NCBI RefSeq assembly: GCF_028714775.1
Contig: NZ_JAQTLS010000015.1
Location: 1-64,000, forward strand
Direction of reading: 5' to 3'
DNA from: Thiothrix sp.
GTDB lineage: Bacteria > Pseudomonadota > Gammaproteobacteria > Thiotrichales > Thiotrichaceae
Length of the DNA stretch: 64,000 nt
Every line of letters begins with the position of its first letter. Position 1 is the first letter of the stretch. The notes below the pieces were generated by a model that was not told the DNA's origin, searched no databases, and worked only from the letters and a program-made list of their open reading frames with translations. Of this stretch, positions 1 through 64,000 are shown piece by piece. Both the position numbers and the translations under genes were made by a program.

Positions 1-62
1 TCAGCGGGCGTTTTGCAATCGGTTAAAAGCTCATCCATCAGGACGGGATCAAGGGTTTCCAT
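1..62 (-). CDS. IS256-family transposase, N-terminal fragment (cut by window edge)
   Basis: Only the first 20 residues are visible, starting at the ATG read from base 62 leftwards. A good ribosome binding site (AAGGAG) lies just upstream. The peptide begins METLDPVLMDELL and continues with a TDCKTPA segment. This matches the usual opening of IS256-family transposases, which have an acidic helix of the type ELIDELLxDYKTPED before the conserved GLLKQLTKxLVE segment. The DDE catalytic core is outside the window, so family membership rests on this short N-terminus alone. Whether the full gene is intact cannot be seen. Confidence 0.5.
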   Translation of the reverse strand, partial: METLDPVLMDELLTDCKTPA

Positions 63-126
63 GTGACTGCTCCTTGCGGGGGGTCCGCTGTTATATAGCA
101 GTTACACAGTTCAGTTTACAGTCTCC
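1..126 (-). mobile_element. End of an IS256-family-like insertion sequence, cut by the window edge
   Basis: The first 62 bases hold the start of a minus-strand reading frame that looks like an IS256-type transposase. The bases just outside it (about 90-126) are rich in the TGTGTAAC/GTTACACA kind of sequence typical of terminal repeats in this family. The outer border is estimated near base 126, about 20 bases from the 3' end of the GTPase gene. The rest of the element, the other terminal repeat and any target duplication lie outside the window, so the border and family are inferences. Confidence 0.5.
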
Positions 127-146
127 TCGAATAATTTGTTAGTGAT

Positions 147-1103
147 TTACCACCACGAAAATACAGCTCCAATAACTCCTCCAATTATAGCTCCAGCAAC
201 AGTTCCAACAGTCTCGCCTACTTTGCCAAAATTTCTTCCAATATCAGCACCAATATCAGCCCCTGCTTTTGCTCCCTCTATAACTCTCTGAAAAGTAGAT
301 TGTCGAATTATTTCTTTCTGCTCATCATTAAGATTGATTCTTGGTTTTTCTTCTTGCTTCTTGTCTTGTTTTTCTTCTGTATTTTTTGTTGCATCCTCTT
401 CGTCTTTTTTTTTGGTTTGGCTAATATCACTTTCCATTGATTTGAGGAAAGGTAATGCTCCTTCATCGCTGAATCTTAAATATACTTGAGTAAAAAGTTC
501 TGGTAGCCATGTTTTTCCATTTGGCAAAATTTTAGAGACGTTTGATACTGCTACAGATGGAATTTTTTGTGCGTCGGTAAAATATTTTCCTATTTCTTCT
601 CTAATTATATTTGTTCTTTCAATTAAATCCGTATCAAAGTCGTCGGCTTTATCTGCTCTAGTAAAAATCAATATGGCTTGCTTCCAACAATCTTTTCCTA
701 GCGATTCTGTAATTATTTGAATTCCTCTTTTTTCATCTGAACTGAGCCGTGTTTCGTCTAATCTTGAAACAAACCATATAGAATCTACACTATTGATATG
801 TTCTTTTATTTTCTTGATATATATCTCGTCATTTCCAACTTCAGGCAGATCGTCACATAAGCCAGGTGTATCAATAATTTCATAAATTAAATCGCCGTGT
901 TTATGCTGAAATGTAGAAACTTCCATTGTTGTTGGTCGATATTTTCCAGTCGGCGCAACTTCTTCACCAATTAATGAATTTATTGTGCTTGATTTGCCAA
1001 CTCCAGTCCTGCCAACTAACAGGAATTTTAAATTATCCTTTCTGCCAAACATTTTCTTTGCTATTTCTGCAATGTATTTTTTCTGAACTTCTTCAATTTT
1101 CAT
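147..1103 (-). CDS. AIG1/Toc34-like GTPase with a C-terminal glycine-zipper segment
   Basis: This is a 318-residue P-loop GTPase of the TRAFAC/septin-like branch (AIG1, GIMAP and Toc34 relatives). The G1 motif GRTGVGKSS is at residues 31-39, the G3 motif DTPG near residue 77, and a G4-like TRAD after the strand ILIF. A Lys/Glu-rich linker spans about residues 230-258. The last 45 residues are a glycine-zipper hairpin (repeated GADIGADIG, GKVGETVG, GAIIGGVIG steps) that could insert into a membrane. The gene is clearly more AT-rich than its neighbours and sits next to an IS end, which suggests recent transfer. Bacterial relatives are poorly characterised. A membrane-acting GTPase role, perhaps in defence, is inference. 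Confidence 0.75.
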   Translation of the reverse strand: MKIEEVQKKYIAEIAKKMFGRKDNLKFLLVGRTGVGKSSTINSLIGEEVAPTGKYRPTTMEVSTFQHKHGDLIYEIIDTPGLCDDLPEVGNDEIYIKKIKEHINSVDSIWFVSRLDETRLSSDEKRGIQIITESLGKDCWKQAILIFTRADKADDFDTDLIERTNIIREEIGKYFTDAQKIPSVAVSNVSKILPNGKTWLPELFTQVYLRFSDEGALPFLKSMESDISQTKKKDEEDATKNTEEKQDKKQEEKPRINLNDEQKEIIRQSTFQRVIEGAKAGADIGADIGRNFGKVGETVGTVAGAIIGGVIGAVFSWW

Positions 1104-1550
1104 TTAATATCTCTTATAAGGTTTTGAGGGGGAGCGATCTAACATCACTAACGTTAAAGCATTTTATGCCGTGTGCGGCAGCACTGGGCATAAATGTCTT
1201 GTTGGACGGAACCGCGTGCTACGGAGTCCCACACTTTATCTATAAGGGGATTGCTTTTCCTGCCCATCGCCAGGCTAGCCCATGCTGCCGGGTTATTCCC
1301 CACCAACTGCTGCTTTTCCATTGCCTTTTCACCGCCTGCCACCCTGATTGTGGTCAAACATAGCACAGGGTCAGGGGCGTTTCGAGATGTCCGAAGCCCT
1401 GCCGACATGATTTAAAACAAACGCTACCGCCCTAGCGTGTACACACTAAAGCGGCAGCGGGCTTTCCCTGACTGTCATTTGACCAAGTGTAATTTATAAA
1501 ATAGCTTGATGGAAACTGAATTTTCCCAGCCAGATTACACTGCATCCTGT
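1104..1550. other. Gene-free stretch with a composite hairpin
   Basis: No convincing gene is seen. Open frames here on both strands have no recognisable domain. A hairpin is visible with arms TTTATGCC (1163-1170) and GGCATAAA (1187-1194), and its 16-base loop contains a further GTG/CAC pairing. A second small stem, CGCTA with TAGCG, lies near 1427-1442. The base composition differs from the AT-rich GTPase gene, so the border near 1104-1150 may mark the edge of imported DNA. Confidence 0.4.
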
Positions 1551-3425
1551 TTACAACCGTACCTGCGTCCCAATCTCCACAACCTGTTCGGTGGGCAGAT
1601 GGAAGTAAGTCGCCGCACTTTCCGACTGGCGCATCATCCAGCCAAACAGCGCACACCGCCAATAAGGTAAAACCCCCTCGCAGTTGACGATAGCCGTGCG
1701 TGCGACAAAGAAGGTGGTATCCGCCGGGATTTCCAATTGGTAACGCCCCGTCCCTTGCAAGGCTTTGCCCAAGTTAGGCTCTTCGCGGAAACCAAAGCGT
1801 ACTGATACGGTATAAATGCCCGCTGCCAGCCCCACGACTTTCAAGCGTTCGTCTTCGGCAATATACGGCACGTCTGCATTATCCACGTGCAGGAAAATGA
1901 TTTGCTCGTGTACCACTTTGTAATGCTTGATGTTGTAAAACAAGCGGCTGGGCGCGAGCTTGGGTTCAGAAGTCAGGTAAACGGCAGTGCCGGGTACGCG
2001 GGTAATGTTGGGGAGGGGTTTGGCGATAAACTGGTGGATGGTGGTATTGAGTTTGCGGCGGTGTTTTGCCACCAATTCGCTGCCGCGTTTCCACGTGGTC
2101 AGCAGGGTGAAAATGATAATGCCTAGCGTCACTGGCATCCAGCCGCCATGCCCGATTTTGCTTAGGTTGGAACTAAAGAAGAAGATTTCAAACAGCCCGC
2201 AGATCACAACACAGGCAATGATGGTTTTACGGATGCGTTGGTTGGGGCGGGCAATCGCAACAATCATAATCAGCAAACTGGTAATGATCATCGTGCCGGA
2301 AACCGCAATCCCGTAAGCTGCCGCCAACGCGCTGGAAGAGCTAAAGCCCAGCACCAATAACAGCACGCCGAGCAGCATCAGCCAATTGACGCTGGAAATG
2401 TAAATTTGCCCACGTTCGGTATCAGAGGTGTGTTGCACGCGCATCCGTGGCAGATAACCCAAGCGCACCGCTTGCAAGGTAATGGAATACGCCCCGGAAA
2501 TCGTGGCTTGTGACGCAATCACGGTTGCCATCGTCGCCAATACCACCAGCGGGACAAGGAAGCCCTCCGGTGCTAACAGGTAAAACGGGTTTTCCGCACT
2601 ACTGGCTTCCCGAATGACCAATGCACCTTGCCCAAAGTAATTGAGCAATAAAGAGGGGAACACCAGCCCATACCACGCCACCCGGATCGGTTTCGCGCCA
2701 AAATGCCCCATGTCGGCATACAGCGCTTCACCCCCGGTCATTGCCAGAAATACGGCGGACAGCAAGACAAAGGCAGCCGCCGGGTGTTCTATGCCAAATT
2801 TCACGGCATACGCGGGGTTGATGGCCTGCAAGACTTCTGGGGTTTGCAGGATGCTCATAACGCCCAGTGTCCCCAGCGTCAGGAACCACACCAGCGTGAT
2901 CGGGCCAAACAGTTTGCCGACTTTCGCCGTGCCAAAACGTTGGATCATGAACAAGCTGATCAAAATGCCCAGCGTAATCGGGATAATCAGGTGCTCAAAT
3001 TGCGGGGTAGCGACACTAATCCCTTCCACCGCTGACAGCACGGAAATGGCAGGGGTAATGATGGCATCGCCGTAAAACAGCGCGGCGGCGAATACGCCGA
3101 TGATGCCAACCGCTTTCGACCATGTTGGGATATTGATGCGGGTATGGCGGTGCGCGAGGGCTTGCAAGGCCAATACCCCGCCTTCACCCTTGTTATCAAA
3201 GCGCAGTACCAGCCAAACGTATTTGAGCGACACGATCAGGGTAATCGCCCAGAACAGTGCGGAAAGGGTTGCCAATACATTGGCTTGGTTCGGTTGCAGA
3301 TGACCGCCGATAAACGCTTCCTTAAAAGCGTACAGCGGGCTTGTGCCTATATCGCCGTAGACAATGCCTAATGCGGCAAGTGTTAGCGCCCCTAGTTTTT
3401 CTTTCGGGGCATGTTGGGTTGTCAT
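1551..3425 (-). CDS. kup: Kup-family low-affinity potassium transporter
   Basis: This 624-residue protein has the Kup/HAK/KT architecture: about twelve membrane helices in the first 430 residues, then a cytoplasmic C-terminal domain of about 190 residues. The N-terminal signature GIVYGDIGTSPLYAFKEAF is intact. Kup proteins take up K+ in symport with protons in the inner membrane. The length matches the family (about 620-630). It is the last gene of a minus-strand operon, 14 bases after the KdpE-like regulator, which in turn overlaps a KdpD-like kinase. This suggests that K+ status controls kup here. No kdpFABC genes are present in the window. Confidence 0.93.
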   Translation of the reverse strand: MTTQHAPKEKLGALTLAALGIVYGDIGTSPLYAFKEAFIGGHLQPNQANVLATLSALFWAITLIVSLKYVWLVLRFDNKGEGGVLALQALAHRHTRINIPTWSKAVGIIGVFAAALFYGDAIITPAISVLSAVEGISVATPQFEHLIIPITLGILISLFMIQRFGTAKVGKLFGPITLVWFLTLGTLGVMSILQTPEVLQAINPAYAVKFGIEHPAAAFVLLSAVFLAMTGGEALYADMGHFGAKPIRVAWYGLVFPSLLLNYFGQGALVIREASSAENPFYLLAPEGFLVPLVVLATMATVIASQATISGAYSITLQAVRLGYLPRMRVQHTSDTERGQIYISSVNWLMLLGVLLLVLGFSSSSALAAAYGIAVSGTMIITSLLIMIVAIARPNQRIRKTIIACVVICGLFEIFFFSSNLSKIGHGGWMPVTLGIIIFTLLTTWKRGSELVAKHRRKLNTTIHQFIAKPLPNITRVPGTAVYLTSEPKLAPSRLFYNIKHYKVVHEQIIFLHVDNADVPYIAEDERLKVVGLAAGIYTVSVRFGFREEPNLGKALQGTGRYQLEIPADTTFFVARTAIVNCEGVLPYWRCALFGWMMRQSESAATYFHLPTEQVVEIGTQVRL

Positions 3426-3439
3426 ATCAGGATTCCTTC

Positions 3440-4132
3440 CTACAGTTGGAAACGGTAGTCGATGCCAGTTTCAGTGAGAAAATGGCGCGGTTGGCTAGGG
3501 TCATCTTCGAGTTTCTGGCGTAAATGCCCGACATAAACCCGCAGGTAATGGTTACTTTCAACGTAAGTGCTGCCCCAGACTTCACGCAGCAAATGGCGGT
3601 GGGTCATGACCCGCCCTGCATTCAGCAGCAGCAGGCTTAACAGGTGGAATTCAATCGGGGTCAAGCGCACGGCTTGCCCTTTGCGGTTGACCTTGCGCTG
3701 CAATAAGTCGACTTCAACCTCGCCAAAACGGATCAGCGGGCTTTCAACGCTGGGGTTGAATTGGCTGCGGCGTAATAGCGCCCGTACCCGCGCCAGCAAT
3801 TCGCCGGTTGAAAAGGGTTTGCTCAGGTAATCATCTGCCCCGGCATCCAGCGCCTTGATTTTGTCTTGGTCGCTAACGCGGGCAGACAGCACTAAAACGG
3901 GCAATTTCGACCATGTGCGCAGGTGTTTGATCAGCTCCAGCCCATCACCATCGGGTAAACCGAGGTCAAGGATGATCATATCCAGCCGCTGGTTTTGGAT
4001 GGCTTGCAGGGCGCTGTGGTAAGTGCCTGCTTCCGTGACTTGGTAGGACTCATTTTCCAGCGCGGTGCGGATAAAGTGGCGGATGTGCTGTTCGTCTTCT
4101 ACCACCAGAATATGGCTAATTTGTGTGTTCAT
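3440..4132 (-). CDS. kdpE: KdpE-like response regulator (OmpR/PhoB type)
   Basis: This is a 230-residue two-domain regulator. The receiver domain occupies residues 1-120, with the acidic pocket E12/D13, the phospho-acceptor D56 in DMIILDLGLP, and the conserved lysine in YLSKPF. A winged-helix DNA-binding domain of the OmpR/PhoB type covers about residues 130-228. The start was set at the ATG at 4132. The frame stays open upstream, but that part overlaps the kinase gene and has no domain. The gene overlaps the 3' end of the KdpD-like kinase by 17 bases, so the two are translationally linked, and it is followed after 14 bases by kup. Its likely target is this operon, although KdpE normally controls kdpFABC. 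Confidence 0.85.
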   Translation of the reverse strand: MNTQISHILVVEDEQHIRHFIRTALENESYQVTEAGTYHSALQAIQNQRLDMIILDLGLPDGDGLELIKHLRTWSKLPVLVLSARVSDQDKIKALDAGADDYLSKPFSTGELLARVRALLRRSQFNPSVESPLIRFGEVEVDLLQRKVNRKGQAVRLTPIEFHLLSLLLLNAGRVMTHRHLLREVWGSTYVESNHYLRVYVGHLRQKLEDDPSQPRHFLTETGIDYRFQL

Positions 4133-5306
4133 GCGCCATGACCTGCTGTGGGAAGGGTTCGGTTTCGATGATCGGCGGAATGCCCAAGGGCAGGTGGAAA
4201 CACACGCAACCGCCGCCGTGGGTGGGGTTGCTGGCGGAAATGTCGCCGTCATGGGCTTCAATAATGGCGCGGCAAATACTTAAGCCCAGCCCGACACCGG
4301 GGATATTGGATTCGCTATTGCCACGTTCAAACAGCTCGAACACTTGGTTGAGCTTGTCGGCGGGGAAACCTTCGCCGGGGTTGCACACACAGATTTCCAC
4401 CTGCGTGGGTAACAGTTTGGCAGTGATTTGGAGGGTGGAGCCGATGGGCGAATATTTGGCGGCATTTTCCAACAAATTGCAGAATACCCGTTCCATCAAA
4501 GTGGCATCGAATTCCAATAAGGGCAAATCGGCAGGCAGGCTGACGACCACGCGGTGATGCTGCAAGGCCAACCGGAACAGTTTGGTGCTTGCGCCGATGA
4601 CTTCTTCCAGTGGCTGCCATTCTTTGCGGAACTTCATCCCACCCGCTTGTAAGCGTGCCATTTCCAGCAAATTACTGACCATGCTGTTGAGGTGCAGGGA
4701 TTGGTCGCGGATCGCTGTCACCAATTCTTGCGCCTGTGGGGAAAGCGGCGGGCGCAGCAGGGAGAGGGATTCCGCCAGACTGTACAACGAAGTCAGCGGG
4801 GTGCGGATGTCATGCGAAAGCGCAGAGAGGATTGAACTGCGCAGGCGTTCCGACGCGATTTGCAAGCGTGTTTCCTGTGCCACTTTTTCCAGTTGGTACA
4901 GGCTCATGGTTTGTTGTTCACGGCTGGTGGCGTCTTCCGCCTGTTTACGCAAACCGGCAGTCAGGTGGGTAATGATCAGTGCCACCACCAGCATGACCGT
5001 AAACGTGACCAAATACTGGATATGGCTGACTGTAAAGGAATAGTGCGGTGGGACAAAAAAGAAATTGAACGCCGCCACGCTGCAAAGCGCGGTGAGGATA
5101 GCGGGTCGCCGCCCCAGTTTGACCGCGACCAGCACCACGGTCAGCAAAAACAGCATGGCAGTATTGGCGAGGTCGAGATGGTTATGCAGCGGCATCGCCA
5201 GCAAAATGGTGACGGCAACGGCTGCCAGCGCGAGCAAATGCCGTTGCCACAATGCTTTAGGGGGCAGCCACGCAAACCCCGACAATGCGGGAAAAACGTC
5301 CTTCAT
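4116..5306 (-). CDS. Short KdpD-like sensor histidine kinase (DUF4118-HisKA-HATPase)
   Basis: This 396-residue membrane kinase matches the C-terminal half of KdpD. A four-helix DUF4118 region lies at about residues 22-115, a coiled linker follows, then the HisKA box SALSHDIRTP with H165, then an HATPase domain with the N box (NLLENAAKYSP) and the G box (GVGLGLSICRAI). The N-terminal KdpD cytoplasmic domain and the universal-stress-like domain are absent, whereas E. coli KdpD has 894 residues. It could be a real short variant or a descendant of a truncated gene. The reading frame starts cleanly at 5306 and the kinase motifs are intact, so it is probably functional. It is the first gene of the kinase-regulator-kup operon. 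Confidence 0.85.
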   Translation of the reverse strand: MKDVFPALSGFAWLPPKALWQRHLLALAAVAVTILLAMPLHNHLDLANTAMLFLLTVVLVAVKLGRRPAILTALCSVAAFNFFFVPPHYSFTVSHIQYLVTFTVMLVVALIITHLTAGLRKQAEDATSREQQTMSLYQLEKVAQETRLQIASERLRSSILSALSHDIRTPLTSLYSLAESLSLLRPPLSPQAQELVTAIRDQSLHLNSMVSNLLEMARLQAGGMKFRKEWQPLEEVIGASTKLFRLALQHHRVVVSLPADLPLLEFDATLMERVFCNLLENAAKYSPIGSTLQITAKLLPTQVEICVCNPGEGFPADKLNQVFELFERGNSESNIPGVGLGLSICRAIIEAHDGDISASNPTHGGGCVCFHLPLGIPPIIETEPFPQQVMAHEHTN

Positions 5307-5438
5307 ATGACACTAAATCCACCTATGGGGGTATTGCGGCGGATTCTGGCACTTCGGGAATAAAAAAGATGTAGAAATTTCGCAACTGTCCTGTGTCGCG
5401 GGGAACTTTTGACTGTTTTCCTAATACATCTGGGGGTA

Positions 5439-5455
5439 GGTGATTTCTAATCACC
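5439..5455. terminator. Perfect 6-bp hairpin downstream of the phosphoketolase gene
   Basis: GGTGAT (5439-5444) and ATCACC (5450-5455) pair around a five-base loop, just after the phosphoketolase stop. It also lies upstream of the KdpD-like gene. No T-run follows on the minus strand, so this could equally be a small operator. Terminator function is inference. Confidence 0.3.
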
Positions 5456-5473
5456 ACGGTGGTGGCGGGGGAA

Positions 5474-7849
5474 CTACTGGCAGGGCGGTACGCTCCACAT
5501 CCAATCCCGAATCTCCGGCATATCTTGCCCGTACTGGTTAATGTACTGCCGATGTTCCACCAACTTATCTTTGAGTTGCTGCTTCAGATAACTACCCTTG
5601 TCGCCTGCTTGCGGCAAGCGGTCAATCGCATCCATCACCAAATGAAAACGGTCAAGGTCGTTCACCACCGTCATGTCAAACGGCGTGCTGATCGTGCCTT
5701 CTTCCTTGTAGCCGCGCACATGGAAATTTTCATGGTTGTTGCGCCGGTAAGTCAGCCGGTGAATTAACCACGGATAAGCGTGAAATGCGAAAATCACCGG
5801 CTTATCCTGGGTGAAAATTGTGTCGAAATCGGCATCGCTTAAGCCGTGCGGATGCTCGCTCGGTGGTTGCAGTTTCATCAGGTTGACGACATTCACCACG
5901 CGGACTTTCAGCTCGGGTAAGTGTTCGCGCAGGATCGACACCGCCGCCAGCGTTTCCAGCGTCGGCACATCGCCACAGCACGCCATCACCACGTCGGTTT
6001 CGTCCGTTTGATCATTACTCGCCCATTGCCAGATGCTAATACCTTGGGTGCAATGCTTGACGGCGGCATCCATCGACAGCCATTGCGGCGCGGGATGTTT
6101 GCCCGCAATCACCACGTTGACGTAATGGCGGCTGCGTAGGCAATGATCCATCACCGACAGCAGGCAATTGGCATCCGGTGGAAAATACACCCGCACAACT
6201 TCGGCTTTCTTGTTTACTACATGGTCGATGAAACCGGGGTCTTGATGGGTGAAACCGTTGTGGTCTTGCCGCCAGACGTGCGAAGCCAGCAGGTAATTCA
6301 GCGAGGCAATCTTGCGCCGCCACGGCAGGTGCGCGGTGACTTTCAGCCACTTGGCGTGCTGGTTGAACATCGAATCAATGATGTGAATGAAGGCTTCGTA
6401 GCAATTGAACAGCCCGTGCCGCCCGGTCAGCAAATAGCCTTCCAGCCAGCCCTCGCATTGGTGTTCGCTGAGCATCGAATCCAGCACCCGCCCACTGGGG
6501 GCGAGAAATTCGTCATCTGCTACAGTTGCAGCATCCCATTGGCGTTGGGTTACTTCAAACAGGGCTTCAAGGCCGTTGGACAGCGTTTCGTCAGGGGCGA
6601 ACACGCGGAAATTGCGTTGCTCACCGTTCAGCGTTGCCACATCGCGTAAGAATCGCCCCAGTACGTGCGTATCGCCAATGCCGCTTACACCGGGTGTGGT
6701 TACGTCCACCTCGTAATCTTGGAAATCCGGCATCCGCAAATCGCGCAGCAAGATACCGCCGTTGGCGTGAGGGTTTGCACCCATGCGCCGTTCACCCGTG
6801 GGGGCAAGTTCCGCCAGTTCCGCGAGTAAACGTCCGTGTTTATCGAAAAGCTCATCGGGGCGATAGCTTTTGAGCCAATCTTCCAGCAATTGGAGGTGTT
6901 CGGGATGGGCTACGGGGTTGGAAAGTGGCACTTGATGCGCCCGGAATGTGCCTTCAATTTGCACGCCATCGACCACCTTCGGCCCTGTCCAGCCTTTGGG
7001 GGATACCAGCACGATCATCGGCCAGCGTGGACGGGTTAAATCGCCGTGGACGCGAGCCGTTTGCTGGATGTCTTTAATCTGCGTTATCACCGTGTCGAGC
7101 GTTGCTGCCATTGCTGCGTGCATTAACGCTGGTTCGTGGCCTTCCACGAAATAAGGTGTCCAGCCGTAGCCGCGCAATAACTGTTCCAGTTCCTCGCGGC
7201 TGATGCGGGCAAGCACGGTCGGGTTGGCAATCTTGTAGCCGTTGAGGTGCAGGATCGGCAACACTACGCCATCCGTGACTGGATCAAGGAATTTGTTGGA
7301 ATGCCACGAGGTCGCCAGCGGCCCCGTTTCAGCTTCGCCATCGCCGACCACGCACGCTACCACCAGATCGGGATTGTCGAATACCGCGCCGAATGCATGA
7401 CTCAGCGAATAGCCCAGTTCACCGCCTTCGTGGATCGAGCCGGGGCATTCCGGCGAGGCATGGCTGGGAATACCGCCGGGAAACGAAAATTGCAGGAACA
7501 GCTTTTGCAACCCCGCCTCGTCTTGGCTGATGTCGGGGTAGATTTCGCTGTACGTGCCTTCGAGGTAGGTGTTGCTTACCACCGCAGGCCCGCCGTGTCC
7601 GGGGCCGGAGATGTAGAGCATATTGAGGTCGTATTGCTTGATGATGCGGTTCAGGTGCACGTAAATGAAATTCTGTCCGGGTGTCGTGCCCCAATGCCCT
7701 AGCAGGGTGTGCTTTACATCCGCCAGTGTCAGTGGGCGTTTTAACAGTGGGTTGTCGAACAGGTAAATCTGTCCGACGGAGAGGTAGTTAGCGGCACGCC
7801 AGTAGGCGTCCATCCGACCTAGCAGTTCGGGGGAAAGTGTGGTGCTCAT
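5474..7849 (-). CDS. xfp: Phosphoketolase (xylulose-5-phosphate / fructose-6-phosphate)
   Basis: This 791-residue thiamine-diphosphate enzyme splits xylulose 5-phosphate (and usually fructose 6-phosphate) with phosphate to acetyl phosphate plus glyceraldehyde 3-phosphate or erythrose 4-phosphate. The length matches the XFP family (about 790-830). Family features are visible: SGPGHGGPA near residue 80, the ThDP/metal segment GDGEAETGP near residue 168, and the C-terminal region with [14 protein letters not shown]-type residues. It lies 14 bases downstream of transaldolase in the same direction. Together they would connect pentose phosphates to acetyl phosphate. The pair probably shares the conserved promoter-like element at 9010-9038. 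Confidence 0.93.
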
Positions 7850-7863
7850 GGTTCAATGATTCC

Positions 7864-8955
7864 TTACCCGGCGATACGTTGCGCCAATATTGTGAGCAGC
7901 TTGTCGAATGGCTTATTGAATTTTTCGACACCTTCGTCTTCAAGCTGTTGCGTCAGTTGGTCGAGGTTGATGCCCAGCGCGGGCAGTTGTTCCAGCAATT
8001 GGCGGGCTTCCGCAACATCCTGTTCGAGCTGTGCTTGTGGTTCACCGTGGTCGCGGTAGGCATTCAAGGTTTCCATTGGCAGGGTGTTGACCGTATCCGC
8101 GCCGATCAGTGCTTCGATGTATTTCACATCGCTGAACGCAGGATTTTTGGCGCTGGTACTTGCCCACAGCAGCCGCTGGACGTTTGCACCTTGCGCTTCC
8201 AAGGCTTCAAAGCGTTCGCTGTTGAAGAGGTCTTGGTAGATTTGGTAGGCGACTTTGGCGCTGGCAATCGCCACTTGTCCGCCTAACGCTTGTGCTGCGG
8301 GGGTTTCCAGTAGCGGGTCTAGCAGCGTATCAATGCGGCTGACAAAGAAACTGGCGACGGAGGCGACTTGCTGCACGGGCTTGCCTTGCGCGAGGCGGGC
8401 TTCAATACCAGCGATGTAAGCTTCTGCGACCTGCCGATAGCGCGGCAAACCAAACAACAGGGTGACGTTGACGTTAATGCCTTCGCTGATGAGTTGTTGG
8501 ATGGCGGGCAATCCGGCGGCAGTGGCGGGGACTTTGATGAACACATTCGGGCGGTTCAGGGCTGCCCACAAACGCCGTGCTTCTTGCGACGTGCCGTCGG
8601 TATCGTGCGCAAGGTGCGGGTTGACCTCTAGGCTGACATAGCCATCTTTGCCGTTGGTGCTGTCGTAAACCGGGCGGAATGCGTCGGCGGCGCTTTGCAC
8701 GTCTTGCTGGCTAAGGGTTTCGTAGATGGCTTCTGCACTGTTGCTCTGAAGTGCCAGTTCATGAATGGCGTTGTCGTAAGCGTGGCTGTCGGTAATGGCT
8801 TTCTCGAAAATGGCGGGGTTGGAGGTGATGCCGCGCAAGTCATCGTTCTCAATCAAACGCCGCAGTTCACCGCTGGTTATCAGGTCGCGCCGGATGTAAT
8901 CCAGCCAGATGGATTGACCGAAATTTACCAGTTGTTGCAGGGGATTATTTTTCAT
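7864..8955 (-). CDS. tal: Transaldolase
   Basis: This 363-residue transaldolase moves a dihydroxyacetone unit between sugar phosphates in the non-oxidative pentose phosphate pathway. The Schiff-base lysine is K141 in the segment VFIKVPATAAG. N-terminal residues WLDYIRRD and TSNPAIFEKAI match the longer bacterial transaldolase group (about 360-370 residues) rather than the 317-residue TalB type. The start at 8955 follows AAGGAAAC-type ribosome-binding bases. It is first in a two-gene operon with phosphoketolase. The promoter-like element at 9010-9038 would give a leader of roughly 50 bases, so the operon may be part of a stress regulon. Confidence 0.92.
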   Translation of the reverse strand: MKNNPLQQLVNFGQSIWLDYIRRDLITSGELRRLIENDDLRGITSNPAIFEKAITDSHAYDNAIHELALQSNSAEAIYETLSQQDVQSAADAFRPVYDSTNGKDGYVSLEVNPHLAHDTDGTSQEARRLWAALNRPNVFIKVPATAAGLPAIQQLISEGINVNVTLLFGLPRYRQVAEAYIAGIEARLAQGKPVQQVASVASFFVSRIDTLLDPLLETPAAQALGGQVAIASAKVAYQIYQDLFNSERFEALEAQGANVQRLLWASTSAKNPAFSDVKYIEALIGADTVNTLPMETLNAYRDHGEPQAQLEQDVAEARQLLEQLPALGINLDQLTQQLEDEGVEKFNKPFDKLLTILAQRIAG

Positions 8956-9009
8956 GGTCTTGTTTCCTTAATTCCGCAGTAATGCATTAGCAATGCAGCG
9001 TCTATTTCC

Positions 9010-9038
9010 ATTAGGCGCTCTATTTAATGGTATGGCAA
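9010..9038 (-). promoter_or_regulatory. Conserved promoter-like element, copy 1 (upstream of tal-xfp)
   Basis: On the minus strand this reads TTGCCA, 17 bases, then CCTAAT, with GCG directly before CCTAAT. Three other copies in the window share the exact 17-base spacing, the leading C of CTTGC and the GCGCCTAAT block. It faces the transaldolase start at 8955. Use as a -35/-10 pair is inferred from spacing and position. Confidence 0.65.
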
Positions 9039-9098
9039 GTTTTGGCTGGCTATTGGGTTTCATGCCTATTATTGTGGGTGTATGGTTGTGTTTTTATG

Positions 9099-9130
9099 GC
9101 AACAGTATGTTGCTATAGAGGCAACTTTTT
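9099..9130 (+). promoter_or_regulatory. Two mutually exclusive small hairpins upstream of the 9241 gene
   Basis: Three half-sites lie in a row: GCAAC (9099-9103), GTTGC (9109-9113) and GCAAC (9121-9125), and five T follow. The middle one can pair with either neighbour. The downstream pairing plus T-run looks like a weak terminator, and the upstream pairing would prevent it. The stems are only 5 bp, so an attenuator is a tentative reading. Nothing else is seen between the tal promoter and the gene at 9241. Confidence 0.25.
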
Positions 9131-9240
9131 AAATACAAAATAATTGCTTAGGAATTTATCGGATAATGCTATATATTAACTAATAGCTTTCGTAAAAAAT
9201 ATCAAAAAGATAATAGTGTGCCACAGTGGAGGATTTTGAA

Positions 9241-9471
9241 ATGAGTATAGGAAATGCAGTGCAGCATGGGACGTTAGTTTATATTTATGATGAAAACCTC
9301 AAGCAAACCATGTCAGTTTCGTCAGCGGGACGTTTTCCCAGTGATGGGTTGGTGGGGTACACAGCTCGTGCTGTCCATGTGCGCCGAGGGTCGATGGTGT
9401 ATGCCTACGACGAGAAGGGGCGTGTTCTCAGCTCAGCACCCGTCAAACACACACTTATTCGTGGTCAATAG
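9241..9471 (+). CDS. Small two-repeat beta-type protein of unknown function
   Basis: This is a 76-residue protein starting at the ATG at 9241, chosen because GGAGG sits just upstream; an in-frame ATG at 9226 lacks this. It contains two copies of one motif: VQHGTLVYIYDENLKQTMSV near residues 6-25 and VRRGSMVYAYDEKGRVLSSA near 50-69. Each is a probable beta hairpin centred on Y-x-YDE. I recall similar short proteins in other gammaproteobacteria without a known function. There is no signal peptide. Its stop overlaps the start of the patatin/beta-barrel gene by one base (TAGTG), so translation is coupled and the two products may work together. Confidence 0.7.
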   Translation: MSIGNAVQHGTLVYIYDENLKQTMSVSSAGRFPSDGLVGYTARAVHVRRGSMVYAYDEKGRVLSSAPVKHTLIRGQ

Positions 9472-11675
9472 TGGTTAGAACTTATCGTTTTGGCAGTGCT
9501 ATTTTTTTGGTGCTGCTGTGTTTATTGTCCGCGAGCGAAGCACTCGCCCGCCCAAAAATTGGTCTGGTGCTGGGGGGCGGCGGTGCTGCCGGGATCGCCC
9601 ATGTGGGTGTTTTGAAAGTGCTGGAAGCTAACCACATTCCCGTTGATGTGATTGCGGGTAACAGCATGGGTGCGGTAGTTGGTAGCTTGTATGCCTCTGG
9701 CATGAGCGTTGCCGAGATTGAGCGGGTTTCTAAAGCATTGGATTGGGGCAAACTGTTCAGTGATGACACCTCGCATCAGTTAAAGTCTTATCAGCAAAAA
9801 CAGCAAAGTGCAGACTTTTTCACGGTGTTTGAATCCGGGGTGTCCAAACAGGGCATCAAGCTACCCAGTGGCCTGATTGATGGTCAACACCTGATTTTTG
9901 AATTGCGGCGCTTGCTGGCTCCGGTAGCGCAAATCAGCAACTTTGACCGTTTGCCGATTCCGTTCCGCGCAGTTGCCACCGACATCCGTACTGGTGACGC
10001 AGTGGTGTTGAAACAGGGGAATTTGGCGAGTGCGGTGCGTGCCAGCATGTCGATTCCGGGCTTGTTTGCACCCGTCACCCTCGATAACCGTTTGCTGGTG
10101 GATGGCATGGTGTCGAATAATCTGCCCGTCGATATTGCCCGCCAGATGGGGGCAGACGTCCTCATCGTATCGAGCATCCCCCCCGACTATTCCCGTAAAT
10201 TGGATACCGCTTTGGACATCAGCTTGCAGTCGATGGATTTGCTGGTGCGTAAAACCAGCGAAGCACAATTGGCAAGCCTGACTCCGCAAGACATCCTGAT
10301 CCAGCCGCCCGTTGGTGAAGTTGGCAGGCTTGATTTCTCGCGGGTGGATGAAACAGTGGCACTCGGTGAAAAAGGTGCGCGTACCCAATTGGCAGCCTTG
10401 CAACGTCTGGCAGGCAGTTTGAGCAGCGACGCCAACCAGTTCGCGCAACCAGCCCACCCGATAGATGAAGCGGTCAAAGTTGCCAGTGTGCAAATTGAAA
10501 ATAGCTCTTCACTGCGCGAAAGCATTTTGCGGAAGGCGCTCAATATCAAGCCGGGCGATATTCTGGATAACCAGCGTTTGCAGGATGGTCTGAACCGTAT
10601 CTACACCTTGGGGTATTTCAGCTTGGTAGACTATACGCTGACCCAGCTTCCGTCCGGGGATTATGGCCTGAAGGTAATCGCGAAAAAGGCGACCGAAGGT
10701 GAGCATCGGGTGAGCGTTGGCTTCTCGCTGGGCGATGATTTTAATGGCGATACCCGCTATCAGGCCGGGGTGAAATATGTCCAGAAAGGCTTGACGGATT
10801 CGGGTACTGAATTGCGTGCCCAAGCGGTGATCGGGCGACGTTTGTTAGCCGAGGCGGAAATCTACCATCCGCTAGGCATTGGCGGTACGTTTGTTGCCCC
10901 GCGTGCATGGTATCAAGAGCGTGATGCTAATAGTTTGGACAATGCCCAGCAGCTTGCCAAAATAAGGGCGCGGGAAGCGCGGGCGCAGGTGGATATTGGG
11001 CATCCGGTCGGCAATTCTGGCGAAATCAGGGTAGGGGCGTTTTATCAAAAGACCAAGCCACAGCCCAAAGCTGGCACGTTGGGTGTGGCGGATACAGCAT
11101 TGACGGAAGCCGGGATCAAACTCCAGTATCAGGCTGATACGCTGGACTCGATCAACTTCCCAACCAAGGGAGGTCAGTTGACTGCCGCCTATACCCGTGG
11201 CGTTACAGCGATGGGAAGTGACAAGAATTTTAACCGCATTGAATTGGAAGGCGACCGCGTTTGGAGCGTGCATGACAAGCACCGCTTTATCGCCAGTGGG
11301 CGGGCAGTGGCAACGGCTAATAATGGGGCAGCGGTATTGGATAGTGGCAATGCCTTGGAAACCCATACCCTGCAAACGGGGCGCTTGGTGTTTTCTGATA
11401 ATGCCCCGTTGATTGGCAATGAAACGGCAGAAGGTTCCTTGACCTATATGCGCCAAGTCGCTGAAATCCCAGAAATAGCCAAAGTGCATGTGGGGGCTTC
11501 AGTGGGTGTCAGTCAGGCGTGGCAGCAGCGTGATACGGTTGATTTGGGCGGTATGCGGACTTCGGGCACGGTTTTTGTGGGTGGTGAAACCCCCATTGGC
11601 CCTGCGTTTGTCGGGGTGCGCAAGACGCAAGGGGCTGATCATCAGACGTATTTCACCTTGGGGCGGGATTTCTGA
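9471..11675 (+). CDS. Patatin-like phospholipase with POTRA and outer-membrane beta-barrel (type Vd-like)
   Basis: This 734-residue protein begins with a signal peptide (residues 1-26). A patatin domain follows at about residues 29-310, with the oxyanion loop GGGGAAG at 35-41, the nucleophile S65 in GNSMG and the Asp partner in LLVDGMVSNNLP. A POTRA-like segment (about 335-410) and a C-terminal BamA/ShlB-like barrel (about 415-734) come next, ending in aromatic FTLGRDF as outer-membrane barrels do. This order matches PlpD of Pseudomonas and related type Vd proteins, which carry a lipase on the cell surface or outer membrane. The start is a GTG at 9471 that overlaps the stop of the preceding small gene. 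Substrate and secretion of the lipase domain are inferred. Confidence 0.87.
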   Translation: MVRTYRFGSAIFLVLLCLLSASEALARPKIGLVLGGGGAAGIAHVGVLKVLEANHIPVDVIAGNSMGAVVGSLYASGMSVAEIERVSKALDWGKLFSDDTSHQLKSYQQKQQSADFFTVFESGVSKQGIKLPSGLIDGQHLIFELRRLLAPVAQISNFDRLPIPFRAVATDIRTGDAVVLKQGNLASAVRASMSIPGLFAPVTLDNRLLVDGMVSNNLPVDIARQMGADVLIVSSIPPDYSRKLDTALDISLQSMDLLVRKTSEAQLASLTPQDILIQPPVGEVGRLDFSRVDETVALGEKGARTQLAALQRLAGSLSSDANQFAQPAHPIDEAVKVASVQIENSSSLRESILRKALNIKPGDILDNQRLQDGLNRIYTLGYFSLVDYTLTQLPSGDYGLKVIAKKATEGEHRVSVGFSLGDDFNGDTRYQAGVKYVQKGLTDSGTELRAQAVIGRRLLAEAEIYHPLGIGGTFVAPRAWYQERDANSLDNAQQLAKIRAREARAQVDIGHPVGNSGEIRVGAFYQKTKPQPKAGTLGVADTALTEAGIKLQYQADTLDSINFPTKGGQLTAAYTRGVTAMGSDKNFNRIELEGDRVWSVHDKHRFIASGRAVATANNGAAVLDSGNALETHTLQTGRLVFSDNAPLIGNETAEGSLTYMRQVAEIPEIAKVHVGASVGVSQAWQQRDTVDLGGMRTSGTVFVGGETPIGPAFVGVRKTQGADHQTYFTLGRDF

Positions 11676-11679
11676 GGTT

Positions 11680-11928
11680 TTAAGCAACGGCGCTCGCATC
11701 TGTGTGTACATTGGCTTCGTCAGCTTTGCTTTCCACCAAAATGCCCTTAGCCCTTTCGATTTCTTGCTCAGTCCCATTGACGATAACATTTTCTTCGGTG
11801 TGATAGTCCTTGCCAATAACCGACAGTTTTTGCATATCGTAACCCGCTTTTTGCAGTTCCTTGACGGCGCTTTCAGCGTCATGGTGGCTGCTAAAAATCC
11901 CAACGGCTGAATTGTGTTTGTTTGTCAT
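11680..11928 (-). CDS. YflT/GSP17M-like stress protein
   Basis: This is an 82-residue protein of the heat-induced stress protein YflT (general stress protein 17M) domain type. It has an AVGIFSSHHDAESAVKELQKAGY opening with a ferredoxin-like beta-alpha-beta pattern and a YDMQKLSVIGKDY segment. The start was set at 11928 because GGAG lies a few bases upstream; the longer frame from 11958 lacks support. The biochemical role of the family is unknown, and in Bacillus it belongs to the general stress regulon. It has its own copy of the conserved promoter-like element at 11995-12023, about 60 bases upstream. It ends four bases after the convergent patatin gene. Confidence 0.75.
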   Translation of the reverse strand: MTNKHNSAVGIFSSHHDAESAVKELQKAGYDMQKLSVIGKDYHTEENVIVNGTEQEIERAKGILVESKADEANVHTDASAVA

Positions 11929-11994
11929 GATAATTCTCCATGATTTTAGGTAAAACACGGCATTGTTTTCATAATGAAAAATATGTTCAGTTTT

Positions 11995-12023
11995 ATTAGG
12001 CGCTATATTTGCTTGTGTTGCAA
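11995..12023 (-). promoter_or_regulatory. Conserved promoter-like element, copy 2 (upstream of YflT-like gene)
   Basis: The minus strand reads TTGCAA, 17 bases, then CCTAAT, with GCG before CCTAAT. It faces the YflT-like gene at 11928. On the plus strand a sigma-70-like pair, TTGTGT (12013-12018) and TATAGA (12035-12040) with 16 bases between, overlaps it and could serve the divergent gene at 12110. Confidence 0.65.
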
Positions 12024-12109
12024 GCTTCTGTCACTATAGATATGAAATAAACCTGTTTCCGTAATTTAAAATTATTGAGACGGGATAAGCCTCAAAAGGA
12101 GAGAAAGTT

Positions 12110-12679
12110 ATGGATGCTTCCATTAACGAACCACAAGCCACCCCACCAGCGGCAGCGTCGGGCGGAACCTTCAAACAAGTACTGAAAGTTGATGCCGCAT
12201 TATTTGTTGGGATCACATTTTTTGCCATGCTAGGCGTTGGCATTACCAACTATCGGGTCGATAGCGCCTACAGCTACTGGAGCTATATGCTGATTTCATT
12301 GGCAGTGGTGACAACTGTCTGGGGAATCTGGCGTGCCAAAAAACTGGGGTTAATGGAAAGCGGTAAGTTGTTGTACCAGCAAGCTATTTTGTGGGGTGCG
12401 GCGTTAGTTTCCGTGGCGGTAATTTACCGGCTGTTGGGAGCGGGGCGTATCAATGTCGATACCACGGGTTTGCTAGTCCTACTGATGCTGACCTTCGCCA
12501 CCTTTGTTGATGGGATGTTGGTCTCGTGGAAACTGTATGTGGTGAGTGCGCTGTTGCTACTGACCTTATTGATGGCGGCTTACGTCGGGCAGTTCCTGTG
12601 GATAATCATGCTGGCTGCGGCAGTATTGGTCGGGCTAATGCTGGTTTTTGTGGTATGGAAAATACGTTCTTACGGATAG
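12110..12679 (+). CDS. Polytopic membrane protein of unknown function
   Basis: This is a 189-residue protein with a soluble N-terminus of about 30 residues rich in Ala/Pro/Thr, followed by five or six hydrophobic helices (near 34-52, 60-79, 98-118, 124-142, 145-165 and 168-185). I do not recognise the family, and no catalytic or metal-binding pattern stands out. AAAGGAGA precedes the ATG. It is the first of a plus-strand series that continues with the host-attachment protein, CbpA and CbpM. It is divergent from the YflT-like gene. A role in envelope stress is suggested only by this company. Confidence 0.7.
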   Translation: MDASINEPQATPPAAASGGTFKQVLKVDAALFVGITFFAMLGVGITNYRVDSAYSYWSYMLISLAVVTTVWGIWRAKKLGLMESGKLLYQQAILWGAALVSVAVIYRLLGAGRINVDTTGLLVLLMLTFATFVDGMLVSWKLYVVSALLLLTLLMAAYVGQFLWIIMLAAAVLVGLMLVFVVWKIRSYG

Positions 12680-12720
12680 TGGAAGGTTAGCAATATTTTA
12701 GTAATACAGGAGTTAATATC

Positions 12721-13161
12721 ATGGCAGTTTTAGTTGTTGTCGCTAATGCGGCACGGGCGCGTTTTTTTAGTGCAGAGCCATTAAATGCCAACGCCTCACT
12801 GATTGAGTTGGAAGATAAGGTTCATCCCGGTTCACGGTTACATGGGCGTGATTTGGGGACAGATTCACCCTCGCGGGTTTTTGATTCGCAGGGTCATGCC
12901 CGTCATGCGGTGGAGCTGCCGACAGACCTAAAAGAGCAGCAGGTTGATGCTTTCGCCCGTGAGGTGAGCAGCCATCTGGAGGAAATGCGCAATGCCAACC
13001 GTTATGACAAGTTATACCTTATGGCTTCGCCGCATTTCCTTGGTTTGTTGCGTGGGCATTTTAGCCACGGTTTGACGCAACTGATTGCCGGAGCTGTGGA
13101 TAAAGACCTTACCCAACATTCGGCGGAAGAAATCCGCGCACATCTGCCTGATTTTATGTGA
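12721..13161 (+). CDS. Host attachment protein family (PF10116-type)
   Basis: This is a 146-residue cytoplasmic-looking protein matching the family named 'protein required for attachment to host cells'. The start AVLVVVANAARARFF is the typical first beta strand with the N-A-x-x-A-R-F pattern. The centre carries the H-A-V-E and DLKEQQVDAFAREVS segment, and the C-terminus has LYLMASPHFLGLLR. The fold resembles eRF1/Dom34 domain 2. The family name comes from an Agrobacterium study, and its real biochemical role is uncertain. A CAGGAG ribosome binding site precedes the ATG. It lies between the unknown membrane protein and cbpA, in what looks like a stress operon. Confidence 0.8.
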   Translation: MAVLVVVANAARARFFSAEPLNANASLIELEDKVHPGSRLHGRDLGTDSPSRVFDSQGHARHAVELPTDLKEQQVDAFAREVSSHLEEMRNANRYDKLYLMASPHFLGLLRGHFSHGLTQLIAGAVDKDLTQHSAEEIRAHLPDFM

Positions 13162-13179
13162 CGAAATGCAGGGGGGAAC

Positions 13180-14076
13180 ATGATGGAATACAAGGACTAC
13201 TACAAAGTTCTGGGTCTGACCAAAGAAGCCACGCAGGATGACATCAAGCGCGTCTACCGTAAATTGGCGCGTAAATATCACCCTGACATTAGCAAGGAAG
13301 ACAACGCCGAAGAACATTTCAAGGAAGTGGGTGAAGCCTACGAAGTGTTGAAAGACCCGGAAAAACGCGCAGCTTATGACCAGTTGGGCGAAGACTTGAA
13401 AGCCCAACGTGATTTCCGCCCACCGCCAAACGGTGCTGCTGGAACGGGTCAGTCCGCTGATTTTGATGATTTCTTTGCCAACTTGTTCGGGCAACGTGGT
13501 CGGGGTGGTGCTGGTGGTGCAGGCCGTGTGTATCAGGAAAATGGTGAAGACAGCCACGCCAAGGTGTCGATTGATTTGGAAGATGCCTATCGGGGTGCGA
13601 CGCGCAGCTTGAATTTGCGTTCCTTCCAACAAGAACGCACCTTGAATATCAAAATCCCCAAAGGGGTCAAGCAAGGCCAGCATATCCGTCTGCAAGGGCA
13701 GGGCAACCCCGGCATCGGTGGCGGCAGCGCGGGTGATTTGTACTTGGAAATAGCTTTCAATCCGCATCCACTGTACCGCGTTGAAGAACTTGATGTTTAT
13801 CTGGAATTGCCGATTGCCCCGTGGGAAGCCGCGCTGGGCGGCAGTGTCAAAATCCCAACCCCGGATGGGCCGGTGGATATGAAAATTCCGGCAGGCTCAT
13901 CCAGTGGGCGCAAGTTGCGCTTGAAAGGACGCGGTATTCCGGCGCAGACACCGGGCGATTTTTACGTCACCTTGAAAGTGGTGATGCCGGATACCTTCAG
14001 CGATAAAGCCAAAGCCCTGTACGCTGAATTGGCGCTGGAACAAACCTTTAATCCGCGTGCCGGAATGGGAGTGTGA
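13180..14076 (+). CDS. cbpA: DnaJ-class co-chaperone CbpA (curved DNA-binding protein)
   Basis: This 298-residue type II J-domain protein has a J domain at residues 1-70 with the HPD motif in [10 protein letters not shown], a Gly-rich linker (about 85-120), and two beta-rich C-terminal domains (about 125-290). It has no zinc-finger CxxCxGxG repeats, which separates it from DnaJ. CbpA stimulates DnaK and binds curved DNA in stationary phase. The frame has ATG at both 13180 and 13183 after a run of G, and the second would give the usual MEYKDYY start. The next gene, cbpM, begins directly after its stop. Confidence 0.93.
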
Positions 14077-14397
14077 GTGATGGAAACCGTGAAACGAGAG
14101 GAAACCGTCGTGGGTATTCTGGAAGAAGACGTGCTGTTTTCGCTGGAAGAACTGTGCCGTTCCTGTTTTCTGCCTGCCGAACAGCTTTTGGAAATGGTTG
14201 ACGAGGGCATTATCGAACCCGTCAACTACCAGCAAACCACCACGAGTTGGCAGTTTGCAGGCAATAGCGTGGTGCGGGTGCGTACCGTGATTCGGCTTCA
14301 ACGCGATTTAGGTGTCAATCTGGCGGGCGCTGCTTTGGCGGTGGAGTTGTTGGATGAAATCAAAGCATTGCGTAAGAGTCCCCAGCATGGTCATTAA
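14077..14397 (+). CDS. cbpM: CbpM, modulator of CbpA
   Basis: This 106-residue protein matches CbpM/YccV-type chaperone modulators, a MerR-like helix-turn-helix fold that binds the J domain of CbpA and blocks its work with DnaK. Visible features are the ETVVGILEEDVLFSLEELC opening, the LEMVDEGIIEPV helix and a VRTVIRLQRDLGVNLAGAALA segment close to family consensus. The frame can start at GTG 14077 or ATG 14080; the ATG gives METVKREE and is preferred. Its position straight after cbpA is the usual arrangement. Confidence 0.88.
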   Translation: MMETVKREETVVGILEEDVLFSLEELCRSCFLPAEQLLEMVDEGIIEPVNYQQTTTSWQFAGNSVVRVRTVIRLQRDLGVNLAGAALAVELLDEIKALRKSPQHGH

Positions 14398-14423
14398 AAA
14401 ATGAAATCAGCGAGGATGGTGTG

Positions 14424-14915
14424 ATGCAAAAAATAGTGACCGCAGGTTCGACGGTTATTTACCTGTTCGCCGCCTTATCCCTCATCGGTATGGCGCTCAT
14501 GATTATGGGCTGGTCAGTGTATGAGGTGGTTTCCAACGTTCCGGTAAGGGGTGAGTTTATTCCGGCAATGCTGCAAGCCGTGGGGACTATCATCATCGCC
14601 GCCGCCATTCTTGATGTCGCCAAATACATGATCGAAGAAGAAGTCTTTATGAACAAGGAACTGCGTGAGCCTGAAGAGGCCAGAAAGACGATCACCAAAA
14701 TAATGGTCATTATCTCGATTGCGGTGAGCATTGAGGGCTTGGTTTATGTGTTCAAAGCCGGAACAAAAGACATAAAGCTGCTGCCTTATCCCGCATCGCT
14801 CATTATCGTCTCAGTTTTTCTGATTGTGGGGCTGGGTATCTATCAAAAACTCAGTGTCACCATCGAAAAAGAAGATAAAAAGAAAGCTATACAACTCTCA
14901 ATGGAAAAAATTTAG
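14424..14915 (+). CDS. Small integral membrane protein, unknown function
   Basis: This protein of about 163 residues has four predicted membrane helices (near residues 8-30, 43-67, 88-112 and 120-142) and a short charged tail ending KEDKKKAIQLSMEKI. I do not recognise the family firmly. A loop of charged residues (EEEVFMNKELREPEEARKTI) separates helices two and three. The start was placed at ATG 14424; a GTG directly before it is in the same frame. It sits between cbpM and the ferritin-like gene, with only 14 bases to the latter, so it is probably cotranscribed with it. Confidence 0.65.
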   Translation: MQKIVTAGSTVIYLFAALSLIGMALMIMGWSVYEVVSNVPVRGEFIPAMLQAVGTIIIAAAILDVAKYMIEEEVFMNKELREPEEARKTITKIMVIISIAVSIEGLVYVFKAGTKDIKLLPYPASLIIVSVFLIVGLGIYQKLSVTIEKEDKKKAIQLSMEKI

Positions 14916-14929
14916 TAAAGGAGAAGAAA

Positions 14930-15217
14930 ATGTCTAGTGTCGGTTATCATGAACTCGTAGAAGAACTCACGGCTGAAACCCGCGATATGCACCGCGCCAT
15001 CGTTTCGCTCATGGAAGAGCTGGAAGCCGTGGATTGGTATAACCAGCGGGCGGATGTCTGTAAGGATCAAGAACTCAAAGCCATTCTGGAACACAACCGT
15101 GACGAGGAAAAGGAACACGCCTCAATGTTGCTGGAATGGATTCGGCGTAAAGACGCAAGGTTTTCCAAAGAACTCAAGGATTATTTGTTCACTGAAAAAC
15201 CTATCGCCGATAAATAA
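14930..15217 (+). CDS. Encapsulated-ferritin-like protein (EncFtn) without a visible cargo tail
   Basis: This 95-residue two-helix protein closely matches the encapsulated ferritin of Rhodospirillum rubrum. Residues equivalent to its ferroxidase and entry sites are all present: E29, E30, E32, W36 and Y37 in MEELEAVDWY, and E60 and H63 in HNRDEEKEH. EncFtn forms a ring decamer that oxidises Fe2+ at subunit interfaces. The protein stops at TEKPIADK, so the C-terminal targeting peptide that docks EncFtn into an encapsulin shell is missing. No encapsulin gene is nearby either. It has a strong AAAGGAGAAG site before the ATG and follows a membrane protein gene by 14 bases. It may act alone, or with a shell encoded elsewhere. 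Confidence 0.85.
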   Translation: MSSVGYHELVEELTAETRDMHRAIVSLMEELEAVDWYNQRADVCKDQELKAILEHNRDEEKEHASMLLEWIRRKDARFSKELKDYLFTEKPIADK

Positions 15218-15264
15218 GTGACCGAAGGACTCGTCTGATTGTCTAAAACCATTAGGCCATTACA

Positions 15265-15780
15265 CTACTTACTCTGCTTCACGTAAATCAGCTTGTCGGT
15301 CGCAAACCCAAGGCTCTTGGCCTTTTCCACGAGGCGCTGTTGCACGTCCGCATCCAGTTGCGGAGTGCGTGACAGAATCCACAGGTAATCGCGGTCATTA
15401 CCGACGATCATCACGTATTGGTAATTCGGGTCGAGTTCCACAATGTTGTAACCACCGTAGAAGGGGCCAAAGAACGATACCTTGAGCTGCCCCACATCCT
15501 TTGCTCCCACGAATTTGGCACGGCCTTCAGCCTCTTCCCATTTCTGCTTGTTGGTATTGTAACCCCGGTTGATGACACGAATATCACCATCCTCACGTGG
15601 GTCATATTCTGCCGTCACCTGCTCCAGACCGCGCTCGAAGGAATGATCAAGCCGAGCAACTTCGTACCACTTGCCCAGATAACGATCGGCCTTAAAACTC
15701 GTTACCGGGGTAATGCCGTCGGGGACGCCGACACAACCTGCCAACAACCATGCCAGCATCACGATAAATAATTTTTTCAT
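15265..15780 (-). CDS. blc: Outer-membrane lipocalin Blc
   Basis: This 171-residue bacterial lipocalin is a lipoprotein. The signal peptide MKKLFIVMLAWLLAGC ends in the lipobox LAGC, and GVPDG follows the lipidated Cys. The family signature is clear (YLGKWYEVARLDHSFERGL), as are the C-terminal strands with YLWILSRTP. Blc binds lysophospholipids in the outer membrane and appears under starvation or membrane stress. ATG 15780 is preferred because AAGGAT lies just upstream; a TTG two codons earlier is also in frame. It converges with the EncFtn-like gene. Confidence 0.92.
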   Translation of the reverse strand: MKKLFIVMLAWLLAGCVGVPDGITPVTSFKADRYLGKWYEVARLDHSFERGLEQVTAEYDPREDGDIRVINRGYNTNKQKWEEAEGRAKFVGAKDVGQLKVSFFGPFYGGYNIVELDPNYQYVMIVGNDRDYLWILSRTPQLDADVQQRLVEKAKSLGFATDKLIYVKQSK

Positions 15781-15821
15781 GTTCAAATCCTTTTAAATTA
15801 TTGTGCGGGTACAGCAGTCTT

Positions 15822-18365
15822 TCATTTTGTGGAAAATCCCGCCCCCTTGCTGATGTGACCACTGACCCAGCGCAAGACTTCCAGACTCACCCCAACCCCC
15901 AGCACCAAAGCCATGCCTGCCACCAGTTGGGGAATACCCATGATACTAAATCCCATAATGTCGCGCAGCACAGGTACGGTAAATACCACCACGAGTAGTA
16001 ATCCTACCGCGCCAAACATGCGCCAAATCCACGGATTGCTTGCCGTCAAACCATGCAGCAGCGACCGTGCCGCATTGCGATTGGCAAGAATGAGCAAGCA
16101 CAAACCCAGCACCAGGCCCATGAACATTGCCCCGCGTATTTCATCCGCCTGAAAGCCTTGCCCATCCATCGCCCAATACCCCAACAGCAACACTTCCGCC
16201 ACCGCAATGCCTTGAAGCAGAGGGTAAAGCAGCGTGCTAAACGCAAACGGCGAATCGCTTAGTTTGCGCGGCGGGCGCGTCATAATGTCATTGGCTTCCG
16301 GTTCAGCCTCGAACACAATCGAACAGGCGGGGTCGATCAGCAATTCCAGCAACACGATATGCACCGGCAGCAATAATATCGGCCAATGCAATAACGCCGG
16401 AATCAGTGCCAACACAATAATCGGCATGTGTACCGCGAAGGTGAACGCGGTTGCCTTGGTGATATTGTCGTAAATGCGCCGCCCCTGCCGAATCGCCGCA
16501 ACAATGCTGGCAAAACTGTCATCCAGCAGCACTAGGGCGGCGGCTTCGCGGGCAACATCCGTGCCGCGTTCGCCCATTGCAATGCCAATATTGGCGGCTT
16601 TGAGGGCGGGCGCATCGTTGACACCATCGCCGGTCATGGCGACCACTTCACCGTTTTGTTGCAGTATCTGCACCAGCCGCAGTTTTTGTTCGGGTTGTAA
16701 GCGGGTGAACATATCCACTTGCTGCAACTGTTCGTGCAATTCGGCATCGCTGAGTGCGGCGACTTCCGCACCCGTCATCACCGCCGTGCGGGTACTCAAG
16801 TTGACTTGTTGCGCAATTGCCCGCGCCGTCGCGGGATGGTCGCCCGTCATCATAATAATGCGCACCCCAGCGGCACGGCATTCGGCAATCGCAGCGGGTA
16901 CTTCCGCTCGTGGCGGGTCAACGAAACCCACCAATCCCAGAAACGTAAAGTTGAAATCGTGCTGGCTTGGCGGCAACTCCTTGCCTTGCCACTGACCTTT
17001 AGCGACGCCCAACACCCGCAAACCGCGTTCTGCCATGCTTAACACTTGCTGGTGGATAATGTCGCGTTCAGCAGCGGGTAAATGGCACAAATCAGCCACC
17101 GCTTCGGGCGCACCTTTGCACGCCAGCAAATGCGTGCTGGGGTCATTGCTGGAAAATACCTGCGTCATCGCCAGTATTTCGGCTGACAGGTCGTACTGAA
17201 ATTCCGGTGCTTGTGAATGCCAATGCTCCGTGTCCTTCAACCATTGCTGCGCGAAGATCTGAATGGCTTTTTCCATCGGGTCGAAAGGGTCGAGCGGCGT
17301 GGCTAACAGGGTGAATTCAGCGAGTTCGTGAAAGGTTTCCGGCAGGGTGTTTGCGCCTTCATTGGTGAAGGTTGTACCCGCCGCCACCAGTTCTTCCATC
17401 TTCATGCGATTTTGGGTGAGTGTGCCGGTTTTATCCACCGCCAGTACGGTAATTGCGCCTAACGCTTCGACCGCCGTGACACGCCGCGTCAATACCCTTT
17501 GCCGGGAAATGCGCCATGCACCCAACGCTAGAAACACGGTCAGGATGACGGGGATTTCTTCCGGCAAAATCGCCATCGCCAGCGCAATGCCGGACAACAA
17601 GCTATCCAAGAATGCCCGCCCGTCCCACAGCCAGCCCAGCAATACTTGCAGCGTAGCAAGTGCCAAACCAACGACAGTCAGGGTGAGGATTAGCTTGCGG
17701 GAAGCTTGTTGCAAGCCAGACGGTGCTTCCTGTGCGGAGGACAACGCTTGCCCGATGCGTCCAACCGCCGTATTCACGCCGATCATGCACACTTCAGCCA
17801 CGCCTACGCCTTTGGTGACGACGGTGCTGGCATACAGGGACGCGCTGCTTTCGCCTTCTGGTGGGGCAAAGGTTGAGCCAGCCGTAGGCGACTTGTTGAC
17901 GGGTACGGCTTCGCCCGTGAGCAAGGATTCATCCACGCTTAATTGCCCATCTAGCAGCAAGGCATCGGCGGGAATGCGGTCGCCTTCGTGCAATACCAGC
18001 ACATCGCCGCGTACCACTTCGCGCCCCGGAATGCGTATTTCCTGCCCGTCACGTACCACCAAAGCTCGTGGCGCGGAAAGGTCACGCAAGGATTCCAGCG
18101 CACGTTGCGTCTTACGTTCTTGCGCCAAGGTAATGCCGATCACGACGAATACGAAACCGAGCAGGAACGAAGCTTCGGCACGATCCCCCAACGCGAGGTA
18201 AATACCGCCAGCACCCAACAGCATCAGGAACATGGGTTCGGTAAACACGCTTAAGGCGATGGCAAACAGGGATTTGGGGACGCTGCCGGGGAGCATGTTT
18301 TCGCCGTCGGCTGCCAAACGGCGGGTGGCTTCGGCTTGGGTAAGGCCAGTGTGGTTAGTTTTCAT
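15822..18365 (-). CDS. Cation-transporting P-type ATPase (P2-like, cation not determined)
   Basis: This protein of about 848 residues has the full P-type layout: a short N-terminal cytoplasmic region, an actuator domain with LLTGEAVPV, helix 4 with AILPEEIPV, the phosphorylation motif [12 protein letters not shown], and the hinge [12 protein letters not shown]. Helices 5-10 include [19 protein letters not shown]. The helix 4 PEEIP replaces the PEGLP of Ca2+ pumps, so I do not assign Ca2+. Similar enzymes are simply called cation-translocating ATPases. The start codons at 18365/18368 overlap the stop of the ABC ATP-binding gene upstream (ATGATGA), placing it last in the transglutaminase-exporter operon. 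Confidence 0.88.
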
Positions 18366-19084
18366 CATGGGGGAGACACTCGGTTGGCTTTATCAGAATC
18401 AATGCGCCCGTCAACCAGTTCAATAATGCGGTCGCAACGTTGTGCCAAGCGCGGGTCGTGGGTGACGATTAAAAAACTGGTATCGCTAGCTTCATTCACA
18501 CGACGCAGCAAATCAAATACGTTGTCGGCGGCTTTGGTATCAAGGTTGCCCGTCGGCTCGTCCGCCAGCACCAGCGCGGGTTGCATCACCAACGCGCGGG
18601 CAATGGCAACGCGCTGTTGTTGCCCACCCGATAAATCATTGCTCAGGTGCTTGCCCACGTCGGTCAGCCCCACTTGTTCAATCAATTCGGCAGCACGTAA
18701 ACGCATCGCCTCATCGGGTCGACCCCGTGCCGCCAGCAACGGCAACATCACGTTTTCCAGCGCGGTAAATTCGGGCAACAGGTTGTGGAACTGGAACACA
18801 AAGCCAATCGCTTTGGCACGTAACAAGGTCAGTTCCCGATCCTGCAATTGTGTCGTCGGTTGCCCCGTAATCAACAATTCACCCGCCGTCGGTTTGTCGA
18901 GCAAGCCAATCAGGTTCAACAGCGTGCTTTTGCCCGACCCAGAGGGGCCAATGAGCGCGACAAATTCGCCGCGTTCAATAGTTAAATCCAGCCCGTGCAG
19001 CACTTCGGTTTCCGCAGGCAAACCGATATTGTAGGCTTTGCGGATGCCTTTGAGTTGCAGGGTAATCGCGTTAAAGTCAGCCAC
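18365..19084 (-). CDS. ABC exporter ATP-binding subunit (MacB/LolD/DevA-like)
   Basis: This 239-residue ABC ATPase has Walker [10 protein letters not shown], the signature [15 protein letters not shown] and Walker [13 protein letters not shown]. This is the MacB/LolD/FtsE-like group. The start was set at GTG 19084, which overlaps the permease stop as GTGGCTGA; a longer frame from 19228 runs through permease coding sequence and adds no domain. With the permease and the membrane-fusion protein upstream it forms a split MacAB- or DevBCA-like tripartite exporter. No outer-membrane channel gene is in the window. The substrate cannot be told. Confidence 0.88.
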
Positions 19085-20306
19085 GAATCGCCACCGCTGG
19101 GTCAAGCCGCGCCGCTTGCAGGGCAGGGAACAAGGCGGCAAGTATCCCCACCAGCGTTGCGCCCACGGCTGCGTACACAAACAGCATCGGGTCAAACGTA
19201 ATCGGGAAAAGTTGTGTGCCGTCCGCATTAATGGCGATATTGCGCCACGCGATTAAAAACAACCAACCGACGAATGCGCCCAGCAGCGAACCGATCAAGC
19301 CCGTCAACGCCCCTTGCAGCAAAAACAGCCGCAGGATTTGTTGGCGCGATGTACCTGTTGCCCGCAAGATGCCAATCGCTTTGGATTTTTGCACCACCGA
19401 CACCACCAATACGCTGGCGATGCCCAAGGCAGCAGTCAACCCGACGAAAAAGCGAATCACGGTGTTGGACATGGATTGTGCTTCCAACGCGCTAAAGAAT
19501 TGCGCATTGGTGGCAATCCAACTATCCACTTTCAAGCCCGTTTGCGCCTGAATGGTTTGCGCCACAGTTTCGGCAGTAAACGGCGCATCCAGATTGACTT
19601 CGACGCTGGTGACACCGCCCGCCAAATCGAGCAGGCTTTGCGCGGTGCGTAACGCGATGTACACCGAGCGCGAATTCATCCCGCTATTGCCGTAATCGAA
19701 AATGCCGCGAATGCTCAAGGTTGCCGTGCCACCTGACGCGGTTTGCAAATTGAGTTTATCGCCCGTCCACACGCCTAAATCTTTCGCCAAATCCAAGCCG
19801 ACCAGCATATCCGTGCCGGTGATATTGGCTGTGCCTGCGATGATTTTGCTGTTGAGAGCGATGAGTTTGAGGTAGGTTTCTGGCTCAATGCCCGTTAAGC
19901 CGACGGCTTTGTTAGCTTCGCCGCGCACGATAAACCCCGCACCTGATACTACTGGGGCAGCGACGCTAACCCCATCCATTTTGGCGACTTGGGCGAGGAC
20001 GGTTTGCCATTGATCGACTGACTGCAAGCGTTGCGCCCGTGGTTGTACCAACGTGGCAAGCATCGCCCCGTCTCCGGCCTGATGCAGTGGGCGAGATATT
20101 TCTTTGGGCGGCAGAATGATGATTTGCGCTTGAAAATCCAAAGTGCGTTTGAATAAATTGGTTTGCAGGCCGCTGATCAGGGCGGAAATAAACACAATCA
20201 CTGACACACCTAACGCCACGCCCGCCATGATCAGCAAGGTTTGCATCCGTGCTTGGCGCATGAAGCGAATCGCTAAAATCCATTCAAATGGCATGGCTGA
20301 ATTCAT
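19077..20306 (-). CDS. ABC exporter permease (MacB/DevC-like, FtsX domain)
   Basis: This 409-residue permease has one N-terminal membrane helix (about residues 20-45), a large periplasmic domain (about 50-275) and three C-terminal helices in an FtsX domain (about 280-405). That is the mechanotransmission layout of MacB, LolC/E and DevC. Segments such as GILRATGTSRQQILRLFLLQGALTG and the ending [15 protein letters not shown] are typical. It overlaps the fusion-protein gene upstream by four bases and the ATPase gene downstream by eight. These overlaps argue that the three products form one complex. Confidence 0.88.
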   Translation of the reverse strand: MNSAMPFEWILAIRFMRQARMQTLLIMAGVALGVSVIVFISALISGLQTNLFKRTLDFQAQIIILPPKEISRPLHQAGDGAMLATLVQPRAQRLQSVDQWQTVLAQVAKMDGVSVAAPVVSGAGFIVRGEANKAVGLTGIEPETYLKLIALNSKIIAGTANITGTDMLVGLDLAKDLGVWTGDKLNLQTASGGTATLSIRGIFDYGNSGMNSRSVYIALRTAQSLLDLAGGVTSVEVNLDAPFTAETVAQTIQAQTGLKVDSWIATNAQFFSALEAQSMSNTVIRFFVGLTAALGIASVLVVSVVQKSKAIGILRATGTSRQQILRLFLLQGALTGLIGSLLGAFVGWLFLIAWRNIAINADGTQLFPITFDPMLFVYAAVGATLVGILAALFPALQAARLDPAVAIRG

Positions 20307-21544
20307 GGTGGCAATGTCACCCGCACGCGCTGATCGGCTTTGATCAGGGCGAGATTCGCCGGAATCACTGCTTCACCGGCGGCAAGACCGCTTAACACCT
20401 CCACGTTTTCATCGCCGCGCAAACCGAGCGTGACGGTCTGTTTCACCGTGCGGTTATTGCGCACCACCAGCACCCACGGCGCAGCGCTGCTGGGTTCGTG
20501 CAATGCGCCAGTGGGTATCACCAGCGCATCCGGCTTTTTGGCGGTTTCGATGTCGACTGAAACGGTCATGTCCTGGCGCAAATACGCTGGCGGCTCTTTG
20601 ACGCGCAATTTAACCTCTACCGCGCCGCGTGTGGCATCCACGCCGGGGTTGATGTAGGCGACTTCGGCATTAAAACGCTGTTGCGGGAAGGCATCGGCGG
20701 AACTCAGCGCGACTTGTCCAACAGCGAGTTTGCCGAGGTTTTTTTCGTCGATTTGCACTTCGATCTGGGTTTCGCCTTGTGCTGCCAATACCATGAGGGC
20801 TTTGCCAGCGGTGGCAATATCGCCCGGTTCAATGCTGCGGCTGATCAGCGTGCCATCGGCGGGGGCGAGGATGGCGGTTTGCGCCAGTTTGACCTGAGCC
20901 AATTGCAAGCTGGCACGGGCTTGGTTCAGGGCGGTGCTGGCAAGTAGTGCATCGCTGCCTTTGGGCTGGTTGCTTTGCACTTGTAATTGGGCGGCTTCTA
21001 GTTTGCTGTTGGCAACATCCAGATTACGCTGGGCGGTGTCCAGTTCGGTTTTGCTGATGTATTTTTGGTTGTTGAGCGAACGGATGCGGGTGAGTTGCTG
21101 ACCGGTTTGTTCGACATCGGCTTGTGCTTGGCGCAGCGTTTCTTGCGCGGTGGGCAACCCGACTTCGCGTTGCTGGCGCAGTTTGGCTTCGGCAAGTGCT
21201 ACGGCGGTAGTGGCTTGCGCGAGGCTGGCGCGGTCGGTGCTGTCTGCAAGCTGGATTAACAAATCGCCGCGTTTGACTTGCTGGCCTTCTTTTACCGGAA
21301 TGTGACTGACACGCCCGGTGACTTCAGCCGCTACGGAAACGCGCTGAGGCCAAGTGATGCGCCCGCTGGCAACGACGGTTTGGCGTAATTCGCCTTTGAT
21401 GACGGCATGGGCTTCAACGGGCGTGCCGAAGAGCAGATTTCGTGCGAAATAGCCGGTAATGCCTACTATCAGCAGCACAATAAGGCCGACTTTTAGCCAT
21501 TTTGGTAGGGGCGGGAGCATCAAGGACATAGGTGTTTTACGCAC
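20303..21544 (-). CDS. Periplasmic adaptor (HlyD/MacA-like membrane-fusion protein)
   Basis: This protein of about 413 residues has one N-terminal membrane anchor ([19 protein letters not shown]). A biotinyl-lipoyl-like half domain follows (about 60-95), then a coiled hairpin (about 100-205) and beta-barrel and membrane-proximal domains. Adaptors of this kind link an inner-membrane ABC exporter to a TolC-like channel. The frame starts at 21544 with an alternative ATG at 21529 (MSLMLPP); both overlap the transglutaminase gene upstream. It is followed directly by the permease gene. Confidence 0.87.
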
Positions 21545-22317
21545 ACCGTTTGGGAAATCGGGTACACCGCCGGGCCGAACTGGTTGTAAACCGCGACATC
21601 CGCCGCATCACGCCCGTAGCCAATGACCACATAGCCGCCGTTCATTTCTGCTTGGGTCGCATCGAAGGTATACCAACGCCCACCGACATAGGCTTCAAAC
21701 CAAGCGTGCAAATCCATCGGGTCGAGTTGGTAGAGATAACCCACCACCATGCGTGCGGGAATGCTCAAACTGCGGCACAAGGCAATGCCAAGGTGAGCCA
21801 GATCGCGGCAGACCCCCGATTGCTTGAGATTGACTTCGACCGCTGACACGGGTGTGTTGCTGCTACCCGGTGCAAACCGGATGTGATTGCGCAACCACGC
21901 GACGATAGCAGCAACTTGGTCGTAACCCGCCGATTGTTTAGCAGTAATTTCGCTTGCCATCTGCCCAAAACGGTCGGATTCGCAGTAACGGCTGGGTAAC
22001 AGGTAACTGAGTTCCGCATCGGGGAGTTTTTGCACTTCGACAAACGCTGCGCCCGGTGTTTGGTCGACATGATCGGCAGTCATCACTTCGGCAGAGGTGT
22101 ACACCGTGAAAATTCCCGGAGGCGCAACCAGCCGTTGGCACAAATTGCCGTAGGCATCGGTGAATTCAAACACCGGAACGCTGGGTACGAGGCGGTATTC
22201 TTCGCGCGTGATCCATTGCTGCGCCCCACTACGGGGTCTGAGCATCAGCACAAACGGCGTTGCGGTGGGAATATCAAACGCGAGGTCACAGCTTATGTAT
22301 AAGCGCATGTAACTCAT
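21520..22317 (-). CDS. Transglutaminase-like cysteine peptidase family protein
   Basis: This is a 265-residue protein. The N-terminal domain (about 1-125) is beta-rich ([18 protein letters not shown]). The papain-like transglutaminase core follows, with the catalytic triad Cys in [11 protein letters not shown], His in [13 protein letters not shown] and Asp in WYTFDAT. The start was set at ATG 22317, which overlaps the stop of the next transglutaminase gene by four bases; a longer frame from 22503 runs through that gene. There is no signal peptide, so it is probably cytoplasmic. Peptide hydrolysis or crosslinking is possible and the substrate is unknown. It leads directly into the exporter genes. 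Confidence 0.82.
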
Positions 22318-23162
22318 GTTTCTGTCACCCACACGCCCACATCCAGCGTCGCGCCCGGTGGCCCCACGTATGCGCCCGCAACGGGCGGGACGGATTCGGG
22401 CTGGCGAGCGACGGCTACGGCAATGTGATCCGTGCCCACGATAGCGCCAATGGTAGGGTCGAAACCTTTCCAGCCAGCACCGGGCAAGAACACTTCCGCC
22501 CACGCATGGGTTGCACCAAAATCGGTGGGCGAGGGTTGGGTATGCAGATAGCCGCTGACAAAACGTGCAGCAAACCCCAAACGCCGCGCCGCTTCCATGA
22601 ACAAATATGCCGAGTCACGGCATGAGCCTGTACCACGTGTGAGCGTGTCGGTAGCGGATTGCACCCCCGGTTCTTCGCGCAATTGATACACCAAGGTTTG
22701 CTGGATGCGTTCTGCAAGGCGTTGCAACAAGCTGTAGGTTTGGATGCGTTCGCCCGGTTGCCAAATATTGGCTACCCATTTGTCCAGCAAATTACTCAGC
22801 GGATGCCCAGCAGTCATATAGGGCGACAGTACCGCCTTGTCCTCTGGCTTGTAGGCAAACGGATAGTGTGCCGCGTAGTCAGCGACCAGAAAATCAAGCG
22901 GTGCTTGGTTGTATTGTTGGATGATGATATTGCTTTCAATCAAAAGCTGGGTGGTAGGGGAATCGAAAGTCGCTATCGCCACGGAATTGTCCTCCACGTC
23001 ACGATGCCAACGCAGCGCGGCGGGAGGTGTAATGTCCAAGGTGGATGATTCGATGCGCAGCTCATAACCTTCCCTCGGGCGCAGACGCAGAACATGCGGT
23101 TCAAGGCGCACTGCGGCGGGGAAGTTATAGTAAGTGCGATGTAGGATTTTATAACGTTGCAC
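22314..23162 (-). CDS. Transglutaminase-like protein with N-terminal Bact_transglu_N domain
   Basis: This 282-residue protein opens with the bacterial transglutaminase N-terminal domain ([20 protein letters not shown]). The core has the triad Cys in [20 protein letters not shown], His in [15 protein letters not shown] and Asp in GFDPT. It is a paralogue of the N-terminal part of the large gene at 45098, which has the same order of motifs. It is the first gene of a tightly overlapping run: two transglutaminase-like proteins, adaptor, permease, ATPase and P-type ATPase. The run suggests a shared export or envelope task that I cannot name. Confidence 0.85.
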
Positions 23163-23226
23163 GTTTTCTCCCTCTTCGGGGGATGTTTCTCGGCTAGCTT
23201 CCTTGCCATCATCTAAAAATCAGTGT

Positions 23227-23439
23227 TTAACGGACGTTATGACCGATAATCCCACCGACTGCTGCACCACCGACCGTACCGGCAGTTGTCCCGCCTGAAA
23301 TGACGTTACCAGCAACTGCACCGACGCCTGCGCCAATGGCGGTATTTTTTTCGCGTGGAGTCATCCCTGCACAGGATGCGATACTCAGCAATAAAGTGAT
23401 GGTGATTACGCTGGTGGTGAATTTGTGTATAGTTTTCAT
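23227..23439 (-). CDS. Small glycine-zipper lipoprotein
   Basis: This is a 70-residue protein with a signal peptide ending in a lipobox-like SIASC. It is followed by MTPREKNTAIGAGVGAVAGN and a glycine-zipper hairpin of the OsmB/SlyB type (GTTAGTVGGAAVGGIIG). Such proteins sit in the outer membrane or periplasm, and OsmB in E. coli is osmotically induced. The start at 23439 was chosen because the signal peptide begins there; the frame is open further up but without sense. It is separated from the Sll1863-like gene by 313 bases and probably has its own promoter. Confidence 0.75.
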   Translation of the reverse strand: MKTIHKFTTSVITITLLLSIASCAGMTPREKNTAIGAGVGAVAGNVISGGTTAGTVGGAAVGGIIGHNVR

Positions 23440-23752
23440 TTGAAATACCTCATGGTTATAAGAGTAAGGAACTAAATCATTAAGGTTAATTATGTGCCCG
23501 AATGATCTAAATTTTAATTTCCCCTGCAATTTCATGGTACGCTTGAATGACAGTAATGTCGAGTTTATTTATATTAATAATAAAAGCAGGCGGTAAAATA
23601 AATAGGGTGGTAAAGTGTTTTGTTTTTATTATGAAAAGGCAAAGCGGATCATTAGTTGAGGGAGAAATTAACCGCTTTTGCAGGCATATCGCTTGTTAAA
23701 ATAGATTGCTCGCGTAATCTTTTTATGAGTAGTGTGTCTCGAATGGCAGTGT
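23440..23752. other. AT-rich intergenic stretch
   Basis: No gene or good promoter match was found on either strand. The sequence is AT-rich and should carry the promoter of the glycine-zipper lipoprotein gene. No copy of the TTGCNA-N17-CCTAAT element is seen here. Confidence 0.4.
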
Positions 23753-23989
23753 TTAGGTTTCTCCTTCTTTTCCCCAACCTGCCTTTAATTTGTCCCAAGC
23801 ATCGCCGATTTCTTTGATCTTGGCTTTTGTTGAACCAAACAGTTGCTCAATTTCGCCATGCTCTGCGCGTCTGGCGGTGTATGCTGCCGCTTCGGCACTT
23901 CTTGAGCGGGCATTGAGTTCTATCAGTTCAAGCTGGGCTTTTTCTAACTTAGCCTCTAATTTCTGTCTGTAAGTTTCTTTCGTGTACAT
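23753..23989 (-). CDS. Sll1863-like coiled-coil stress protein, shorter paralogue
   Basis: This 78-residue, highly charged helical protein has a heptad pattern from about residue 5 to 50 and no signal peptide. It begins MYTKETYRQKLEAKLEKAQ and is a paralogue of the protein at 24920-25210 (MDTKETYKNKVEAELELAQ). Both share the RS-x-SA and KxKIKE/KVKLKE positions. This resembles the family named after cyanobacterial Sll1863, reported as stress responsive, with no known biochemical role. It is the fourth gene of a likely operon that starts at 25210. Confidence 0.7.
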   Translation of the reverse strand: MYTKETYRQKLEAKLEKAQLELIELNARSRSAEAAAYTARRAEHGEIEQLFGSTKAKIKEIGDAWDKLKAGWGKEGET

Positions 23990-24025
23990 AACGTCGGTTC
24001 CTTAGGGCAGGATTTTCAAGGAGGC

Positions 24026-24547
24026 TTATTTCTTTAACGCAGCATCAGCTTCTTGCTTTTCCCGCTCTGCTTTGGCAGCAATGCTTTCAGCAGTATTGGC
24101 TACAGCACCGGCTGTCGCCGATTTCGCTTTGTTGGCTTGGTCTTTTACCGCATCGGCAGCTTCAACCGCTTTTTCTTTGGTGGCCTGTGCCGCATCTACG
24201 GTGGCTTCCTTGGCATTATGGGCGGCGTCTTTAACATCTTCCTTGACGTTGGCGAGACCCGCAGCCGCAGAGTTGGCAGCCGATGAAGCTGCACTACCTG
24301 CCGCCGCAGCACCACTGGAAATGGCATCACCCGCAGCACCGACAGCTTGCCCGGCAGAATCCTTGGCCTGTCCTGCTTGTTCAGCAGCACGGTCACTTTG
24401 CATCGTGGCAGCTTTTGAGGCGGAATCTTCCGCTTGTTGGGCAGCGCGGGTTGCTTCGGCATCCGCAGCCGTTTTGGGAGGCGACTTATCACAGGCGACT
24501 AAGGCTGTCGCGATTAATAATAGTGATAAAATAGGTAAGGCTTTCAT
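24026..24547 (-). CDS. Alanine-rich lipoprotein
   Basis: This 173-residue protein has a lipoprotein signal (MKALPILSLLLIATALVAC, lipobox LVAC). The mature part is almost wholly Ala, Lys, Asp, Glu and Ser in 11-residue-like helical repeats (KDAAHNAKEATVDAAQATKEKA). This composition resembles LEA-type and YtxH/apolipoprotein-like helical proteins that lie along membranes or fold on drying. A periplasmic, membrane-anchored stress protein is inferred. It lies between csbD and the shorter Sll1863-like gene, with 52 and 36 bases between them. Confidence 0.7.
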   Translation of the reverse strand: MKALPILSLLLIATALVACDKSPPKTAADAEATRAAQQAEDSASKAATMQSDRAAEQAGQAKDSAGQAVGAAGDAISSGAAAAGSAASSAANSAAAGLANVKEDVKDAAHNAKEATVDAAQATKEKAVEAADAVKDQANKAKSATAGAVANTAESIAAKAEREKQEADAALKK

Positions 24548-24599
24548 AAAAAACTCCTTTATGAAACAAGTATTTGAATGTTTATTGTTTGACCCGTGA

Positions 24600-24845
24600 T
24601 TAGGGTAGGGCGGCTTCGCTGGTGATACTTGTTTCTAGCTTCATGCCGTCGGCATCAAGTTTCAGACCTGTTACGGCATTCTCAGCTTCTTCAAGGCTAA
24701 GGTCGTAACGTTCTTGCAGTTTGCCTACCAGAAGCTCGACTCTGCCGCCGATTTCCAGTAAGTCATCATCCGTAAGTTTGCCAAACTGTTCACGCAGTGT
24801 GCCTTTTAGCTGATGCCAATTGGCTGAAATATAATTCGTGTCCAT
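24600..24845 (-). CDS. CsbD-family stress protein
   Basis: This 81-residue protein carries the CsbD-like domain: NWHQLKGTLREQFGKLTDDDL at the start and the LVGKLQERYDLSLEEAE segment. CsbD of Bacillus is a sigma-B-controlled general stress protein and E. coli YjbJ is a very abundant relative. The function is unknown. A 17-residue tail (LDADGMKLETSITSEAA) extends past the usual domain. It is the second gene of the cluster that begins at 25210, 74 bases after the first gene. Confidence 0.85.
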   Translation of the reverse strand: MDTNYISANWHQLKGTLREQFGKLTDDDLLEIGGRVELLVGKLQERYDLSLEEAENAVTGLKLDADGMKLETSITSEAALP

Positions 24846-24919
24846 GACAGTAATCCTTTGAAAAAAAATAAGGCAACCGAAAACGGGGGGAATGTAATGG
24901 CTGCCTTAAAAAAGCTTGG

Positions 24920-25210
24920 TCAATCTTTAAATTTGTTGGTGGTATCGCGAACGGCGGTGCTTAGGGTATTCCATGCATTCTCCACGCCGTCTTTAAGCTG
25001 TTCCCAAGCGCCATCACTGGCTTCACTAAGTTCTTTCAATTTGACTTTTGTATTGTCAAACATCTTTTCAAGTTCGCTGGCCTGCTCGTTGTAAGCAATA
25101 TGCGCATCGGCCATAGCACTTTTGGAGCGGGCTTGGAATTCAGCTAGTTTGGCTTGTGCTAATTCCAGTTCGGCTTCAACTTTGTTTTTGTAGGTTTCTT
25201 TCGTATCCAT
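24920..25210 (-). CDS. Sll1863-like coiled-coil stress protein, longer paralogue
   Basis: This 96-residue protein has a charged coiled-coil N-terminal part (about 5-60). A C-terminal amphipathic segment (DGAWEQLKDGVENAWNTL) is longer than in its paralogue at 23753. A strong GGAGG lies before the ATG. It is the first gene behind the conserved promoter-like element at 25307-25335, with a leader of about 90 bases. The function is unknown. The name follows the Sll1863 stress-response family, assigned on sequence pattern only. Confidence 0.72.
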   Translation of the reverse strand: MDTKETYKNKVEAELELAQAKLAEFQARSKSAMADAHIAYNEQASELEKMFDNTKVKLKELSEASDGAWEQLKDGVENAWNTLSTAVRDTTNKFKD

Positions 25211-25306
25211 GATGATTTTCCTCCATCGGTGGTTAAGTTAATTTGTTGCTTTCTTCTCTTTTTGTGGTATTTAACAGACTTTAATTGAGGAGAAATCTAT
25301 ATATTC

Positions 25307-25335
25307 ATTAGGCGCTACATTCGCTTATATAGCAA
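25307..25335 (-). promoter_or_regulatory. Conserved promoter-like element, copy 3 (upstream of Sll1863-like/csbD cluster)
   Basis: The minus strand reads TTGCTA, 17 bases, then CCTAAT, with GTAGCG just before CCTAAT. It shares TACCTTGCTA and GTAGCGCCTAAT with copy 4. It faces the gene starting at 25210. Confidence 0.7.
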
Positions 25336-25371
25336 GGTAAATCACCGGAAATCCCGTGAAAAAACAAAGAT

Positions 25372-25395
25372 AATTATGAATAATTGTTCATAATT
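25372..25395 (-). terminator. Likely terminator of the glucan synthase operon
   Basis: AATTATGAA (25372-25380) and TTCATAATT (25387-25395) pair perfectly over 9 bp around a six-base loop. On the minus strand a T-rich run (TTTGTTTTTTC) follows a few bases later. It lies about 15 bases after the glucan synthase stop. The stem is AT-rich, so strength is uncertain. Confidence 0.5.
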
Positions 25396-25409
25396 GCTTA
25401 AAACCTTTG

Positions 25410-28400
25410 TTATGCCAGATAATCCGGCGTGATTTTTATTTTAACATGATGATCCTCTCGGTCATTTAGCAACGGAATACGCCCATTAGTCTGTTCAATT
25501 CCATCCAATGTAAGCATTACTACATTTTCATCATGGCTAAGTTGTGAAATAACGATGTGGTAAAACGTCTCTTGGTAACGGTAACGCAGCTTAAAGCTTG
25601 CCCAGCCTGCGGGTAAACACGGCTCAAAATACAAGCTGTCGCCTTCGCGCCGCAGCCCCAGTAACGATTCGGTAAGCAGCCGGTACAACCAGCCCGCCGA
25701 GCCTGTATACCACGTCCAGCCGCCGCGCCCGGTATGCGGTGCAACACCGTACACGTCTGCCGCCACCACGTAAGGCTCGACTTTGTAGGTGGCAATGCCA
25801 GCAGGGGATTGCCCGTGGTTGACCGGATTGATCAGAGTCATCAGTTCCCAAGCGCGGGCGCTATCACCCAGCCGCGCAAACGCCATCGCTGCCCACACTG
25901 CCGCATGGGTATATTGCCCGCCGTTTTCGCGTACTCCCGGCACATAACCACGGATATAACCGGGGTCAAGCGCGGAAATATTGAACGGTGGGTCTAACAA
26001 TTGCACCAGCGCGTCATCGCGGCGCACCAAATGTTGGTTCAGGGATTGCATCGCTTGTAGGGCACGTTCCGGCGCACCGACTCCAGACAGCACTGACCAA
26101 CTTTGCGCAATGGAATCTATTCGGCATTCCGGGTTGCTGGCGGAACCCAACGGTGTGCCGTCATCGAAATAAGCGCGGCGATACCATTCCCCATCCCAGC
26201 CGTGGCGCTCGATATTTTGGCGCAATTGGTAACGTTCCTCTTGGCAGCGTTCGGCGAAGGGGATGTCATTGCGTAGCCGTGCCAGTTCGGTAAACTGCCC
26301 CAGCACTTCGCACAGGAAAAAGCCCAGCCAGATGCTTTCACCCTTACCGCCCATGCCGACCAGATTCATGCCGTCGTTCCAGTCACCGGAACCCATCAGT
26401 GGCAAGCCGTGTTCGCCAAAACGTAAGCCGTGCAAGATTGCCTGCACGCAATGTTGGTAAAGGGGCGCAGTTTCACCCGCACGTCCGGGCAGGTCGTAAT
26501 AGGAATCTTCGTCCGCATTCACCGCACGGCCTGTCAAAAATGCGGCTTGTTCGTCCAATACGCTGAAGTCGTTAGTAGCAGTGATGTAACGGCAAACCGC
26601 TAGCGGCAACCACAGGTAATCATCGGAACAATGGGTGCGCACCCCCCGGTCGGATGGCGGATGCCACCAGTGCTGCACATCGCCCTCGGCAAACTGGTGG
26701 TTTGCGCACAACAGCAAATGTTCACGGACTTTGTGCGGTTCGGTATGCACCAAGGCCATTGCATCCTGCAACTGGTCACGGAAACCGAATGCCCCACCCG
26801 ATTGGTAGTAACCACTCCGCGCCCACATCCGGCAGGCAAGCGTTTGGTACACCAGCCAGCCATTGCCCAGCACATTGATGCTTTGGTCGGGTGTTTCCAT
26901 CTGCACGGTATCGAGTGTGCGCACCCAATATTGTTGCACTGCTGTGAGGGCATCGCGTGCTGCTGCCAGCCCCCGGAAACGTTGGATCAGCACGGCGGCA
27001 TCGTTAGCGTCGCGCCCCGCACCCAAGCTAAATACCAGTTCCCGCGTTTGCCCAGTCGCCAAGCTAAACGGCACTTGGATGGCGGCACACGGGTCAAGCG
27101 CTGCCCCCACTTTGCCGGACAGGTAAGCGCGTTGCATGGCTGCGGGGTTTTGCAACGACCTGTTCCGCCCGATGAATTCGCTACGGTCGCCCGTTACCGT
27201 GCGGATAGTGGCATCCACATCGAAAAAGCCAACCCGTTCGGCGAATTCGGTGTTGTAAGGGTTACGCGCCAGCAATGCCCCGCAACCTACCGCGCATTCG
27301 GTAATCACATGCGGGGTGGATTTGGGGCGTAAATCACCCAATACCCATTCCACATAGCCGGTAGCAGACAAGTGCCGTTCGCGGTTAGAGGCGTTATGGA
27401 CTTTCAGGATGGAAAATTTCACCGCTGCATCCAAAGCGACAAACACCATGAGTTCGCTGTGGATGCCGTTTTCGTTGTGTTCAAACACGCTGTAACCGAA
27501 ACCGTGACGGCTGATGTACGCGCCAGTGCCTGCACGGGGCAGGGGAGTCGGCGACCAGAAATGCCCGCTTTCCTCATCGCGCAAGTACAAGGCTTCGCCA
27601 CTTAAATCGCTCACCGGGTCGTTGTGCCAAGGGGTCAGACGGAATTCGTGGGCGTTTTCACGCCATGTGTAAGCTTGCCCGCTTTCGGAAATGACCGTGC
27701 CGAAGTGTGAATTTGCCAGTACATTCGCCCACGGCGCAGGGGTTTTATGCCCCACGGGCGGGGTAATCACGTACTCGCGCCCATCAGCGGTGAATCCGCC
27801 CAAGCCATTGAACAGGATCAAATCGGGACGTGGTAGCAAGCTGCTAACACTAGGCACTTCTGCTGGAAGATTCCGCACTGGTTTGAAGTACGGAACCCGT
27901 GCGTCCATGATGCTGCGCCGGTTGATTTGGTCTGCCAGCGTGCCACGGCTGTCGCTGATGATGGCGCGTGCCACCGATTGGATCAAAATTCGGTCTTCGC
28001 TGGAGATTTGGTCGGCATGGCGTACAAAAATGCCACCGGGACGGTCAATGACATGCGCTTCCACGCCCCATGCAATCAGCCCCATGATTTGTTCTTGCAG
28101 CACTTGGCGGTAGCCTTCACGGTCTTCGTTCCAGATTACTAAGTCGACCACCAGCCCTTTCAAGCGCCAGTAAGCGTGGGCTTTGACCAATTGGCGCACC
28201 AGTTCGATATTGTCCACGTCCTTGATTTGCAACAGCACAATCGGTAAATCGCCGGAAATGGCGTGCGCCCACAGCCCCGATTGCCCGCGATGGTTGCTGA
28301 TCAGTGTGTTGGCATCTGCCCGCAGTGCCGCATGGGAATAGATAACCGAATTGGCAAGCCGCCCATAGAGTTGCGCTTCCGCTTCGCTGGCATTGAGCTG

Positions 28401-31400
28401 GCGTAACACCACTTGGCTATGTGTCCACGCCAGATCGAATACGCGGTCAGCCAGCCGCCGGTCGTGGTATTTTTCCACCAATTCCAAGCTGGCAGCGCGG
28501 GTTTCGGCAATCCCGAATACCATGTCGAGCGTGACGGAGGCTTCTGGAGCCAGCGTAATCCGATGGCGGATAGCCACGATGGGGTCAAGCACCGCGCCTT
28601 CGCTGCCGGAAAGCTCGCCGGAACCGCGCATCGCTTGCGGGGAGGCAAGGGTATTGCCGCGCCCGATGAATTGCGCCCGGTCTGTTTCATACGACACCGC
28701 GCTGGATTCGCCTTCATGCACCGCCATCAAATGGAACATCCACGGGGTTTGCTCATGGATGGCACGCGGGCGGCGCGTACACAAGATCGCTTGCCGCTGG
28801 TCAATGATTTCAGTTTGCACAAACAGGTTGCTGAAGGCCGGATGGAGCGCATCCGACGCTGCCGAAGCCAACACCACTTCGGTGTAACTGGTGACTTCGA
28901 TGGTGCGGTGGGTGCGGGCGCGGTTGGTGATGCGTACCCGGCGCAATTCGATGTCATCTTCCGGCGATACCACGATGTCGATATGGGTGTCGAAACCGTG
29001 GTCGCTGCGGCGGAATTCCGCACGGCCTTCCGAGAAGATCGCTTCGTAATGCGTAGAAGGTTGGAGCGTGGGTTGGTGCGCGGTAGACCAGAATTCCCCG
29101 CTTGCCACGTCGCGGATGTAGCAGAACGTGCCCCAATGGTCGCAAGTGCTGTCTTCCTGCCAGCGCGTGACGGCAAAATCCTTGCAACGGCTGTAACCGC
29201 TGCCCGCGTTTGTCACCATCACGTTGTAACGCCCGTTCGACAGCAACTGCACTTCCGGGATCGCGCTATTCGGGTTGTTGAGCACCCGCACTGGAATTTG
29301 TAACTCGCTGGAAGCCAGCAGTACATCGGCGACTTCCGCCGCTTGCGTATAGAACGCGGTGGCTTTGGGGATGCGTTCCTGAAGCAGCAAGAGTGTGGCT
29401 TGGAACAGCGGGTTGGCAGCAAAGCGTTGTTGCATCGGGCGGTCGAGCAGCAGGTAAGCGAGTGAAAGCAGGCTCATGCCCTGATGGTGCGCCATGAAAG
29501 ATTGGATCACCACCCGCGCTTCCCCGCGCCGTTGGCGGGAAGGGGTGTAATCGACCGCTTCATAGAAACCAAATTTGCCCACCACCCCATCAGCGGCAAG
29601 GCGTTGCAGGTTTTGGCAGGCCGCTTCCGGCGCGACCATCAGCGCCAGTGCTGAGGCATAGGGGGCAATTACCAAGTCTTCCGCTAGCCCGCGTTTTAGC
29701 CCCAAACCGGGTACGCCAAAGGCGCGGTATTGGTAGTTGAGGTGTACATCGACGGTGTTATAGCCGGATTCGGAAATGCCCCACGGTACGCCGCGTTGCT
29801 TGCCGTACTCGATCTGGCGTTGCACCACGGCTTGGTAGGTCTGGTCGATCAGGGTGTTTTCATAGGTTGGCATCACCAGCAGCGGCATCAGGTATTCAAA
29901 CATCGAGCCGCTCCACGACAGCAGCGTCGGTTCGCCGTCGGTGGTGATCAGCAAGCGCCCTAAGGCAAACCAGCTTTCTTGCGGCACTTGTTCCTGTGCA
30001 ATCGTCACGAAACTGCACAGCCGCGCTTCCGAAGCCAGCAAGTCGTAGTAACTCGCATCGCGGTGGCGTTCCGTCACGTTATAACCGATTGCTAGCAAGC
30101 GCCGTGGCTTGTCGAACAGGAAGTCATATTGCATACAGGAAAGTTCGCTGGCCTGTTGCGCCACTTTCCCGATAGCATCAATGCGTTCCTGCGCCCGTTG
30201 GCTGGTTTCAGGCATCAGCAACAGTTCCCGCAAGGTCGGAATTCCCGATGTATCGGGGAGATTCGGTGCAAGGAACAACAATTCATCCAAATGCGCCCGA
30301 CACTGTTGCGCCAAAGCAAGCCCCCAATCCCCTGTAGGAGCTTGCCCCGCAAGCGATTCCCCCAGCTCAAGGCAACGTTTTGCTGCCGCCAATGTTGTCG
30401 GGCGGTCAGTAGCGGCAGCTTCCAGCGCTTTTTGCAAAGGGATCAAGTGCGGTGGAACAATGCCCAGCGTGCTTTCCACCAACACCCCCAGCGTATCCAG
30501 CAACCCTTCCGCCCAACGTACCGCCAAAATCGGCTGGTCAGGCAAAGCCAGCAAGCCCGGACGCAAGGTCAGCAAATGCCCACCAAGGTTGCCGCTATCC
30601 ACCGTTGACACGTAGCGGGGCAGCAATGGCTGCAAGGTTTGGGTATCGTACCAGTTGTAAAAATGCCCTTGATAACGCTCCAAAACCGCCATCGTGCCCA
30701 GCGTATTGGCAGTACGTCCAATCAGCGTGCCTACCGAAATGTAACCAAAGTCGTAAGCTGCCAAATTCGCCAGCAAGGCCATGCCGATATTGGTCGGCGA
30801 AGTACGGTGCGCCACCCCGACATCCCGATACACTTGGTAATTATCCGGCGGCAACCAATGGTCATCCGCCACCACCAAGGTCTCGAAATACGCCCACGTG
30901 CGGCGGGCAGTTTTCCTTAAGAATACGGTTTGCTCTGCCGTCAGGTGTGCTTCACGGCGGGTCAGCGGTTCACTGATCCACCAAGAAATCGCGGGTGAAA
31001 GCCACCACAACAGCAGGATAGGCGCTGCCGCCACCAATACATCAGGCCGCGCCAGCGCCAAATAACTCCCAGCCAGCATTGCCAGCACCGGGGCAACCCA
31101 CATCGTGCGGTAAGCGGTGGGCAGGTTGTGGCTGCGGCGGTTAACCTCACTTGAGGGGTTCCATTCCAACAGCCGCTGGGGGGCAAAGCGCATCCGCCAC
31201 AAGGTACGGATTACCGCATCCAAGCTGAAATAGGCTTCGTAAGGCAGGCAAACCAGTGCCAGTAAAGCTTGGGTAAAATGCCCTTCTGCCGCGCGTATTT
31301 CAGCCGCAAGGTGTTGGCGTAACAGCAATTCCGCAGGTTTACGCACCAAACTCAGCAGTGAAGCACTCAAGGAGGGGATCAGCAAGACCGCAATGACCGC

Positions 31401-33974
31401 ACCCGTCCAAAATCCTGCGGCTGGCAATGCCGTCCAGCCCAGCAACAACAGCGCCGTTAAGGCCGCAGCGGTGAGGCTACGCCGCAGATTGTCGAAAATT
31501 TTCCAGCGTGACAGCCCCGATAGCGGGTTTTTATGGCGGTTGCCATCCAAGCCCGGAACCGTGGGTAACAGCCATTGCAGCAGTTGCCAGTCACCGCGAA
31601 TCCAACGATGCCGACGGTTGACATCGGCGCTGTAACGCAGCGGGTATTCCTCATATAACTGCACATCGCTGAGCAGCCCCGCCCGCGCATAACAGCCTTC
31701 CAACAAGTCATGGCTGAGAATGTGGTTTTCGGGCAGGCGACCGCCGAGTGAATGCTCGAAGGCATCCACGTCGTAAATACCTTTGCCAATGAACGAGCCT
31801 TCATGGAACACATCTTGGTAAACGTCGGAAACGGCGCGGGTGTAAGGGTCAATGCCCGATTCCCCGCCATACAAACGGGCGTAGCGTGAGAGCGCGGAAC
31901 CTGACAGGCTCACACTGACGCGCGGCTGTAAGATGCCGTAACCTTCGTCCACGCGCTGTTTGGCTGCATCGTAGACCGCACGGTTCAGCGGGTGCGCCAT
32001 CGTCCCAACAAATTGGCGGGCGGAATCACGCGGTAACTGGGTATCCGTGTCCAAGGTGATGATGTATTTTACCCCGGATAGCATCGTGGTATTGCCCACA
32101 ATCAGCGCAAACGCCGCCTGCGAACCACCGCGTAACAGCGCATTCAAATCTGCCAGCTTGCCGCGCTTGCGTTCGTAACCCATCCACAGTTGCGCTACCG
32201 GATTCCAGCGGCGGGGGCGGTGGAACAGGAAGAAGGTGTCACGTTCCGCGCCCGGATATTTTTCATTCAGGTGTTCGATGCCTGCTTGTGCCTGCCGTAG
32301 CAGCGCGTCATCCTCACTGAGCGTTTCGGTCGGTGCATCCAGAAAGTCAGTCAGCAGGCCGAAATGTAAATGTGCGTCGCGGTTGGCGAGGAAACGGACT
32401 TCCAGCGCCTCAATCATGCCCTCAATGCTGTGGGCGCTGCTTAGCATGGTCGGCACGACCACCAAGGTGCGTGATTGCACCGGGATGCCCTCGGAAAAGT
32501 CCATGCGCGGCAAGGGGTGTGGCATGGTCAGCAAGGTTGCCAGCCAATTCACCAGTGCCACTGACAAATAGCTCGTCCCCAGTGCCAACAGGATGCCCAG
32601 CAACGCAAGGTTCCCGTCCTGCATCCCGCCAGTATGGGCTTTCAGCAACAAGCTGCCGGTGAAAATTACCGTCAACAACGCGATTGCGCCCAAAAAGGTG
32701 AACAAGGGGGCGCGGCATATAACCCTTTGCAGCTTTTCGCCCAGCGGTAATTGCGCCCCAACGGTGCGTTCGAGTTGCGGCAAGCCCCGGTCAATCAGGT
32801 AAAAGCCAACATGCGCGGTGCGGTCATCGCTGCCTTTGTCCGCCGCGCTGGTATGCGCCAGTTGCACCGCCAGCCTTGCCACTTCGGCTTCAGACTGGCG
32901 GGTATGTTTGGCAACTTTTTCCACCACATGCCGGTAGCGGTCACGGGTGGCAAAATCCATTTCGGCATAAGCGCCATCCAAGTCCTTGCGCAGGGTCTGT
33001 TCGACCACGCTCATGGTTTCGACGAATTCCTGCCAATCCATTGAGCCAAGAAAACGCAGGCTACCAATGCTGTTGCCAATGGACACTTGATCAGCCGCCT
33101 GTTGCTGGCTTTCCACCTGCACCAATTGCTCAATGGTCACGTGCGATTCGGCAAGCAATTGTTCGATCCACGTCAGCGGCAAGGCCAATACCGCGCTTTG
33201 CCACTGCAAACGGCGCACCAGTTCCGCCACAAACGGGGTGGTCATGGGCGGGTTGGAACGTGCCATGTCAGCAATCACCAGAATCAGGCTTTTCGGGTCT
33301 TTTTCGGCGGTTTCAACCATGCGGTTTGCCCAAGCGTCGGCGAGGTCTTGGTCAATTTTGTCGGCGGTAATGCGGGCGGCAATGCGGCGCAGGTTTTCGA
33401 TCAGCGCCAAGCGCAACATGATGGGGATTGCCCATAATTCGCCCAGCTTGAGTGGCGTAATGCTTTGGTAAGCGCCCACGAAACGGCTGAGGTTTTCCGG
33501 GTCTACTCGCCCGTCACCGTGGGCAATGTTTTCCAGCGCAATGTCATAAACACGCGGCAATCCGGCAGAACCTCCGCCCAATAAGCGTGGCAGTTCGCGG
33601 CTGTAACCTTTGGGGAAGTGGCGTCTGGCAGTGCGGATTTGTTCGTCAATCAGGTAGAAATTATCCAGCAGCCATTCGCCTGCGGGGGTAAGTTGCCGGT
33701 TGGTACTGACAGAGGCGGTCAACATGCGGGAACATTCCATCAGTACGTCTTCGTTATCTGACAACCTGTCCAGCAGTTGATCTAGCGCTGATACTTGGGT
33801 CAGGTGGTGGGATTCCGCCAATGTCCGCCCATGCCGCTCCATCTGTTCGGCACTGAACAGTTCCGCCCGTAACGGTTGCGTTTCTTTGACCTGATCCCGA
33901 TAAGCATTGACCCGGAAGGATTGCGCCCCCCATTTGCGGATATTGCCTAACAGGGTTTTGCGGTTTGCTTTCAT
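25410..33974 (-). CDS. Cyclic beta-1,2-glucan synthase (NdvB/ChvB-like, GT84-glycoamylase-GH94)
   Basis: This 2854-residue membrane enzyme matches Rhizobium/Brucella cyclic glucan synthases in length and order. An N-terminal region (1-420) leads to membrane helices near 430-475. A GT84 glycosyltransferase domain follows, with TLDTDTQLPRDSA near residue 640 and a RHRWIRGDWQL motif, and more helices lie near 850-880 and 985-1020. A glycoamylase-type domain sits in the middle. A GH94 phosphorylase-like half carries the general-acid motif GDWNDGMN near residue 2530. These enzymes build, size and cyclise periplasmic beta-1,2-glucans for osmotic adaptation. Here it is the last of six co-directional genes behind the promoter-like element at 35438. 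The linkage is inferred from the family. Confidence 0.88.
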   Translation of the reverse strand: MKANRKTLLGNIRKWGAQSFRVNAYRDQVKETQPLRAELFSAEQMERHGRTLAESHHLTQVSALDQLLDRLSDNEDVLMECSRMLTASVSTNRQLTPAGEWLLDNFYLIDEQIRTARRHFPKGYSRELPRLLGGGSAGLPRVYDIALENIAHGDGRVDPENLSRFVGAYQSITPLKLGELWAIPIMLRLALIENLRRIAARITADKIDQDLADAWANRMVETAEKDPKSLILVIADMARSNPPMTTPFVAELVRRLQWQSAVLALPLTWIEQLLAESHVTIEQLVQVESQQQAADQVSIGNSIGSLRFLGSMDWQEFVETMSVVEQTLRKDLDGAYAEMDFATRDRYRHVVEKVAKHTRQSEAEVARLAVQLAHTSAADKGSDDRTAHVGFYLIDRGLPQLERTVGAQLPLGEKLQRVICRAPLFTFLGAIALLTVIFTGSLLLKAHTGGMQDGNLALLGILLALGTSYLSVALVNWLATLLTMPHPLPRMDFSEGIPVQSRTLVVVPTMLSSAHSIEGMIEALEVRFLANRDAHLHFGLLTDFLDAPTETLSEDDALLRQAQAGIEHLNEKYPGAERDTFFLFHRPRRWNPVAQLWMGYERKRGKLADLNALLRGGSQAAFALIVGNTTMLSGVKYIITLDTDTQLPRDSARQFVGTMAHPLNRAVYDAAKQRVDEGYGILQPRVSVSLSGSALSRYARLYGGESGIDPYTRAVSDVYQDVFHEGSFIGKGIYDVDAFEHSLGGRLPENHILSHDLLEGCYARAGLLSDVQLYEEYPLRYSADVNRRHRWIRGDWQLLQWLLPTVPGLDGNRHKNPLSGLSRWKIFDNLRRSLTAAALTALLLLGWTALPAAGFWTGAVIAVLLIPSLSASLLSLVRKPAELLLRQHLAAEIRAAEGHFTQALLALVCLPYEAYFSLDAVIRTLWRMRFAPQRLLEWNPSSEVNRRSHNLPTAYRTMWVAPVLAMLAGSYLALARPDVLVAAAPILLLWWLSPAISWWISEPLTRREAHLTAEQTVFLRKTARRTWAYFETLVVADDHWLPPDNYQVYRDVGVAHRTSPTNIGMALLANLAAYDFGYISVGTLIGRTANTLGTMAVLERYQGHFYNWYDTQTLQPLLPRYVSTVDSGNLGGHLLTLRPGLLALPDQPILAVRWAEGLLDTLGVLVESTLGIVPPHLIPLQKALEAAATDRPTTLAAAKRCLELGESLAGQAPTGDWGLALAQQCRAHLDELLFLAPNLPDTSGIPTLRELLLMPETSQRAQERIDAIGKVAQQASELSCMQYDFLFDKPRRLLAIGYNVTERHRDASYYDLLASEARLCSFVTIAQEQVPQESWFALGRLLITTDGEPTLLSWSGSMFEYLMPLLVMPTYENTLIDQTYQAVVQRQIEYGKQRGVPWGISESGYNTVDVHLNYQYRAFGVPGLGLKRGLAEDLVIAPYASALALMVAPEAACQNLQRLAADGVVGKFGFYEAVDYTPSRQRRGEARVVIQSFMAHHQGMSLLSLAYLLLDRPMQQRFAANPLFQATLLLLQERIPKATAFYTQAAEVADVLLASSELQIPVRVLNNPNSAIPEVQLLSNGRYNVMVTNAGSGYSRCKDFAVTRWQEDSTCDHWGTFCYIRDVASGEFWSTAHQPTLQPSTHYEAIFSEGRAEFRRSDHGFDTHIDIVVSPEDDIELRRVRITNRARTHRTIEVTSYTEVVLASAASDALHPAFSNLFVQTEIIDQRQAILCTRRPRAIHEQTPWMFHLMAVHEGESSAVSYETDRAQFIGRGNTLASPQAMRGSGELSGSEGAVLDPIVAIRHRITLAPEASVTLDMVFGIAETRAASLELVEKYHDRRLADRVFDLAWTHSQVVLRQLNASEAEAQLYGRLANSVIYSHAALRADANTLISNHRGQSGLWAHAISGDLPIVLLQIKDVDNIELVRQLVKAHAYWRLKGLVVDLVIWNEDREGYRQVLQEQIMGLIAWGVEAHVIDRPGGIFVRHADQISSEDRILIQSVARAIISDSRGTLADQINRRSIMDARVPYFKPVRNLPAEVPSVSSLLPRPDLILFNGLGGFTADGREYVITPPVGHKTPAPWANVLANSHFGTVISESGQAYTWRENAHEFRLTPWHNDPVSDLSGEALYLRDEESGHFWSPTPLPRAGTGAYISRHGFGYSVFEHNENGIHSELMVFVALDAAVKFSILKVHNASNRERHLSATGYVEWVLGDLRPKSTPHVITECAVGCGALLARNPYNTEFAERVGFFDVDATIRTVTGDRSEFIGRNRSLQNPAAMQRAYLSGKVGAALDPCAAIQVPFSLATGQTRELVFSLGAGRDANDAAVLIQRFRGLAAARDALTAVQQYWVRTLDTVQMETPDQSINVLGNGWLVYQTLACRMWARSGYYQSGGAFGFRDQLQDAMALVHTEPHKVREHLLLCANHQFAEGDVQHWWHPPSDRGVRTHCSDDYLWLPLAVCRYITATNDFSVLDEQAAFLTGRAVNADEDSYYDLPGRAGETAPLYQHCVQAILHGLRFGEHGLPLMGSGDWNDGMNLVGMGGKGESIWLGFFLCEVLGQFTELARLRNDIPFAERCQEERYQLRQNIERHGWDGEWYRRAYFDDGTPLGSASNPECRIDSIAQSWSVLSGVGAPERALQAMQSLNQHLVRRDDALVQLLDPPFNISALDPGYIRGYVPGVRENGGQYTHAAVWAAMAFARLGDSARAWELMTLINPVNHGQSPAGIATYKVEPYVVAADVYGVAPHTGRGGWTWYTGSAGWLYRLLTESLLGLRREGDSLYFEPCLPAGWASFKLRYRYQETFYHIVISQLSHDENVVMLTLDGIEQTNGRIPLLNDREDHHVKIKITPDYLA

Positions 33975-34024
33975 GGGGTATCCCTTGCTGGGGTTGGATC
34001 AAATGCGGTTTTCATGATTATCTT

Positions 34025-34243
34025 TTAAACATGCTTCAATAACTGTATCGCTACCCCCAACAAGCTTGGCGATAGCTGGCCTTTATTAAATTTCCCCAAG
34101 ATGCTGCCGACCAGCAGGGAAGCCCCAACTGATTCGAACGGGTGTTTTTTAATAAATCCGAAATATTCAGTGTTGGCAGATGCCTTGCGCAATTGCTGTT
34201 TGGCTTCTGCTATGGTTTGCGGTTTGTATATCTCAGTCGCCAT
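34025..34243 (-). CDS. Small YqjK-position protein of unknown function
   Basis: This is a 72-residue protein with a charged N-terminal half (IYKPQTIAEAKQQLRKASA) and a weakly hydrophobic C-terminal half (VGASLLVGSILGKF). The start at 34243 was chosen because AGGAG lies 8 bases upstream; a longer frame from 34270 has no such site. It overlaps the holin-like gene upstream, as yqjK does with yqjE in enterobacteria. That order (DUF883 protein, holin-like protein, third small protein) is the main reason for the name. Its sequence is not a clear YqjK match. Confidence 0.6.
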   Translation of the reverse strand: MATEIYKPQTIAEAKQQLRKASANTEYFGFIKKHPFESVGASLLVGSILGKFNKGQLSPSLLGVAIQLLKHV

Positions 34244-34491
34244 ATCATTACTCCTGCTAATAGCAGGCAAATCATCCCCACTATTAACAAAGCGTCAACT
34301 TCTGGCAAATAAAGGCATAAGGTTTGATAAAGGGCGGTCAGAAAGAATCCGGCTGCCACCATGACAAGGAGTGTTGCGACCATCAGTATTAAAATGAGGC
34401 TTGCTGTTTGCAACACTTTGCTTTGCAGCATACGCCCTTCGGCTTCTGCCAGATCGAACAGGCCAATAATCACTTCAGTCAGCGCTTTCAC
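34210..34491 (-). CDS. YqjE-like / holin-superfamily membrane protein
   Basis: This 93-residue protein has an amphipathic N-terminal helix (MKALTEVIIGLFDLAEAEGRML) and two membrane helices (about 28-53 and 60-82) with a short loop and a basic end. It matches the YqjE / phage holin family (PF07332-like) often found next to DUF883 proteins. It starts three bases after the stop of the DUF883 gene, and its 3' end overlaps the next small gene, so the trio is translationally coupled. It is probably an inner-membrane partner of the YqjD-like protein. Confidence 0.75.
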   Translation of the reverse strand: MKALTEVIIGLFDLAEAEGRMLQSKVLQTASLILILMVATLLVMVAAGFFLTALYQTLCLYLPEVDALLIVGMICLLLAGVMIWRLRYTNRKP

Positions 34492-34494
34492 GGC

Positions 34495-34812
34495 TTACTT
34501 GCCTTGGCCTAGAACCTTAAACAGGCCGTAACCCACGCCAAAAGCAATTAAGATGCTGGCAACTGGGTTTTTACGGATATGATCACTTACGTCATTAAGG
34601 CCAGCGCTACCTGCTTCATATACGTCATGAAGTTTTTGTCCGGCTTGGTCTTGATAGCGTCCGACAGTGCTTTCGAGGTTGTCGGAAGTGGCTTCGGCTT
34701 TGCTTTTGAGGGACTGTAACAGGTCGTTTACTTGGGTGCGCAGGGTGTCAAATTCTTCCCGGAACCCCGATTCCGTCGCCGTTTCGGCTTCTGCAATTTT
34801 GGTGTGTGGCAT
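34495..34812 (-). CDS. DUF883 protein (ElaB/YqjD/YgaM-like, ribosome-tethering type)
   Basis: This 105-residue protein has a long charged helix with coiled-coil character (about 15-80) and a C-terminal single membrane anchor (NPVASILIAFGVGYGLF) preceded by DHIRKNP, the classic DUF883 ending. In E. coli ElaB, YqjD and YgaM are RpoS-dependent inner-membrane proteins that bind stationary-phase ribosomes. It follows the PLDc_N gene by 32 bases in the minus-strand stress operon. Confidence 0.87.
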   Translation of the reverse strand: MPHTKIAEAETATESGFREEFDTLRTQVNDLLQSLKSKAEATSDNLESTVGRYQDQAGQKLHDVYEAGSAGLNDVSDHIRKNPVASILIAFGVGYGLFKVLGQGK

Positions 34813-34844
34813 GATTGCTCTCCTTGTTAAATATTATTATTCAG

Positions 34845-35021
34845 TTATTTGGGACCAGCTAACATCCATAGTAACAGGCCAATAACAGGTAAAATTAGAA
34901 TGAGTACGACCCACAGGACTTTCGTACCTGTCCCCGCGCCGCTTTGGATAACTTTGATAATACCCCAGACATCAAGAACGAGGATGACAAGACCTAAGAG
35001 GCCGCCAACTTCAATACCCAT
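34845..35021 (-). CDS. PLDc_N-domain small membrane protein
   Basis: This 58-residue protein has two membrane helices (about 8-26 and 35-53), joined by IIKVIQSGAGTGTKVLW and ending LLLWMLAGPK. This matches the PLDc_N family (PF13396), the N-terminal membrane piece of cardiolipin synthases occurring alone. The solo version has no catalytic part and no known activity. An AAGGAG site precedes the ATG. It lies 25 bases after the Lmo0937-like gene in the same operon. Confidence 0.75.
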   Translation of the reverse strand: MGIEVGGLLGLVILVLDVWGIIKVIQSGAGTGTKVLWVVLILILPVIGLLLWMLAGPK

Positions 35022-35046
35022 GATACAACTCCTTGGTTGTTATGTT

Positions 35047-35193
35047 TTACAAGCTTCGGCCTTGAATAACACGTAACAAAATAACGATGATCGCAATGAC
35101 CAAGAGGATATGAATGAGTCCACCCATAGTATATGAGGTAACAAACCCCAGTAACCAAAGGACAATGAGGACGATGGCGATTAGTTCGAGCAT
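35047..35193 (-). CDS. Lmo0937-family tiny membrane protein
   Basis: This 48-residue protein is almost wholly two membrane helices: LIAIVLIVLWLLGFV, then a TSYTMGGLIH turn, then ILLVIAIIVILLRVIQG. This is the conserved pattern of the Lmo0937 family, widespread in stress operons of very different bacteria; the role is unknown. It is the first gene behind the promoter-like element at 35438. Its ribosome binding site AAGGAG is partly inside a hairpin (35201-35227). Confidence 0.8.
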   Translation of the reverse strand: MLELIAIVLIVLWLLGFVTSYTMGGLIHILLVIAIIVILLRVIQGRSL

Positions 35194-35200
35194 ACAACAT

Positions 35201-35227
35201 CTCCTTTTGCCATGTATTTGGCAAAGG
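35201..35227 (-). promoter_or_regulatory. Hairpin that partly covers the ribosome binding site of the Lmo0937-like gene
   Basis: In the minus-strand transcript CCTTTGCCA pairs with TGGCAAAAGG (one bulged A) around a six-base loop. The last four bases of the 3' arm belong to the AAGGAG ribosome binding site, 8 bases before the ATG. Opening of the stem could control translation of the first gene in the operon. The control itself is inference. Confidence 0.45.
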
Positions 35228-35437
35228 TTAAATTAAGACGCAATGTCGTTTAATGTGGAACTATTTACGCGCCAACGCTCGACAATCTGAAGCTTTATGG
35301 AATCAGTGTTTCAGACAGTAAAAGATGACATTTTTCGTAGAAAGAAACGGCATTTTATCACTTCCTTGTGCTTGATAGGGTTTATGTATCAATTGAAATA
35401 TTGGCTTTTTAGCCACGCCTAAGGAAGGTCTATTTCC

Positions 35438-35466
35438 ATTAGGCGCTACATTTACTTTTATAGCAA
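35438..35466 (-). promoter_or_regulatory. Conserved promoter-like element, copy 4 (upstream of YqjDE/glucan synthase operon)
   Basis: The minus strand reads TTGCTA, 17 bases, then CCTAAT preceded by GTAGCG. It shares GGAAATAGAC right after CCTAAT with copy 1. The nearest start is 35193, so the leader would be about 240 bases, the longest of the four. Otherwise the stretch 35228-35579 holds no gene that I can support. Confidence 0.68.
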
Positions 35467-35579
35467 GGTAAATCGTCGCGAAAGCCCTGCAATAAATAGG
35501 ATAAGAACCGCGCATTAAGTCCTAAAAAATCCGGTTTTTTTAGGGAATAGCCATATTACAGGTGCTTACAAGGCTTTGT

Positions 35580-36926
35580 TTACCCCAAATATACCTGACC
35601 AGCGGGATACCGTAGCCGTGGTGCTGCCTGTGTTGCCAAGAAAAACCCTAGGGTTAATGGCCCGACCCGCCCGATGAACATCAGCAGCATCAACACCGTG
35701 CGCCCCAACCCATCGAATTGCGCAGTCAGCCCCCGCGACACCCCCACGGTACACAAGGCCGAAGTTGCTTCAAACAGCAGGTCAAGGAACTTGCCATCGT
35801 TAGAAATCGTCAGGAAAAACATTCCCGTCATCAGCGTCAGAAGGGTCAGCACCGTAATCGCGGTGACTTTCAGCACTTGATCCATGCCGATGCTGCGCCC
35901 AAACACATGCAGTTGCTTTTGCCGCCGGAAAAACGCCACGGTCGCCAGCAGCAGCACGATAAAGGTCGTGACCTTGATTCCGCCCGCTGTTGAGGTGCTG
36001 CCACCACCGACCAGCATCCACGACACGAAGCTCAGCACCGTGCTGTCGTGCATCCCCGCCAAATCAATGCTGTTAAACCCGGCAGTCCGCGCAATCACGG
36101 CTTGGAACCAGCTTGCCTGCCATTTATCGAAGGCGCTGCCCATCGCGCCCAAGGTTTTCGCGTTATCCCATTCCAGTGCGGCGAAAATGACCGTCGACCA
36201 CACCAACAAAACGCCAGTCCCGACCAGCATCAGCTTGGTATGCAGCGAAAACAGCCGCCACTGGCGCAACTGGAAAATATCCGCAATCACGCTATACCCC
36301 AAGCCCCCAACGATCACCAGCATCGGGATAGTAAAATTCACCAGCGGATTGCTTGCCCAACGTACCGCACTGTCCGGGAACAGCCCGAACCCGGCATTGT
36401 TAAACGCGGAAATGCTGTGGAACAACGCCTGCCACAAGCCCTGTTGCCAACCGAATTCCGGCACGGTCACAAACGCCAGCAACGCAGTACCGCCCAATTC
36501 GCACACCACCACCACCCGCAAAATCACTTGCAGCAGGCGCACCAATTCACTCACCGAGGTTTGGTTCAAATCTTCGCGCAGGAAAACGTGATGCGACATG
36601 CCTATCCGCAAGCCCATTGCCGACAGCACCAATACCGCGAATACCATGATCCCCAAGCCGCCCAACTGGATCATCAGCAAGATGAAAGCCTGCCCCGTGC
36701 CAGTGAAATAACTGCCCGTATCCACCACAGCCAGCCCGGTAACAGTCACCGCAGAAACGGCAGTAAACAGCGCATCGCCCCATGCAATGCCGTTGTGGGT
36801 GGAAACCGGCAATTTCAGCAGTAACATCCCGACAGCAATCAGGATGGCATAAGACAAAGCCAGCAGTGCAGGGGGCGGCAAACTGACCGTGCGTTGGAAC
36901 GCAAGCGAACGGAGCCAAGCAAACAT
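35580..36926 (-). CDS. ktrB: KtrB-type potassium uptake channel subunit
   Basis: This 448-residue membrane protein of the Trk/Ktr/HKT superfamily has four M1-P-M2 repeats. The first filter segment is seen as FTAVSAVTVTGLAV and later ones as HSISAFNNAGFGLF, ARTAGFNSIDL and TSALCTVGVSRGL. The length (about 445) and the small single-RCK partner point to KtrB rather than TrkH (about 483). KtrB forms a dimer gated by a KtrA ring and takes up K+ with Na+. It is 15 bases downstream of ktrA. It gives the cell a K+ route besides kup. Confidence 0.9.
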   Translation of the reverse strand: MFAWLRSLAFQRTVSLPPPALLALSYAILIAVGMLLLKLPVSTHNGIAWGDALFTAVSAVTVTGLAVVDTGSYFTGTGQAFILLMIQLGGLGIMVFAVLVLSAMGLRIGMSHHVFLREDLNQTSVSELVRLLQVILRVVVVCELGGTALLAFVTVPEFGWQQGLWQALFHSISAFNNAGFGLFPDSAVRWASNPLVNFTIPMLVIVGGLGYSVIADIFQLRQWRLFSLHTKLMLVGTGVLLVWSTVIFAALEWDNAKTLGAMGSAFDKWQASWFQAVIARTAGFNSIDLAGMHDSTVLSFVSWMLVGGGSTSTAGGIKVTTFIVLLLATVAFFRRQKQLHVFGRSIGMDQVLKVTAITVLTLLTLMTGMFFLTISNDGKFLDLLFEATSALCTVGVSRGLTAQFDGLGRTVLMLLMFIGRVGPLTLGFFLATQAAPRLRYPAGQVYLG

Positions 36927-36941
36927 GGGATACTCCGCTGG

Positions 36942-37604
36942 TTAAACGCTGTCACTGAATTTGCGTAAGGACGTGCGCCGCCCCAGCAACAACAGCTTGT
37001 CATCCGGGTGCAATTGCGCCGTGCCGCTTTCGCAGGCAATGAATTCGCTGCCGCGCATCAGCCCCAAGCAGCGCAATTCGTACTTGGCTTCCAGCTTGAG
37101 GGATGCCACCGTTTCGCCATCCAAATGTGGCGGCACGGTCATATTGACGATGTGGAAACCGTTACCGAGGCTGACGTAATCTCGCACCAGCGGGTTGTGC
37201 AGCATCTGCGCGATGTGTTGCCCAATTTCCTCTTCGGGGTGCACGATGCGGTCAGCACCCAACTTGCTCAGGATGCGATGGTGGGTACGGCTACTGGCTT
37301 TTACCCACACCGATTTTGCCCCCAACATGCGTGCGTTCATGGTGCATAGGATGCTCGCTTCAAGGTCTTCGCCCATCGCAATCACCACCACGTCGTAGTG
37401 CCCGATACCGGCTTCGCGCAGTGCTAATTCATCGCGCCCGTCGGCAATCACGGCTTCCGACAAGCTATTAGCTAAACGGCTGACGCGCTTCTCGTCAAGG
37501 TCAATACCGAGGACGTGGTTGCCGAAACGCACCAATTCCGCTGCCACCGCGCTGCCGAATGTGCCAAGGCCAATAATGGCGAAACTTTTATGCTGGTGTG
37601 CCAC
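36942..37604 (-). CDS. ktrA: KtrA-type RCK regulatory subunit of K+ uptake
   Basis: This 220-residue cytoplasmic protein has an N-terminal Rossmann RCK_N domain (IIGLGTFGSAVAAELVRFGNHVLGIDLDE, with GxGxFG and the acidic end of strand two) and a C-terminal RCK_C domain (about 140-218). KtrA forms an octameric ring that binds ATP/ADP or NAD(H) and gates KtrB. TrkA would be twice as long with two RCK units, so KtrA is the better name. It is the first gene of a two-gene operon and is divergent from the helix-hairpin-helix gene at 37722. Confidence 0.9.
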   Translation of the reverse strand: MAHQHKSFAIIGLGTFGSAVAAELVRFGNHVLGIDLDEKRVSRLANSLSEAVIADGRDELALREAGIGHYDVVVIAMGEDLEASILCTMNARMLGAKSVWVKASSRTHHRILSKLGADRIVHPEEEIGQHIAQMLHNPLVRDYVSLGNGFHIVNMTVPPHLDGETVASLKLEAKYELRCLGLMRGSEFIACESGTAQLHPDDKLLLLGRRTSLRKFSDSV

Positions 37605-37721
37605 CCCTACGCTCCTTTGTCTGATATATAAGCAATTCTGTCACAATATTGCGGGCTGTTTAATGTTACGATTGTGTTACATACAACTGAATGTAAATAA
37701 AAACCAACAGGAGAACCAAGA

Positions 37722-38327
37722 ATGGAACAAGCCATTTCCAATGTAAAGTACGTCGGTCAAGCTACCGCCAACCGTTTAGCCGAACACGGCATCACCACCC
37801 TTGAGCAACTCGCCGCGATGAGTGCCGCAGAATTGGCAGCAATCCCCGGTATCGGTGAAAATACCGCGCCCTTAATCATCGCCAGCGCCCAAGAATTGTT
37901 GCCACCTGCTGCCGCGTCCGAAGCAGCACCCGCCGCTGAAGTTGCTGAACCTGCTGTTGAAACAGCACCCGCCGCCGAAGCCCCTGCCGAAGTTGAAGCA
38001 GTCCCCGTTACCGAAGCAGACGAAGACGACGTGGAGGCGATGTCTGAAACCCTGATCATCGAAGAAATCATCTTCGTTGAAGACGATGCGCCTGAGGCTG
38101 AGCCTGCATCCGGCAAACTGAGCAAGAAACAGAAAAAGGCTGCCAAGAAAGCCAAGAAGAAAGACAAAAAGGCCATGAAGAAAGCCCTGAAAAAGGCTGA
38201 GAAACAGGTCGAGAAAGAAACCAAAGCTGCTGAAAAAGCTGCCCGCAAAGAAGCTAAGCAAGCTGAAAAAGCCGAGAAAGCGGCGAAAAAAGCTGCCAAG
38301 CAAGCCAAAGCGATTGACGCCGAGTAA
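37722..38327 (+). CDS. Helix-hairpin-helix protein with acidic linker and histone-H1-like Lys/Ala tail
   Basis: This 201-residue protein has three parts. Residues 1-55 are a helix-hairpin-helix domain (KYVGQATANRLAEHGITTLEQLA, then IPGIGENTAPLIIASA), the type that binds DNA or protein partners. Residues 56-125 are an acidic Ala/Glu/Pro linker. Residues 126-201 are a Lys/Ala/Glu tail with KKAKKKDKKAMKK-like stretches and no hydrophobic core. The whole looks like a nucleoid-associated protein. The tail may instead be an Ala/Lys/Glu single helix. CAGGAGAACC precedes the ATG. I know no characterised relative. Confidence 0.7.
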   Translation: MEQAISNVKYVGQATANRLAEHGITTLEQLAAMSAAELAAIPGIGENTAPLIIASAQELLPPAAASEAAPAAEVAEPAVETAPAAEAPAEVEAVPVTEADEDDVEAMSETLIIEEIIFVEDDAPEAEPASGKLSKKQKKAAKKAKKKDKKAMKKALKKAEKQVEKETKAAEKAARKEAKQAEKAEKAAKKAAKQAKAIDAE

Positions 38328-38440
38328 GCCTACCCCTGCTGTTTGAATTGATGCCGCTGGTTTCTGGTGCAGTTTCGCCAGTTGCGCTATGATTCGCGGC
38401 TTTCACACACAAACAGCAGAAAATCGGGGTAAACACTACG

Positions 38441-39061
38441 ATGAAACGTCTTTTCGCTTTTATTTTGGCACTTACGTTTGCAATGGTCGGCTGTGGCAGC
38501 TCTTATGCCAACGACAAGGCAGACACGCAAGCAACTACTGGAGGTAACATGTCCGCAAACCCTAAAGTCCTGATCGAAACCACCAAAGGCAATATCACTG
38601 TTGAGCTGGATGCAGCGGCAGCACCTAAAACCGTGGAAAACATTCTGGCCTACGTTAACGATGGCTTCTATGACGGCACGATTTTCCACCGCGTGATTCC
38701 GGGCTTCATGGTTCAGGGCGGCGGCATGACAGCAACCATGCAGGAAAAGGCGAACAAGCGTGCGTCAGTCCAAAACGAAGCGGATAACGGCCTGAAAAAC
38801 GACCGTGGCACACTGGCAATGGCACGTACTAGCGACCCGCATTCCGCGTCTTCCCAGTTTTTCATCAACGTCAACAACAATGACTTCCTGAACTTCCGCT
38901 CCAAAACGCCACAAGGCTGGGGCTATGCGGTATTCGGTAAAGTCACCGAAGGCATGGACGTGGTTGACGCGATTGTGAAAGTGAAAACTGGCAACTTCGG
39001 CCCACACGGCGATGTTCCGGCTGAGCCGATCATCATGACTAAGGTTTCTGTCGTTAAATAA
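38441..39061 (+). CDS. Cyclophilin-type peptidyl-prolyl isomerase, with lipoprotein-like leader
   Basis: This 206-residue frame has a signal peptide ending in the lipobox-like MVGC at residues 15-18. A linker to residue 36 and a complete cyclophilin domain follow ([46 protein letters not shown]). The active-site FHRVIPxFMxQGG and SQFFI motifs are intact, so proline isomerisation is expected. A second in-frame ATG at residue 37 (38549) has a very good GGAGGT just upstream and would give a 170-residue cytoplasmic enzyme like PpiB. Both products may be made. Confidence 0.9.
38541..38551 (+). promoter_or_regulatory. Internal ribosome binding site and start codon in the cyclophilin gene
   Basis: The bases ACTGGAGGTAACATG end in an in-frame ATG at 38549. 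The GGAGGT is stronger than the site before the first ATG (GGGGT). Its product lacks the signal peptide and has the usual length of a cytoplasmic cyclophilin. Either this is the only real start, or both are used. Confidence 0.5.
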
Positions 39062-39083
39062 GACGCAAGCCTTTGCAAGCGTC
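39062..39083. terminator. Weak hairpin between convergent genes
   Basis: GACGC and GCGTC pair around a 12-base loop with two more inner pairs, right after the cyclophilin stop and before the end of the convergent LRR-TIR gene. There is no T-run. A terminator role is suggested by position only. Confidence 0.3.
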
Positions 39084-39106
39084 CGGCCTACAGTGTGGGT
39101 CGGGCG

Positions 39107-42100
39107 TTAGCCAAAATTCTCCCATCTTGCCTTCTTCATCAGCTTCTCGACCTGCTCCCGAATTCCTTCTTCCACACTGCCCCAGAATTCATCTTCGTCA
39201 TCCCATTTCGCTAGCGGTTTGCCGTCTTTGGGCAGGGCAGTGATTTGCCCGATGTCGTGATTTCGCCAGCTTGCGGTGTGGCGGATGATCACTGGGATCA
39301 CCACATTGCCTGCGTCCTTGTAGCGCAGTAATGCCCGAACCATTTCCTTGGTGAAACAGTAATCGGAATTGATGAAGTCCGGGCTGACCAGCAGCAGGAC
39401 AATATCGGCGGTATCCAATTGCTGGAAGATTTGTTCGTCCACCAATTCGCCGGAAAACAGGAAGCGGTCGCTCCATGCAGTCAGTGGCAAGGTGCGGTTG
39501 ATGGCTTTTAGGTGTTTTTCCAGCCGGATTTTGTGGGCTTCGTCGGCGTGGGAATAGGAGATAAACAACTTGATGGGTTTATCGCTTGGTTTGGTGTTAT
39601 CCAATCGGGAAGCCGAGTCCTTTTCTTCCTTGAATTCCTCAAGGCGAACCCGTTCTGCTGTGCCTTTGCTGAGGTATTCCTCATAACGGCGGTGTGGGCT
39701 GGTTTCGCTGACCAGTTTACGCAGCGCATACACCAAACGCTCAAGCTGGTTGCCGCGTAATTGGAAGTGCAAACGTCCTTGGGTCGATTGCTGCTTGTTG
39801 GTGTATTCGCATTCCAGCAGCAGTTGGCCTTCGTCGGTGTGGCAGAAAATGCCAGTGCGCCACGGTTCGCCTTCGTAAGTTTCACCGATGCGCAGGATGA
39901 TGCGCTCAATGATGCTGCGGTGCAGGAAGGGGTATTCAATGTCCAATTGCCAGTCATCTGGGTGCGGGTTGCTGTCCCATGCGGTTTTGGATTTGCAGGT
40001 TAGCGGCAGCAGGGCAGGGATGATGAATTCACGCTCGGCAAACGGTTTGTTGTCCCGTTGGTTTTGCTGCTGCTTGGCTTCGTAGCAGATACCACAGTTG
40101 CGCATGAAACCGACATACACCTCGTGCTCTTTGGTTTCTTCATCCGTCCAGAACAGACTGGTGTCTTCCCCGCTGAAACGCCCGCCCATGCGTTCGATAC
40201 GGCGGCGGTGCGGTTTGTTGGGGTCAAACACCCGGTAAACGGCATTAATTGCCCAGTTTTGGTCGAGGATGATCTGATCCTGAAAGGCGTCTTTGTGGTA
40301 GAACAATGCGCCAGTACTGTGCAGATAGCCTGCGAACCATTCGGCGTGACCCACGCCAGCTTTGATGCAAAGCTGTTTGAAGTGGGCAAAGGGCAGGGTT
40401 TTTTGCTCATGCAGTTGTATCAATGCATGTTGTACCTGTAGCCATGAAGACGGTAATTCCACACAAACGCGGTACTTGAGTTCTGCCAACACGTCCTGAA
40501 TTGCGCCGCGCAAACCATTCATGCCCCGATATTGCATGGCGGATACTTTGACGGCGTAACGGATTTGATCAACACCGGGTAACGCCTCGTTCAACTCGGC
40601 AGGCCGTTCCGGCAGACGGTCAGAGCGGTCAATCTGATTTTTAACCAAAATCACAGGGCTGGTTTTACCCAGATCGTGAATAGACTCCAGCCAATAACTG
40701 ACAGGGTGGCGGGTTTCATCCGGGTGTTCCTCGGTTTCTTCCGCCCACAACAACAGATACAAACAATCGTTGGATAAGAATAAGCGGTGAGTGGCATGAT
40801 AAATTTCTTGCCCGCCAAAATCCCAAAGCTGCAAAGTAACAGGCTCATCTTCGTCATCCAGTGCTTGCTGGATTTCCTTGATGACAATTCCGTGGGTGGA
40901 TTTGAACGGTTCGCTAGGAATGCGTTTGTGTTCTAGTGCATACGCCAGCGTAGTTTTGCCAACCCTACCATTACCGACAAGCTGAACCTTGAGTTGTTGC
41001 TGTCTTGCTGAGCCTTTCGCCAAGTCTAACCAATAGTTTCTGAGGCTTTCGAGACAATCATCATATTCGTTTCCTAAGATACCCGTAGGAATACCACAAA
41101 CTGGATTGTTGTACGCTTGAAATTGGTTAAGCCTTGATATCACGCAATCGTATATCGGAGAGAGGTTGCTTATCTGGTTATTCCAGCATGTAAGTGATTG
41201 TAATTGGGATAATCCACTGATGGGTGAAAGGTCTTGGATTTGGTTGCCACCGCAGTAAAGCGATTGTAATTGATGCAATTCGCTGAGGGGCGATAGACTA
41301 CTTATCTGGTTATTCCAGCATGTAAGCGATTGCAATTTATGTAATCCGCCGAGGGGTGAGAGGTTACTGACTCGGTTATTTCCACAGTAAAGTAATTGCA
41401 ATTGGTGTAACTCACTGAGTGGCGATAGGTCGCTGATTTGATTAGAGCTACAGGAAAGCGATTGTAACTGGTGTAATCTGCTGAGAGGTGAGAGGTCGCC
41501 GATCTGATTGTGGTTGCAGTTAAATGATAGCAATTGCGGTAATTCACCGATAGGTAAGAGACTGCTGATGTGATTATCGTTGCAGCTAAATATCCGCAAC
41601 TGATGTAATCTGCTGAGAGGTGATAAATCGTTGATCTGGTTGTCCCCACAGTAAAGTAATTGTAACTGATGTAATCTGCTGAGGGGCGATAGGTCGTTGA
41701 TTTGATTATCTCCGCAATCAAGCGATTGCAACTGATATAATCTGCTTAGAGGCGATAAATCGTTGATCTGGTTGTCTCCGCAATCAAGCGATTGCAGGTG
41801 ATGTAACTCGCTGATAGGTGAGATGTCGTCGATCTGGTTATTTCCGCAAGATAATGATTGCAACTGGTGCAGCATACTGATAGACGATAGGTCGCTAATT
41901 TGATTACCTCCGCAGTCAAGAGAATGCAACTGTGGCAATCTACTGAGAGGAGAAAGGTCATTGGTTTGATTTCCTCCACAATTAAGCGATTGTAGCTGGT
42001 GTAATCTGCTGAGAGGCGATAGGTCGCTGATTTGATTGCCGCCACAGAAAAGTGATTGCAACTGTGCTAATTCGCTGAGAGGAGAAAGGTCATTAATGTG

Positions 42101-42346
42101 ATTTAGGGTGCAAGTGAATTCGATTAAATTCGTTAACCTCATGATAGTTAGTGGAATTTTTTCAATACTTCCCCATTCGTAGTTTTTTCGATCCCCCGAC
42201 ACATCCAGCTTTTCTAGCCACGTCAGTTCAAACACTTCTGTCGGGATTTCCGTCAGGCCGAGCTTGCTCAAGTCGAGTGAGGTTGAGCGGGTGCGGCGGC
42301 ATTCGGCGATGCGTTCTTGGGCGATGTCTTCTGGGGTCATGGGCAT
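39107..42346 (-). CDS. LRR-Roc-COR-TIR protein (bacterial ROCO protein with TIR effector domain)
   Basis: This is a 1079-residue protein. Residues about 20-420 are leucine-rich repeats, fourteen of them near-identical 22-residue units (LSPLSRLHQLQSLDCGGNQI type). A Roc GTPase follows with the P-loop GNGRVGKTT near residue 464, the G3 motif LWDFGGQE and a VKNQID G4. A COR domain covers about 620-900. A C-terminal TIR domain runs from about 922 (KLFISYSHAD), with SPDFINSDYCFTKEM holding the Glu expected for NADase TIR domains. ROCO proteins are GTP-driven dimers. A TIR domain at the end suggests NAD+ cleavage or signalling on sensing a ligand, as in antiphage TIR systems. No partner gene is adjacent. 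Domain calls are firm, function is inferred. Confidence 0.9.
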   Translation of the reverse strand: MPMTPEDIAQERIAECRRTRSTSLDLSKLGLTEIPTEVFELTWLEKLDVSGDRKNYEWGSIEKIPLTIMRLTNLIEFTCTLNHINDLSPLSELAQLQSLFCGGNQISDLSPLSRLHQLQSLNCGGNQTNDLSPLSRLPQLHSLDCGGNQISDLSSISMLHQLQSLSCGNNQIDDISPISELHHLQSLDCGDNQINDLSPLSRLYQLQSLDCGDNQINDLSPLSRLHQLQLLYCGDNQINDLSPLSRLHQLRIFSCNDNHISSLLPIGELPQLLSFNCNHNQIGDLSPLSRLHQLQSLSCSSNQISDLSPLSELHQLQLLYCGNNRVSNLSPLGGLHKLQSLTCWNNQISSLSPLSELHQLQSLYCGGNQIQDLSPISGLSQLQSLTCWNNQISNLSPIYDCVISRLNQFQAYNNPVCGIPTGILGNEYDDCLESLRNYWLDLAKGSARQQQLKVQLVGNGRVGKTTLAYALEHKRIPSEPFKSTHGIVIKEIQQALDDEDEPVTLQLWDFGGQEIYHATHRLFLSNDCLYLLLWAEETEEHPDETRHPVSYWLESIHDLGKTSPVILVKNQIDRSDRLPERPAELNEALPGVDQIRYAVKVSAMQYRGMNGLRGAIQDVLAELKYRVCVELPSSWLQVQHALIQLHEQKTLPFAHFKQLCIKAGVGHAEWFAGYLHSTGALFYHKDAFQDQIILDQNWAINAVYRVFDPNKPHRRRIERMGGRFSGEDTSLFWTDEETKEHEVYVGFMRNCGICYEAKQQQNQRDNKPFAEREFIIPALLPLTCKSKTAWDSNPHPDDWQLDIEYPFLHRSIIERIILRIGETYEGEPWRTGIFCHTDEGQLLLECEYTNKQQSTQGRLHFQLRGNQLERLVYALRKLVSETSPHRRYEEYLSKGTAERVRLEEFKEEKDSASRLDNTKPSDKPIKLFISYSHADEAHKIRLEKHLKAINRTLPLTAWSDRFLFSGELVDEQIFQQLDTADIVLLLVSPDFINSDYCFTKEMVRALLRYKDAGNVVIPVIIRHTASWRNHDIGQITALPKDGKPLAKWDDEDEFWGSVEEGIREQVEKLMKKARWENFG
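41143..42070 (-). repeat. Tandem 66-bp units encoding fourteen 22-residue leucine-rich repeats
   Basis: Within the ROCO-TIR gene about fourteen 66-bp units follow one another. Many differ by only a few bases, for example those encoding the LHQLQSLDCGDNQIND-type blocks. Near-identity at DNA level points to recent unit duplication or conversion and possible copy-number change between strains. Confidence 0.75.
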
Positions 42347-42612
42347 GGCAATCGGGTGTCAGGGGCGATGGGTGATAGTAACCGGAAACGGCGCGGGCGT
42401 TCAAATCGTGTCCAGCGTGCTTTGGCAGGAATTTCTTCGGATTTTTGCGGCGGTGCGGGAAAAGCTATGCGATAATTTCCCCTGCCCGTTGTGGGGCATC
42501 AGCGTTCCCCATTGCTGGGCATGAATCTTGCTAGATGGATAACAACAATAAGGTTTGCAGGCTTTTTTAAGGCCGCTGTTTACAACATCGACTTTCGCTC
42601 GGAACAAGTGAT

Positions 42613-44139
42613 ATGAAACAAGAATGGAATCAATACGATCCGGGTTCGTTTTACGACGAACTGATTGCTGCGGTGCATCAGCCGCGTGAGGCCAGCTACA
42701 AGCTGGTCGAGTACCTACGCCACCTGACCCCCGACCGTTTCCGCCAGTGTGTGCAGGAATCCGAAGCGGTTATCCGTGAAATGGGTATAACTTTCACCGT
42801 TTATAGCGACGCAGGCAACATTGACCGTGCCTGGCCGTTCGACATTATCCCACGCATCATCCCCGCCAAAGAGTGGGATTGCACCGAAATGGGGCTGAAG
42901 CAACGCATCCGCGCCCTGAATATGTTCATACAGGACATTTACAACGGTGGGCAAATCCTCAAGGATGGCGTCATGCCTGCCGATGTGGTTATGCAATCAA
43001 AAGGTTATCGTGAAGCGTGCATTGGCATGACCCCGCCGCACGGCGTTTGGGCGAATATTTGCGGCTCCGATTTGGTGCGTCACAGCGATGGCGTGCTCTA
43101 TGTGCTGGAAGATAACCTGCGCGTGCCCTCTGGTGTGGCGTACATGCTGGAAAACCGCAACATCACCAAGCGCGTGTTGCCGGAAATTTTTAATACCCTG
43201 CCTATCCGCCCAGTCAGTGATTATCCGGCGCATTTGTACGAAATGCTGGCGTCCCTACGCCCCGATCTGGAAGACCCAACCATCGCGTTGATGACCCCCG
43301 GCGTTTATAACTCCGCTTACTTTGAACACGCTTTCCTTGCCCAACAAGCGGGGCTGGTGCTGCTCGAAGGTGCAGACCTGACAGTGTGCAAAGACGGTTA
43401 CGTTTACATGAAAACCATCAAGGGCTTGGAGCGCGTGGATGTGATCTACCGCCGCATTGATGACGATTTCATTGACCCGGAAGTGTTCCGCGAAGACTCG
43501 ATGCTCGGTGTTCCCGGCATTATGCGTGCATGGAAAGAGGGCAAGGTTGCCATCGCCAATGCACCGGGATGTGGCGTGGCGGATGACAAGGTAATCTACG
43601 CCTACGTGCCGGACATGATCCGTTACTACCTCGGCGAAGAGCCGACCCTGCCGAATGTGCCGACCTACGTGTGCCGCCGTGAAGAAGACCGCGCTTACGT
43701 GTTGGAGCACTTGGCAGAATTGGTGGTGAAACCCGCCAATGAGTCCGGCGGTTACGGCATGTTGGTCGGGCCGCATTCCACGCCTGAAAAGGTCGAGGAA
43801 TTCCGCGCCTTGATCCTCGAAAACCCCAATAACTACATTGCCCAGCCGACCTTGAGCTTGTCGGTGACGCCGACTTCTTGCGAAACACAGGTGGATGTGA
43901 ACGACCGCCGCCGCGCCAGCGACCCGCGCAATACCATCAAGATTGCCCCGCGCCATGTGGATTTGCGCCCGTTCATCCTCAGTGGCAAGGATATTTTCGT
44001 CACCCCCGGTGGCCTCACCCGCGTTGCGTTGGTGGAGGGTTCATTGGTGGTGAATTCATCACAAGGAGGTGGCAGCAAAGACACGTGGATTGTGGGTGAT
44101 GCTGCCCCAGAAATGTCGGAAGAAGGGGAGGAAGCCTGA
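42613..44139 (+). CDS. Circularly permuted ATP-grasp protein (DUF404/DUF407 type)
   Basis: This 508-residue cytoplasmic protein matches the circularly permuted ATP-grasp family CP_ATPgrasp. It has conserved segments such as YNGGQILKDGVMP, YVLEDNLRVPSGVAYMLENR and LVVKPANESGGYGMLVG, the last being a nucleotide-binding stretch. The family is predicted to ligate amino acids or peptides to an unknown acceptor. It starts a three-gene operon with an alpha-E protein and a large transglutaminase/DUF2126 protein, joined by stop-start overlaps. This trio is conserved in many bacteria and is thought to act on one peptide-like product. No member is biochemically settled to my knowledge. Confidence 0.88.
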   Translation: MKQEWNQYDPGSFYDELIAAVHQPREASYKLVEYLRHLTPDRFRQCVQESEAVIREMGITFTVYSDAGNIDRAWPFDIIPRIIPAKEWDCTEMGLKQRIRALNMFIQDIYNGGQILKDGVMPADVVMQSKGYREACIGMTPPHGVWANICGSDLVRHSDGVLYVLEDNLRVPSGVAYMLENRNITKRVLPEIFNTLPIRPVSDYPAHLYEMLASLRPDLEDPTIALMTPGVYNSAYFEHAFLAQQAGLVLLEGADLTVCKDGYVYMKTIKGLERVDVIYRRIDDDFIDPEVFREDSMLGVPGIMRAWKEGKVAIANAPGCGVADDKVIYAYVPDMIRYYLGEEPTLPNVPTYVCRREEDRAYVLEHLAELVVKPANESGGYGMLVGPHSTPEKVEEFRALILENPNNYIAQPTLSLSVTPTSCETQVDVNDRRRASDPRNTIKIAPRHVDLRPFILSGKDIFVTPGGLTRVALVEGSLVVNSSQGGGSKDTWIVGDAAPEMSEEGEEA

Positions 44140-45101
44140 TGTTATCCCGTGTTGCTGAACGTGTTTACTGGATGGCGCGTTACTTAGAGCGTGCCGAAAA
44201 AACTGCCCGCCTGATCAACGTGCATACCGCGCTGCTGATGGATTTGCCGGGGCGCATGGAAATCAACTGGTTTACCCTCGTCCGCCTGTTCAATGCTGAA
44301 TCGCTGTTCCGCCAGCATTACGATTGGGCGACAGAAGCGAACATCATGCAGTTCCTGATCGCCGACCCTAAAAACCCATCGTCGCTGGCGACTTCCTTGG
44401 CGAATGCCCGTGAAAACGTGCGCACTTCCTTGGACGTATTGCCCGAAGAAATTTGGGAACAGGCCAACCAAATCTATTTGCTGATGAACGAAAGCCTGCC
44501 GGGGATTGCTGACCGCCACAAACGCCAACTTTTCCTACGCGAAGTCATGAAGCATTGCCAATGTATCCGGGGTGCGTTGGATAGCCACATGAGCCGCGAC
44601 CACAGCTTCGATTTCATGCAAATCGGTAAGCATTTGGAACGCGCTGACATGAGCAGCCGTATCCTCGAAATGACTTCCTTGCTGCTGTCGGAAGAGCGTA
44701 GCGAAATGCTGCGTAAGTACGACGGCATTTTGTGGACAAACCTGCTGCAAGCCTTGAGTGCGCGGCAAATGTATTTGCAGCACGTCCATTCGCGGGTCGA
44801 AGGCCAACGGGTCATGCTGTTCCTGCTGACGGATGAGGTGTTCCCCGGCTCGGTCGGTTATTCACTGGGGGCAATGGCGCGGCGGATGCGTTACTTACCC
44901 GAACCGCAACTCCCCATCGAGGTGGCGCAACGGGTGCATGAGCATTTGTCCACGCAAGACCTCAGTGCGCTCCCGGCGGAGCGGGTACATACCCTGATGG
45001 ATCATTTGCAGGGCGAATTGGGCGAATTGCACACTGCCATCGCTACCACGTGGTTCTACCCGGATCGCAGCGGACAACAACAAACACAAGGGCTTTCATG
45101 A
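44139..45101 (+). CDS. Alpha-E domain protein (DUF403)
   Basis: This 320-residue all-helical protein has the typical opening MLSRVAERVYWMARYLERAEKTARLI and later LGMxxR/LERADMSSRILE motifs of the alpha-E (DUF403) family. The role is unknown; it nearly always accompanies the permuted ATP-grasp protein. Its ATG overlaps the stop of the ATP-grasp gene by one base, and its own stop overlaps the next start (ATGA), so all three are made together. Confidence 0.88.
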   Translation: MLSRVAERVYWMARYLERAEKTARLINVHTALLMDLPGRMEINWFTLVRLFNAESLFRQHYDWATEANIMQFLIADPKNPSSLATSLANARENVRTSLDVLPEEIWEQANQIYLLMNESLPGIADRHKRQLFLREVMKHCQCIRGALDSHMSRDHSFDFMQIGKHLERADMSSRILEMTSLLLSEERSEMLRKYDGILWTNLLQALSARQMYLQHVHSRVEGQRVMLFLLTDEVFPGSVGYSLGAMARRMRYLPEPQLPIEVAQRVHEHLSTQDLSALPAERVHTLMDHLQGELGELHTAIATTWFYPDRSGQQQTQGLS

Positions 45102-48100
45102 GTATTCACGTCGCTTTAAACCATTTTACTGGCTACAAATTTGACCGTCCGGTAAGTCTGTCGCCGCATGTGGTGCGCCTGCGCCCTGCGGCACATTCGC
45201 GTACCCCGATTTTGGCCTATTCCCTCAAGATCAAGCCGGAAAAGCATTACATCAACTGGCAGCAAGACCCGTTCGGCAACTGGCTGGCACGCTTGGTGTT
45301 CCCCGAAAAAACCACGGAATTCAGCGTGGAAGTCGATGTGGTCGCCGATATGGTGACAATCGACCCGTTCGATTTCTTCGTGGAAGATTACGCCATGAAG
45401 TACCCGTTCAAGTACGACAAGGCGTTGCAAAAAGAGCTGATCCCGTATCTGGAAGTCACCGAAGACGGCGAATTGCTGAAAGAATGGTTGAAAGGCGTTG
45501 ACCTCAAGCAGCCGAATACTGTGCTGTTCCTCGTTGCCATCAATAGCCGCTTGCAGCAAGACATCGGCTACAACATCCGCATGGAACCGGGTGTCCAGAC
45601 CTGTGAGGAAACGCTGACAATCAAGCGCGGTTCTTGCCGCGATACCGCGTGGTTGCTGGTGCAAATCCTGCGGCATTTAGGCTTGGCAGCGCGTTTCGTG
45701 TCGGGTTATTTGGTGCAATTGACCGCTGACCAGAAAGCGCTGGATGGCCCCAGTGGCCCCGAAGCTGATTTCACCGACTTGCACGCTTGGACAGAAGTTT
45801 ACCTGCCGGGCGCTGGCTGGGTAGGGCTTGACCCAACGTCTGGTCTGTTTGCAGGCGAAGGGCATATCCCGTTGGCATGTACGCCATCACCGGGCAGTGC
45901 CGCACCAATTGACGGTTTCACCGACAAGTGCGAAGTGGAGTTTGATTACAGCAATACCGTGCGCCGCATCCTCGAAGACCCGCGTGTCACCAAGCCGTAT
46001 TCCGACGAGCAATGGGCGGATGTGCTGGCCTTGGGTAATCAAGTCGAAGCCGATCTGGTAAGCGGCGACGTGCGCCTGACGATGGGCGGCGAACCAACCT
46101 TCGTTTCCATCGACGACATGGATGGGGCGGAATGGAACACTGCCGCCTTGGGTAAACACAAGCGCGAACGTGCTGGCGTCTTGTTGCGGCGGATGCAGAA
46201 AGTGTTTGCGCCGGGCAGTGCGCTGCAATTCGGGCAGGGCAAGTGGTATCCGGGCGAACCGTTCCCACGCTGGGCATTGGGTTGTTTCTGGCGTCCTGAT
46301 GGCTTGCCGGTGTGGAAAGACCAAAGCCTGATTGCCGATGACCAAAAAGATTACGGTTACGGTCACGAAGACGCCAAGCGCTTTGCTGCCACCCTGTGCG
46401 GTCATTTGGGGCTGGATGACAACTATCTGGTCGCCGGTTACGAAGACCGTTTGTATTACTTGTGGAAAGAAGCCAGCCAACCTGCCAACGTCGATTGGTT
46501 GACCCTGAACCTGCGTGATAGTAAGCACCGCAACGATTTGGTGCTGGCGCTGCAACGCGGTTTGGATACGCCGACCGGCTACGTGTTACCGCTGCGTTGG
46601 GATGATGCCGCGCAAAGCTGGGCGAGTGTGAAATGGTCATTCCGCCGCGAAGAAATGTATTTGATCCCCGGCAATTCACCGCTGGGCTTCCGTTTGCCGC
46701 TGGATGGTTTGCAGTGGACGGCGGAAGACGAGCGCGAAATCGAATCGCAACCGTGCCCGTTTGAAGACCGTCCACCGCTGCCGGATTTCCACGGCGAAGT
46801 TGAATGGCGTTACCGCGAACTGATTGCGCCACCTGAACCGCAGCTCCAGCACGCGGATGCGAAACCGAACACCCCAGAATGGCGTGAAGTGCCGCGCACC
46901 GCGATGTGTATTGAGGCGCGTGAAGGGCGTTTGTATGTGTTCCTGCCGCCGCTAAATTACCTTGAGCATTACCTCGATTTGGTGACAATGCTGGAAAAGA
47001 CCGCTGCCGAATTGAAAATGCCAATCATGCTGGAAGGCTACGAGCCGCCGTCTGATCCGCGTTTGAAATCGTTCAAGGTCACGCCTGATCCGGGTGTTAT
47101 CGAGGTGAATATTCATCCGGCGAAAACGTGGGATGAGTTGGTCAAGAACACGGAAATGTTGTACGAAGAGGCACGGCTTTCACGCTTAGGTGCGGAAAAG
47201 TTCATGCTGGATGGGCGGCATACCGGCACAGGTGGCGGTAATCACGTCACGCTGGGTGCGGCTACGCCAAGCGATAGCCCGTTTTTGCGCCAGCCGGATG
47301 TATTGCGCAGTTTGTTGACGTTCTGGCAGCATCATCCGGGCTTGTCCTACCTGTTCTCCGGGATGTTCATTGGCCCGACCAGCCAAGCGCCACGGGTGGA
47401 TGAGGCACGCGATGAAAGCCTGTACGAACTGGAAATCGCCTTCCAACAAATGCCGCAAGGCCACAACAATCAGCCATGGTTGGTTGACCGTCTGTTACGC
47501 AACTTGCTGATCGACGTGACCGGCAATACGCACCGTGCTGAATTCTGTATCGACAAGCTGTATTCGCCGGATTCTTTCAGTGGTCGCCAAGGTTTGCTGG
47601 AATTCCGTGGCTTTGAAATGCCGCCTCATGCGCGGATGTCGTTGGTGCAGATGCTGCTGATCCGTACCTTGATGGCGCGTTTCTGGAATACGCCGTATGC
47701 GCATCGGCTGGTGCGTTGGGGCACGGCCTTGCACGACCGTTTCATGTTGCCGCATTACGTGTGGGAAGACATGAAGGATGTGTGCGCCGACTTGCAGGCA
47801 GCCGGGTATCCGTTCCAGTTGGAATGGCTCGCGCCGTTCCACGAGTTCCGTTTCCCGGTGTATGGGCGGGTGCAATATTGCGGCATCGGGCTGGAATTGC
47901 GTGCCGCGCTAGAACCGTGGAACGTGTTGGGCGAAGAGCTGAGCAGCCAAGGTACGGCACGGTTTGTGGATTCCTCACTCGAACGGGTACAGGTGAAAAT
48001 CAACGGCCTGACCGATTCGCGCTACGTGGTGGTGTGCAATGGGCGGCGTGTGCCGATGAAAGCAACCGGCGTGCAGGGCGAGTATGTCGCTGGGGTGCGT

Positions 48101-48454
48101 TTCCGCGCTTGGCAACCGCCTTCCGCGTTGCATCCGACCATTGGGATTCATGCGCCGTTGGTGTTCGACATCATTGATACGTGGAACGGGCGTTCGGTCG
48201 GTGGTTGCACTTACCATGTGTCGCATCCGGGCGGGCGCAACTCCGAAGTGTTCCCAGTGAATGCGTATGAAGCCGAAGGGCGGCGCTTCTCGCGCTTCCG
48301 TGAGGAACACACGCCGGGCGTGCTGGAACCGAAGTTCCTGTCGGAAGCCACCCGCGCATTCTATGAACATGGCGCGAAGCCTCAGCCAATGAGTCCGCCA
48401 GTGGAAACCGTGAATGCGGATTATCCGTATACGCTGGATTTACGGCGGGGGTAA
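45098..48454 (+). CDS. Transglutaminase-like protein with C-terminal DUF2126
   Basis: This is an 1118-residue protein. The start at ATG 45098 was chosen because it overlaps the preceding stop as ATGA and begins the known domain (MSIHVALNHFTGYKFDRPV); the longer frame from 45050 lies inside the alpha-E gene. Residues 1-300 are Bact_transglu_N plus a transglutaminase core, with the triad Cys in KRGSCRDTAWLL, His in DLHAWTEVYLPGAGW and Asp in GLDPTSG. The rest, about 310-1118, is DUF2126, with a GGEPTFVSIDDMDG segment and GTGGGNHVTLG near residue 710. It completes the ATP-grasp / alpha-E / transglutaminase operon and is a paralogue of the protein at 22314 in its N-terminal third. Confidence 0.9.
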   Translation: MSIHVALNHFTGYKFDRPVSLSPHVVRLRPAAHSRTPILAYSLKIKPEKHYINWQQDPFGNWLARLVFPEKTTEFSVEVDVVADMVTIDPFDFFVEDYAMKYPFKYDKALQKELIPYLEVTEDGELLKEWLKGVDLKQPNTVLFLVAINSRLQQDIGYNIRMEPGVQTCEETLTIKRGSCRDTAWLLVQILRHLGLAARFVSGYLVQLTADQKALDGPSGPEADFTDLHAWTEVYLPGAGWVGLDPTSGLFAGEGHIPLACTPSPGSAAPIDGFTDKCEVEFDYSNTVRRILEDPRVTKPYSDEQWADVLALGNQVEADLVSGDVRLTMGGEPTFVSIDDMDGAEWNTAALGKHKRERAGVLLRRMQKVFAPGSALQFGQGKWYPGEPFPRWALGCFWRPDGLPVWKDQSLIADDQKDYGYGHEDAKRFAATLCGHLGLDDNYLVAGYEDRLYYLWKEASQPANVDWLTLNLRDSKHRNDLVLALQRGLDTPTGYVLPLRWDDAAQSWASVKWSFRREEMYLIPGNSPLGFRLPLDGLQWTAEDEREIESQPCPFEDRPPLPDFHGEVEWRYRELIAPPEPQLQHADAKPNTPEWREVPRTAMCIEAREGRLYVFLPPLNYLEHYLDLVTMLEKTAAELKMPIMLEGYEPPSDPRLKSFKVTPDPGVIEVNIHPAKTWDELVKNTEMLYEEARLSRLGAEKFMLDGRHTGTGGGNHVTLGAATPSDSPFLRQPDVLRSLLTFWQHHPGLSYLFSGMFIGPTSQAPRVDEARDESLYELEIAFQQMPQGHNNQPWLVDRLLRNLLIDVTGNTHRAEFCIDKLYSPDSFSGRQGLLEFRGFEMPPHARMSLVQMLLIRTLMARFWNTPYAHRLVRWGTALHDRFMLPHYVWEDMKDVCADLQAAGYPFQLEWLAPFHEFRFPVYGRVQYCGIGLELRAALEPWNVLGEELSSQGTARFVDSSLERVQVKINGLTDSRYVVVCNGRRVPMKATGVQGEYVAGVRFRAWQPPSALHPTIGIHAPLVFDIIDTWNGRSVGGCTYHVSHPGGRNSEVFPVNAYEAEGRRFSRFREEHTPGVLEPKFLSEATRAFYEHGAKPQPMSPPVETVNADYPYTLDLRRG

Positions 48455-48464
48455 GAAATCCGAA

Positions 48465-48491
48465 GCGGGGTGGGCTTGATGCCTGCCCTGC
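48465..48491 (+). terminator. Hairpin after the transglutaminase/DUF2126 gene
   Basis: GCGGGGTGGGC and GCCTGCCCTGC pair over 11 positions (three G-T pairs) around a five-base loop, 11 bases after the stop at 48454. Only two T follow, so termination is probable but not certain. Confidence 0.5.
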
Positions 48492-48537
48492 TTGCGCCTA
48501 TAGTCAGATATACCTACATTACTAGAGAACGCGCTCT

Positions 48538-48792
48538 ATGACTGCGATCACTATTCAAATACCCGACTCCGTATTACCCGTTTTACACCTTGACCCGGCA
48601 GGGTTTGTGCAGGAAATGCGCCTTGCAGCAGCTATTAAGTGGTATGAGTTGCGGCGTGTCTCGCAGGAAAAAGCGGCAGAAATTGCCGGGATCAGCCGCG
48701 CTGACTTCATTACAGCGCTGTCGTTGGCGAAAGTTTCCCCGTTTCAACTAACGGCAGATGAGGTGCGCGAGGAATTGCATGACCTCTACTAA
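48538..48792 (+). CDS. UPF0175-family antitoxin-like protein
   Basis: This 84-residue protein matches UPF0175: an N-terminal ITIQIPDSVLPVLHLDP strand region, FVQEMRLAAAIKWYELRRVSQEKAAEIAGISRADFITAL with a helix-turn-helix, and a C-terminal SPFQLTADEVREEL tail. The family usually precedes a DUF3368 (PIN-like) gene as a putative toxin-antitoxin pair. Here the partner's first codons overlap the end of this gene but stop early. The hairpin and bases TTGATG-N16-CTATAG upstream may give it a promoter. Confidence 0.82.
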   Translation: MTAITIQIPDSVLPVLHLDPAGFVQEMRLAAAIKWYELRRVSQEKAAEIAGISRADFITALSLAKVSPFQLTADEVREELHDLY

Positions 48793-48835
48793 ATGTGTCG
48801 TCATTAATGCCTTTCCACTAGCTATTTTCTTATAA
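48779..48835 (+). pseudogene. Remnant of a DUF3368 (PIN-like) toxin gene
   Basis: An ATG overlapping the last codons of the UPF0175 gene starts a frame of 18 residues, MTSTKCVVINAFPLAIFL, then a stop. The VVINAFPLAI stretch resembles the first strand of DUF3368 proteins (VVISDTSPLI-like) that follow UPF0175. Everything after it is gone, and the minus-strand membrane protein gene begins its last codons here. This looks like a toxin gene cut by a deletion or insertion. The match is short, so the call is tentative. Confidence 0.45.
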
Positions 48836-50392
48836 CCAGCTAATCAGCCACGCCGGAATAAACCGAGCCAATTCTGTCGGATACCATTCATTTGCCAGAT
48901 ATAAAACATACGAATAACCAAGCAGAATAAAACTCACGACTAGTGCGGTATGCAACCACTGCACTTTGCGGGCACGCTGTAGAAATGTTTGTAGACGTGT
49001 TTCAGGAATAGCACTGCCGTAAATGCTGTCTTCTTCTTCCAGCAGCTTTTTATGTCGAGCCTGCAATAACACCAGCGATAGCCATTCCAAACCAGCCAAT
49101 CCGCAGCAAAGCCATAATGCCCATTGGCGCAAACCCGGCGGGGGAAGGTGAAGTTCTGCCAGCTTCGTAAACGGCTTGCTGATGCTGTCGCCTAGAGTAT
49201 CGACCCACGCCTGCACGCCGGGAATATAACTGGCTGCCAACAATAAAATACCCAACAGTGCCATAAAACCCAGCCACTTGCTTGCCACAACCCGAATAGC
49301 GGCAATATCCCGTACCTCCTCCAAACTCTTGCCTTCAAACGGAGGGCGCAACAGCAACGCCAGCGGAAACCACAGCCACAACGTCGCCTTCAAACTCCAC
49401 CGCCAAATAAACGCAGGTAAATAAAATATAGGGATAAATGCCATGTTAAACCATCTTATTCCCGTGTTTTCCTTGTTGATTTCATTTGTCATGCCAAGCA
49501 CTGATAGGCTCGGATTTATTTCCATCGAGCCAGGTATTAATTCGGGCATGTGAAATGCATCTATTGTTGAGATAAGTTTTATCCAATTATAAGGGAGTTG
49601 TTTTAATCCTGCTGTAATGCATTGAAGTACTGCCAATAGTCTAATTAACAAGGCTCTGAAGAAAATACCAATGCCTATTTGTATGCCGGTTATTAAGTAT
49701 GTTGGTCTGCTGATTTTTAAGTCTATGGGTTTGTTAATGTCGCCCATAATTACATAATTTGTAACAAAAGCACTTGATAATGCAAACGCAACAATAAATC
49801 CTGATATAAATATGCCGATAATTGTCCCGATACCCCCAATAAGATCACTTGCTTGTATATTTGCAATAACTGAGCCAATCATTGTGTATAATCCAATGAT
49901 TCGATTGGTTATTTCTCCAAGGCCAAATATTGTAGTGGTAAGTATGAATATTCCAGAAAAAACAAGCATTCCAGAAAAGATTGATATTAAGAATAGTTGA
50001 ATGTCATTATCTTTTGGCAATATGGTTTGAGATAAAAAGAAAGAGAACAATAATGACATTAATAATACTGTTAATGAGGTTATTGTTTTTTCCAGTGTGG
50101 ATGTATCCTCCCATCTTCTACAAAAAGATTGTAAATAATTGGTCAGCCAATTTATGCTCAATTCTCTGGATTCAGATGAGTGTAATAACATAATCGGTGC
50201 GGCAACCGCGCTGATGAGCAGCCACCATTGGTGCTCGAAGTGGAAAGCGAGCCAGCCGTATAAGCCGAGGGCGCAGAATGTTTCCAGCACGGAGAGCAAT
50301 GAAATTTGCCCCGCCGCGATGGATTCATCGGTGGAGTGCCAGACCCAGCTACGGGCAGGTTTGCTGGTGTCAGGCTGTTCGGGAGTGGTCAT
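48830..50392 (-). CDS. Large polytopic membrane protein of unknown function
   Basis: This 520-residue protein has about ten membrane helices (near 30-50, 53-70, 105-123, 133-155, 165-185, 190-215, 235-262, 315-345, 372-392, 412-432 and 462-485). I do not recognise a family, and no transport signature was found. The central part (bases about 49440-50160) is strikingly AT-rich, while both ends have normal composition. This may mark a mosaic gene or a poorly conserved centre. It ends on top of the toxin remnant, so it may have arrived with the event that broke that gene. Confidence 0.65.
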   Translation of the reverse strand: MTTPEQPDTSKPARSWVWHSTDESIAAGQISLLSVLETFCALGLYGWLAFHFEHQWWLLISAVAAPIMLLHSSESRELSINWLTNYLQSFCRRWEDTSTLEKTITSLTVLLMSLLFSFFLSQTILPKDNDIQLFLISIFSGMLVFSGIFILTTTIFGLGEITNRIIGLYTMIGSVIANIQASDLIGGIGTIIGIFISGFIVAFALSSAFVTNYVIMGDINKPIDLKISRPTYLITGIQIGIGIFFRALLIRLLAVLQCITAGLKQLPYNWIKLISTIDAFHMPELIPGSMEINPSLSVLGMTNEINKENTGIRWFNMAFIPIFYLPAFIWRWSLKATLWLWFPLALLLRPPFEGKSLEEVRDIAAIRVVASKWLGFMALLGILLLAASYIPGVQAWVDTLGDSISKPFTKLAELHLPPPGLRQWALWLCCGLAGLEWLSLVLLQARHKKLLEEEDSIYGSAIPETRLQTFLQRARKVQWLHTALVVSFILLGYSYVLYLANEWYPTELARFIPAWLISWL

Positions 50393-50437
50393 CGGGATAA
50401 TCCGCCCAAGGGGTACATAAGGCGGATTTTATACCAT

Positions 50438-50674
50438 TTAACCCTGTTCCCACATCACTTCCATATCGTCGGAATCGCCCAAAGCTTGTTCCAACATAGC
50501 AACAAGCGCTGGGTCAGCGCCTTGTTCCTTGAAGATTTCGATCTGGGCGCGGTTGAGCCAGTAATCGGTGTCTTCGCGGCTTTCTTCTTCGAGTTGGTCG
50601 ATGAGGAATTGCAGTTGCGCGTCGGTCAATGTGCCGATGGTTGCGCCGGTGTCTTTGTTTTTGAGTGTGATCAT
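50438..50674 (-). CDS. Small acidic protein, conserved hypothetical
   Basis: This 78-residue acidic protein begins MITLKNKDTGATIGTLTDAQLQFLIDQLEEE and has the later segment DYWLNRAQIEIFKEQGADPALVAMLEQAL. I recall similar proteins in other proteobacteria without a function. ATG 50674 was chosen because AAGGAG lies 6 bases upstream; the longer frame from 50755 adds an untypical leader. It lies 14 bases after the DUF2062 gene, so they may share a transcript. Confidence 0.7.
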   Translation of the reverse strand: MITLKNKDTGATIGTLTDAQLQFLIDQLEEESREDTDYWLNRAQIEIFKEQGADPALVAMLEQALGDSDDMEVMWEQG

Positions 50675-50688
50675 GGGTTGCTCCTTAT

Positions 50689-51216
50689 TTAACTGACGTT
50701 CGTCTTGTCCCGCTTGCGCCGTTCTTTTAGGTGTTGCAGGATGTATAACCGCCATACCAGATGCAGGCCGTAGAAACCAATAATGGCAGAAACAAACGCT
50801 AAGCTAAACGCCCCGGTCATTAATGGTTTCCAAAGTGGCAAAAAGCCGTGGGTAAGCCAATGCAAGCTGGCTTCAAATTTGAAGTGTTTGGCGGGGGATT
50901 GCAGCAGCAGTACACCGAGTTTGTAGTCCGCGTAATACATCGGCCCCATCGTCAACGGATTGTTGATAAACACTGTGACCAAGGCAATGGGCAGGTTGGT
51001 GCGGAACAGCACCACCAATAAGGCAACCAATAAAACGTGGAAGGGTACGGGCAGCCACATGACGAATAGCCCAATGGCAACGGCGGATGGGATAGTCCTG
51101 CGGTTCAGTTGCCATAAGCAAGCAAGGTGTAAGGTATTGCCCAAGAACTGCAAATGCTTGTGTTGCTTGATTGTTTCAGGGGACGGCGACAACTTGCGAA
51201 AAAATTTTCTCGGCAT
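50689..51216 (-). CDS. DUF2062 membrane protein
   Basis: This protein of about 175 residues matches DUF2062: PRKFFRKLSP start, HLACLWQLNRRTIPSAVAIGLFVMWLPVPFHVLLV helix pair, FINNPLTMGPMYYADYKLG (the conserved NPxT segment) and two further helices near the C-terminus. The function is unknown. A GTG at 51228 is in the same frame, but MPRKFF at 51216 is the usual family start. It is divergent from comEC, with about 50 bases between the starts. Confidence 0.82.
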   Translation of the reverse strand: MPRKFFRKLSPSPETIKQHKHLQFLGNTLHLACLWQLNRRTIPSAVAIGLFVMWLPVPFHVLLVALLVVLFRTNLPIALVTVFINNPLTMGPMYYADYKLGVLLLQSPAKHFKFEASLHWLTHGFLPLWKPLMTGAFSLAFVSAIIGFYGLHLVWRLYILQHLKERRKRDKTNVS

Positions 51217-51269
51217 GAAGCACAACACAACAGAATAAGAAGCACCGCATTATCCATGGTTTCTCCCTT

Positions 51270-53627
51270 ATGCGCACCTTTTCAGTGAGTTTTTTTCTCG
51301 GCACGTTGCTGCTGTTGGTTTTGCCGCGCCTGCCCGAACCCAATGTGCTGTTTTTATTAGCAGTTTGCGCAGTTATTGTGCTGGCAAGCGCATGGGTGGT
51401 TATTGTCCGGCGGGGCTGGCGGAAATGGCCTGTATTGGCGTTGACGGGGGTGCTGGCGGGTAGTTTGTACGCGCTGTCGGTGGCAAGCAATGTCCATTCC
51501 TCGTGGTTGCCACAAGCGCAGGAAGGTGAGGATATTTTGCTGGAAGGCGTCATTGCCGACCTGCCAGAACGTCGGGAAGATGGTTTGCATTTCTTGCTGG
51601 ACGCTGATTCCTCCGCCTACACGGGGCGTTTGCGCTTGGGCTGGTATGAGGATGATGCGCCGGAAATGCGGGCGGGTGAACGCTGGCAATTGCTCGTGCG
51701 GGGCAAGCGCCCCAACGGTTTTTCTAATCCTAATGGCTTCGATTACGAGCAATGGTTGTTCGCGCAACGTATTGGCGGTACGGGCTATGTGCGCAAGTCT
51801 GCCGATAACCAACGGCTGGCGGAAGCGCCTTGGTGGTCGGTGGATAATGTGCGCCAGCAAGTGCGTGATGCGATTGCCACGGCCTTGCCGGATGCGTCGA
51901 TGTTGGGTGTGGTGCAAGGGTTGGCGGTTGCGGATACGGCAGCGGTGACGCAAGACCAATGGGAAATATTCCGCAAAACCGGCACGATCCACTTGCTGGC
52001 GATTTCCGGTTTGCACATCACCATGATGGCAGGGCTAGGATTGCTGCCAGTCTGGCTGGTGTGGCGCTTATTCCCCAACCTGTATTTGCGGTTGCCGTTG
52101 CGGGTGGCAGCGGGGTTGTTGGGTGGCGGCTTGGCAACGGGGTATTCCTTGCTGGCGGGTTTCAACATCCCGACCCAACGGACGTTGGCGATGTTGCTGG
52201 TGATGGTGTTGGGGCTGGTATGGCGGCGGCAAATCCCGTTCAGCGTGACGCTGTGTTTGGCCTTGCTGCTGGTATTGCTGTTAGACCCGCTGGCGTCATT
52301 GTCGGTGGGGTTTTGGTTGTCATTCCTGTCGGTGATGTTGCTGGTGCTGTTGGGCGGGCGGCAACGTAAGGCGGGGAAAGCGGCGGTGGTGTGGGTGCAG
52401 TTGTTGATGTCGTTGGGGACAATTCCGCTGGCCGCAGGCTTTTTTGGCATGGTGTCTTTGAGTTCCCCGCTGGCGAATATGCTAGCAATTCCCGTGGTAA
52501 CGTTTGTAGTCACGCCTTTGGTGTTGCTGGGGATGCTGTTGTGCGGCTGGTGGTCAACGGGTGCGGCCTTGGTATGGTCAGCGGCGGCGTGGTTGTTGGA
52601 TTGGTTGGGGCAGGCATTGGCTTGGTTGGCTGATTTGCCGCTGTCTGCCGTTTATCTGCCATTGGTTCCGTTGCCGTGGCTAGCGCTGGCGCTATTGGGG
52701 TTTGTGCTGTTATGTCTGCCGCGTGGTTTGCCGGGGCGTTGGTTGGGTGTCTTGCTGCTATTGCCGATGTTGCTGTACAGCCCGGATAGGCCGGAAGCGG
52801 GTGCGTTCCGGGTGGATGTGCTGGATGTTGGGCAAGGTTTGGCAAGCGTGGTGCAGACCGCGCAGCATACCTTGGTGTTTGATACCGGGCCGAAAAGTTC
52901 GGAAACGTTTGATACGGGCGAATTAGTGTTGCTGCCGTGGCTGCGTGGGCAGGGGATTTCGCACCTTGACCGGCTGATTGTCTCCCACGCTGATAACGAC
53001 CACAGCGGCGGGGCGCAAGCCTTATGGGCGGAAATGCCCGCCGATGACCTGTGGGTTAGTCACCTGCAAACCTTGCCGGGTGTAGCGGAAAATTTGTGCG
53101 GACGCGGGCAGCATTGGGAGTGGGATGGTGTGACGTTTACCATCCTGAGTCCGGCGGAAGGTTTACACGAAGCCAGTGATAATAACCGTGCTTGCGTGCT
53201 GCGGGTAGCGAATGCCCACCACAGCATGTTGTTCACGGCGGATATTGAGCGTCCGGCGGAGGAGTGGCTGGTGGAAGCGGGCGGTTTGGCGTCTGAGGTG
53301 CTGCAAGTTCCGCATCATGGCAGCAAAACATCCTCCAGCCCGGACTTCATCAATGCAGTCGCGCCCCAGTTGGCGATTATCACCAGCGGCTACCGCAACC
53401 GTTTCCATCACCCCAATCCGTCGGTGGTGGAACGTTACACAGCGCGTGATATTAAATTGCTTGATACAGTCGATGGCGGTGAATTGTGCCTTGATTTTCC
53501 TGCGTTTACCGATAATCTGCGTATTCGTGAATGGCGGCGGGAACAAAAGCACGTTTGGCAAGATTACATGCGAAGGTTACGTAGCGGAACGGGATTATTT
53601 GTGCCAGAATCCAGTCAGCCCCATTAA
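51270..53627 (+). CDS. comEC: ComEC/Rec2 DNA uptake channel
   Basis: This 785-residue inner-membrane protein has the full ComEC order. An N-terminal DUF4131/OB-like part is followed by the competence channel with about eight helices (about 220-500, GTIHLLAISGLHITMMAGLG at its start). A C-terminal metallo-beta-lactamase domain (about 515-770) has the metal site SHADNDHSGG and a VPHHGSKTSSS segment. ComEC carries single-stranded DNA into the cytoplasm, and the last domain is thought to degrade the other strand. The gene is intact, so natural competence is possible. Confidence 0.93.
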   Translation: MRTFSVSFFLGTLLLLVLPRLPEPNVLFLLAVCAVIVLASAWVVIVRRGWRKWPVLALTGVLAGSLYALSVASNVHSSWLPQAQEGEDILLEGVIADLPERREDGLHFLLDADSSAYTGRLRLGWYEDDAPEMRAGERWQLLVRGKRPNGFSNPNGFDYEQWLFAQRIGGTGYVRKSADNQRLAEAPWWSVDNVRQQVRDAIATALPDASMLGVVQGLAVADTAAVTQDQWEIFRKTGTIHLLAISGLHITMMAGLGLLPVWLVWRLFPNLYLRLPLRVAAGLLGGGLATGYSLLAGFNIPTQRTLAMLLVMVLGLVWRRQIPFSVTLCLALLLVLLLDPLASLSVGFWLSFLSVMLLVLLGGRQRKAGKAAVVWVQLLMSLGTIPLAAGFFGMVSLSSPLANMLAIPVVTFVVTPLVLLGMLLCGWWSTGAALVWSAAAWLLDWLGQALAWLADLPLSAVYLPLVPLPWLALALLGFVLLCLPRGLPGRWLGVLLLLPMLLYSPDRPEAGAFRVDVLDVGQGLASVVQTAQHTLVFDTGPKSSETFDTGELVLLPWLRGQGISHLDRLIVSHADNDHSGGAQALWAEMPADDLWVSHLQTLPGVAENLCGRGQHWEWDGVTFTILSPAEGLHEASDNNRACVLRVANAHHSMLFTADIERPAEEWLVEAGGLASEVLQVPHHGSKTSSSPDFINAVAPQLAIITSGYRNRFHHPNPSVVERYTARDIKLLDTVDGGELCLDFPAFTDNLRIREWRREQKHVWQDYMRRLRSGTGLFVPESSQPH

Positions 53628-53669
53628 TTCAAATATCGGTAAGCCCGAAGTAGCTGGCCAGTAGGAGCC

Positions 53670-55997
53670 ATGATGAACTTGGAAGAAAAGGATATCGAAA
53701 TTTTTAAGAAGCTGGATTCAAACGTTTATCTGACTTTCAATGATAAACAAGCGTTGAAGGCTGGGTTGGACGAGCTTGACCGGCGTTTGCAGGAACGTGA
53801 CCGGCGCTTACAGGATGTTTCCGGCCTGTTACTGGAAAAAGACGGTCATATCCGTGTACGTGACGCCCGCATTGACGAGCGCGACAGGCGCATGGCGGAA
53901 CTGGCGCGTTTGCTCACAGAAAAAGAACAAATCTTGTTGCAAATCAGTCAGGCAACGGCAGAAAAAGATGCTGTCTTGCGCATCCGTGACGAGCACCTGA
54001 GCAATAAGGATAAAAGCATCCATCAGCGTGATGCAGCCTTGGCAGAACGCGAAGCCCGCCTTAAAATTCTCGAACAAAATCTGGTCAATTACGAAAAGCT
54101 CTTGCAGGAAAAAGAACTGCAAATCCAGACCCGTGACCGCAGCCTTGAAGACAAAGACCGTTCTATGTTGCGCATTGACCAAGCTATCCAGAGTAAGGAT
54201 AAGCTGCTGCAAAGCCGCGACGACAGCATTAGCAAAAAAGACCAACAGTTGCTGGAACGCGAAGCCTTATTGCAGGAACGCACCCGCCAAACCCTCGAAC
54301 AAGAGCGGATGCTCAAAGAGCGTGACAAGCAGTTAAGCGAACGTGATTCCCAAATCAGCGACCGTGACCGCCAACTTGCCGCCCGTGACGAACACATTGA
54401 CCTTGCCAGCAAGCAGTTACAAAACCGCGATACGCAGCTTGACGACCGTGACCGTCAAATCCAGATGCGCGAACGTTTACTGGCAGAAAAGGAAAACCTG
54501 TTGCAGGAGCGTGACCAGCGCGTCGGTATCCAGCAGCAGCAGCTTGAAAAACGTGACCAGACCCTGAGCGAACGCGACCGCCAACTGGGCGACCGTGACC
54601 AAACCATTGCCGACCGGGATGCGGAATTACGCGCCCGTGAAGAAGCGATCCGCAGCCGTGACCAACAGGGTTTGGATTTCCTGCAAACTATCCGTGAGTT
54701 AGAAAACCACGTGCAGGAACGGGATGGCCAAATGACGGAGCGCGACCGCCAGTTGGCTTTGCGTGATGAACGTATCAATAAGGCTGACGAAGACCTGCGT
54801 GACCGTGACACCCGCCTTGGTAGCCGTGACCGCAGTATCGAAGAGCGCGATGCCCAGCTTTCTGAGCGTGACCGCCGCATCAAGGAGCGTGACGTTTCCC
54901 TGCGCGAACGCGACACCCGCATCAGTGGGCAAGACCTGCAATTGCGCGAACGCGACAAGCAGTTGCAATTGCGTGATTCCCAGATTCAAAGCCGCGATGT
55001 GACCGTCGGCGAACGTGACCATAGCCTCAAAGAGCGTGACAGCCACATTTCCCAGCTTAACACGCAGATGCAGGAACGCGACGAAACTATCCATGACCGC
55101 GATTCGCTGATCACTGAGCGCAACGCTGTCATTGAAGGGCGTGACGAAACCATCCGCGACCGTGACCTGCAAATCACCGCCCGCGATGCCAGCTTGCAAG
55201 AACGTGACCATAGCTTGCACTTGCGCGATACCCATGTTGAAGGGCTTACGGGGCAAATCCACGAACGCGACAAAAGCCTGCAACAGCGCGACCAAGAAAT
55301 TGCTTCCCGCGACAGCCAAGTGCGTGACTTGCAACTGGAAGTCCACCTGCGTGACCAAAGCGTTGCCGAGCGCGACGTACAATTGCAATTGCGCGACCAA
55401 ACCGTGCAGGATCGGGATGAGCAGTTGGGTGTGCGCGATGAAACCGTGGCGGAACGCGATGCCAGCGTTGCCGAACGCGATGCCCAGCTTGAGCAGCGTG
55501 ACCTGCATATCCAGAAAAAGGAAGAAGCCTTACAGGAACGCGACCAGCAGATCAAAACCCGCGACGCGACGGTGCAGCAACGCGATACCAGTTTAAGTGA
55601 CCGCGACCTGCAACTGCGCAGCCGCGACAAACAGCTTGAAGAACGTGACGCGCAAATCAATAAACGCGATGTCTCTGTGCATGACCGCGACCAAACCATC
55701 GTTGCCAAGGAAGCGCACATCCGTCGCCGCGACGAGCGCATCCAAGAGCTAACCCTGCATGTCCAGCACCTCGACAATATCTTGAAAGAGCATGTCCAGC
55801 AGTTGCAGCAGCGCGATGAAGCCTTGCGCCAACGTGATTTCATCATTACCCAGCGCGACCGTCAGGTTGATAAGCTCGATAAGAGCGTGGTCAAGTACGC
55901 AGCGGGGGCGCAGAGCATTTTCATCAAGGGTGCGGTAACGGGGCTGATCGCAGCGTTCGCGTTTGTTCTAGGACTGCGCTTGTTGGCTATCCTGTAG
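53670..55997 (+). CDS. Tail-anchored giant heptad-repeat protein with invariant Arg-Asp pairs
   Basis: This is a 775-residue protein. After about 35 N-terminal residues, nearly the whole chain (about 36-735) is a seven-residue repeat R-D-x-x-(L/I/V)-x-x, about 100 units, with few breaks. A C-terminal membrane helix (about 748-772, GAVTGLIAAFAFVLGL) ends five residues from the stop. Only one hydrophobic position per heptad is regular; the second core position of a normal coiled coil is taken by Arg or Asp. A long rod of about 100 nm anchored to the membrane is inferred from 0.15 nm per residue. GGAG precedes the ATG pair (53670, 53673). I know no characterised family that matches this. Confidence 0.8.
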   Translation: MMNLEEKDIEIFKKLDSNVYLTFNDKQALKAGLDELDRRLQERDRRLQDVSGLLLEKDGHIRVRDARIDERDRRMAELARLLTEKEQILLQISQATAEKDAVLRIRDEHLSNKDKSIHQRDAALAEREARLKILEQNLVNYEKLLQEKELQIQTRDRSLEDKDRSMLRIDQAIQSKDKLLQSRDDSISKKDQQLLEREALLQERTRQTLEQERMLKERDKQLSERDSQISDRDRQLAARDEHIDLASKQLQNRDTQLDDRDRQIQMRERLLAEKENLLQERDQRVGIQQQQLEKRDQTLSERDRQLGDRDQTIADRDAELRAREEAIRSRDQQGLDFLQTIRELENHVQERDGQMTERDRQLALRDERINKADEDLRDRDTRLGSRDRSIEERDAQLSERDRRIKERDVSLRERDTRISGQDLQLRERDKQLQLRDSQIQSRDVTVGERDHSLKERDSHISQLNTQMQERDETIHDRDSLITERNAVIEGRDETIRDRDLQITARDASLQERDHSLHLRDTHVEGLTGQIHERDKSLQQRDQEIASRDSQVRDLQLEVHLRDQSVAERDVQLQLRDQTVQDRDEQLGVRDETVAERDASVAERDAQLEQRDLHIQKKEEALQERDQQIKTRDATVQQRDTSLSDRDLQLRSRDKQLEERDAQINKRDVSVHDRDQTIVAKEAHIRRRDERIQELTLHVQHLDNILKEHVQQLQQRDEALRQRDFIITQRDRQVDKLDKSVVKYAAGAQSIFIKGAVTGLIAAFAFVLGLRLLAIL

Positions 55998-56004
55998 AGA
56001 GATG

Positions 56005-56025
56005 TCGGCACTTGGCGTGCCGACG
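56005..56025. terminator. Perfect 8-bp hairpin between convergent genes
   Basis: GTCGGCAC (56005-56012) and GTGCCGAC (56018-56025) pair around TTGGC. It sits between the convergent heptad-protein and Cys-rich lipoprotein genes and could stop transcription from both sides. There is no T-run on either strand. Confidence 0.5.
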
Positions 56026-56036
56026 GTGATGGACTG

Positions 56037-56405
56037 TTACTGCTTAAGAATGCCGATGATACCACCGCATTGCTGGAAACAGGCGCGGAAGTCAGTATCG
56101 CAATGGGCGGTATCTGCATACTCATAACAACCGGGCTTCTCGCATTTGGCGCGGTCAGCGTCGGTTTTTGCGTACAGCAGGCAGAAATAGTGTTCGTGTT
56201 CGGCGTCTTTCTCGCATCTGGACTGTTTGATGTCGGCCTTTGCCCGCTCGGTATTGGAGCAGTCGGTCTGGGTGCGCTGGCATTGCATGACGCAGCTTTG
56301 CCCCATTGCCGAGGTCGGCGGGGTGTAGGTGTATTCAGGGCCGCAACCCGCCAACACCATGAGCAGGCAGGCTGCCAATAAGTTCAGAATGTTCCGTAAC
56401 AGCAT
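56037..56405 (-). CDS. Cysteine-rich lipoprotein of unknown function
   Basis: This 122-residue protein has a lipoprotein signal (MLLRNILNLLAACLLMVLAGC) and a mature part with ten further cysteines, most in spaced pairs (SCVMQCQ, DCSNTE, CEKPGCYEYADTAHC, ACFQQC). Such spacing suggests several disulfides. A frame starting at 56462 adds 19 residues before the signal, so ATG 56405 was chosen. I do not recognise the family. Confidence 0.72.
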   Translation of the reverse strand: MLLRNILNLLAACLLMVLAGCGPEYTYTPPTSAMGQSCVMQCQRTQTDCSNTERAKADIKQSRCEKDAEHEHYFCLLYAKTDADRAKCEKPGCYEYADTAHCDTDFRACFQQCGGIIGILKQ

Positions 56406-56561
56406 TGAATTTTCCCTCGCAATAGGAACGGCATGGAATGCATTAAAGTGTGTGTCGGTCACGGGATTCCCCGCGTGATGACGGGCTTATTGTAGCGGAT
56501 TTGCCGCATCCATAAAGCAGGGTGATGACATAAGGCATATCTGGGATGTCGTGCCTAAACC

Positions 56562-57791
56562 TTAGTTTTCCAACCAGCGTACCGCACCTTGCCCTGCCTG
56601 CCGCCCGCTGGCAAAACACCCTGTCAGCAGGTAGCCGCCTGTGGGCGCTTCCCAATCCAGCATTTCACCCGCACAAAATACCCCCGGAAAATCCCGTAAC
56701 ATCAGGTTTTCATCCAGTGTTTCAAACGGCACGCCGCCTGCGGTGCTGATGGCTTCGTCGATGGGGGTGGTAGCCGTGAGCGTGACCGGGATGGCTTTCA
56801 GGGTGTTTGCCAGTAATACCGGATCGTGGCGTTGGGTTTCGTCCAGCGTTTCAAACAGCAGTGCCGTTTTTGCCCCATCCAGTTTGAAACGGTTCTTGAG
56901 GAATGCTCCCAAGGTTTTGTGTTTGGGGCGTGTTTGTAAGGCTTGCGTAATGGCTTCCGGCGTGTGGTTGGGCAACAAGTCGAGGTGAAAGGTGGCGGAT
57001 TGCTGCGCATTGAGCGTATCGCGCAGGCGGGCGGAAAAGGCGTAAACCAAGCTGCCTTCCACCCCGCGTTCGGTCAGGATCAGTTCCCCCCGGCGGCTTT
57101 CGGTTTGTCCGTGCAGGTCGGTGAAACGCAATGCCACCGATTTCAGTGGCGACCCAGCAAAGCGGCTGCGTAAATGTTGGCTCCACTCACACAGGAAACC
57201 GCAATTGGCAGGCTGTAAGGGCGCGATGCGGATATTTCGTGCTTCCAGTAAGGGAACCCACGCGCCGTCACTGCCGAGTTTTTTCCAGCTACCACCGCCC
57301 AGCGCGAGGATCAGCGCGGCGTAGGGAACAGCGCTTTCCCCCTGCGATGTTTGGAACAGCAGTTTCCCCTGTGCATCCCAACCTTGCCAGCGGTGGCGGG
57401 GGTGGATGCGCAAACCGCCGCGTTTCAGGCGTACTAGCCATGCGCGTAACAGCGGTGCGGCTTTCATTTCGGTGGGGAATACGCGCCCGGATGTGCCGAC
57501 GAAAGTTTCGACCCCCAATGCAGCGCACCATTGGCGTAATTCATCCGCGCCGAAGGTTTCCAACAAAGGTTGTAACTGTGCTTGGCGTTCGGCGTAGCGG
57601 CGGCAAAAGTCGGGAAATGGTTCGGCGTGGGTGATGTTTAGCCCGCCGATACCCGCCAGCAGGAACTTACGCCCCACCGATGGCATGGCATCGTAGAGGT
57701 CGACGGCGTATCCGGCATTGATGAGCTGTTCCGCTGCCATGAGTCCGGCAGGGCCGCCGCCGATGATAGCTATGGGGTGTGAGGTTTTCAT
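56562..57791 (-). CDS. BaiN/RdsA-like NAD(P)/FAD-dependent oxidoreductase
   Basis: This 409-residue flavoprotein has an N-terminal FAD-binding motif (IAIIGGGPAGLMAAEQLINAG), a GRKFLLAGIGGLNITH segment typical of the HI0933/BaiN family, and a C-terminal GGVPFETLDENLMLRDFPGVFCAGEMLDWEAPTGGYLL stretch that contacts FAD. The family function is not settled. The start was set at ATG 57791 because the FAD motif begins there; the longer frame from 58019 runs antisense through the ychJ gene. It is divergent from ychJ with 23 bases between the starts. Confidence 0.87.
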   Translation of the reverse strand: MKTSHPIAIIGGGPAGLMAAEQLINAGYAVDLYDAMPSVGRKFLLAGIGGLNITHAEPFPDFCRRYAERQAQLQPLLETFGADELRQWCAALGVETFVGTSGRVFPTEMKAAPLLRAWLVRLKRGGLRIHPRHRWQGWDAQGKLLFQTSQGESAVPYAALILALGGGSWKKLGSDGAWVPLLEARNIRIAPLQPANCGFLCEWSQHLRSRFAGSPLKSVALRFTDLHGQTESRRGELILTERGVEGSLVYAFSARLRDTLNAQQSATFHLDLLPNHTPEAITQALQTRPKHKTLGAFLKNRFKLDGAKTALLFETLDETQRHDPVLLANTLKAIPVTLTATTPIDEAISTAGGVPFETLDENLMLRDFPGVFCAGEMLDWEAPTGGYLLTGCFASGRQAGQGAVRWLEN

Positions 57792-57814
57792 GGGGGTATG
57801 GTACATTGGCGGGC

Positions 57815-58198
57815 ATGAACGTACCACTTTGCCCCTGCCAATCGGGGAAAACTTATGGGCAATGTTGCCGCCCTTACCACGATGGAAAAGCCGCTCCCAC
57901 AGCGGAAACGTTGATGCGCTCGCGTTACAGCGCCTACGTCTTGGGTAATGGCGCGTATTTGCACCGCAGTTGGCATTCCAGCACCCGCCCCAACAAGAAA
58001 AGCCTGATGCAATTGCCACCGACGGATTGGCAAGGTTTGGAAATTGTCCGCACGGAGCAGGGCAGCGGGCAGGATGTCAGCGGTGTGGTTGAATTCATCG
58101 CGCATTACCGGGACGGCGACCAGCCGCAGGTGTTGCACGAAACCAGCCGCTTTGTGCGGGAGGCTGGCAGGTGGTATTACGTGGATGGGACGTATTAG
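57815..58198 (+). CDS. YchJ-family protein with SEC-C zinc motif
   Basis: This 127-residue protein begins MNVPLCPCQSGKTYGQCC, the SEC-C zinc-binding pattern (CxC...CC), followed by the YchJ/UPF0225 segment RPYHDGKAAPTAETLMRSRYSAYV and a second beta-rich half with VVEFIAHYRDG and YVDGTY at the end. The family role is unknown. ATG 57815 was chosen because the motif starts there; the frame also extends to 57779. Confidence 0.87.
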   Translation: MNVPLCPCQSGKTYGQCCRPYHDGKAAPTAETLMRSRYSAYVLGNGAYLHRSWHSSTRPNKKSLMQLPPTDWQGLEIVRTEQGSGQDVSGVVEFIAHYRDGDQPQVLHETSRFVREAGRWYYVDGTY

Positions 58199-58221
58199 CG
58201 CACTTGCCAGCCTTGTACCGT

Positions 58222-59571
58222 TTAGCCGAATTTCGGCAGGTGGGCGAGGGATTCCTTGATCGCTTCTTCTGGGTAGTCGAAGTCGGTCAAGTCGCCTTGC
58301 AGGTAACGGTCATAAGAGGTCATGTCGAAATGCCCGTGGCCTGAAAGGTTGAACAACAGAGTTTTGGCTTCGCCGGTTTTTGCACAGTTTTGCGCTTCGC
58401 GGATCGCGGCGGCAATCGCGTGACAAGACTCTGGTGCAGCAATGATGCCTTCGCTTTTGGCGAACATCACGCCCGCTGCAAACGTTTCCAGTTGCGCGAC
58501 GGACATCGCTTCAATCAGCCCCTCATTGTACAACTGGCTGACCAGCGCGGAATCGCCGTGGTAACGCAAGCCGCCCGCGTGGATGCCCGGTGGCATAAAG
58601 TCATGCCCCAGCGTGTACATTTTCATCAGTGGTGTGAGGCCAGCGGTATCGCCGTAGTCATAGGCGTAAACCCCTTTGGTCAGGGTCGGGCAGGAAGTCG
58701 GCTCGACTGCCACCAAACGCACCTCTTTCCCCGCTGCCTTGTCAGCAAAGAACGGGAACGCAATCCCGCCGAAGTTGGAACCACCGCCGCACGGCGCAAA
58801 GATCATGTCGGGGTAATCGCCGACCATCGCCAACTGCTTTTTCGCTTCCTGACCGATGATGGTCTGGTGCAGTAACACGTGATTCAGCACGGAACCGAGC
58901 GCATAGTTAGTGTCAGCGCGGCTGGCGGCTTCTTCCACCGCTTCGGAAATAGCAATGCCCAGTGAGCCTTGTGAATCAGGATGGGCGGCGAGGACAGCAC
59001 GACCGGAGTTGGTCATGTCGGTCGGGCTGGCGAATACTTCCGCACCCCACGTCTGCATCATGGAACGGCGGTAAGGTTTCTGCTGGTAGCTGACTTTCAC
59101 CATGTACACGCGCACATCAATGCCGAACATTTGCCCTGCCAGTGCTAAGGAACTGCCCCATTGCCCAGCACCCGTTTCGGTGGCAAGGCGTTTGATGCCC
59201 GCTTGCTGGTTGTAATACGCCTGCGCGACAGCGGTATTCGGCTTGTGCGAACCTGCTGGGCTGACCGCTTCGTTTTTGTAATAGATTTTCGCCGGGGTAT
59301 TGAGCATCTTTTCCAAGCGATGGGCGCGGTACAGCGGGGAAGGCCGCCACATGGTCAGGGCTTCGCGTACCGGGTCGGGAATTTTGATCCAGCGTTCGGC
59401 ACTGACTTCTTGCATCACCAGTGCTTCGGGGAAGATTGCCATCATCGCTTCCGGCGGAACCGGGTTGCCATCTGGTCCTAAATAGGGCGCTGGCGCTTTG
59501 GGCATGTCGGCAACGACATTGTACCAGTGGGTGGGCATTTCGTTTTCGGGCAGGTATATTTTTGTGGTCAT
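58222..59571 (-). CDS. TrpB-like pyridoxal-phosphate enzyme (TrpB2 type)
   Basis: This 449-residue enzyme matches the TrpB2/TrpB-like family (longer than the ~400-residue TrpB1). The PLP lysine is in GSHKPNTAVAQAYY, and the TETGAGQWG loop and the GGGSNFGG phosphate-binding loop are intact. It should make tryptophan from indole and serine, or a related beta-replacement. TrpB2 proteins often work without TrpA, and no trpA is beside it. The ribosome binding site AAGGAGA lies before the ATG. It converges with ychJ. Confidence 0.9.
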   Translation of the reverse strand: MTTKIYLPENEMPTHWYNVVADMPKAPAPYLGPDGNPVPPEAMMAIFPEALVMQEVSAERWIKIPDPVREALTMWRPSPLYRAHRLEKMLNTPAKIYYKNEAVSPAGSHKPNTAVAQAYYNQQAGIKRLATETGAGQWGSSLALAGQMFGIDVRVYMVKVSYQQKPYRRSMMQTWGAEVFASPTDMTNSGRAVLAAHPDSQGSLGIAISEAVEEAASRADTNYALGSVLNHVLLHQTIIGQEAKKQLAMVGDYPDMIFAPCGGGSNFGGIAFPFFADKAAGKEVRLVAVEPTSCPTLTKGVYAYDYGDTAGLTPLMKMYTLGHDFMPPGIHAGGLRYHGDSALVSQLYNEGLIEAMSVAQLETFAAGVMFAKSEGIIAAPESCHAIAAAIREAQNCAKTGEAKTLLFNLSGHGHFDMTSYDRYLQGDLTDFDYPEEAIKESLAHLPKFG

Positions 59572-59673
59572 GCTGGCCGCTCTCCTTGGGTTTTTCCATA
59601 ACGAATTTGAGGCATTATCTTCCCACTTGCACCGAATGTGTGCAATGCAAAAGATGGCGATTGGCAGTGTGCT

Positions 59674-61671
59674 TCAATCGCCCAGCAGCGCTTGTAAATT
59701 CGAGACGTAGGCGCGTGCGGTTTCTTGGCGTTGTTCCGGGGTGATGACCTTTTTGTCTTCCCACTCCAAGTGTTCCGGGGGGAGTTCATCGAGAAAACGG
59801 CTGGGTTCGACGATCGAGGCTTCCCCGTAGCGCGAGCGGGTTTTGGCGTAACTGATGGTGAGGTTTTTTTGCGCCCGCGTGATGCCAACGTAGGCAAGGC
59901 GGCGTTCTTCTTGGATGCTGTGTTCGTCGACGCTGTTGGCGTGTGGCAGCAGTTCCTCTTCCATGCCGATGAGGAAGACGCTGGGAAATTCCAGCCCCTT
60001 CGCGCCGTGCAGGGTCATGAGGCTGACGGCATCTTGTTCTTTTTCTTCGCTATTGCGTTCGAGCATGTCCACGAGGCTCATGTGGGCAATGATGTCGGAA
60101 AGCGTTTCTTTTCCAGCACCATCGTCGTGCAGCTTGCGTACCCAATCGACGATTTCCCACACGTTTTTCATGCGGGCTTCGGCCTGTTTGGGGGTATTGC
60201 AGGTATTTTTCATCCAATCGTCGTAGCCGATGTCGGTGATGACTTGCTGGACGATTTTGGTGGGGTCGGCACTGTCGGCGGCGCGGATCAATTCGTGCAG
60301 CCAGAAACAAAACGTTTCAATCCGTTGGGTGGCTTTGGCGGAAATGCGTTGGGCAAAGCCGAGTTCTTGCGCGGCATTGAACAGGCTGGTGTGGCGTTCG
60401 TGCGCGTATTCGCCGAGTTTTTCCAGCGTGGATGTGCCGATTTCACGTTTGGGGGTGTTGATGATGCGCAAGAAAGCGGCATCGTCGTCTGGGTTGGCGA
60501 TCAGGCGCAGGTAGGCGAGGATGTCTTTGACTTCCGCCCGCTCGAAAAACGAAGTTCCACCACTGATTTTGTAGGTAATGTTGTTTTCGCGCAGCAGCTT
60601 TTCAAACAGGCGGCTTTGGTGGTTGCCCCGGTAGAGGATGGCGAAATCCTTGAACGCGGCGCGGTCGCGGAAGCGGGCTTTGAGGATTTCACTGACAACT
60701 TTTTCGGCTTCGTGCTCGGGATTGCGGCAGGGCATGATGCGGATTGGGTCGCCTTCGCCGAGGGTGCTCCACAGGTTTTTCTCGAATAGGTGCGGGTTGT
60801 TGCCGATTAATTTGTTGGCACTTTGCAATATGCGGGCGGTGGAACGGTAATTCTGTTCCAGCTTCACCACCTTGAGCATCGGGTAATCTTTCTGCAACTG
60901 CGCAATGTTTTCCGGGCGTGCGCCGCGCCATGCATAGATCGACTGATCGTCGTCGCCCACCGCAGTGAGTGCGCCTCGAATGCCGGAAAGCAAGCGGATG
61001 AAGCGGTATTGGCAGGCGTTGGTGTCCTGATATTCGTCGATCAGCAGGTAACGCAGCTTGTTTTGCCAGAATTGCAGCGCGTCCGGGTGCTGCTCGAACA
61101 GACGCACCGGCAACACGATCAGGTCGTCGAAATCCACCGCATTATAGGCTTTGATCTGCCGCTGGTATTTTTCGTAGAGGATGGCAGCGAGTTTTTCATC
61201 CGTGGTATTGGCTTGCAGCGTGGCTTGCTCAACGGAAATGAAGTCGTTTTTCCAACGCGAAATGATCCAGCGCAGGTTCTCGGCTTCCTCCACATCTTCC
61301 TTGTGCGCCAGTTCTTTGAGGATCGCGGCACTGTCTTGCGCGTCGAGGATGCTGAAATTGTTCTTGTAACCGAGGCGCTTGGCTTCGCGCTTGATGATGT
61401 TCAAGCCGAGCGTGTGGAAAGTGGAAACCGTTAGCCCTTTGGCTTCCTCTTTGGTCAATAGTTGGCTAGCGCGTTCGCGCATTTCGCGGGCGGCTTTGTT
61501 GGTAAAGGTAATCGCCGCGATTTGGTCAGCAGAATGCACACCTTTACGGATCATCCACGCAATTTTCTGGGTGATGACGCGGGTTTTGCCACTGCCAGCA
61601 CCAGCGAGGACGAGGAGGGGAGAGCCGAGGTGGGTGACAGCGGCTTGTTGTTCGGGGTTGAGTCCTTGCAT
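59674..61671 (-). CDS. rep: ATP-dependent DNA helicase Rep
   Basis: This 665-residue UvrD/Rep superfamily 1A helicase is close to E. coli Rep (673) in length and sequence. It has Walker A GAGSGKT, motif Ia, AITFTNKAAREM, motif II LIDEYQDTN, motif III VGDDDQSIYAWRGA, and motif V/VI segments LMTLHGAKGLEFP and VGITRAQK. Rep moves 3'-5' on DNA and clears proteins ahead of the replication fork. Its start lies three bases after the stop of the TOPRIM gene, so it is in one operon with the ATPase/TOPRIM pair. Confidence 0.94.
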   Translation of the reverse strand: MQGLNPEQQAAVTHLGSPLLVLAGAGSGKTRVITQKIAWMIRKGVHSADQIAAITFTNKAAREMRERASQLLTKEEAKGLTVSTFHTLGLNIIKREAKRLGYKNNFSILDAQDSAAILKELAHKEDVEEAENLRWIISRWKNDFISVEQATLQANTTDEKLAAILYEKYQRQIKAYNAVDFDDLIVLPVRLFEQHPDALQFWQNKLRYLLIDEYQDTNACQYRFIRLLSGIRGALTAVGDDDQSIYAWRGARPENIAQLQKDYPMLKVVKLEQNYRSTARILQSANKLIGNNPHLFEKNLWSTLGEGDPIRIMPCRNPEHEAEKVVSEILKARFRDRAAFKDFAILYRGNHQSRLFEKLLRENNITYKISGGTSFFERAEVKDILAYLRLIANPDDDAAFLRIINTPKREIGTSTLEKLGEYAHERHTSLFNAAQELGFAQRISAKATQRIETFCFWLHELIRAADSADPTKIVQQVITDIGYDDWMKNTCNTPKQAEARMKNVWEIVDWVRKLHDDGAGKETLSDIIAHMSLVDMLERNSEEKEQDAVSLMTLHGAKGLEFPSVFLIGMEEELLPHANSVDEHSIQEERRLAYVGITRAQKNLTISYAKTRSRYGEASIVEPSRFLDELPPEHLEWEDKKVITPEQRQETARAYVSNLQALLGD

Positions 61672-61674
61672 GGG

Positions 61675-62352
61675 TTATTTGAACACGGCTTCAAGCCATT
61701 GGGTAAATGCAGTGAGGGCAGCGGAATCGGTGGCGAATACGCCAGCTTGATAGGCTTTTCCTGCGGATGTGCCGGGCTTCTTTTGCCATGCTAGCAGGGT
61801 AGAGAGGCGAGCTTTGGAAATGTGCGTATCCTTGAAAGTGCGTAAATCACCCAATCCGGTGATGGCTTCGTCGGCTTTGTCCAGCAATGATTGTTGAGTC
61901 GGATTGCCTAAGTTTTCCAGTAGTAAATCTTCTAGCATTCCGTCAGTACTATGTGTGGGCATAATCCATAAACCAATGGGAGTGAATTCTTCGGGATGTC
62001 TAAAGATTTCCCCTGTTAGTGTCACATCTGAGAAAGGCGGTATGTTGTAGCCGTAATCACGTAATACATTGGTGATTTGTTCACGGCGCTTCGCAAACCC
62101 GTAGCCTTGTTTCTGAGAATCAGCGTCTATGATTATTGCTAAATGCGTAACTTCCCCTGCTGTAATCCGTTCCCAAGCTGTTGGTAATGCTTGAGTGCGT
62201 AATACATCAACGCCATCACTTTCTGTTTGACAAAAATTTTGGGGCGTTTCTGGTTCAATATCAACTTGCAACTCCAACTTGCAAAGAAAATGCTGAAAGA
62301 ATGCACGGTCATCTTGTCCTTCAACAAGAAGAATTCTTTGTTGTTTTTTCAT
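61675..62352 (-). CDS. TOPRIM-like DUF3226 nuclease-type protein
   Basis: This 225-residue protein opens with RILLVEGQDDRAFFQHFL, the first TOPRIM signature (E11-G with D14), and has THLAIIIDADSQ near residue 75, matching the TOPRIM DxD. This is the DUF3226-type arrangement. TOPRIM domains of OLD, PARIS and Gabija cut or nick nucleic acid with metal ions. Its ATG overlaps the stop of the ATPase gene by one base (TAATG), so the two are coupled. The DNA is AT-rich compared with rep. Confidence 0.75.
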   Translation of the reverse strand: MKKQQRILLVEGQDDRAFFQHFLCKLELQVDIEPETPQNFCQTESDGVDVLRTQALPTAWERITAGEVTHLAIIIDADSQKQGYGFAKRREQITNVLRDYGYNIPPFSDVTLTGEIFRHPEEFTPIGLWIMPTHSTDGMLEDLLLENLGNPTQQSLLDKADEAITGLGDLRTFKDTHISKARLSTLLAWQKKPGTSAGKAYQAGVFATDSAALTAFTQWLEAVFK

Positions 62353-63272
62353 TAACGGATTTCCATGCCGGAGTTAACAATCCACTCTAATCTGTCTTCG
62401 CCGTAGACATGAGCAATGATTTGTCCACGGTTAGACTTGCCAGCACTACGCCCCAAAGCGATGAGTTTTCCATCAACTTCCTTGTTTGCGACAGCAACCT
62501 TAGTGAATGCTTTTAAAGTATCTTCACTGTGAGTTGTTGCAACCACTTGAATATCTAGCTCTTTTGCTAACGTAAATAGTTTTTTCCATACCTCCTCCTG
62601 AATCGAGTAGTGCAGCCCATTCTCGAATTCGTCAATCAGTAAGAAACCATTCTTTGCTTTCAATGCACTCAAAAATATTTGAAGGATACGACTCACGCCT
62701 TCACCCATTGCTTTAAGTGGAACAGCTTTGGCTTTTCCTTTTATTTTTAGAACGGCAACCCTTTCCTCTTTCTTATCAGGAGATTGAACGAAAATTACAT
62801 TTGTAATGTCTGCATTAAAAATAGTCAACGTCTCTTTAACGATATGTTCTTCAGAATCTAAATAGGCAGTATCCCATTGCTGAGCAAGGTCATTCTCATG
62901 AGCAAGTTGGCTGTCAACTAGAGCAAAGGGTTTTTGATGATCACGCCATTCATGTTCTGGATCACAATTTTCATAAACTTCACCAAGGCGATCGTCATAG
63001 TCAGGATAAAAGCATACAGATTCTTTGTCACCCTGAATTGAAATACTTTTGCTGCGTTCTTGATATATGACACCATTGAAAAGTTCATGTCGACTTTTTA
63101 AAAGATTTCTTAATGATTCTGTTGAGCCGCCTTGAGCAAAAACCGCAATAGCCTCCAACAACGTACTCTTCCCGCTGTTATTTCTCCCCACGATCAGGTT
63201 CACCCGCCCCAGTGAGGGGATGGTGAGGTCTTCAAAGCAGCGGAAATTCTTGATGTGCAGGCTGTCGAGCAT
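62352..63272 (-). CDS. AAA ATPase of the OLD/RecF-like (AAA_15/AAA_21) type
   Basis: This 306-residue ABC-type ATPase has Walker A GRNNSGKST at 29-37, an ABC-signature-like region GEGVSRILQIFLSALKA, Walker B FLLIDEFENGLH, and the switch motif VVATTHSED. This is the ATPase found with TOPRIM partners in OLD, PARIS and similar systems. Gene and TOPRIM partner overlap by one base. The central part (about 62700-63100) is AT-rich, a hint of transfer. A defence role is inferred from the pairing. Confidence 0.82.
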   Translation of the reverse strand: MLDSLHIKNFRCFEDLTIPSLGRVNLIVGRNNSGKSTLLEAIAVFAQGGSTESLRNLLKSRHELFNGVIYQERSKSISIQGDKESVCFYPDYDDRLGEVYENCDPEHEWRDHQKPFALVDSQLAHENDLAQQWDTAYLDSEEHIVKETLTIFNADITNVIFVQSPDKKEERVAVLKIKGKAKAVPLKAMGEGVSRILQIFLSALKAKNGFLLIDEFENGLHYSIQEEVWKKLFTLAKELDIQVVATTHSEDTLKAFTKVAVANKEVDGKLIALGRSAGKSNRGQIIAHVYGEDRLEWIVNSGMEIR

Positions 63273-63383
63273 GGCGTTTGTCCTTCATTCTAAGTCCCCT
63301 GACTATAGCAAGTTTCAGGCCGAAGCAGTACGTTTGGCGCAAGCCTGTTCAAGCGAAGGGGCAGGGCGCATATAATGCCCGCT

Positions 63384-63728
63384 ATGACAAAAATCGCAAG
63401 CCTTACCGACCTGAACTTCCATCATGTGCTAGAAGAAACGCCCGGCGCAGCACTGGTGTTTTTCACAGCGCCCAACTGCGGTGCGTGCCGTAGCCTCAAG
63501 CGGGCGTTGGAAAAATTCCTGCACACACACTCGCCGTTGCCGGTATTTGAGGTCGATGCTGTCCACAACGGCGGGCTGGTCAATGCGTTGGATATTTTCC
63601 ATCTGCCCGCGCTGTTCCTGTATGTGGATGGGCACTACCACTGCGAATTGAAGTGCGAAGCGTTGCCTGCCCGCATCCACCACGCCATCCAAACCGCCCT
63701 GAGCCAGCCCGCCGAGGACGAACCATGA
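63384..63728 (+). CDS. Thioredoxin-like protein with CGAC active site
   Basis: This 114-residue protein has a thioredoxin fold with FFTAPNCGACRSLKRALE as the active-site region. The usual CGPC is CGAC here, which should raise the redox potential. The conserved cis-Pro is present in FHLPALFLYVDG. ATG 63384 was chosen over 63375 (MPAM leader) as a typical start. Its stop overlaps the ampD start (ATGA). Confidence 0.85.
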   Translation: MTKIASLTDLNFHHVLEETPGAALVFFTAPNCGACRSLKRALEKFLHTHSPLPVFEVDAVHNGGLVNALDIFHLPALFLYVDGHYHCELKCEALPARIHHAIQTALSQPAEDEP

Positions 63729-64000
63729 ACATTGATACCGCAACAGGGCTGTTGGATTGCGCCCGCCAATGCCCATCGCCCAACTATGACGAACGCCCGG
63801 ACGGTTGTACCCCCGACCTGATCGTGCTGCACAATATCAGCCTGCCGCCCTACGAATTCGGTGGCAACTGGATCGACCACCTATTCACCAATCAGCTTGA
63901 CCCCGCCGCGCATCCTTTCTTTGCGGAAATCTGTCATCTGCGCGTCGCTAGCCACCTGCTGATCCGGCGAGAAGGTGAGATCGTCCAATACGTGCCATTT
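63725..64000 (+). CDS. ampD: AmpD, anhydro-N-acetylmuramyl-L-alanine amidase (cut by window edge)
   Basis: The first 92 residues of an amidase_2 protein are visible. It has CPSPNYDERPDGCTPDLIVLHNISLPP, where the His in VLHNISLPP is the first zinc ligand, then YEFGGNWIDHLFTNQLDPAAHPFFAEI and VASHLLIRREGEIVQYVPF, all close to the AmpD family. AmpD cleaves the amide bond of recycled anhydromuropeptides in the cytoplasm. The start overlaps the thioredoxin-like stop. The rest is outside the window. Confidence 0.92.
   Translation, partial: MNIDTATGLLDCARQCPSPNYDERPDGCTPDLIVLHNISLPPYEFGGNWIDHLFTNQLDPAAHPFFAEICHLRVASHLLIRREGEIVQYVPF

Follow-up and report, generated by a model that had tools for sequence, protein, structure and literature searches.

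The known promoters of ECF sigma factors carry -35 boxes of the GGAAC/AAC type, and ECF sigma genes are often autoregulated, so that the cognate sigma gene usually, though not universally, shares the promoter of its targets. The Sigma-B general stress regulon of Bacillus uses a promoter sequence other than the element studied here; it has the gene families CsbD and YflT in common with the regulon proposed below, which differs from it in being confined to one island. A study of sigma-H (PMC6411747) describes ECF promoters with strict boxes, a rigid spacer, a -35 box at -34 to -29 and a -10 box from G-11. The four-copy element of Thiothrix sp. reported in this work resembles the ECF promoters of sigma-H of M. 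tuberculosis and sigma-E of E. coli in its two strict boxes, its rigid spacer, a -10 box starting with G-pyrimidine-pyrimidine and a small regulon, whereas its -35 box is CTTGCTA rather than GGAAC, its TAAT is invariant, and part of its spacer is conserved. With the sigma-32 heat-shock promoters, it shares CTTG on the -35 side, but the other bases and the spacing differ. Like MerR-family promoters with a 19-bp spacer, it possesses TTG at -35 and, if TAATRA is taken as the -10 box, would have T-12/A-11 located 19 bases further on and a partial dyad between the boxes; unlike them, it lacks T-7, its dyad is weak, and a dedicated MerR gene was not found.

In the window, the whole 64-kb stretch of DNA that was analyzed, the pattern TTGCNA-N17-CCTAAT occurs without mismatches exactly four times, always on the minus strand (9010-9038, 11995-12023, 25307-25335, and 35438-35466), and each copy faces the first gene of a unit, as the first-pass annotation had claimed; the C before TTGC and the GCG before CCTAAT that it had described as fixed are present in 4/4 sites. 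By chance, 0.024 exact 29-mers would be expected in the window (Poisson P(>=4) ~1.4e-8), and 1.4e-6 copies of the 18-base extended motif. With up to two mismatches, 20 matches were observed versus 18.7 expected, and therefore only the four exact sites stand out. The extended motif, TTGCNA-N8-AATNNAGCGCCTAAT, has four copies in the 4.3 Mb genome, all within this 26-kb stretch; none were found at one or two mismatches, and five were found at three mismatches versus three in the reversed control. The short motif has seven exact matches genome-wide (1.6 expected from composition; five in the reversed control), and the three that lie outside the window fall within open frames that measure 554, 244, and 176 codons from stop to stop. 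A profile of 30 aligned sites, applied to the same genome under strict filters by which 96 of 701 candidates were scored, matched these four sites only (39-52 bits), and a fifth site was revealed neither by this profile nor by the extended-motif scan. Thus, of the candidate stress regulon proposed at the outset, a local regulon of four units with stress-type genes is retained, while the genome-wide motif search, all four extended sites of which fall in the island, does not bear out a genome-wide one.

Table 1. Copies of the element and the genes of the island (window coordinates)
Feature	Position	Strand	Comment
Element 1 (C + TTGCCA-N17-CCTAAT)	9010..9039	-	before tal-xfp; profile 39.2 bits
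Element 2	11995..12024	-	before YflT-domain gene; profile 42.6 bits
Element 3	25307..25336	-	before sll1863/csbD cluster; profile 50.5 bits
Element 4	35438..35467	-	before lmo0937 ... glucan synthase operon; profile 52.5 bits
tal, transaldolase	7864..8955	-	first gene after element 1; TAL_FSA 1.4e-88
xfp, phosphoketolase	5474..7849	-	XFP_N/XFP/XFP_C
YflT-domain small protein	11680..11928	-	first gene after element 2, ATG at 11928; PF11181, 28.6 bits (cut-off 26.2)
sll1863-family stress protein	24920..25210	-	first gene after element 3; NF052504 1.1e-26
CsbD family protein	24600..24845	-	PF05532
Ala-rich small protein	24026..24547	-	without family match
Second, shorter sll1863-like protein	23753..23989	-	30 bits, below cut-off 35
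lmo0937-family membrane peptide	35047..35193	-	first gene after element 4; NF033488 1.3e-18
58-aa small hydrophobic protein	34845..35021	-	without NCBIfam match
105-aa small protein (earlier label YqjD-like, unconfirmed)	34495..34812	-	without NCBIfam match
93-aa membrane protein (earlier label YqjE-like)	34210..34491	-	Phage_holin_3_6 below cut-off
2854-aa glucan synthase	25410..33974	-	GH94 supersandwich/catalytic, glucoamylase, glycosyltransferase

The distances from CCTAAT to ATG are 54, 66, 96, and 244 bases for elements 1, 2, 3, and 4, respectively, and element 3 occupies the gap from the glucan synthase stop codon to the next start. The initial gene names tal, xfp, YflT, sll1863, lmo0937, CsbD, and glucan synthase are borne out by family matches. 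The names YqjD and YqjE are not: the former protein has an Apolipoprotein match alone, far below the cut-off, the latter only the Phage_holin_3_6 match, and both are without NCBIfam matches.

The element is present in 10 of the 16 genomes of the genus, the same ten that possess the island sll1863 gene, with 27 sites at up to one mismatch within a partly syntenic island; the six genomes without this gene have no site at that threshold. An alignment of 30 non-independent sites, all drawn from the one genus, was composed using fixed-spacing patterns, by which constant spacing is favoured; a degenerate site with one extra base before TAAT (G006, position 2126207) was omitted from it. In this alignment, 28/30 sites are followed by a window-gene orthologue that runs in the same direction, the four promoter groups align without gaps, and 13 of the 49 columns are invariant, the bases constant in all 30 sites including C-TTGC-N-A, A16, G21, G23, and TAAT; the spacer bases A11 and A15-T17 are also conserved. 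The claim of a single promoter-like element for four units is supported, with fixed direction, across part of the genus. Some variation is seen among the targets: in four of the eight genomes having the element 2 type, tal replaces the YflT-domain gene within 1.5 kb downstream. One of the six genomes that lack the island sll1863 gene (G002) retains, in a 3-kb locus, an orphan element with no tal beside it and only a 55-aa xfp match; this copy is decayed (TTGC to GCTC, GCG to GCA), its downstream flank being kept. Its rarity, co-occurrence with sll1863, invariant bases, and decay in G002 together argue that the element is real, selected, and part of a small local regulon.

Outside the genus, the element could not be linked to the island genes. 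An exact scan of a wider collection of genome contigs gave 29 stretches with the element, five of them in two Thiothrix-group genomes, T. fructosivorans (G004; three) and a marine biofilm MAG (G011; two). The remainder comprises 24 stretches, 17 of which fall within open frames of at least 133 codons; a single Bacteroidota sequence accounts for five of the last seven, and an orthologue of an island gene follows none of them; the scan found no copy in viral contigs. Genes of the sll1863 family occur in 35 of 369 gammaproteobacterial genomes, the Thiothrix genome under study included, and the core scores of their upstream regions, which were usable for 16 of 29 loci and stand without training-site scores beside them, are all negative. 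One profile match at 3.7e-5 (G021) precedes a pilin-like ORF and is without TTGC; the weaker matches outside the genus are taken for chance, inspection having covered the matches in G021 and G037 outside the genus and in G002 and G003 within it.

Because the signal is rigid, kept in relatives, and found nowhere else in the genome, the four neighbouring operons are probably co-activated by one common regulator. We favour, while giving it slightly less than an even chance, the reading that the four sites act as core promoters for a small Thiothrix regulon clustered on the chromosome and that one trans-acting factor reads them; we infer this factor to be an alternative sigma factor with ECF-like geometry and not sigma-70, RpoS, or RpoH. 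The element would be the promoter core itself; the factor would read CTTGCTAYA on the -35 side and G(C/T)(C/T)TAAT on the -10 side at a fixed distance, with CTTGCT falling at -34 to -29 in the ECF-like register and G-Y-Y falling at -11 to -9, and would turn on jointly tal-xfp, the YflT-domain gene, the sll1863/csbD cluster, and the lmo0937-glucan synthase operon. That the inducing signal would be stress is deduced solely from the gene names. The sll1863 gene of G012 and G013 has its ATG just 31 bases after TAAT, Shine-Dalgarno sequence included, and therefore with a -10 box any further downstream transcription would begin at the Shine-Dalgarno sequence or within it.

The element does not follow the rules of sigma-70/RpoS, sigma-32, or sigma-54 promoters, and in geometry it comes closest to what an ECF-like sigma factor would read. 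The spacing is the same in 30/30 sites, partly by design of the search, and G23 and C0-C4 are invariant and agree with the sigma-H register; the -35 side is CTTGC in 30/30 sites and not of the ECF type, and the conservation within the spacer goes beyond what a sigma factor by itself would require. For sigma-54 (GG-N10-GC, with TTGC as the -12 box), inspection by eye found GG ten bases upstream in 0/30 rows. An alternative sigma factor, as suggested at first, would suit this geometry, but among at least eight sigma genes located in the genome, no cognate, autoregulated gene carrying the element was found, and among the matches listed for PF04542 and PF08281 in the 16 genomes (7 of the 13 PF08281 matches being examined in the genome under study), no sigma gene restricted to island-bearing genomes was seen. 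Sequence comparison covered four ECF genes of this genome and 15 of other genomes, as well as the rpoS-adjacent sigma gene, which was compared in 16 and is present in 16/16 genus genomes. ECF-A and ECF-B are common to the island-bearing genomes compared and are present in island-less ones too, as is the RpoE type, for which the sequence comparison was of G000 (the genome of the window) with G003 only. AGAACC- or GAACT-type boxes were seen by eye upstream of some of these sigma genes.

The ECF-like reading could be extended to a stronger proposal, which we consider rather unlikely: a Thiothrix-specific promoter class CTTGCTAYA-N14-GYYTAAT without the -11 adenine would be read by a sigma factor or a sigma-activator pair of unrecognised specificity, and its whole chromosomal regulon would consist of the four operons in a single conserved island for envelope/carbon stress. 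If one factor does switch on the four operons, whether or not the promoter class is new, a single response in filamentous sulfur oxidisers would link the flux through phosphoketolase and transaldolase to small stress proteins and to a giant glucan synthase. Since the promoter is sharply defined and has only four genomic copies, one DNA bait could retrieve its regulator. No published regulation of such a gene set in Thiothrix was found, a weak negative given the limited literature coverage.

The main rival, possible but doubtful, is a dedicated MerR-like activator or response regulator acting on a weak sigma-70/RpoS promoter. It would cover CTTGCTATA...TATAGCGC between the boxes, the -10 box would be TAATRA, 19 bases after TTGCNA, and binding would correct the long spacer and activate the four operons. 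With this -10 box, the spacer would have the 19 bp described for MerR-type promoters (PMC10189885), and T26 and A27 are invariant, as expected of -12T/-11A, but T occurs at -7 in just 1/30 sites. The conserved spacer bases and the narrow local regulon, typical of an activator, also agree with this rival. The best dyad, GCTATA-N8-TATAGC, is equalled with flanks by 16 of 500 column shuffles; for the element alone, however, 60 of 500 shuffles match it, and the yflT group fits two to four of the six positions, which leaves the palindrome reading weak. The candidate genes argue against such an activator as well. CbpM (MerR_2), beside which no further MerR-fold protein was noticed in the island, belongs to a family that is reported, at family level, to be without the DNA-contacting residues (PMC4063869); a 35-aa match to it persists at the locus edge beside the decayed G002 element. 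G001 and G014 encode just two MerR_1 proteins each, one of 129 aa, a size found in 16/16 genomes, and one of ~330 aa, a size found in 15/16, and no MerR_1 protein compared by size and score is obviously limited to island-bearing genomes. A KdpE-like response regulator (3440-4261), located beside a DUF4118 kinase, has close orthologues (84%) only in G004, G012, and G014 among the matches listed, and is therefore not the common reader.

That the sites are ordinary promoters of RpoS or sigma-70, unusual in the -10 box but without any special factor, is improbable. An RpoS-sized sigma factor, labelled so by size, is present in 16/16 genus genomes, TTGNNA with 17 bp and NNTAAT agrees with 8 of 12 consensus positions, and csbD, tal, and the yflT type are stress-type genes. 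However, in the 17-bp register the base at -11 is C in 22 and T in 8 of 30 sites and never A; in the 19-bp register, with TAATRA as the -10 box, -7 is T in the one site mentioned above, and the simple RpoS variant suggested earlier is supported in neither register. Moreover, a global sigma factor would not leave just four sites, all within one island. Still less credence is given to a leader-RNA or repeat element in place of a promoter: element 4 lies far from its first gene, and its leaders in relatives hold a second conserved block, but pairing of the possible hairpin arms is not kept across sites, inspection by eye of the 60 bases upstream found no further promoter-like block conserved in each of the four groups, and the window contains no Rfam match at gathering score. 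An RpoH (sigma-32) promoter variant, the kinship raised in the first-pass annotation, is hardly credible. The invariant C before TTG and the C-rich bases before TAAT recall it, but neither the spacing nor the CAT core agrees with it, the sites with their constant CTTGC depart from the sigma-32 form (CTTGAA, 12-15 bases, CCCCAT), and the same genome has five matches to canonical CTTGAA-N14-CCCCAT versus none in the control, one of them before an ORF read as HtpG.

The first-pass annotation had read TTGCNA-N17-CCTAAT as a promoter-like element of a candidate stress regulon and proposed a genome-wide search for it. In the window, the motif scan returned exactly four sites, all on the minus strand (chance expectation from base composition, 0.024), each with C before TTGC and GCG before CCTAAT. 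In the whole source genome (G000; 4,304,237 bases in 70 contigs), this short motif has seven copies (reversed control, five); those beyond the window, three in all, are inside open frames of 554, 244 and 176 codons. The extended 18-base motif, TTGCNA-N8-AATNNAGCGCCTAAT, is not as frequent within genes elsewhere: its four copies in G000 all fall in the island, a 26-kb stretch with four element-led operons, and allowing three mismatches adds five further matches (control, three). The regulon is limited to this single stretch of G000.

At no more than one mismatch, 27 sites were found in 10 of the 16 genomes of the genus (Thiothrix in GTDB terms), one to four per genome; sites on a common contig occupy a single strand within about 32 kb, and those of G011, a 130-contig assembly, are spread over two contigs. 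Inspection of the islands of nine relatives yielded two additional sites at two mismatches, and the G005 island gave another at four mismatches. The resulting 30 sites form four groups: sll1863/csbD (10), glucan synthase (9), the yflT position (8) and tal (3). A same-strand orthologue of a window gene lies downstream of 28 of them; the exceptions are G004 1629006 and G006 2127127, which lack one out to 1.5 kb. The yflT-position element leads to tal in four of the eight genomes having it. The element is a predicted promoter, conserved in ten of the 16 genomes compared within the genus, and defines a four-operon island regulon. The earlier proposal is supported for a regulon narrowed to one island, and the putative stress role derives from the gene families.

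Counting from the first T of TTGC as T1, columns C0, T1, T2, G3, C4, A6, A16, G21, G23, T26, A27, A28 and T29 are invariant in the 30 sites, and A11, A15, T17, A20, C24 and A32 are conserved in at least 90%; position 22 is C (23) or A (7), position 25 C (22) or T (8), and position 31 A (18), G (11) or T (1). The profile built from these sites was searched against 63 genomes of the order using strict filters, with 96 candidates scored per genome. Among those scored in G000, only the four sites matched (39-52 bits); the remaining genus matches were training sites and four weak ones, namely a degenerate G006 copy (19.2 bits) and matches in G002 (18.4 bits), G001 and G003 (both about 15 bits).

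The sll1863-family gene occurs in 10 of the 16 genus genomes, the same ten that have the element. In a tally over the ten islands, some fetched only in part, the members found in seven to ten were, besides the glucan synthase, cbpA, cbpM, the P-type ATPase, the ABC exporter and a 189-aa membrane protein (nine each), tal, CsbD and HlyD (eight each), and xfp and transglutaminase (seven each). The yflT-type element of G002, placed between the cbpA/baeRF12 genes and the transglutaminase gene, has altered boxes (GCTC for TTGC, GCA for GCG) and a downstream flank that still matches G013; in the 3-kb locus around it tal has no match and xfp only a 55-aa match. Because the boxes are altered, the flank retained and tal absent from the locus, this single case, with tal judged within 3 kb, suggests that element boxes decay after loss of the target gene.

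Features of the window
Feature	Position	Strand	Remarks
Kup K+ transporter	1551-3425		follows the response regulator/kinase pair
OmpR-type response regulator and DUF4118 (KdpD-like) histidine kinase	3440-5306	-	directly after tal-xfp
EncFtn-like (encapsulated-ferritin-type) protein	14930-15217	+	adjoins cbpA-cbpM
Cyclic-glucan-synthase-type enzyme, 2854 aa	25410-33974	-	in all ten island-bearing genomes
Roco-type bacterial protein, 1079 aa	39107-42346	-	leucine-rich repeats, Roc, COR and C-terminal TIR in one chain

Since only 31 bases, Shine-Dalgarno sequence included, separate TAAT from ATG in G012 and G013, the -10 should be located inside the element or at its end. An ECF-like factor is the preferred candidate reader because the geometry fits: passages of PMC6411747 place the sigma-H -35 at -34 to -29, with G-11 T-10 T-9, and setting G23 at -11 puts C0-T5 (CTTGCT) on -34 to -29. 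ECF factors are described in the same source as needing strict boxes and a rigid spacer, and the element shares the G at -11 and the -35 placement with ECF promoters. Its CTTGC sequence and conserved spacer bases speak against such a reader. It also counts against an ECF-like reader that none of the sigma genes located in G000 bears the element, the profile search having listed only the four sites among the candidates it scored. For promoters of MerR-type activators, passages of PMC10189885 describe spacers of 19-20 bp in which a dyad separates the two boxes; the candidate dyad of the element, GCTATA-N8-TATAGC, is equalled in 60 of 500 column shuffles, or in 16 of 500 once the flanks are included. 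A plain sigma-70 or RpoS promoter is disfavoured because, in the 30 sites, -11 is never A when the -10 is read as YYTAAT (17-bp spacer) and -7 is almost never T when it is read as TAATRA (19-bp spacer). A canonical sigma-32 promoter precedes the G000 open reading frame read as a putative HtpG.

At least eight sigma genes were located in G000: putative RpoD, RpoS, RpoH and RpoE types, named by size, score and sequence, three further ECFs and one beside rpoS. This last, a divergent ECF-type sigma gene, adjoins rpoS in all 16 genus genomes (L288 in G000, G000:C16:15380-15520; L289-L303 in the others). The G000 gene has no significant region-2 Pfam match and a PhyR sigma-like match barely over the cut-off, and that of G009 spans just 74 aa, counted from the first start after a stop. 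Upstream of the ECF-A gene, close to its start, TTAGAACC is present in four genomes (L144, L149, L151, L155) and absent in G003 (L157); it is possibly an autoregulatory promoter of another type.

Some 30-60 bases past the element, the glucan synthase operon leaders of the eight relatives aligned carry another conserved block, approximately TACACGTAGCA...CTTAATAnAA (e.g. L099, about 9435-9470, plus strand). This block is unrecognisable in the window genome in that alignment; it may represent an additional promoter or a signal within the leader. The Roco-type protein is perhaps a defence protein. The response regulator/kinase pair possibly belongs to one transcription unit with the element facing tal-xfp, which would tie it to potassium or osmotic stress.
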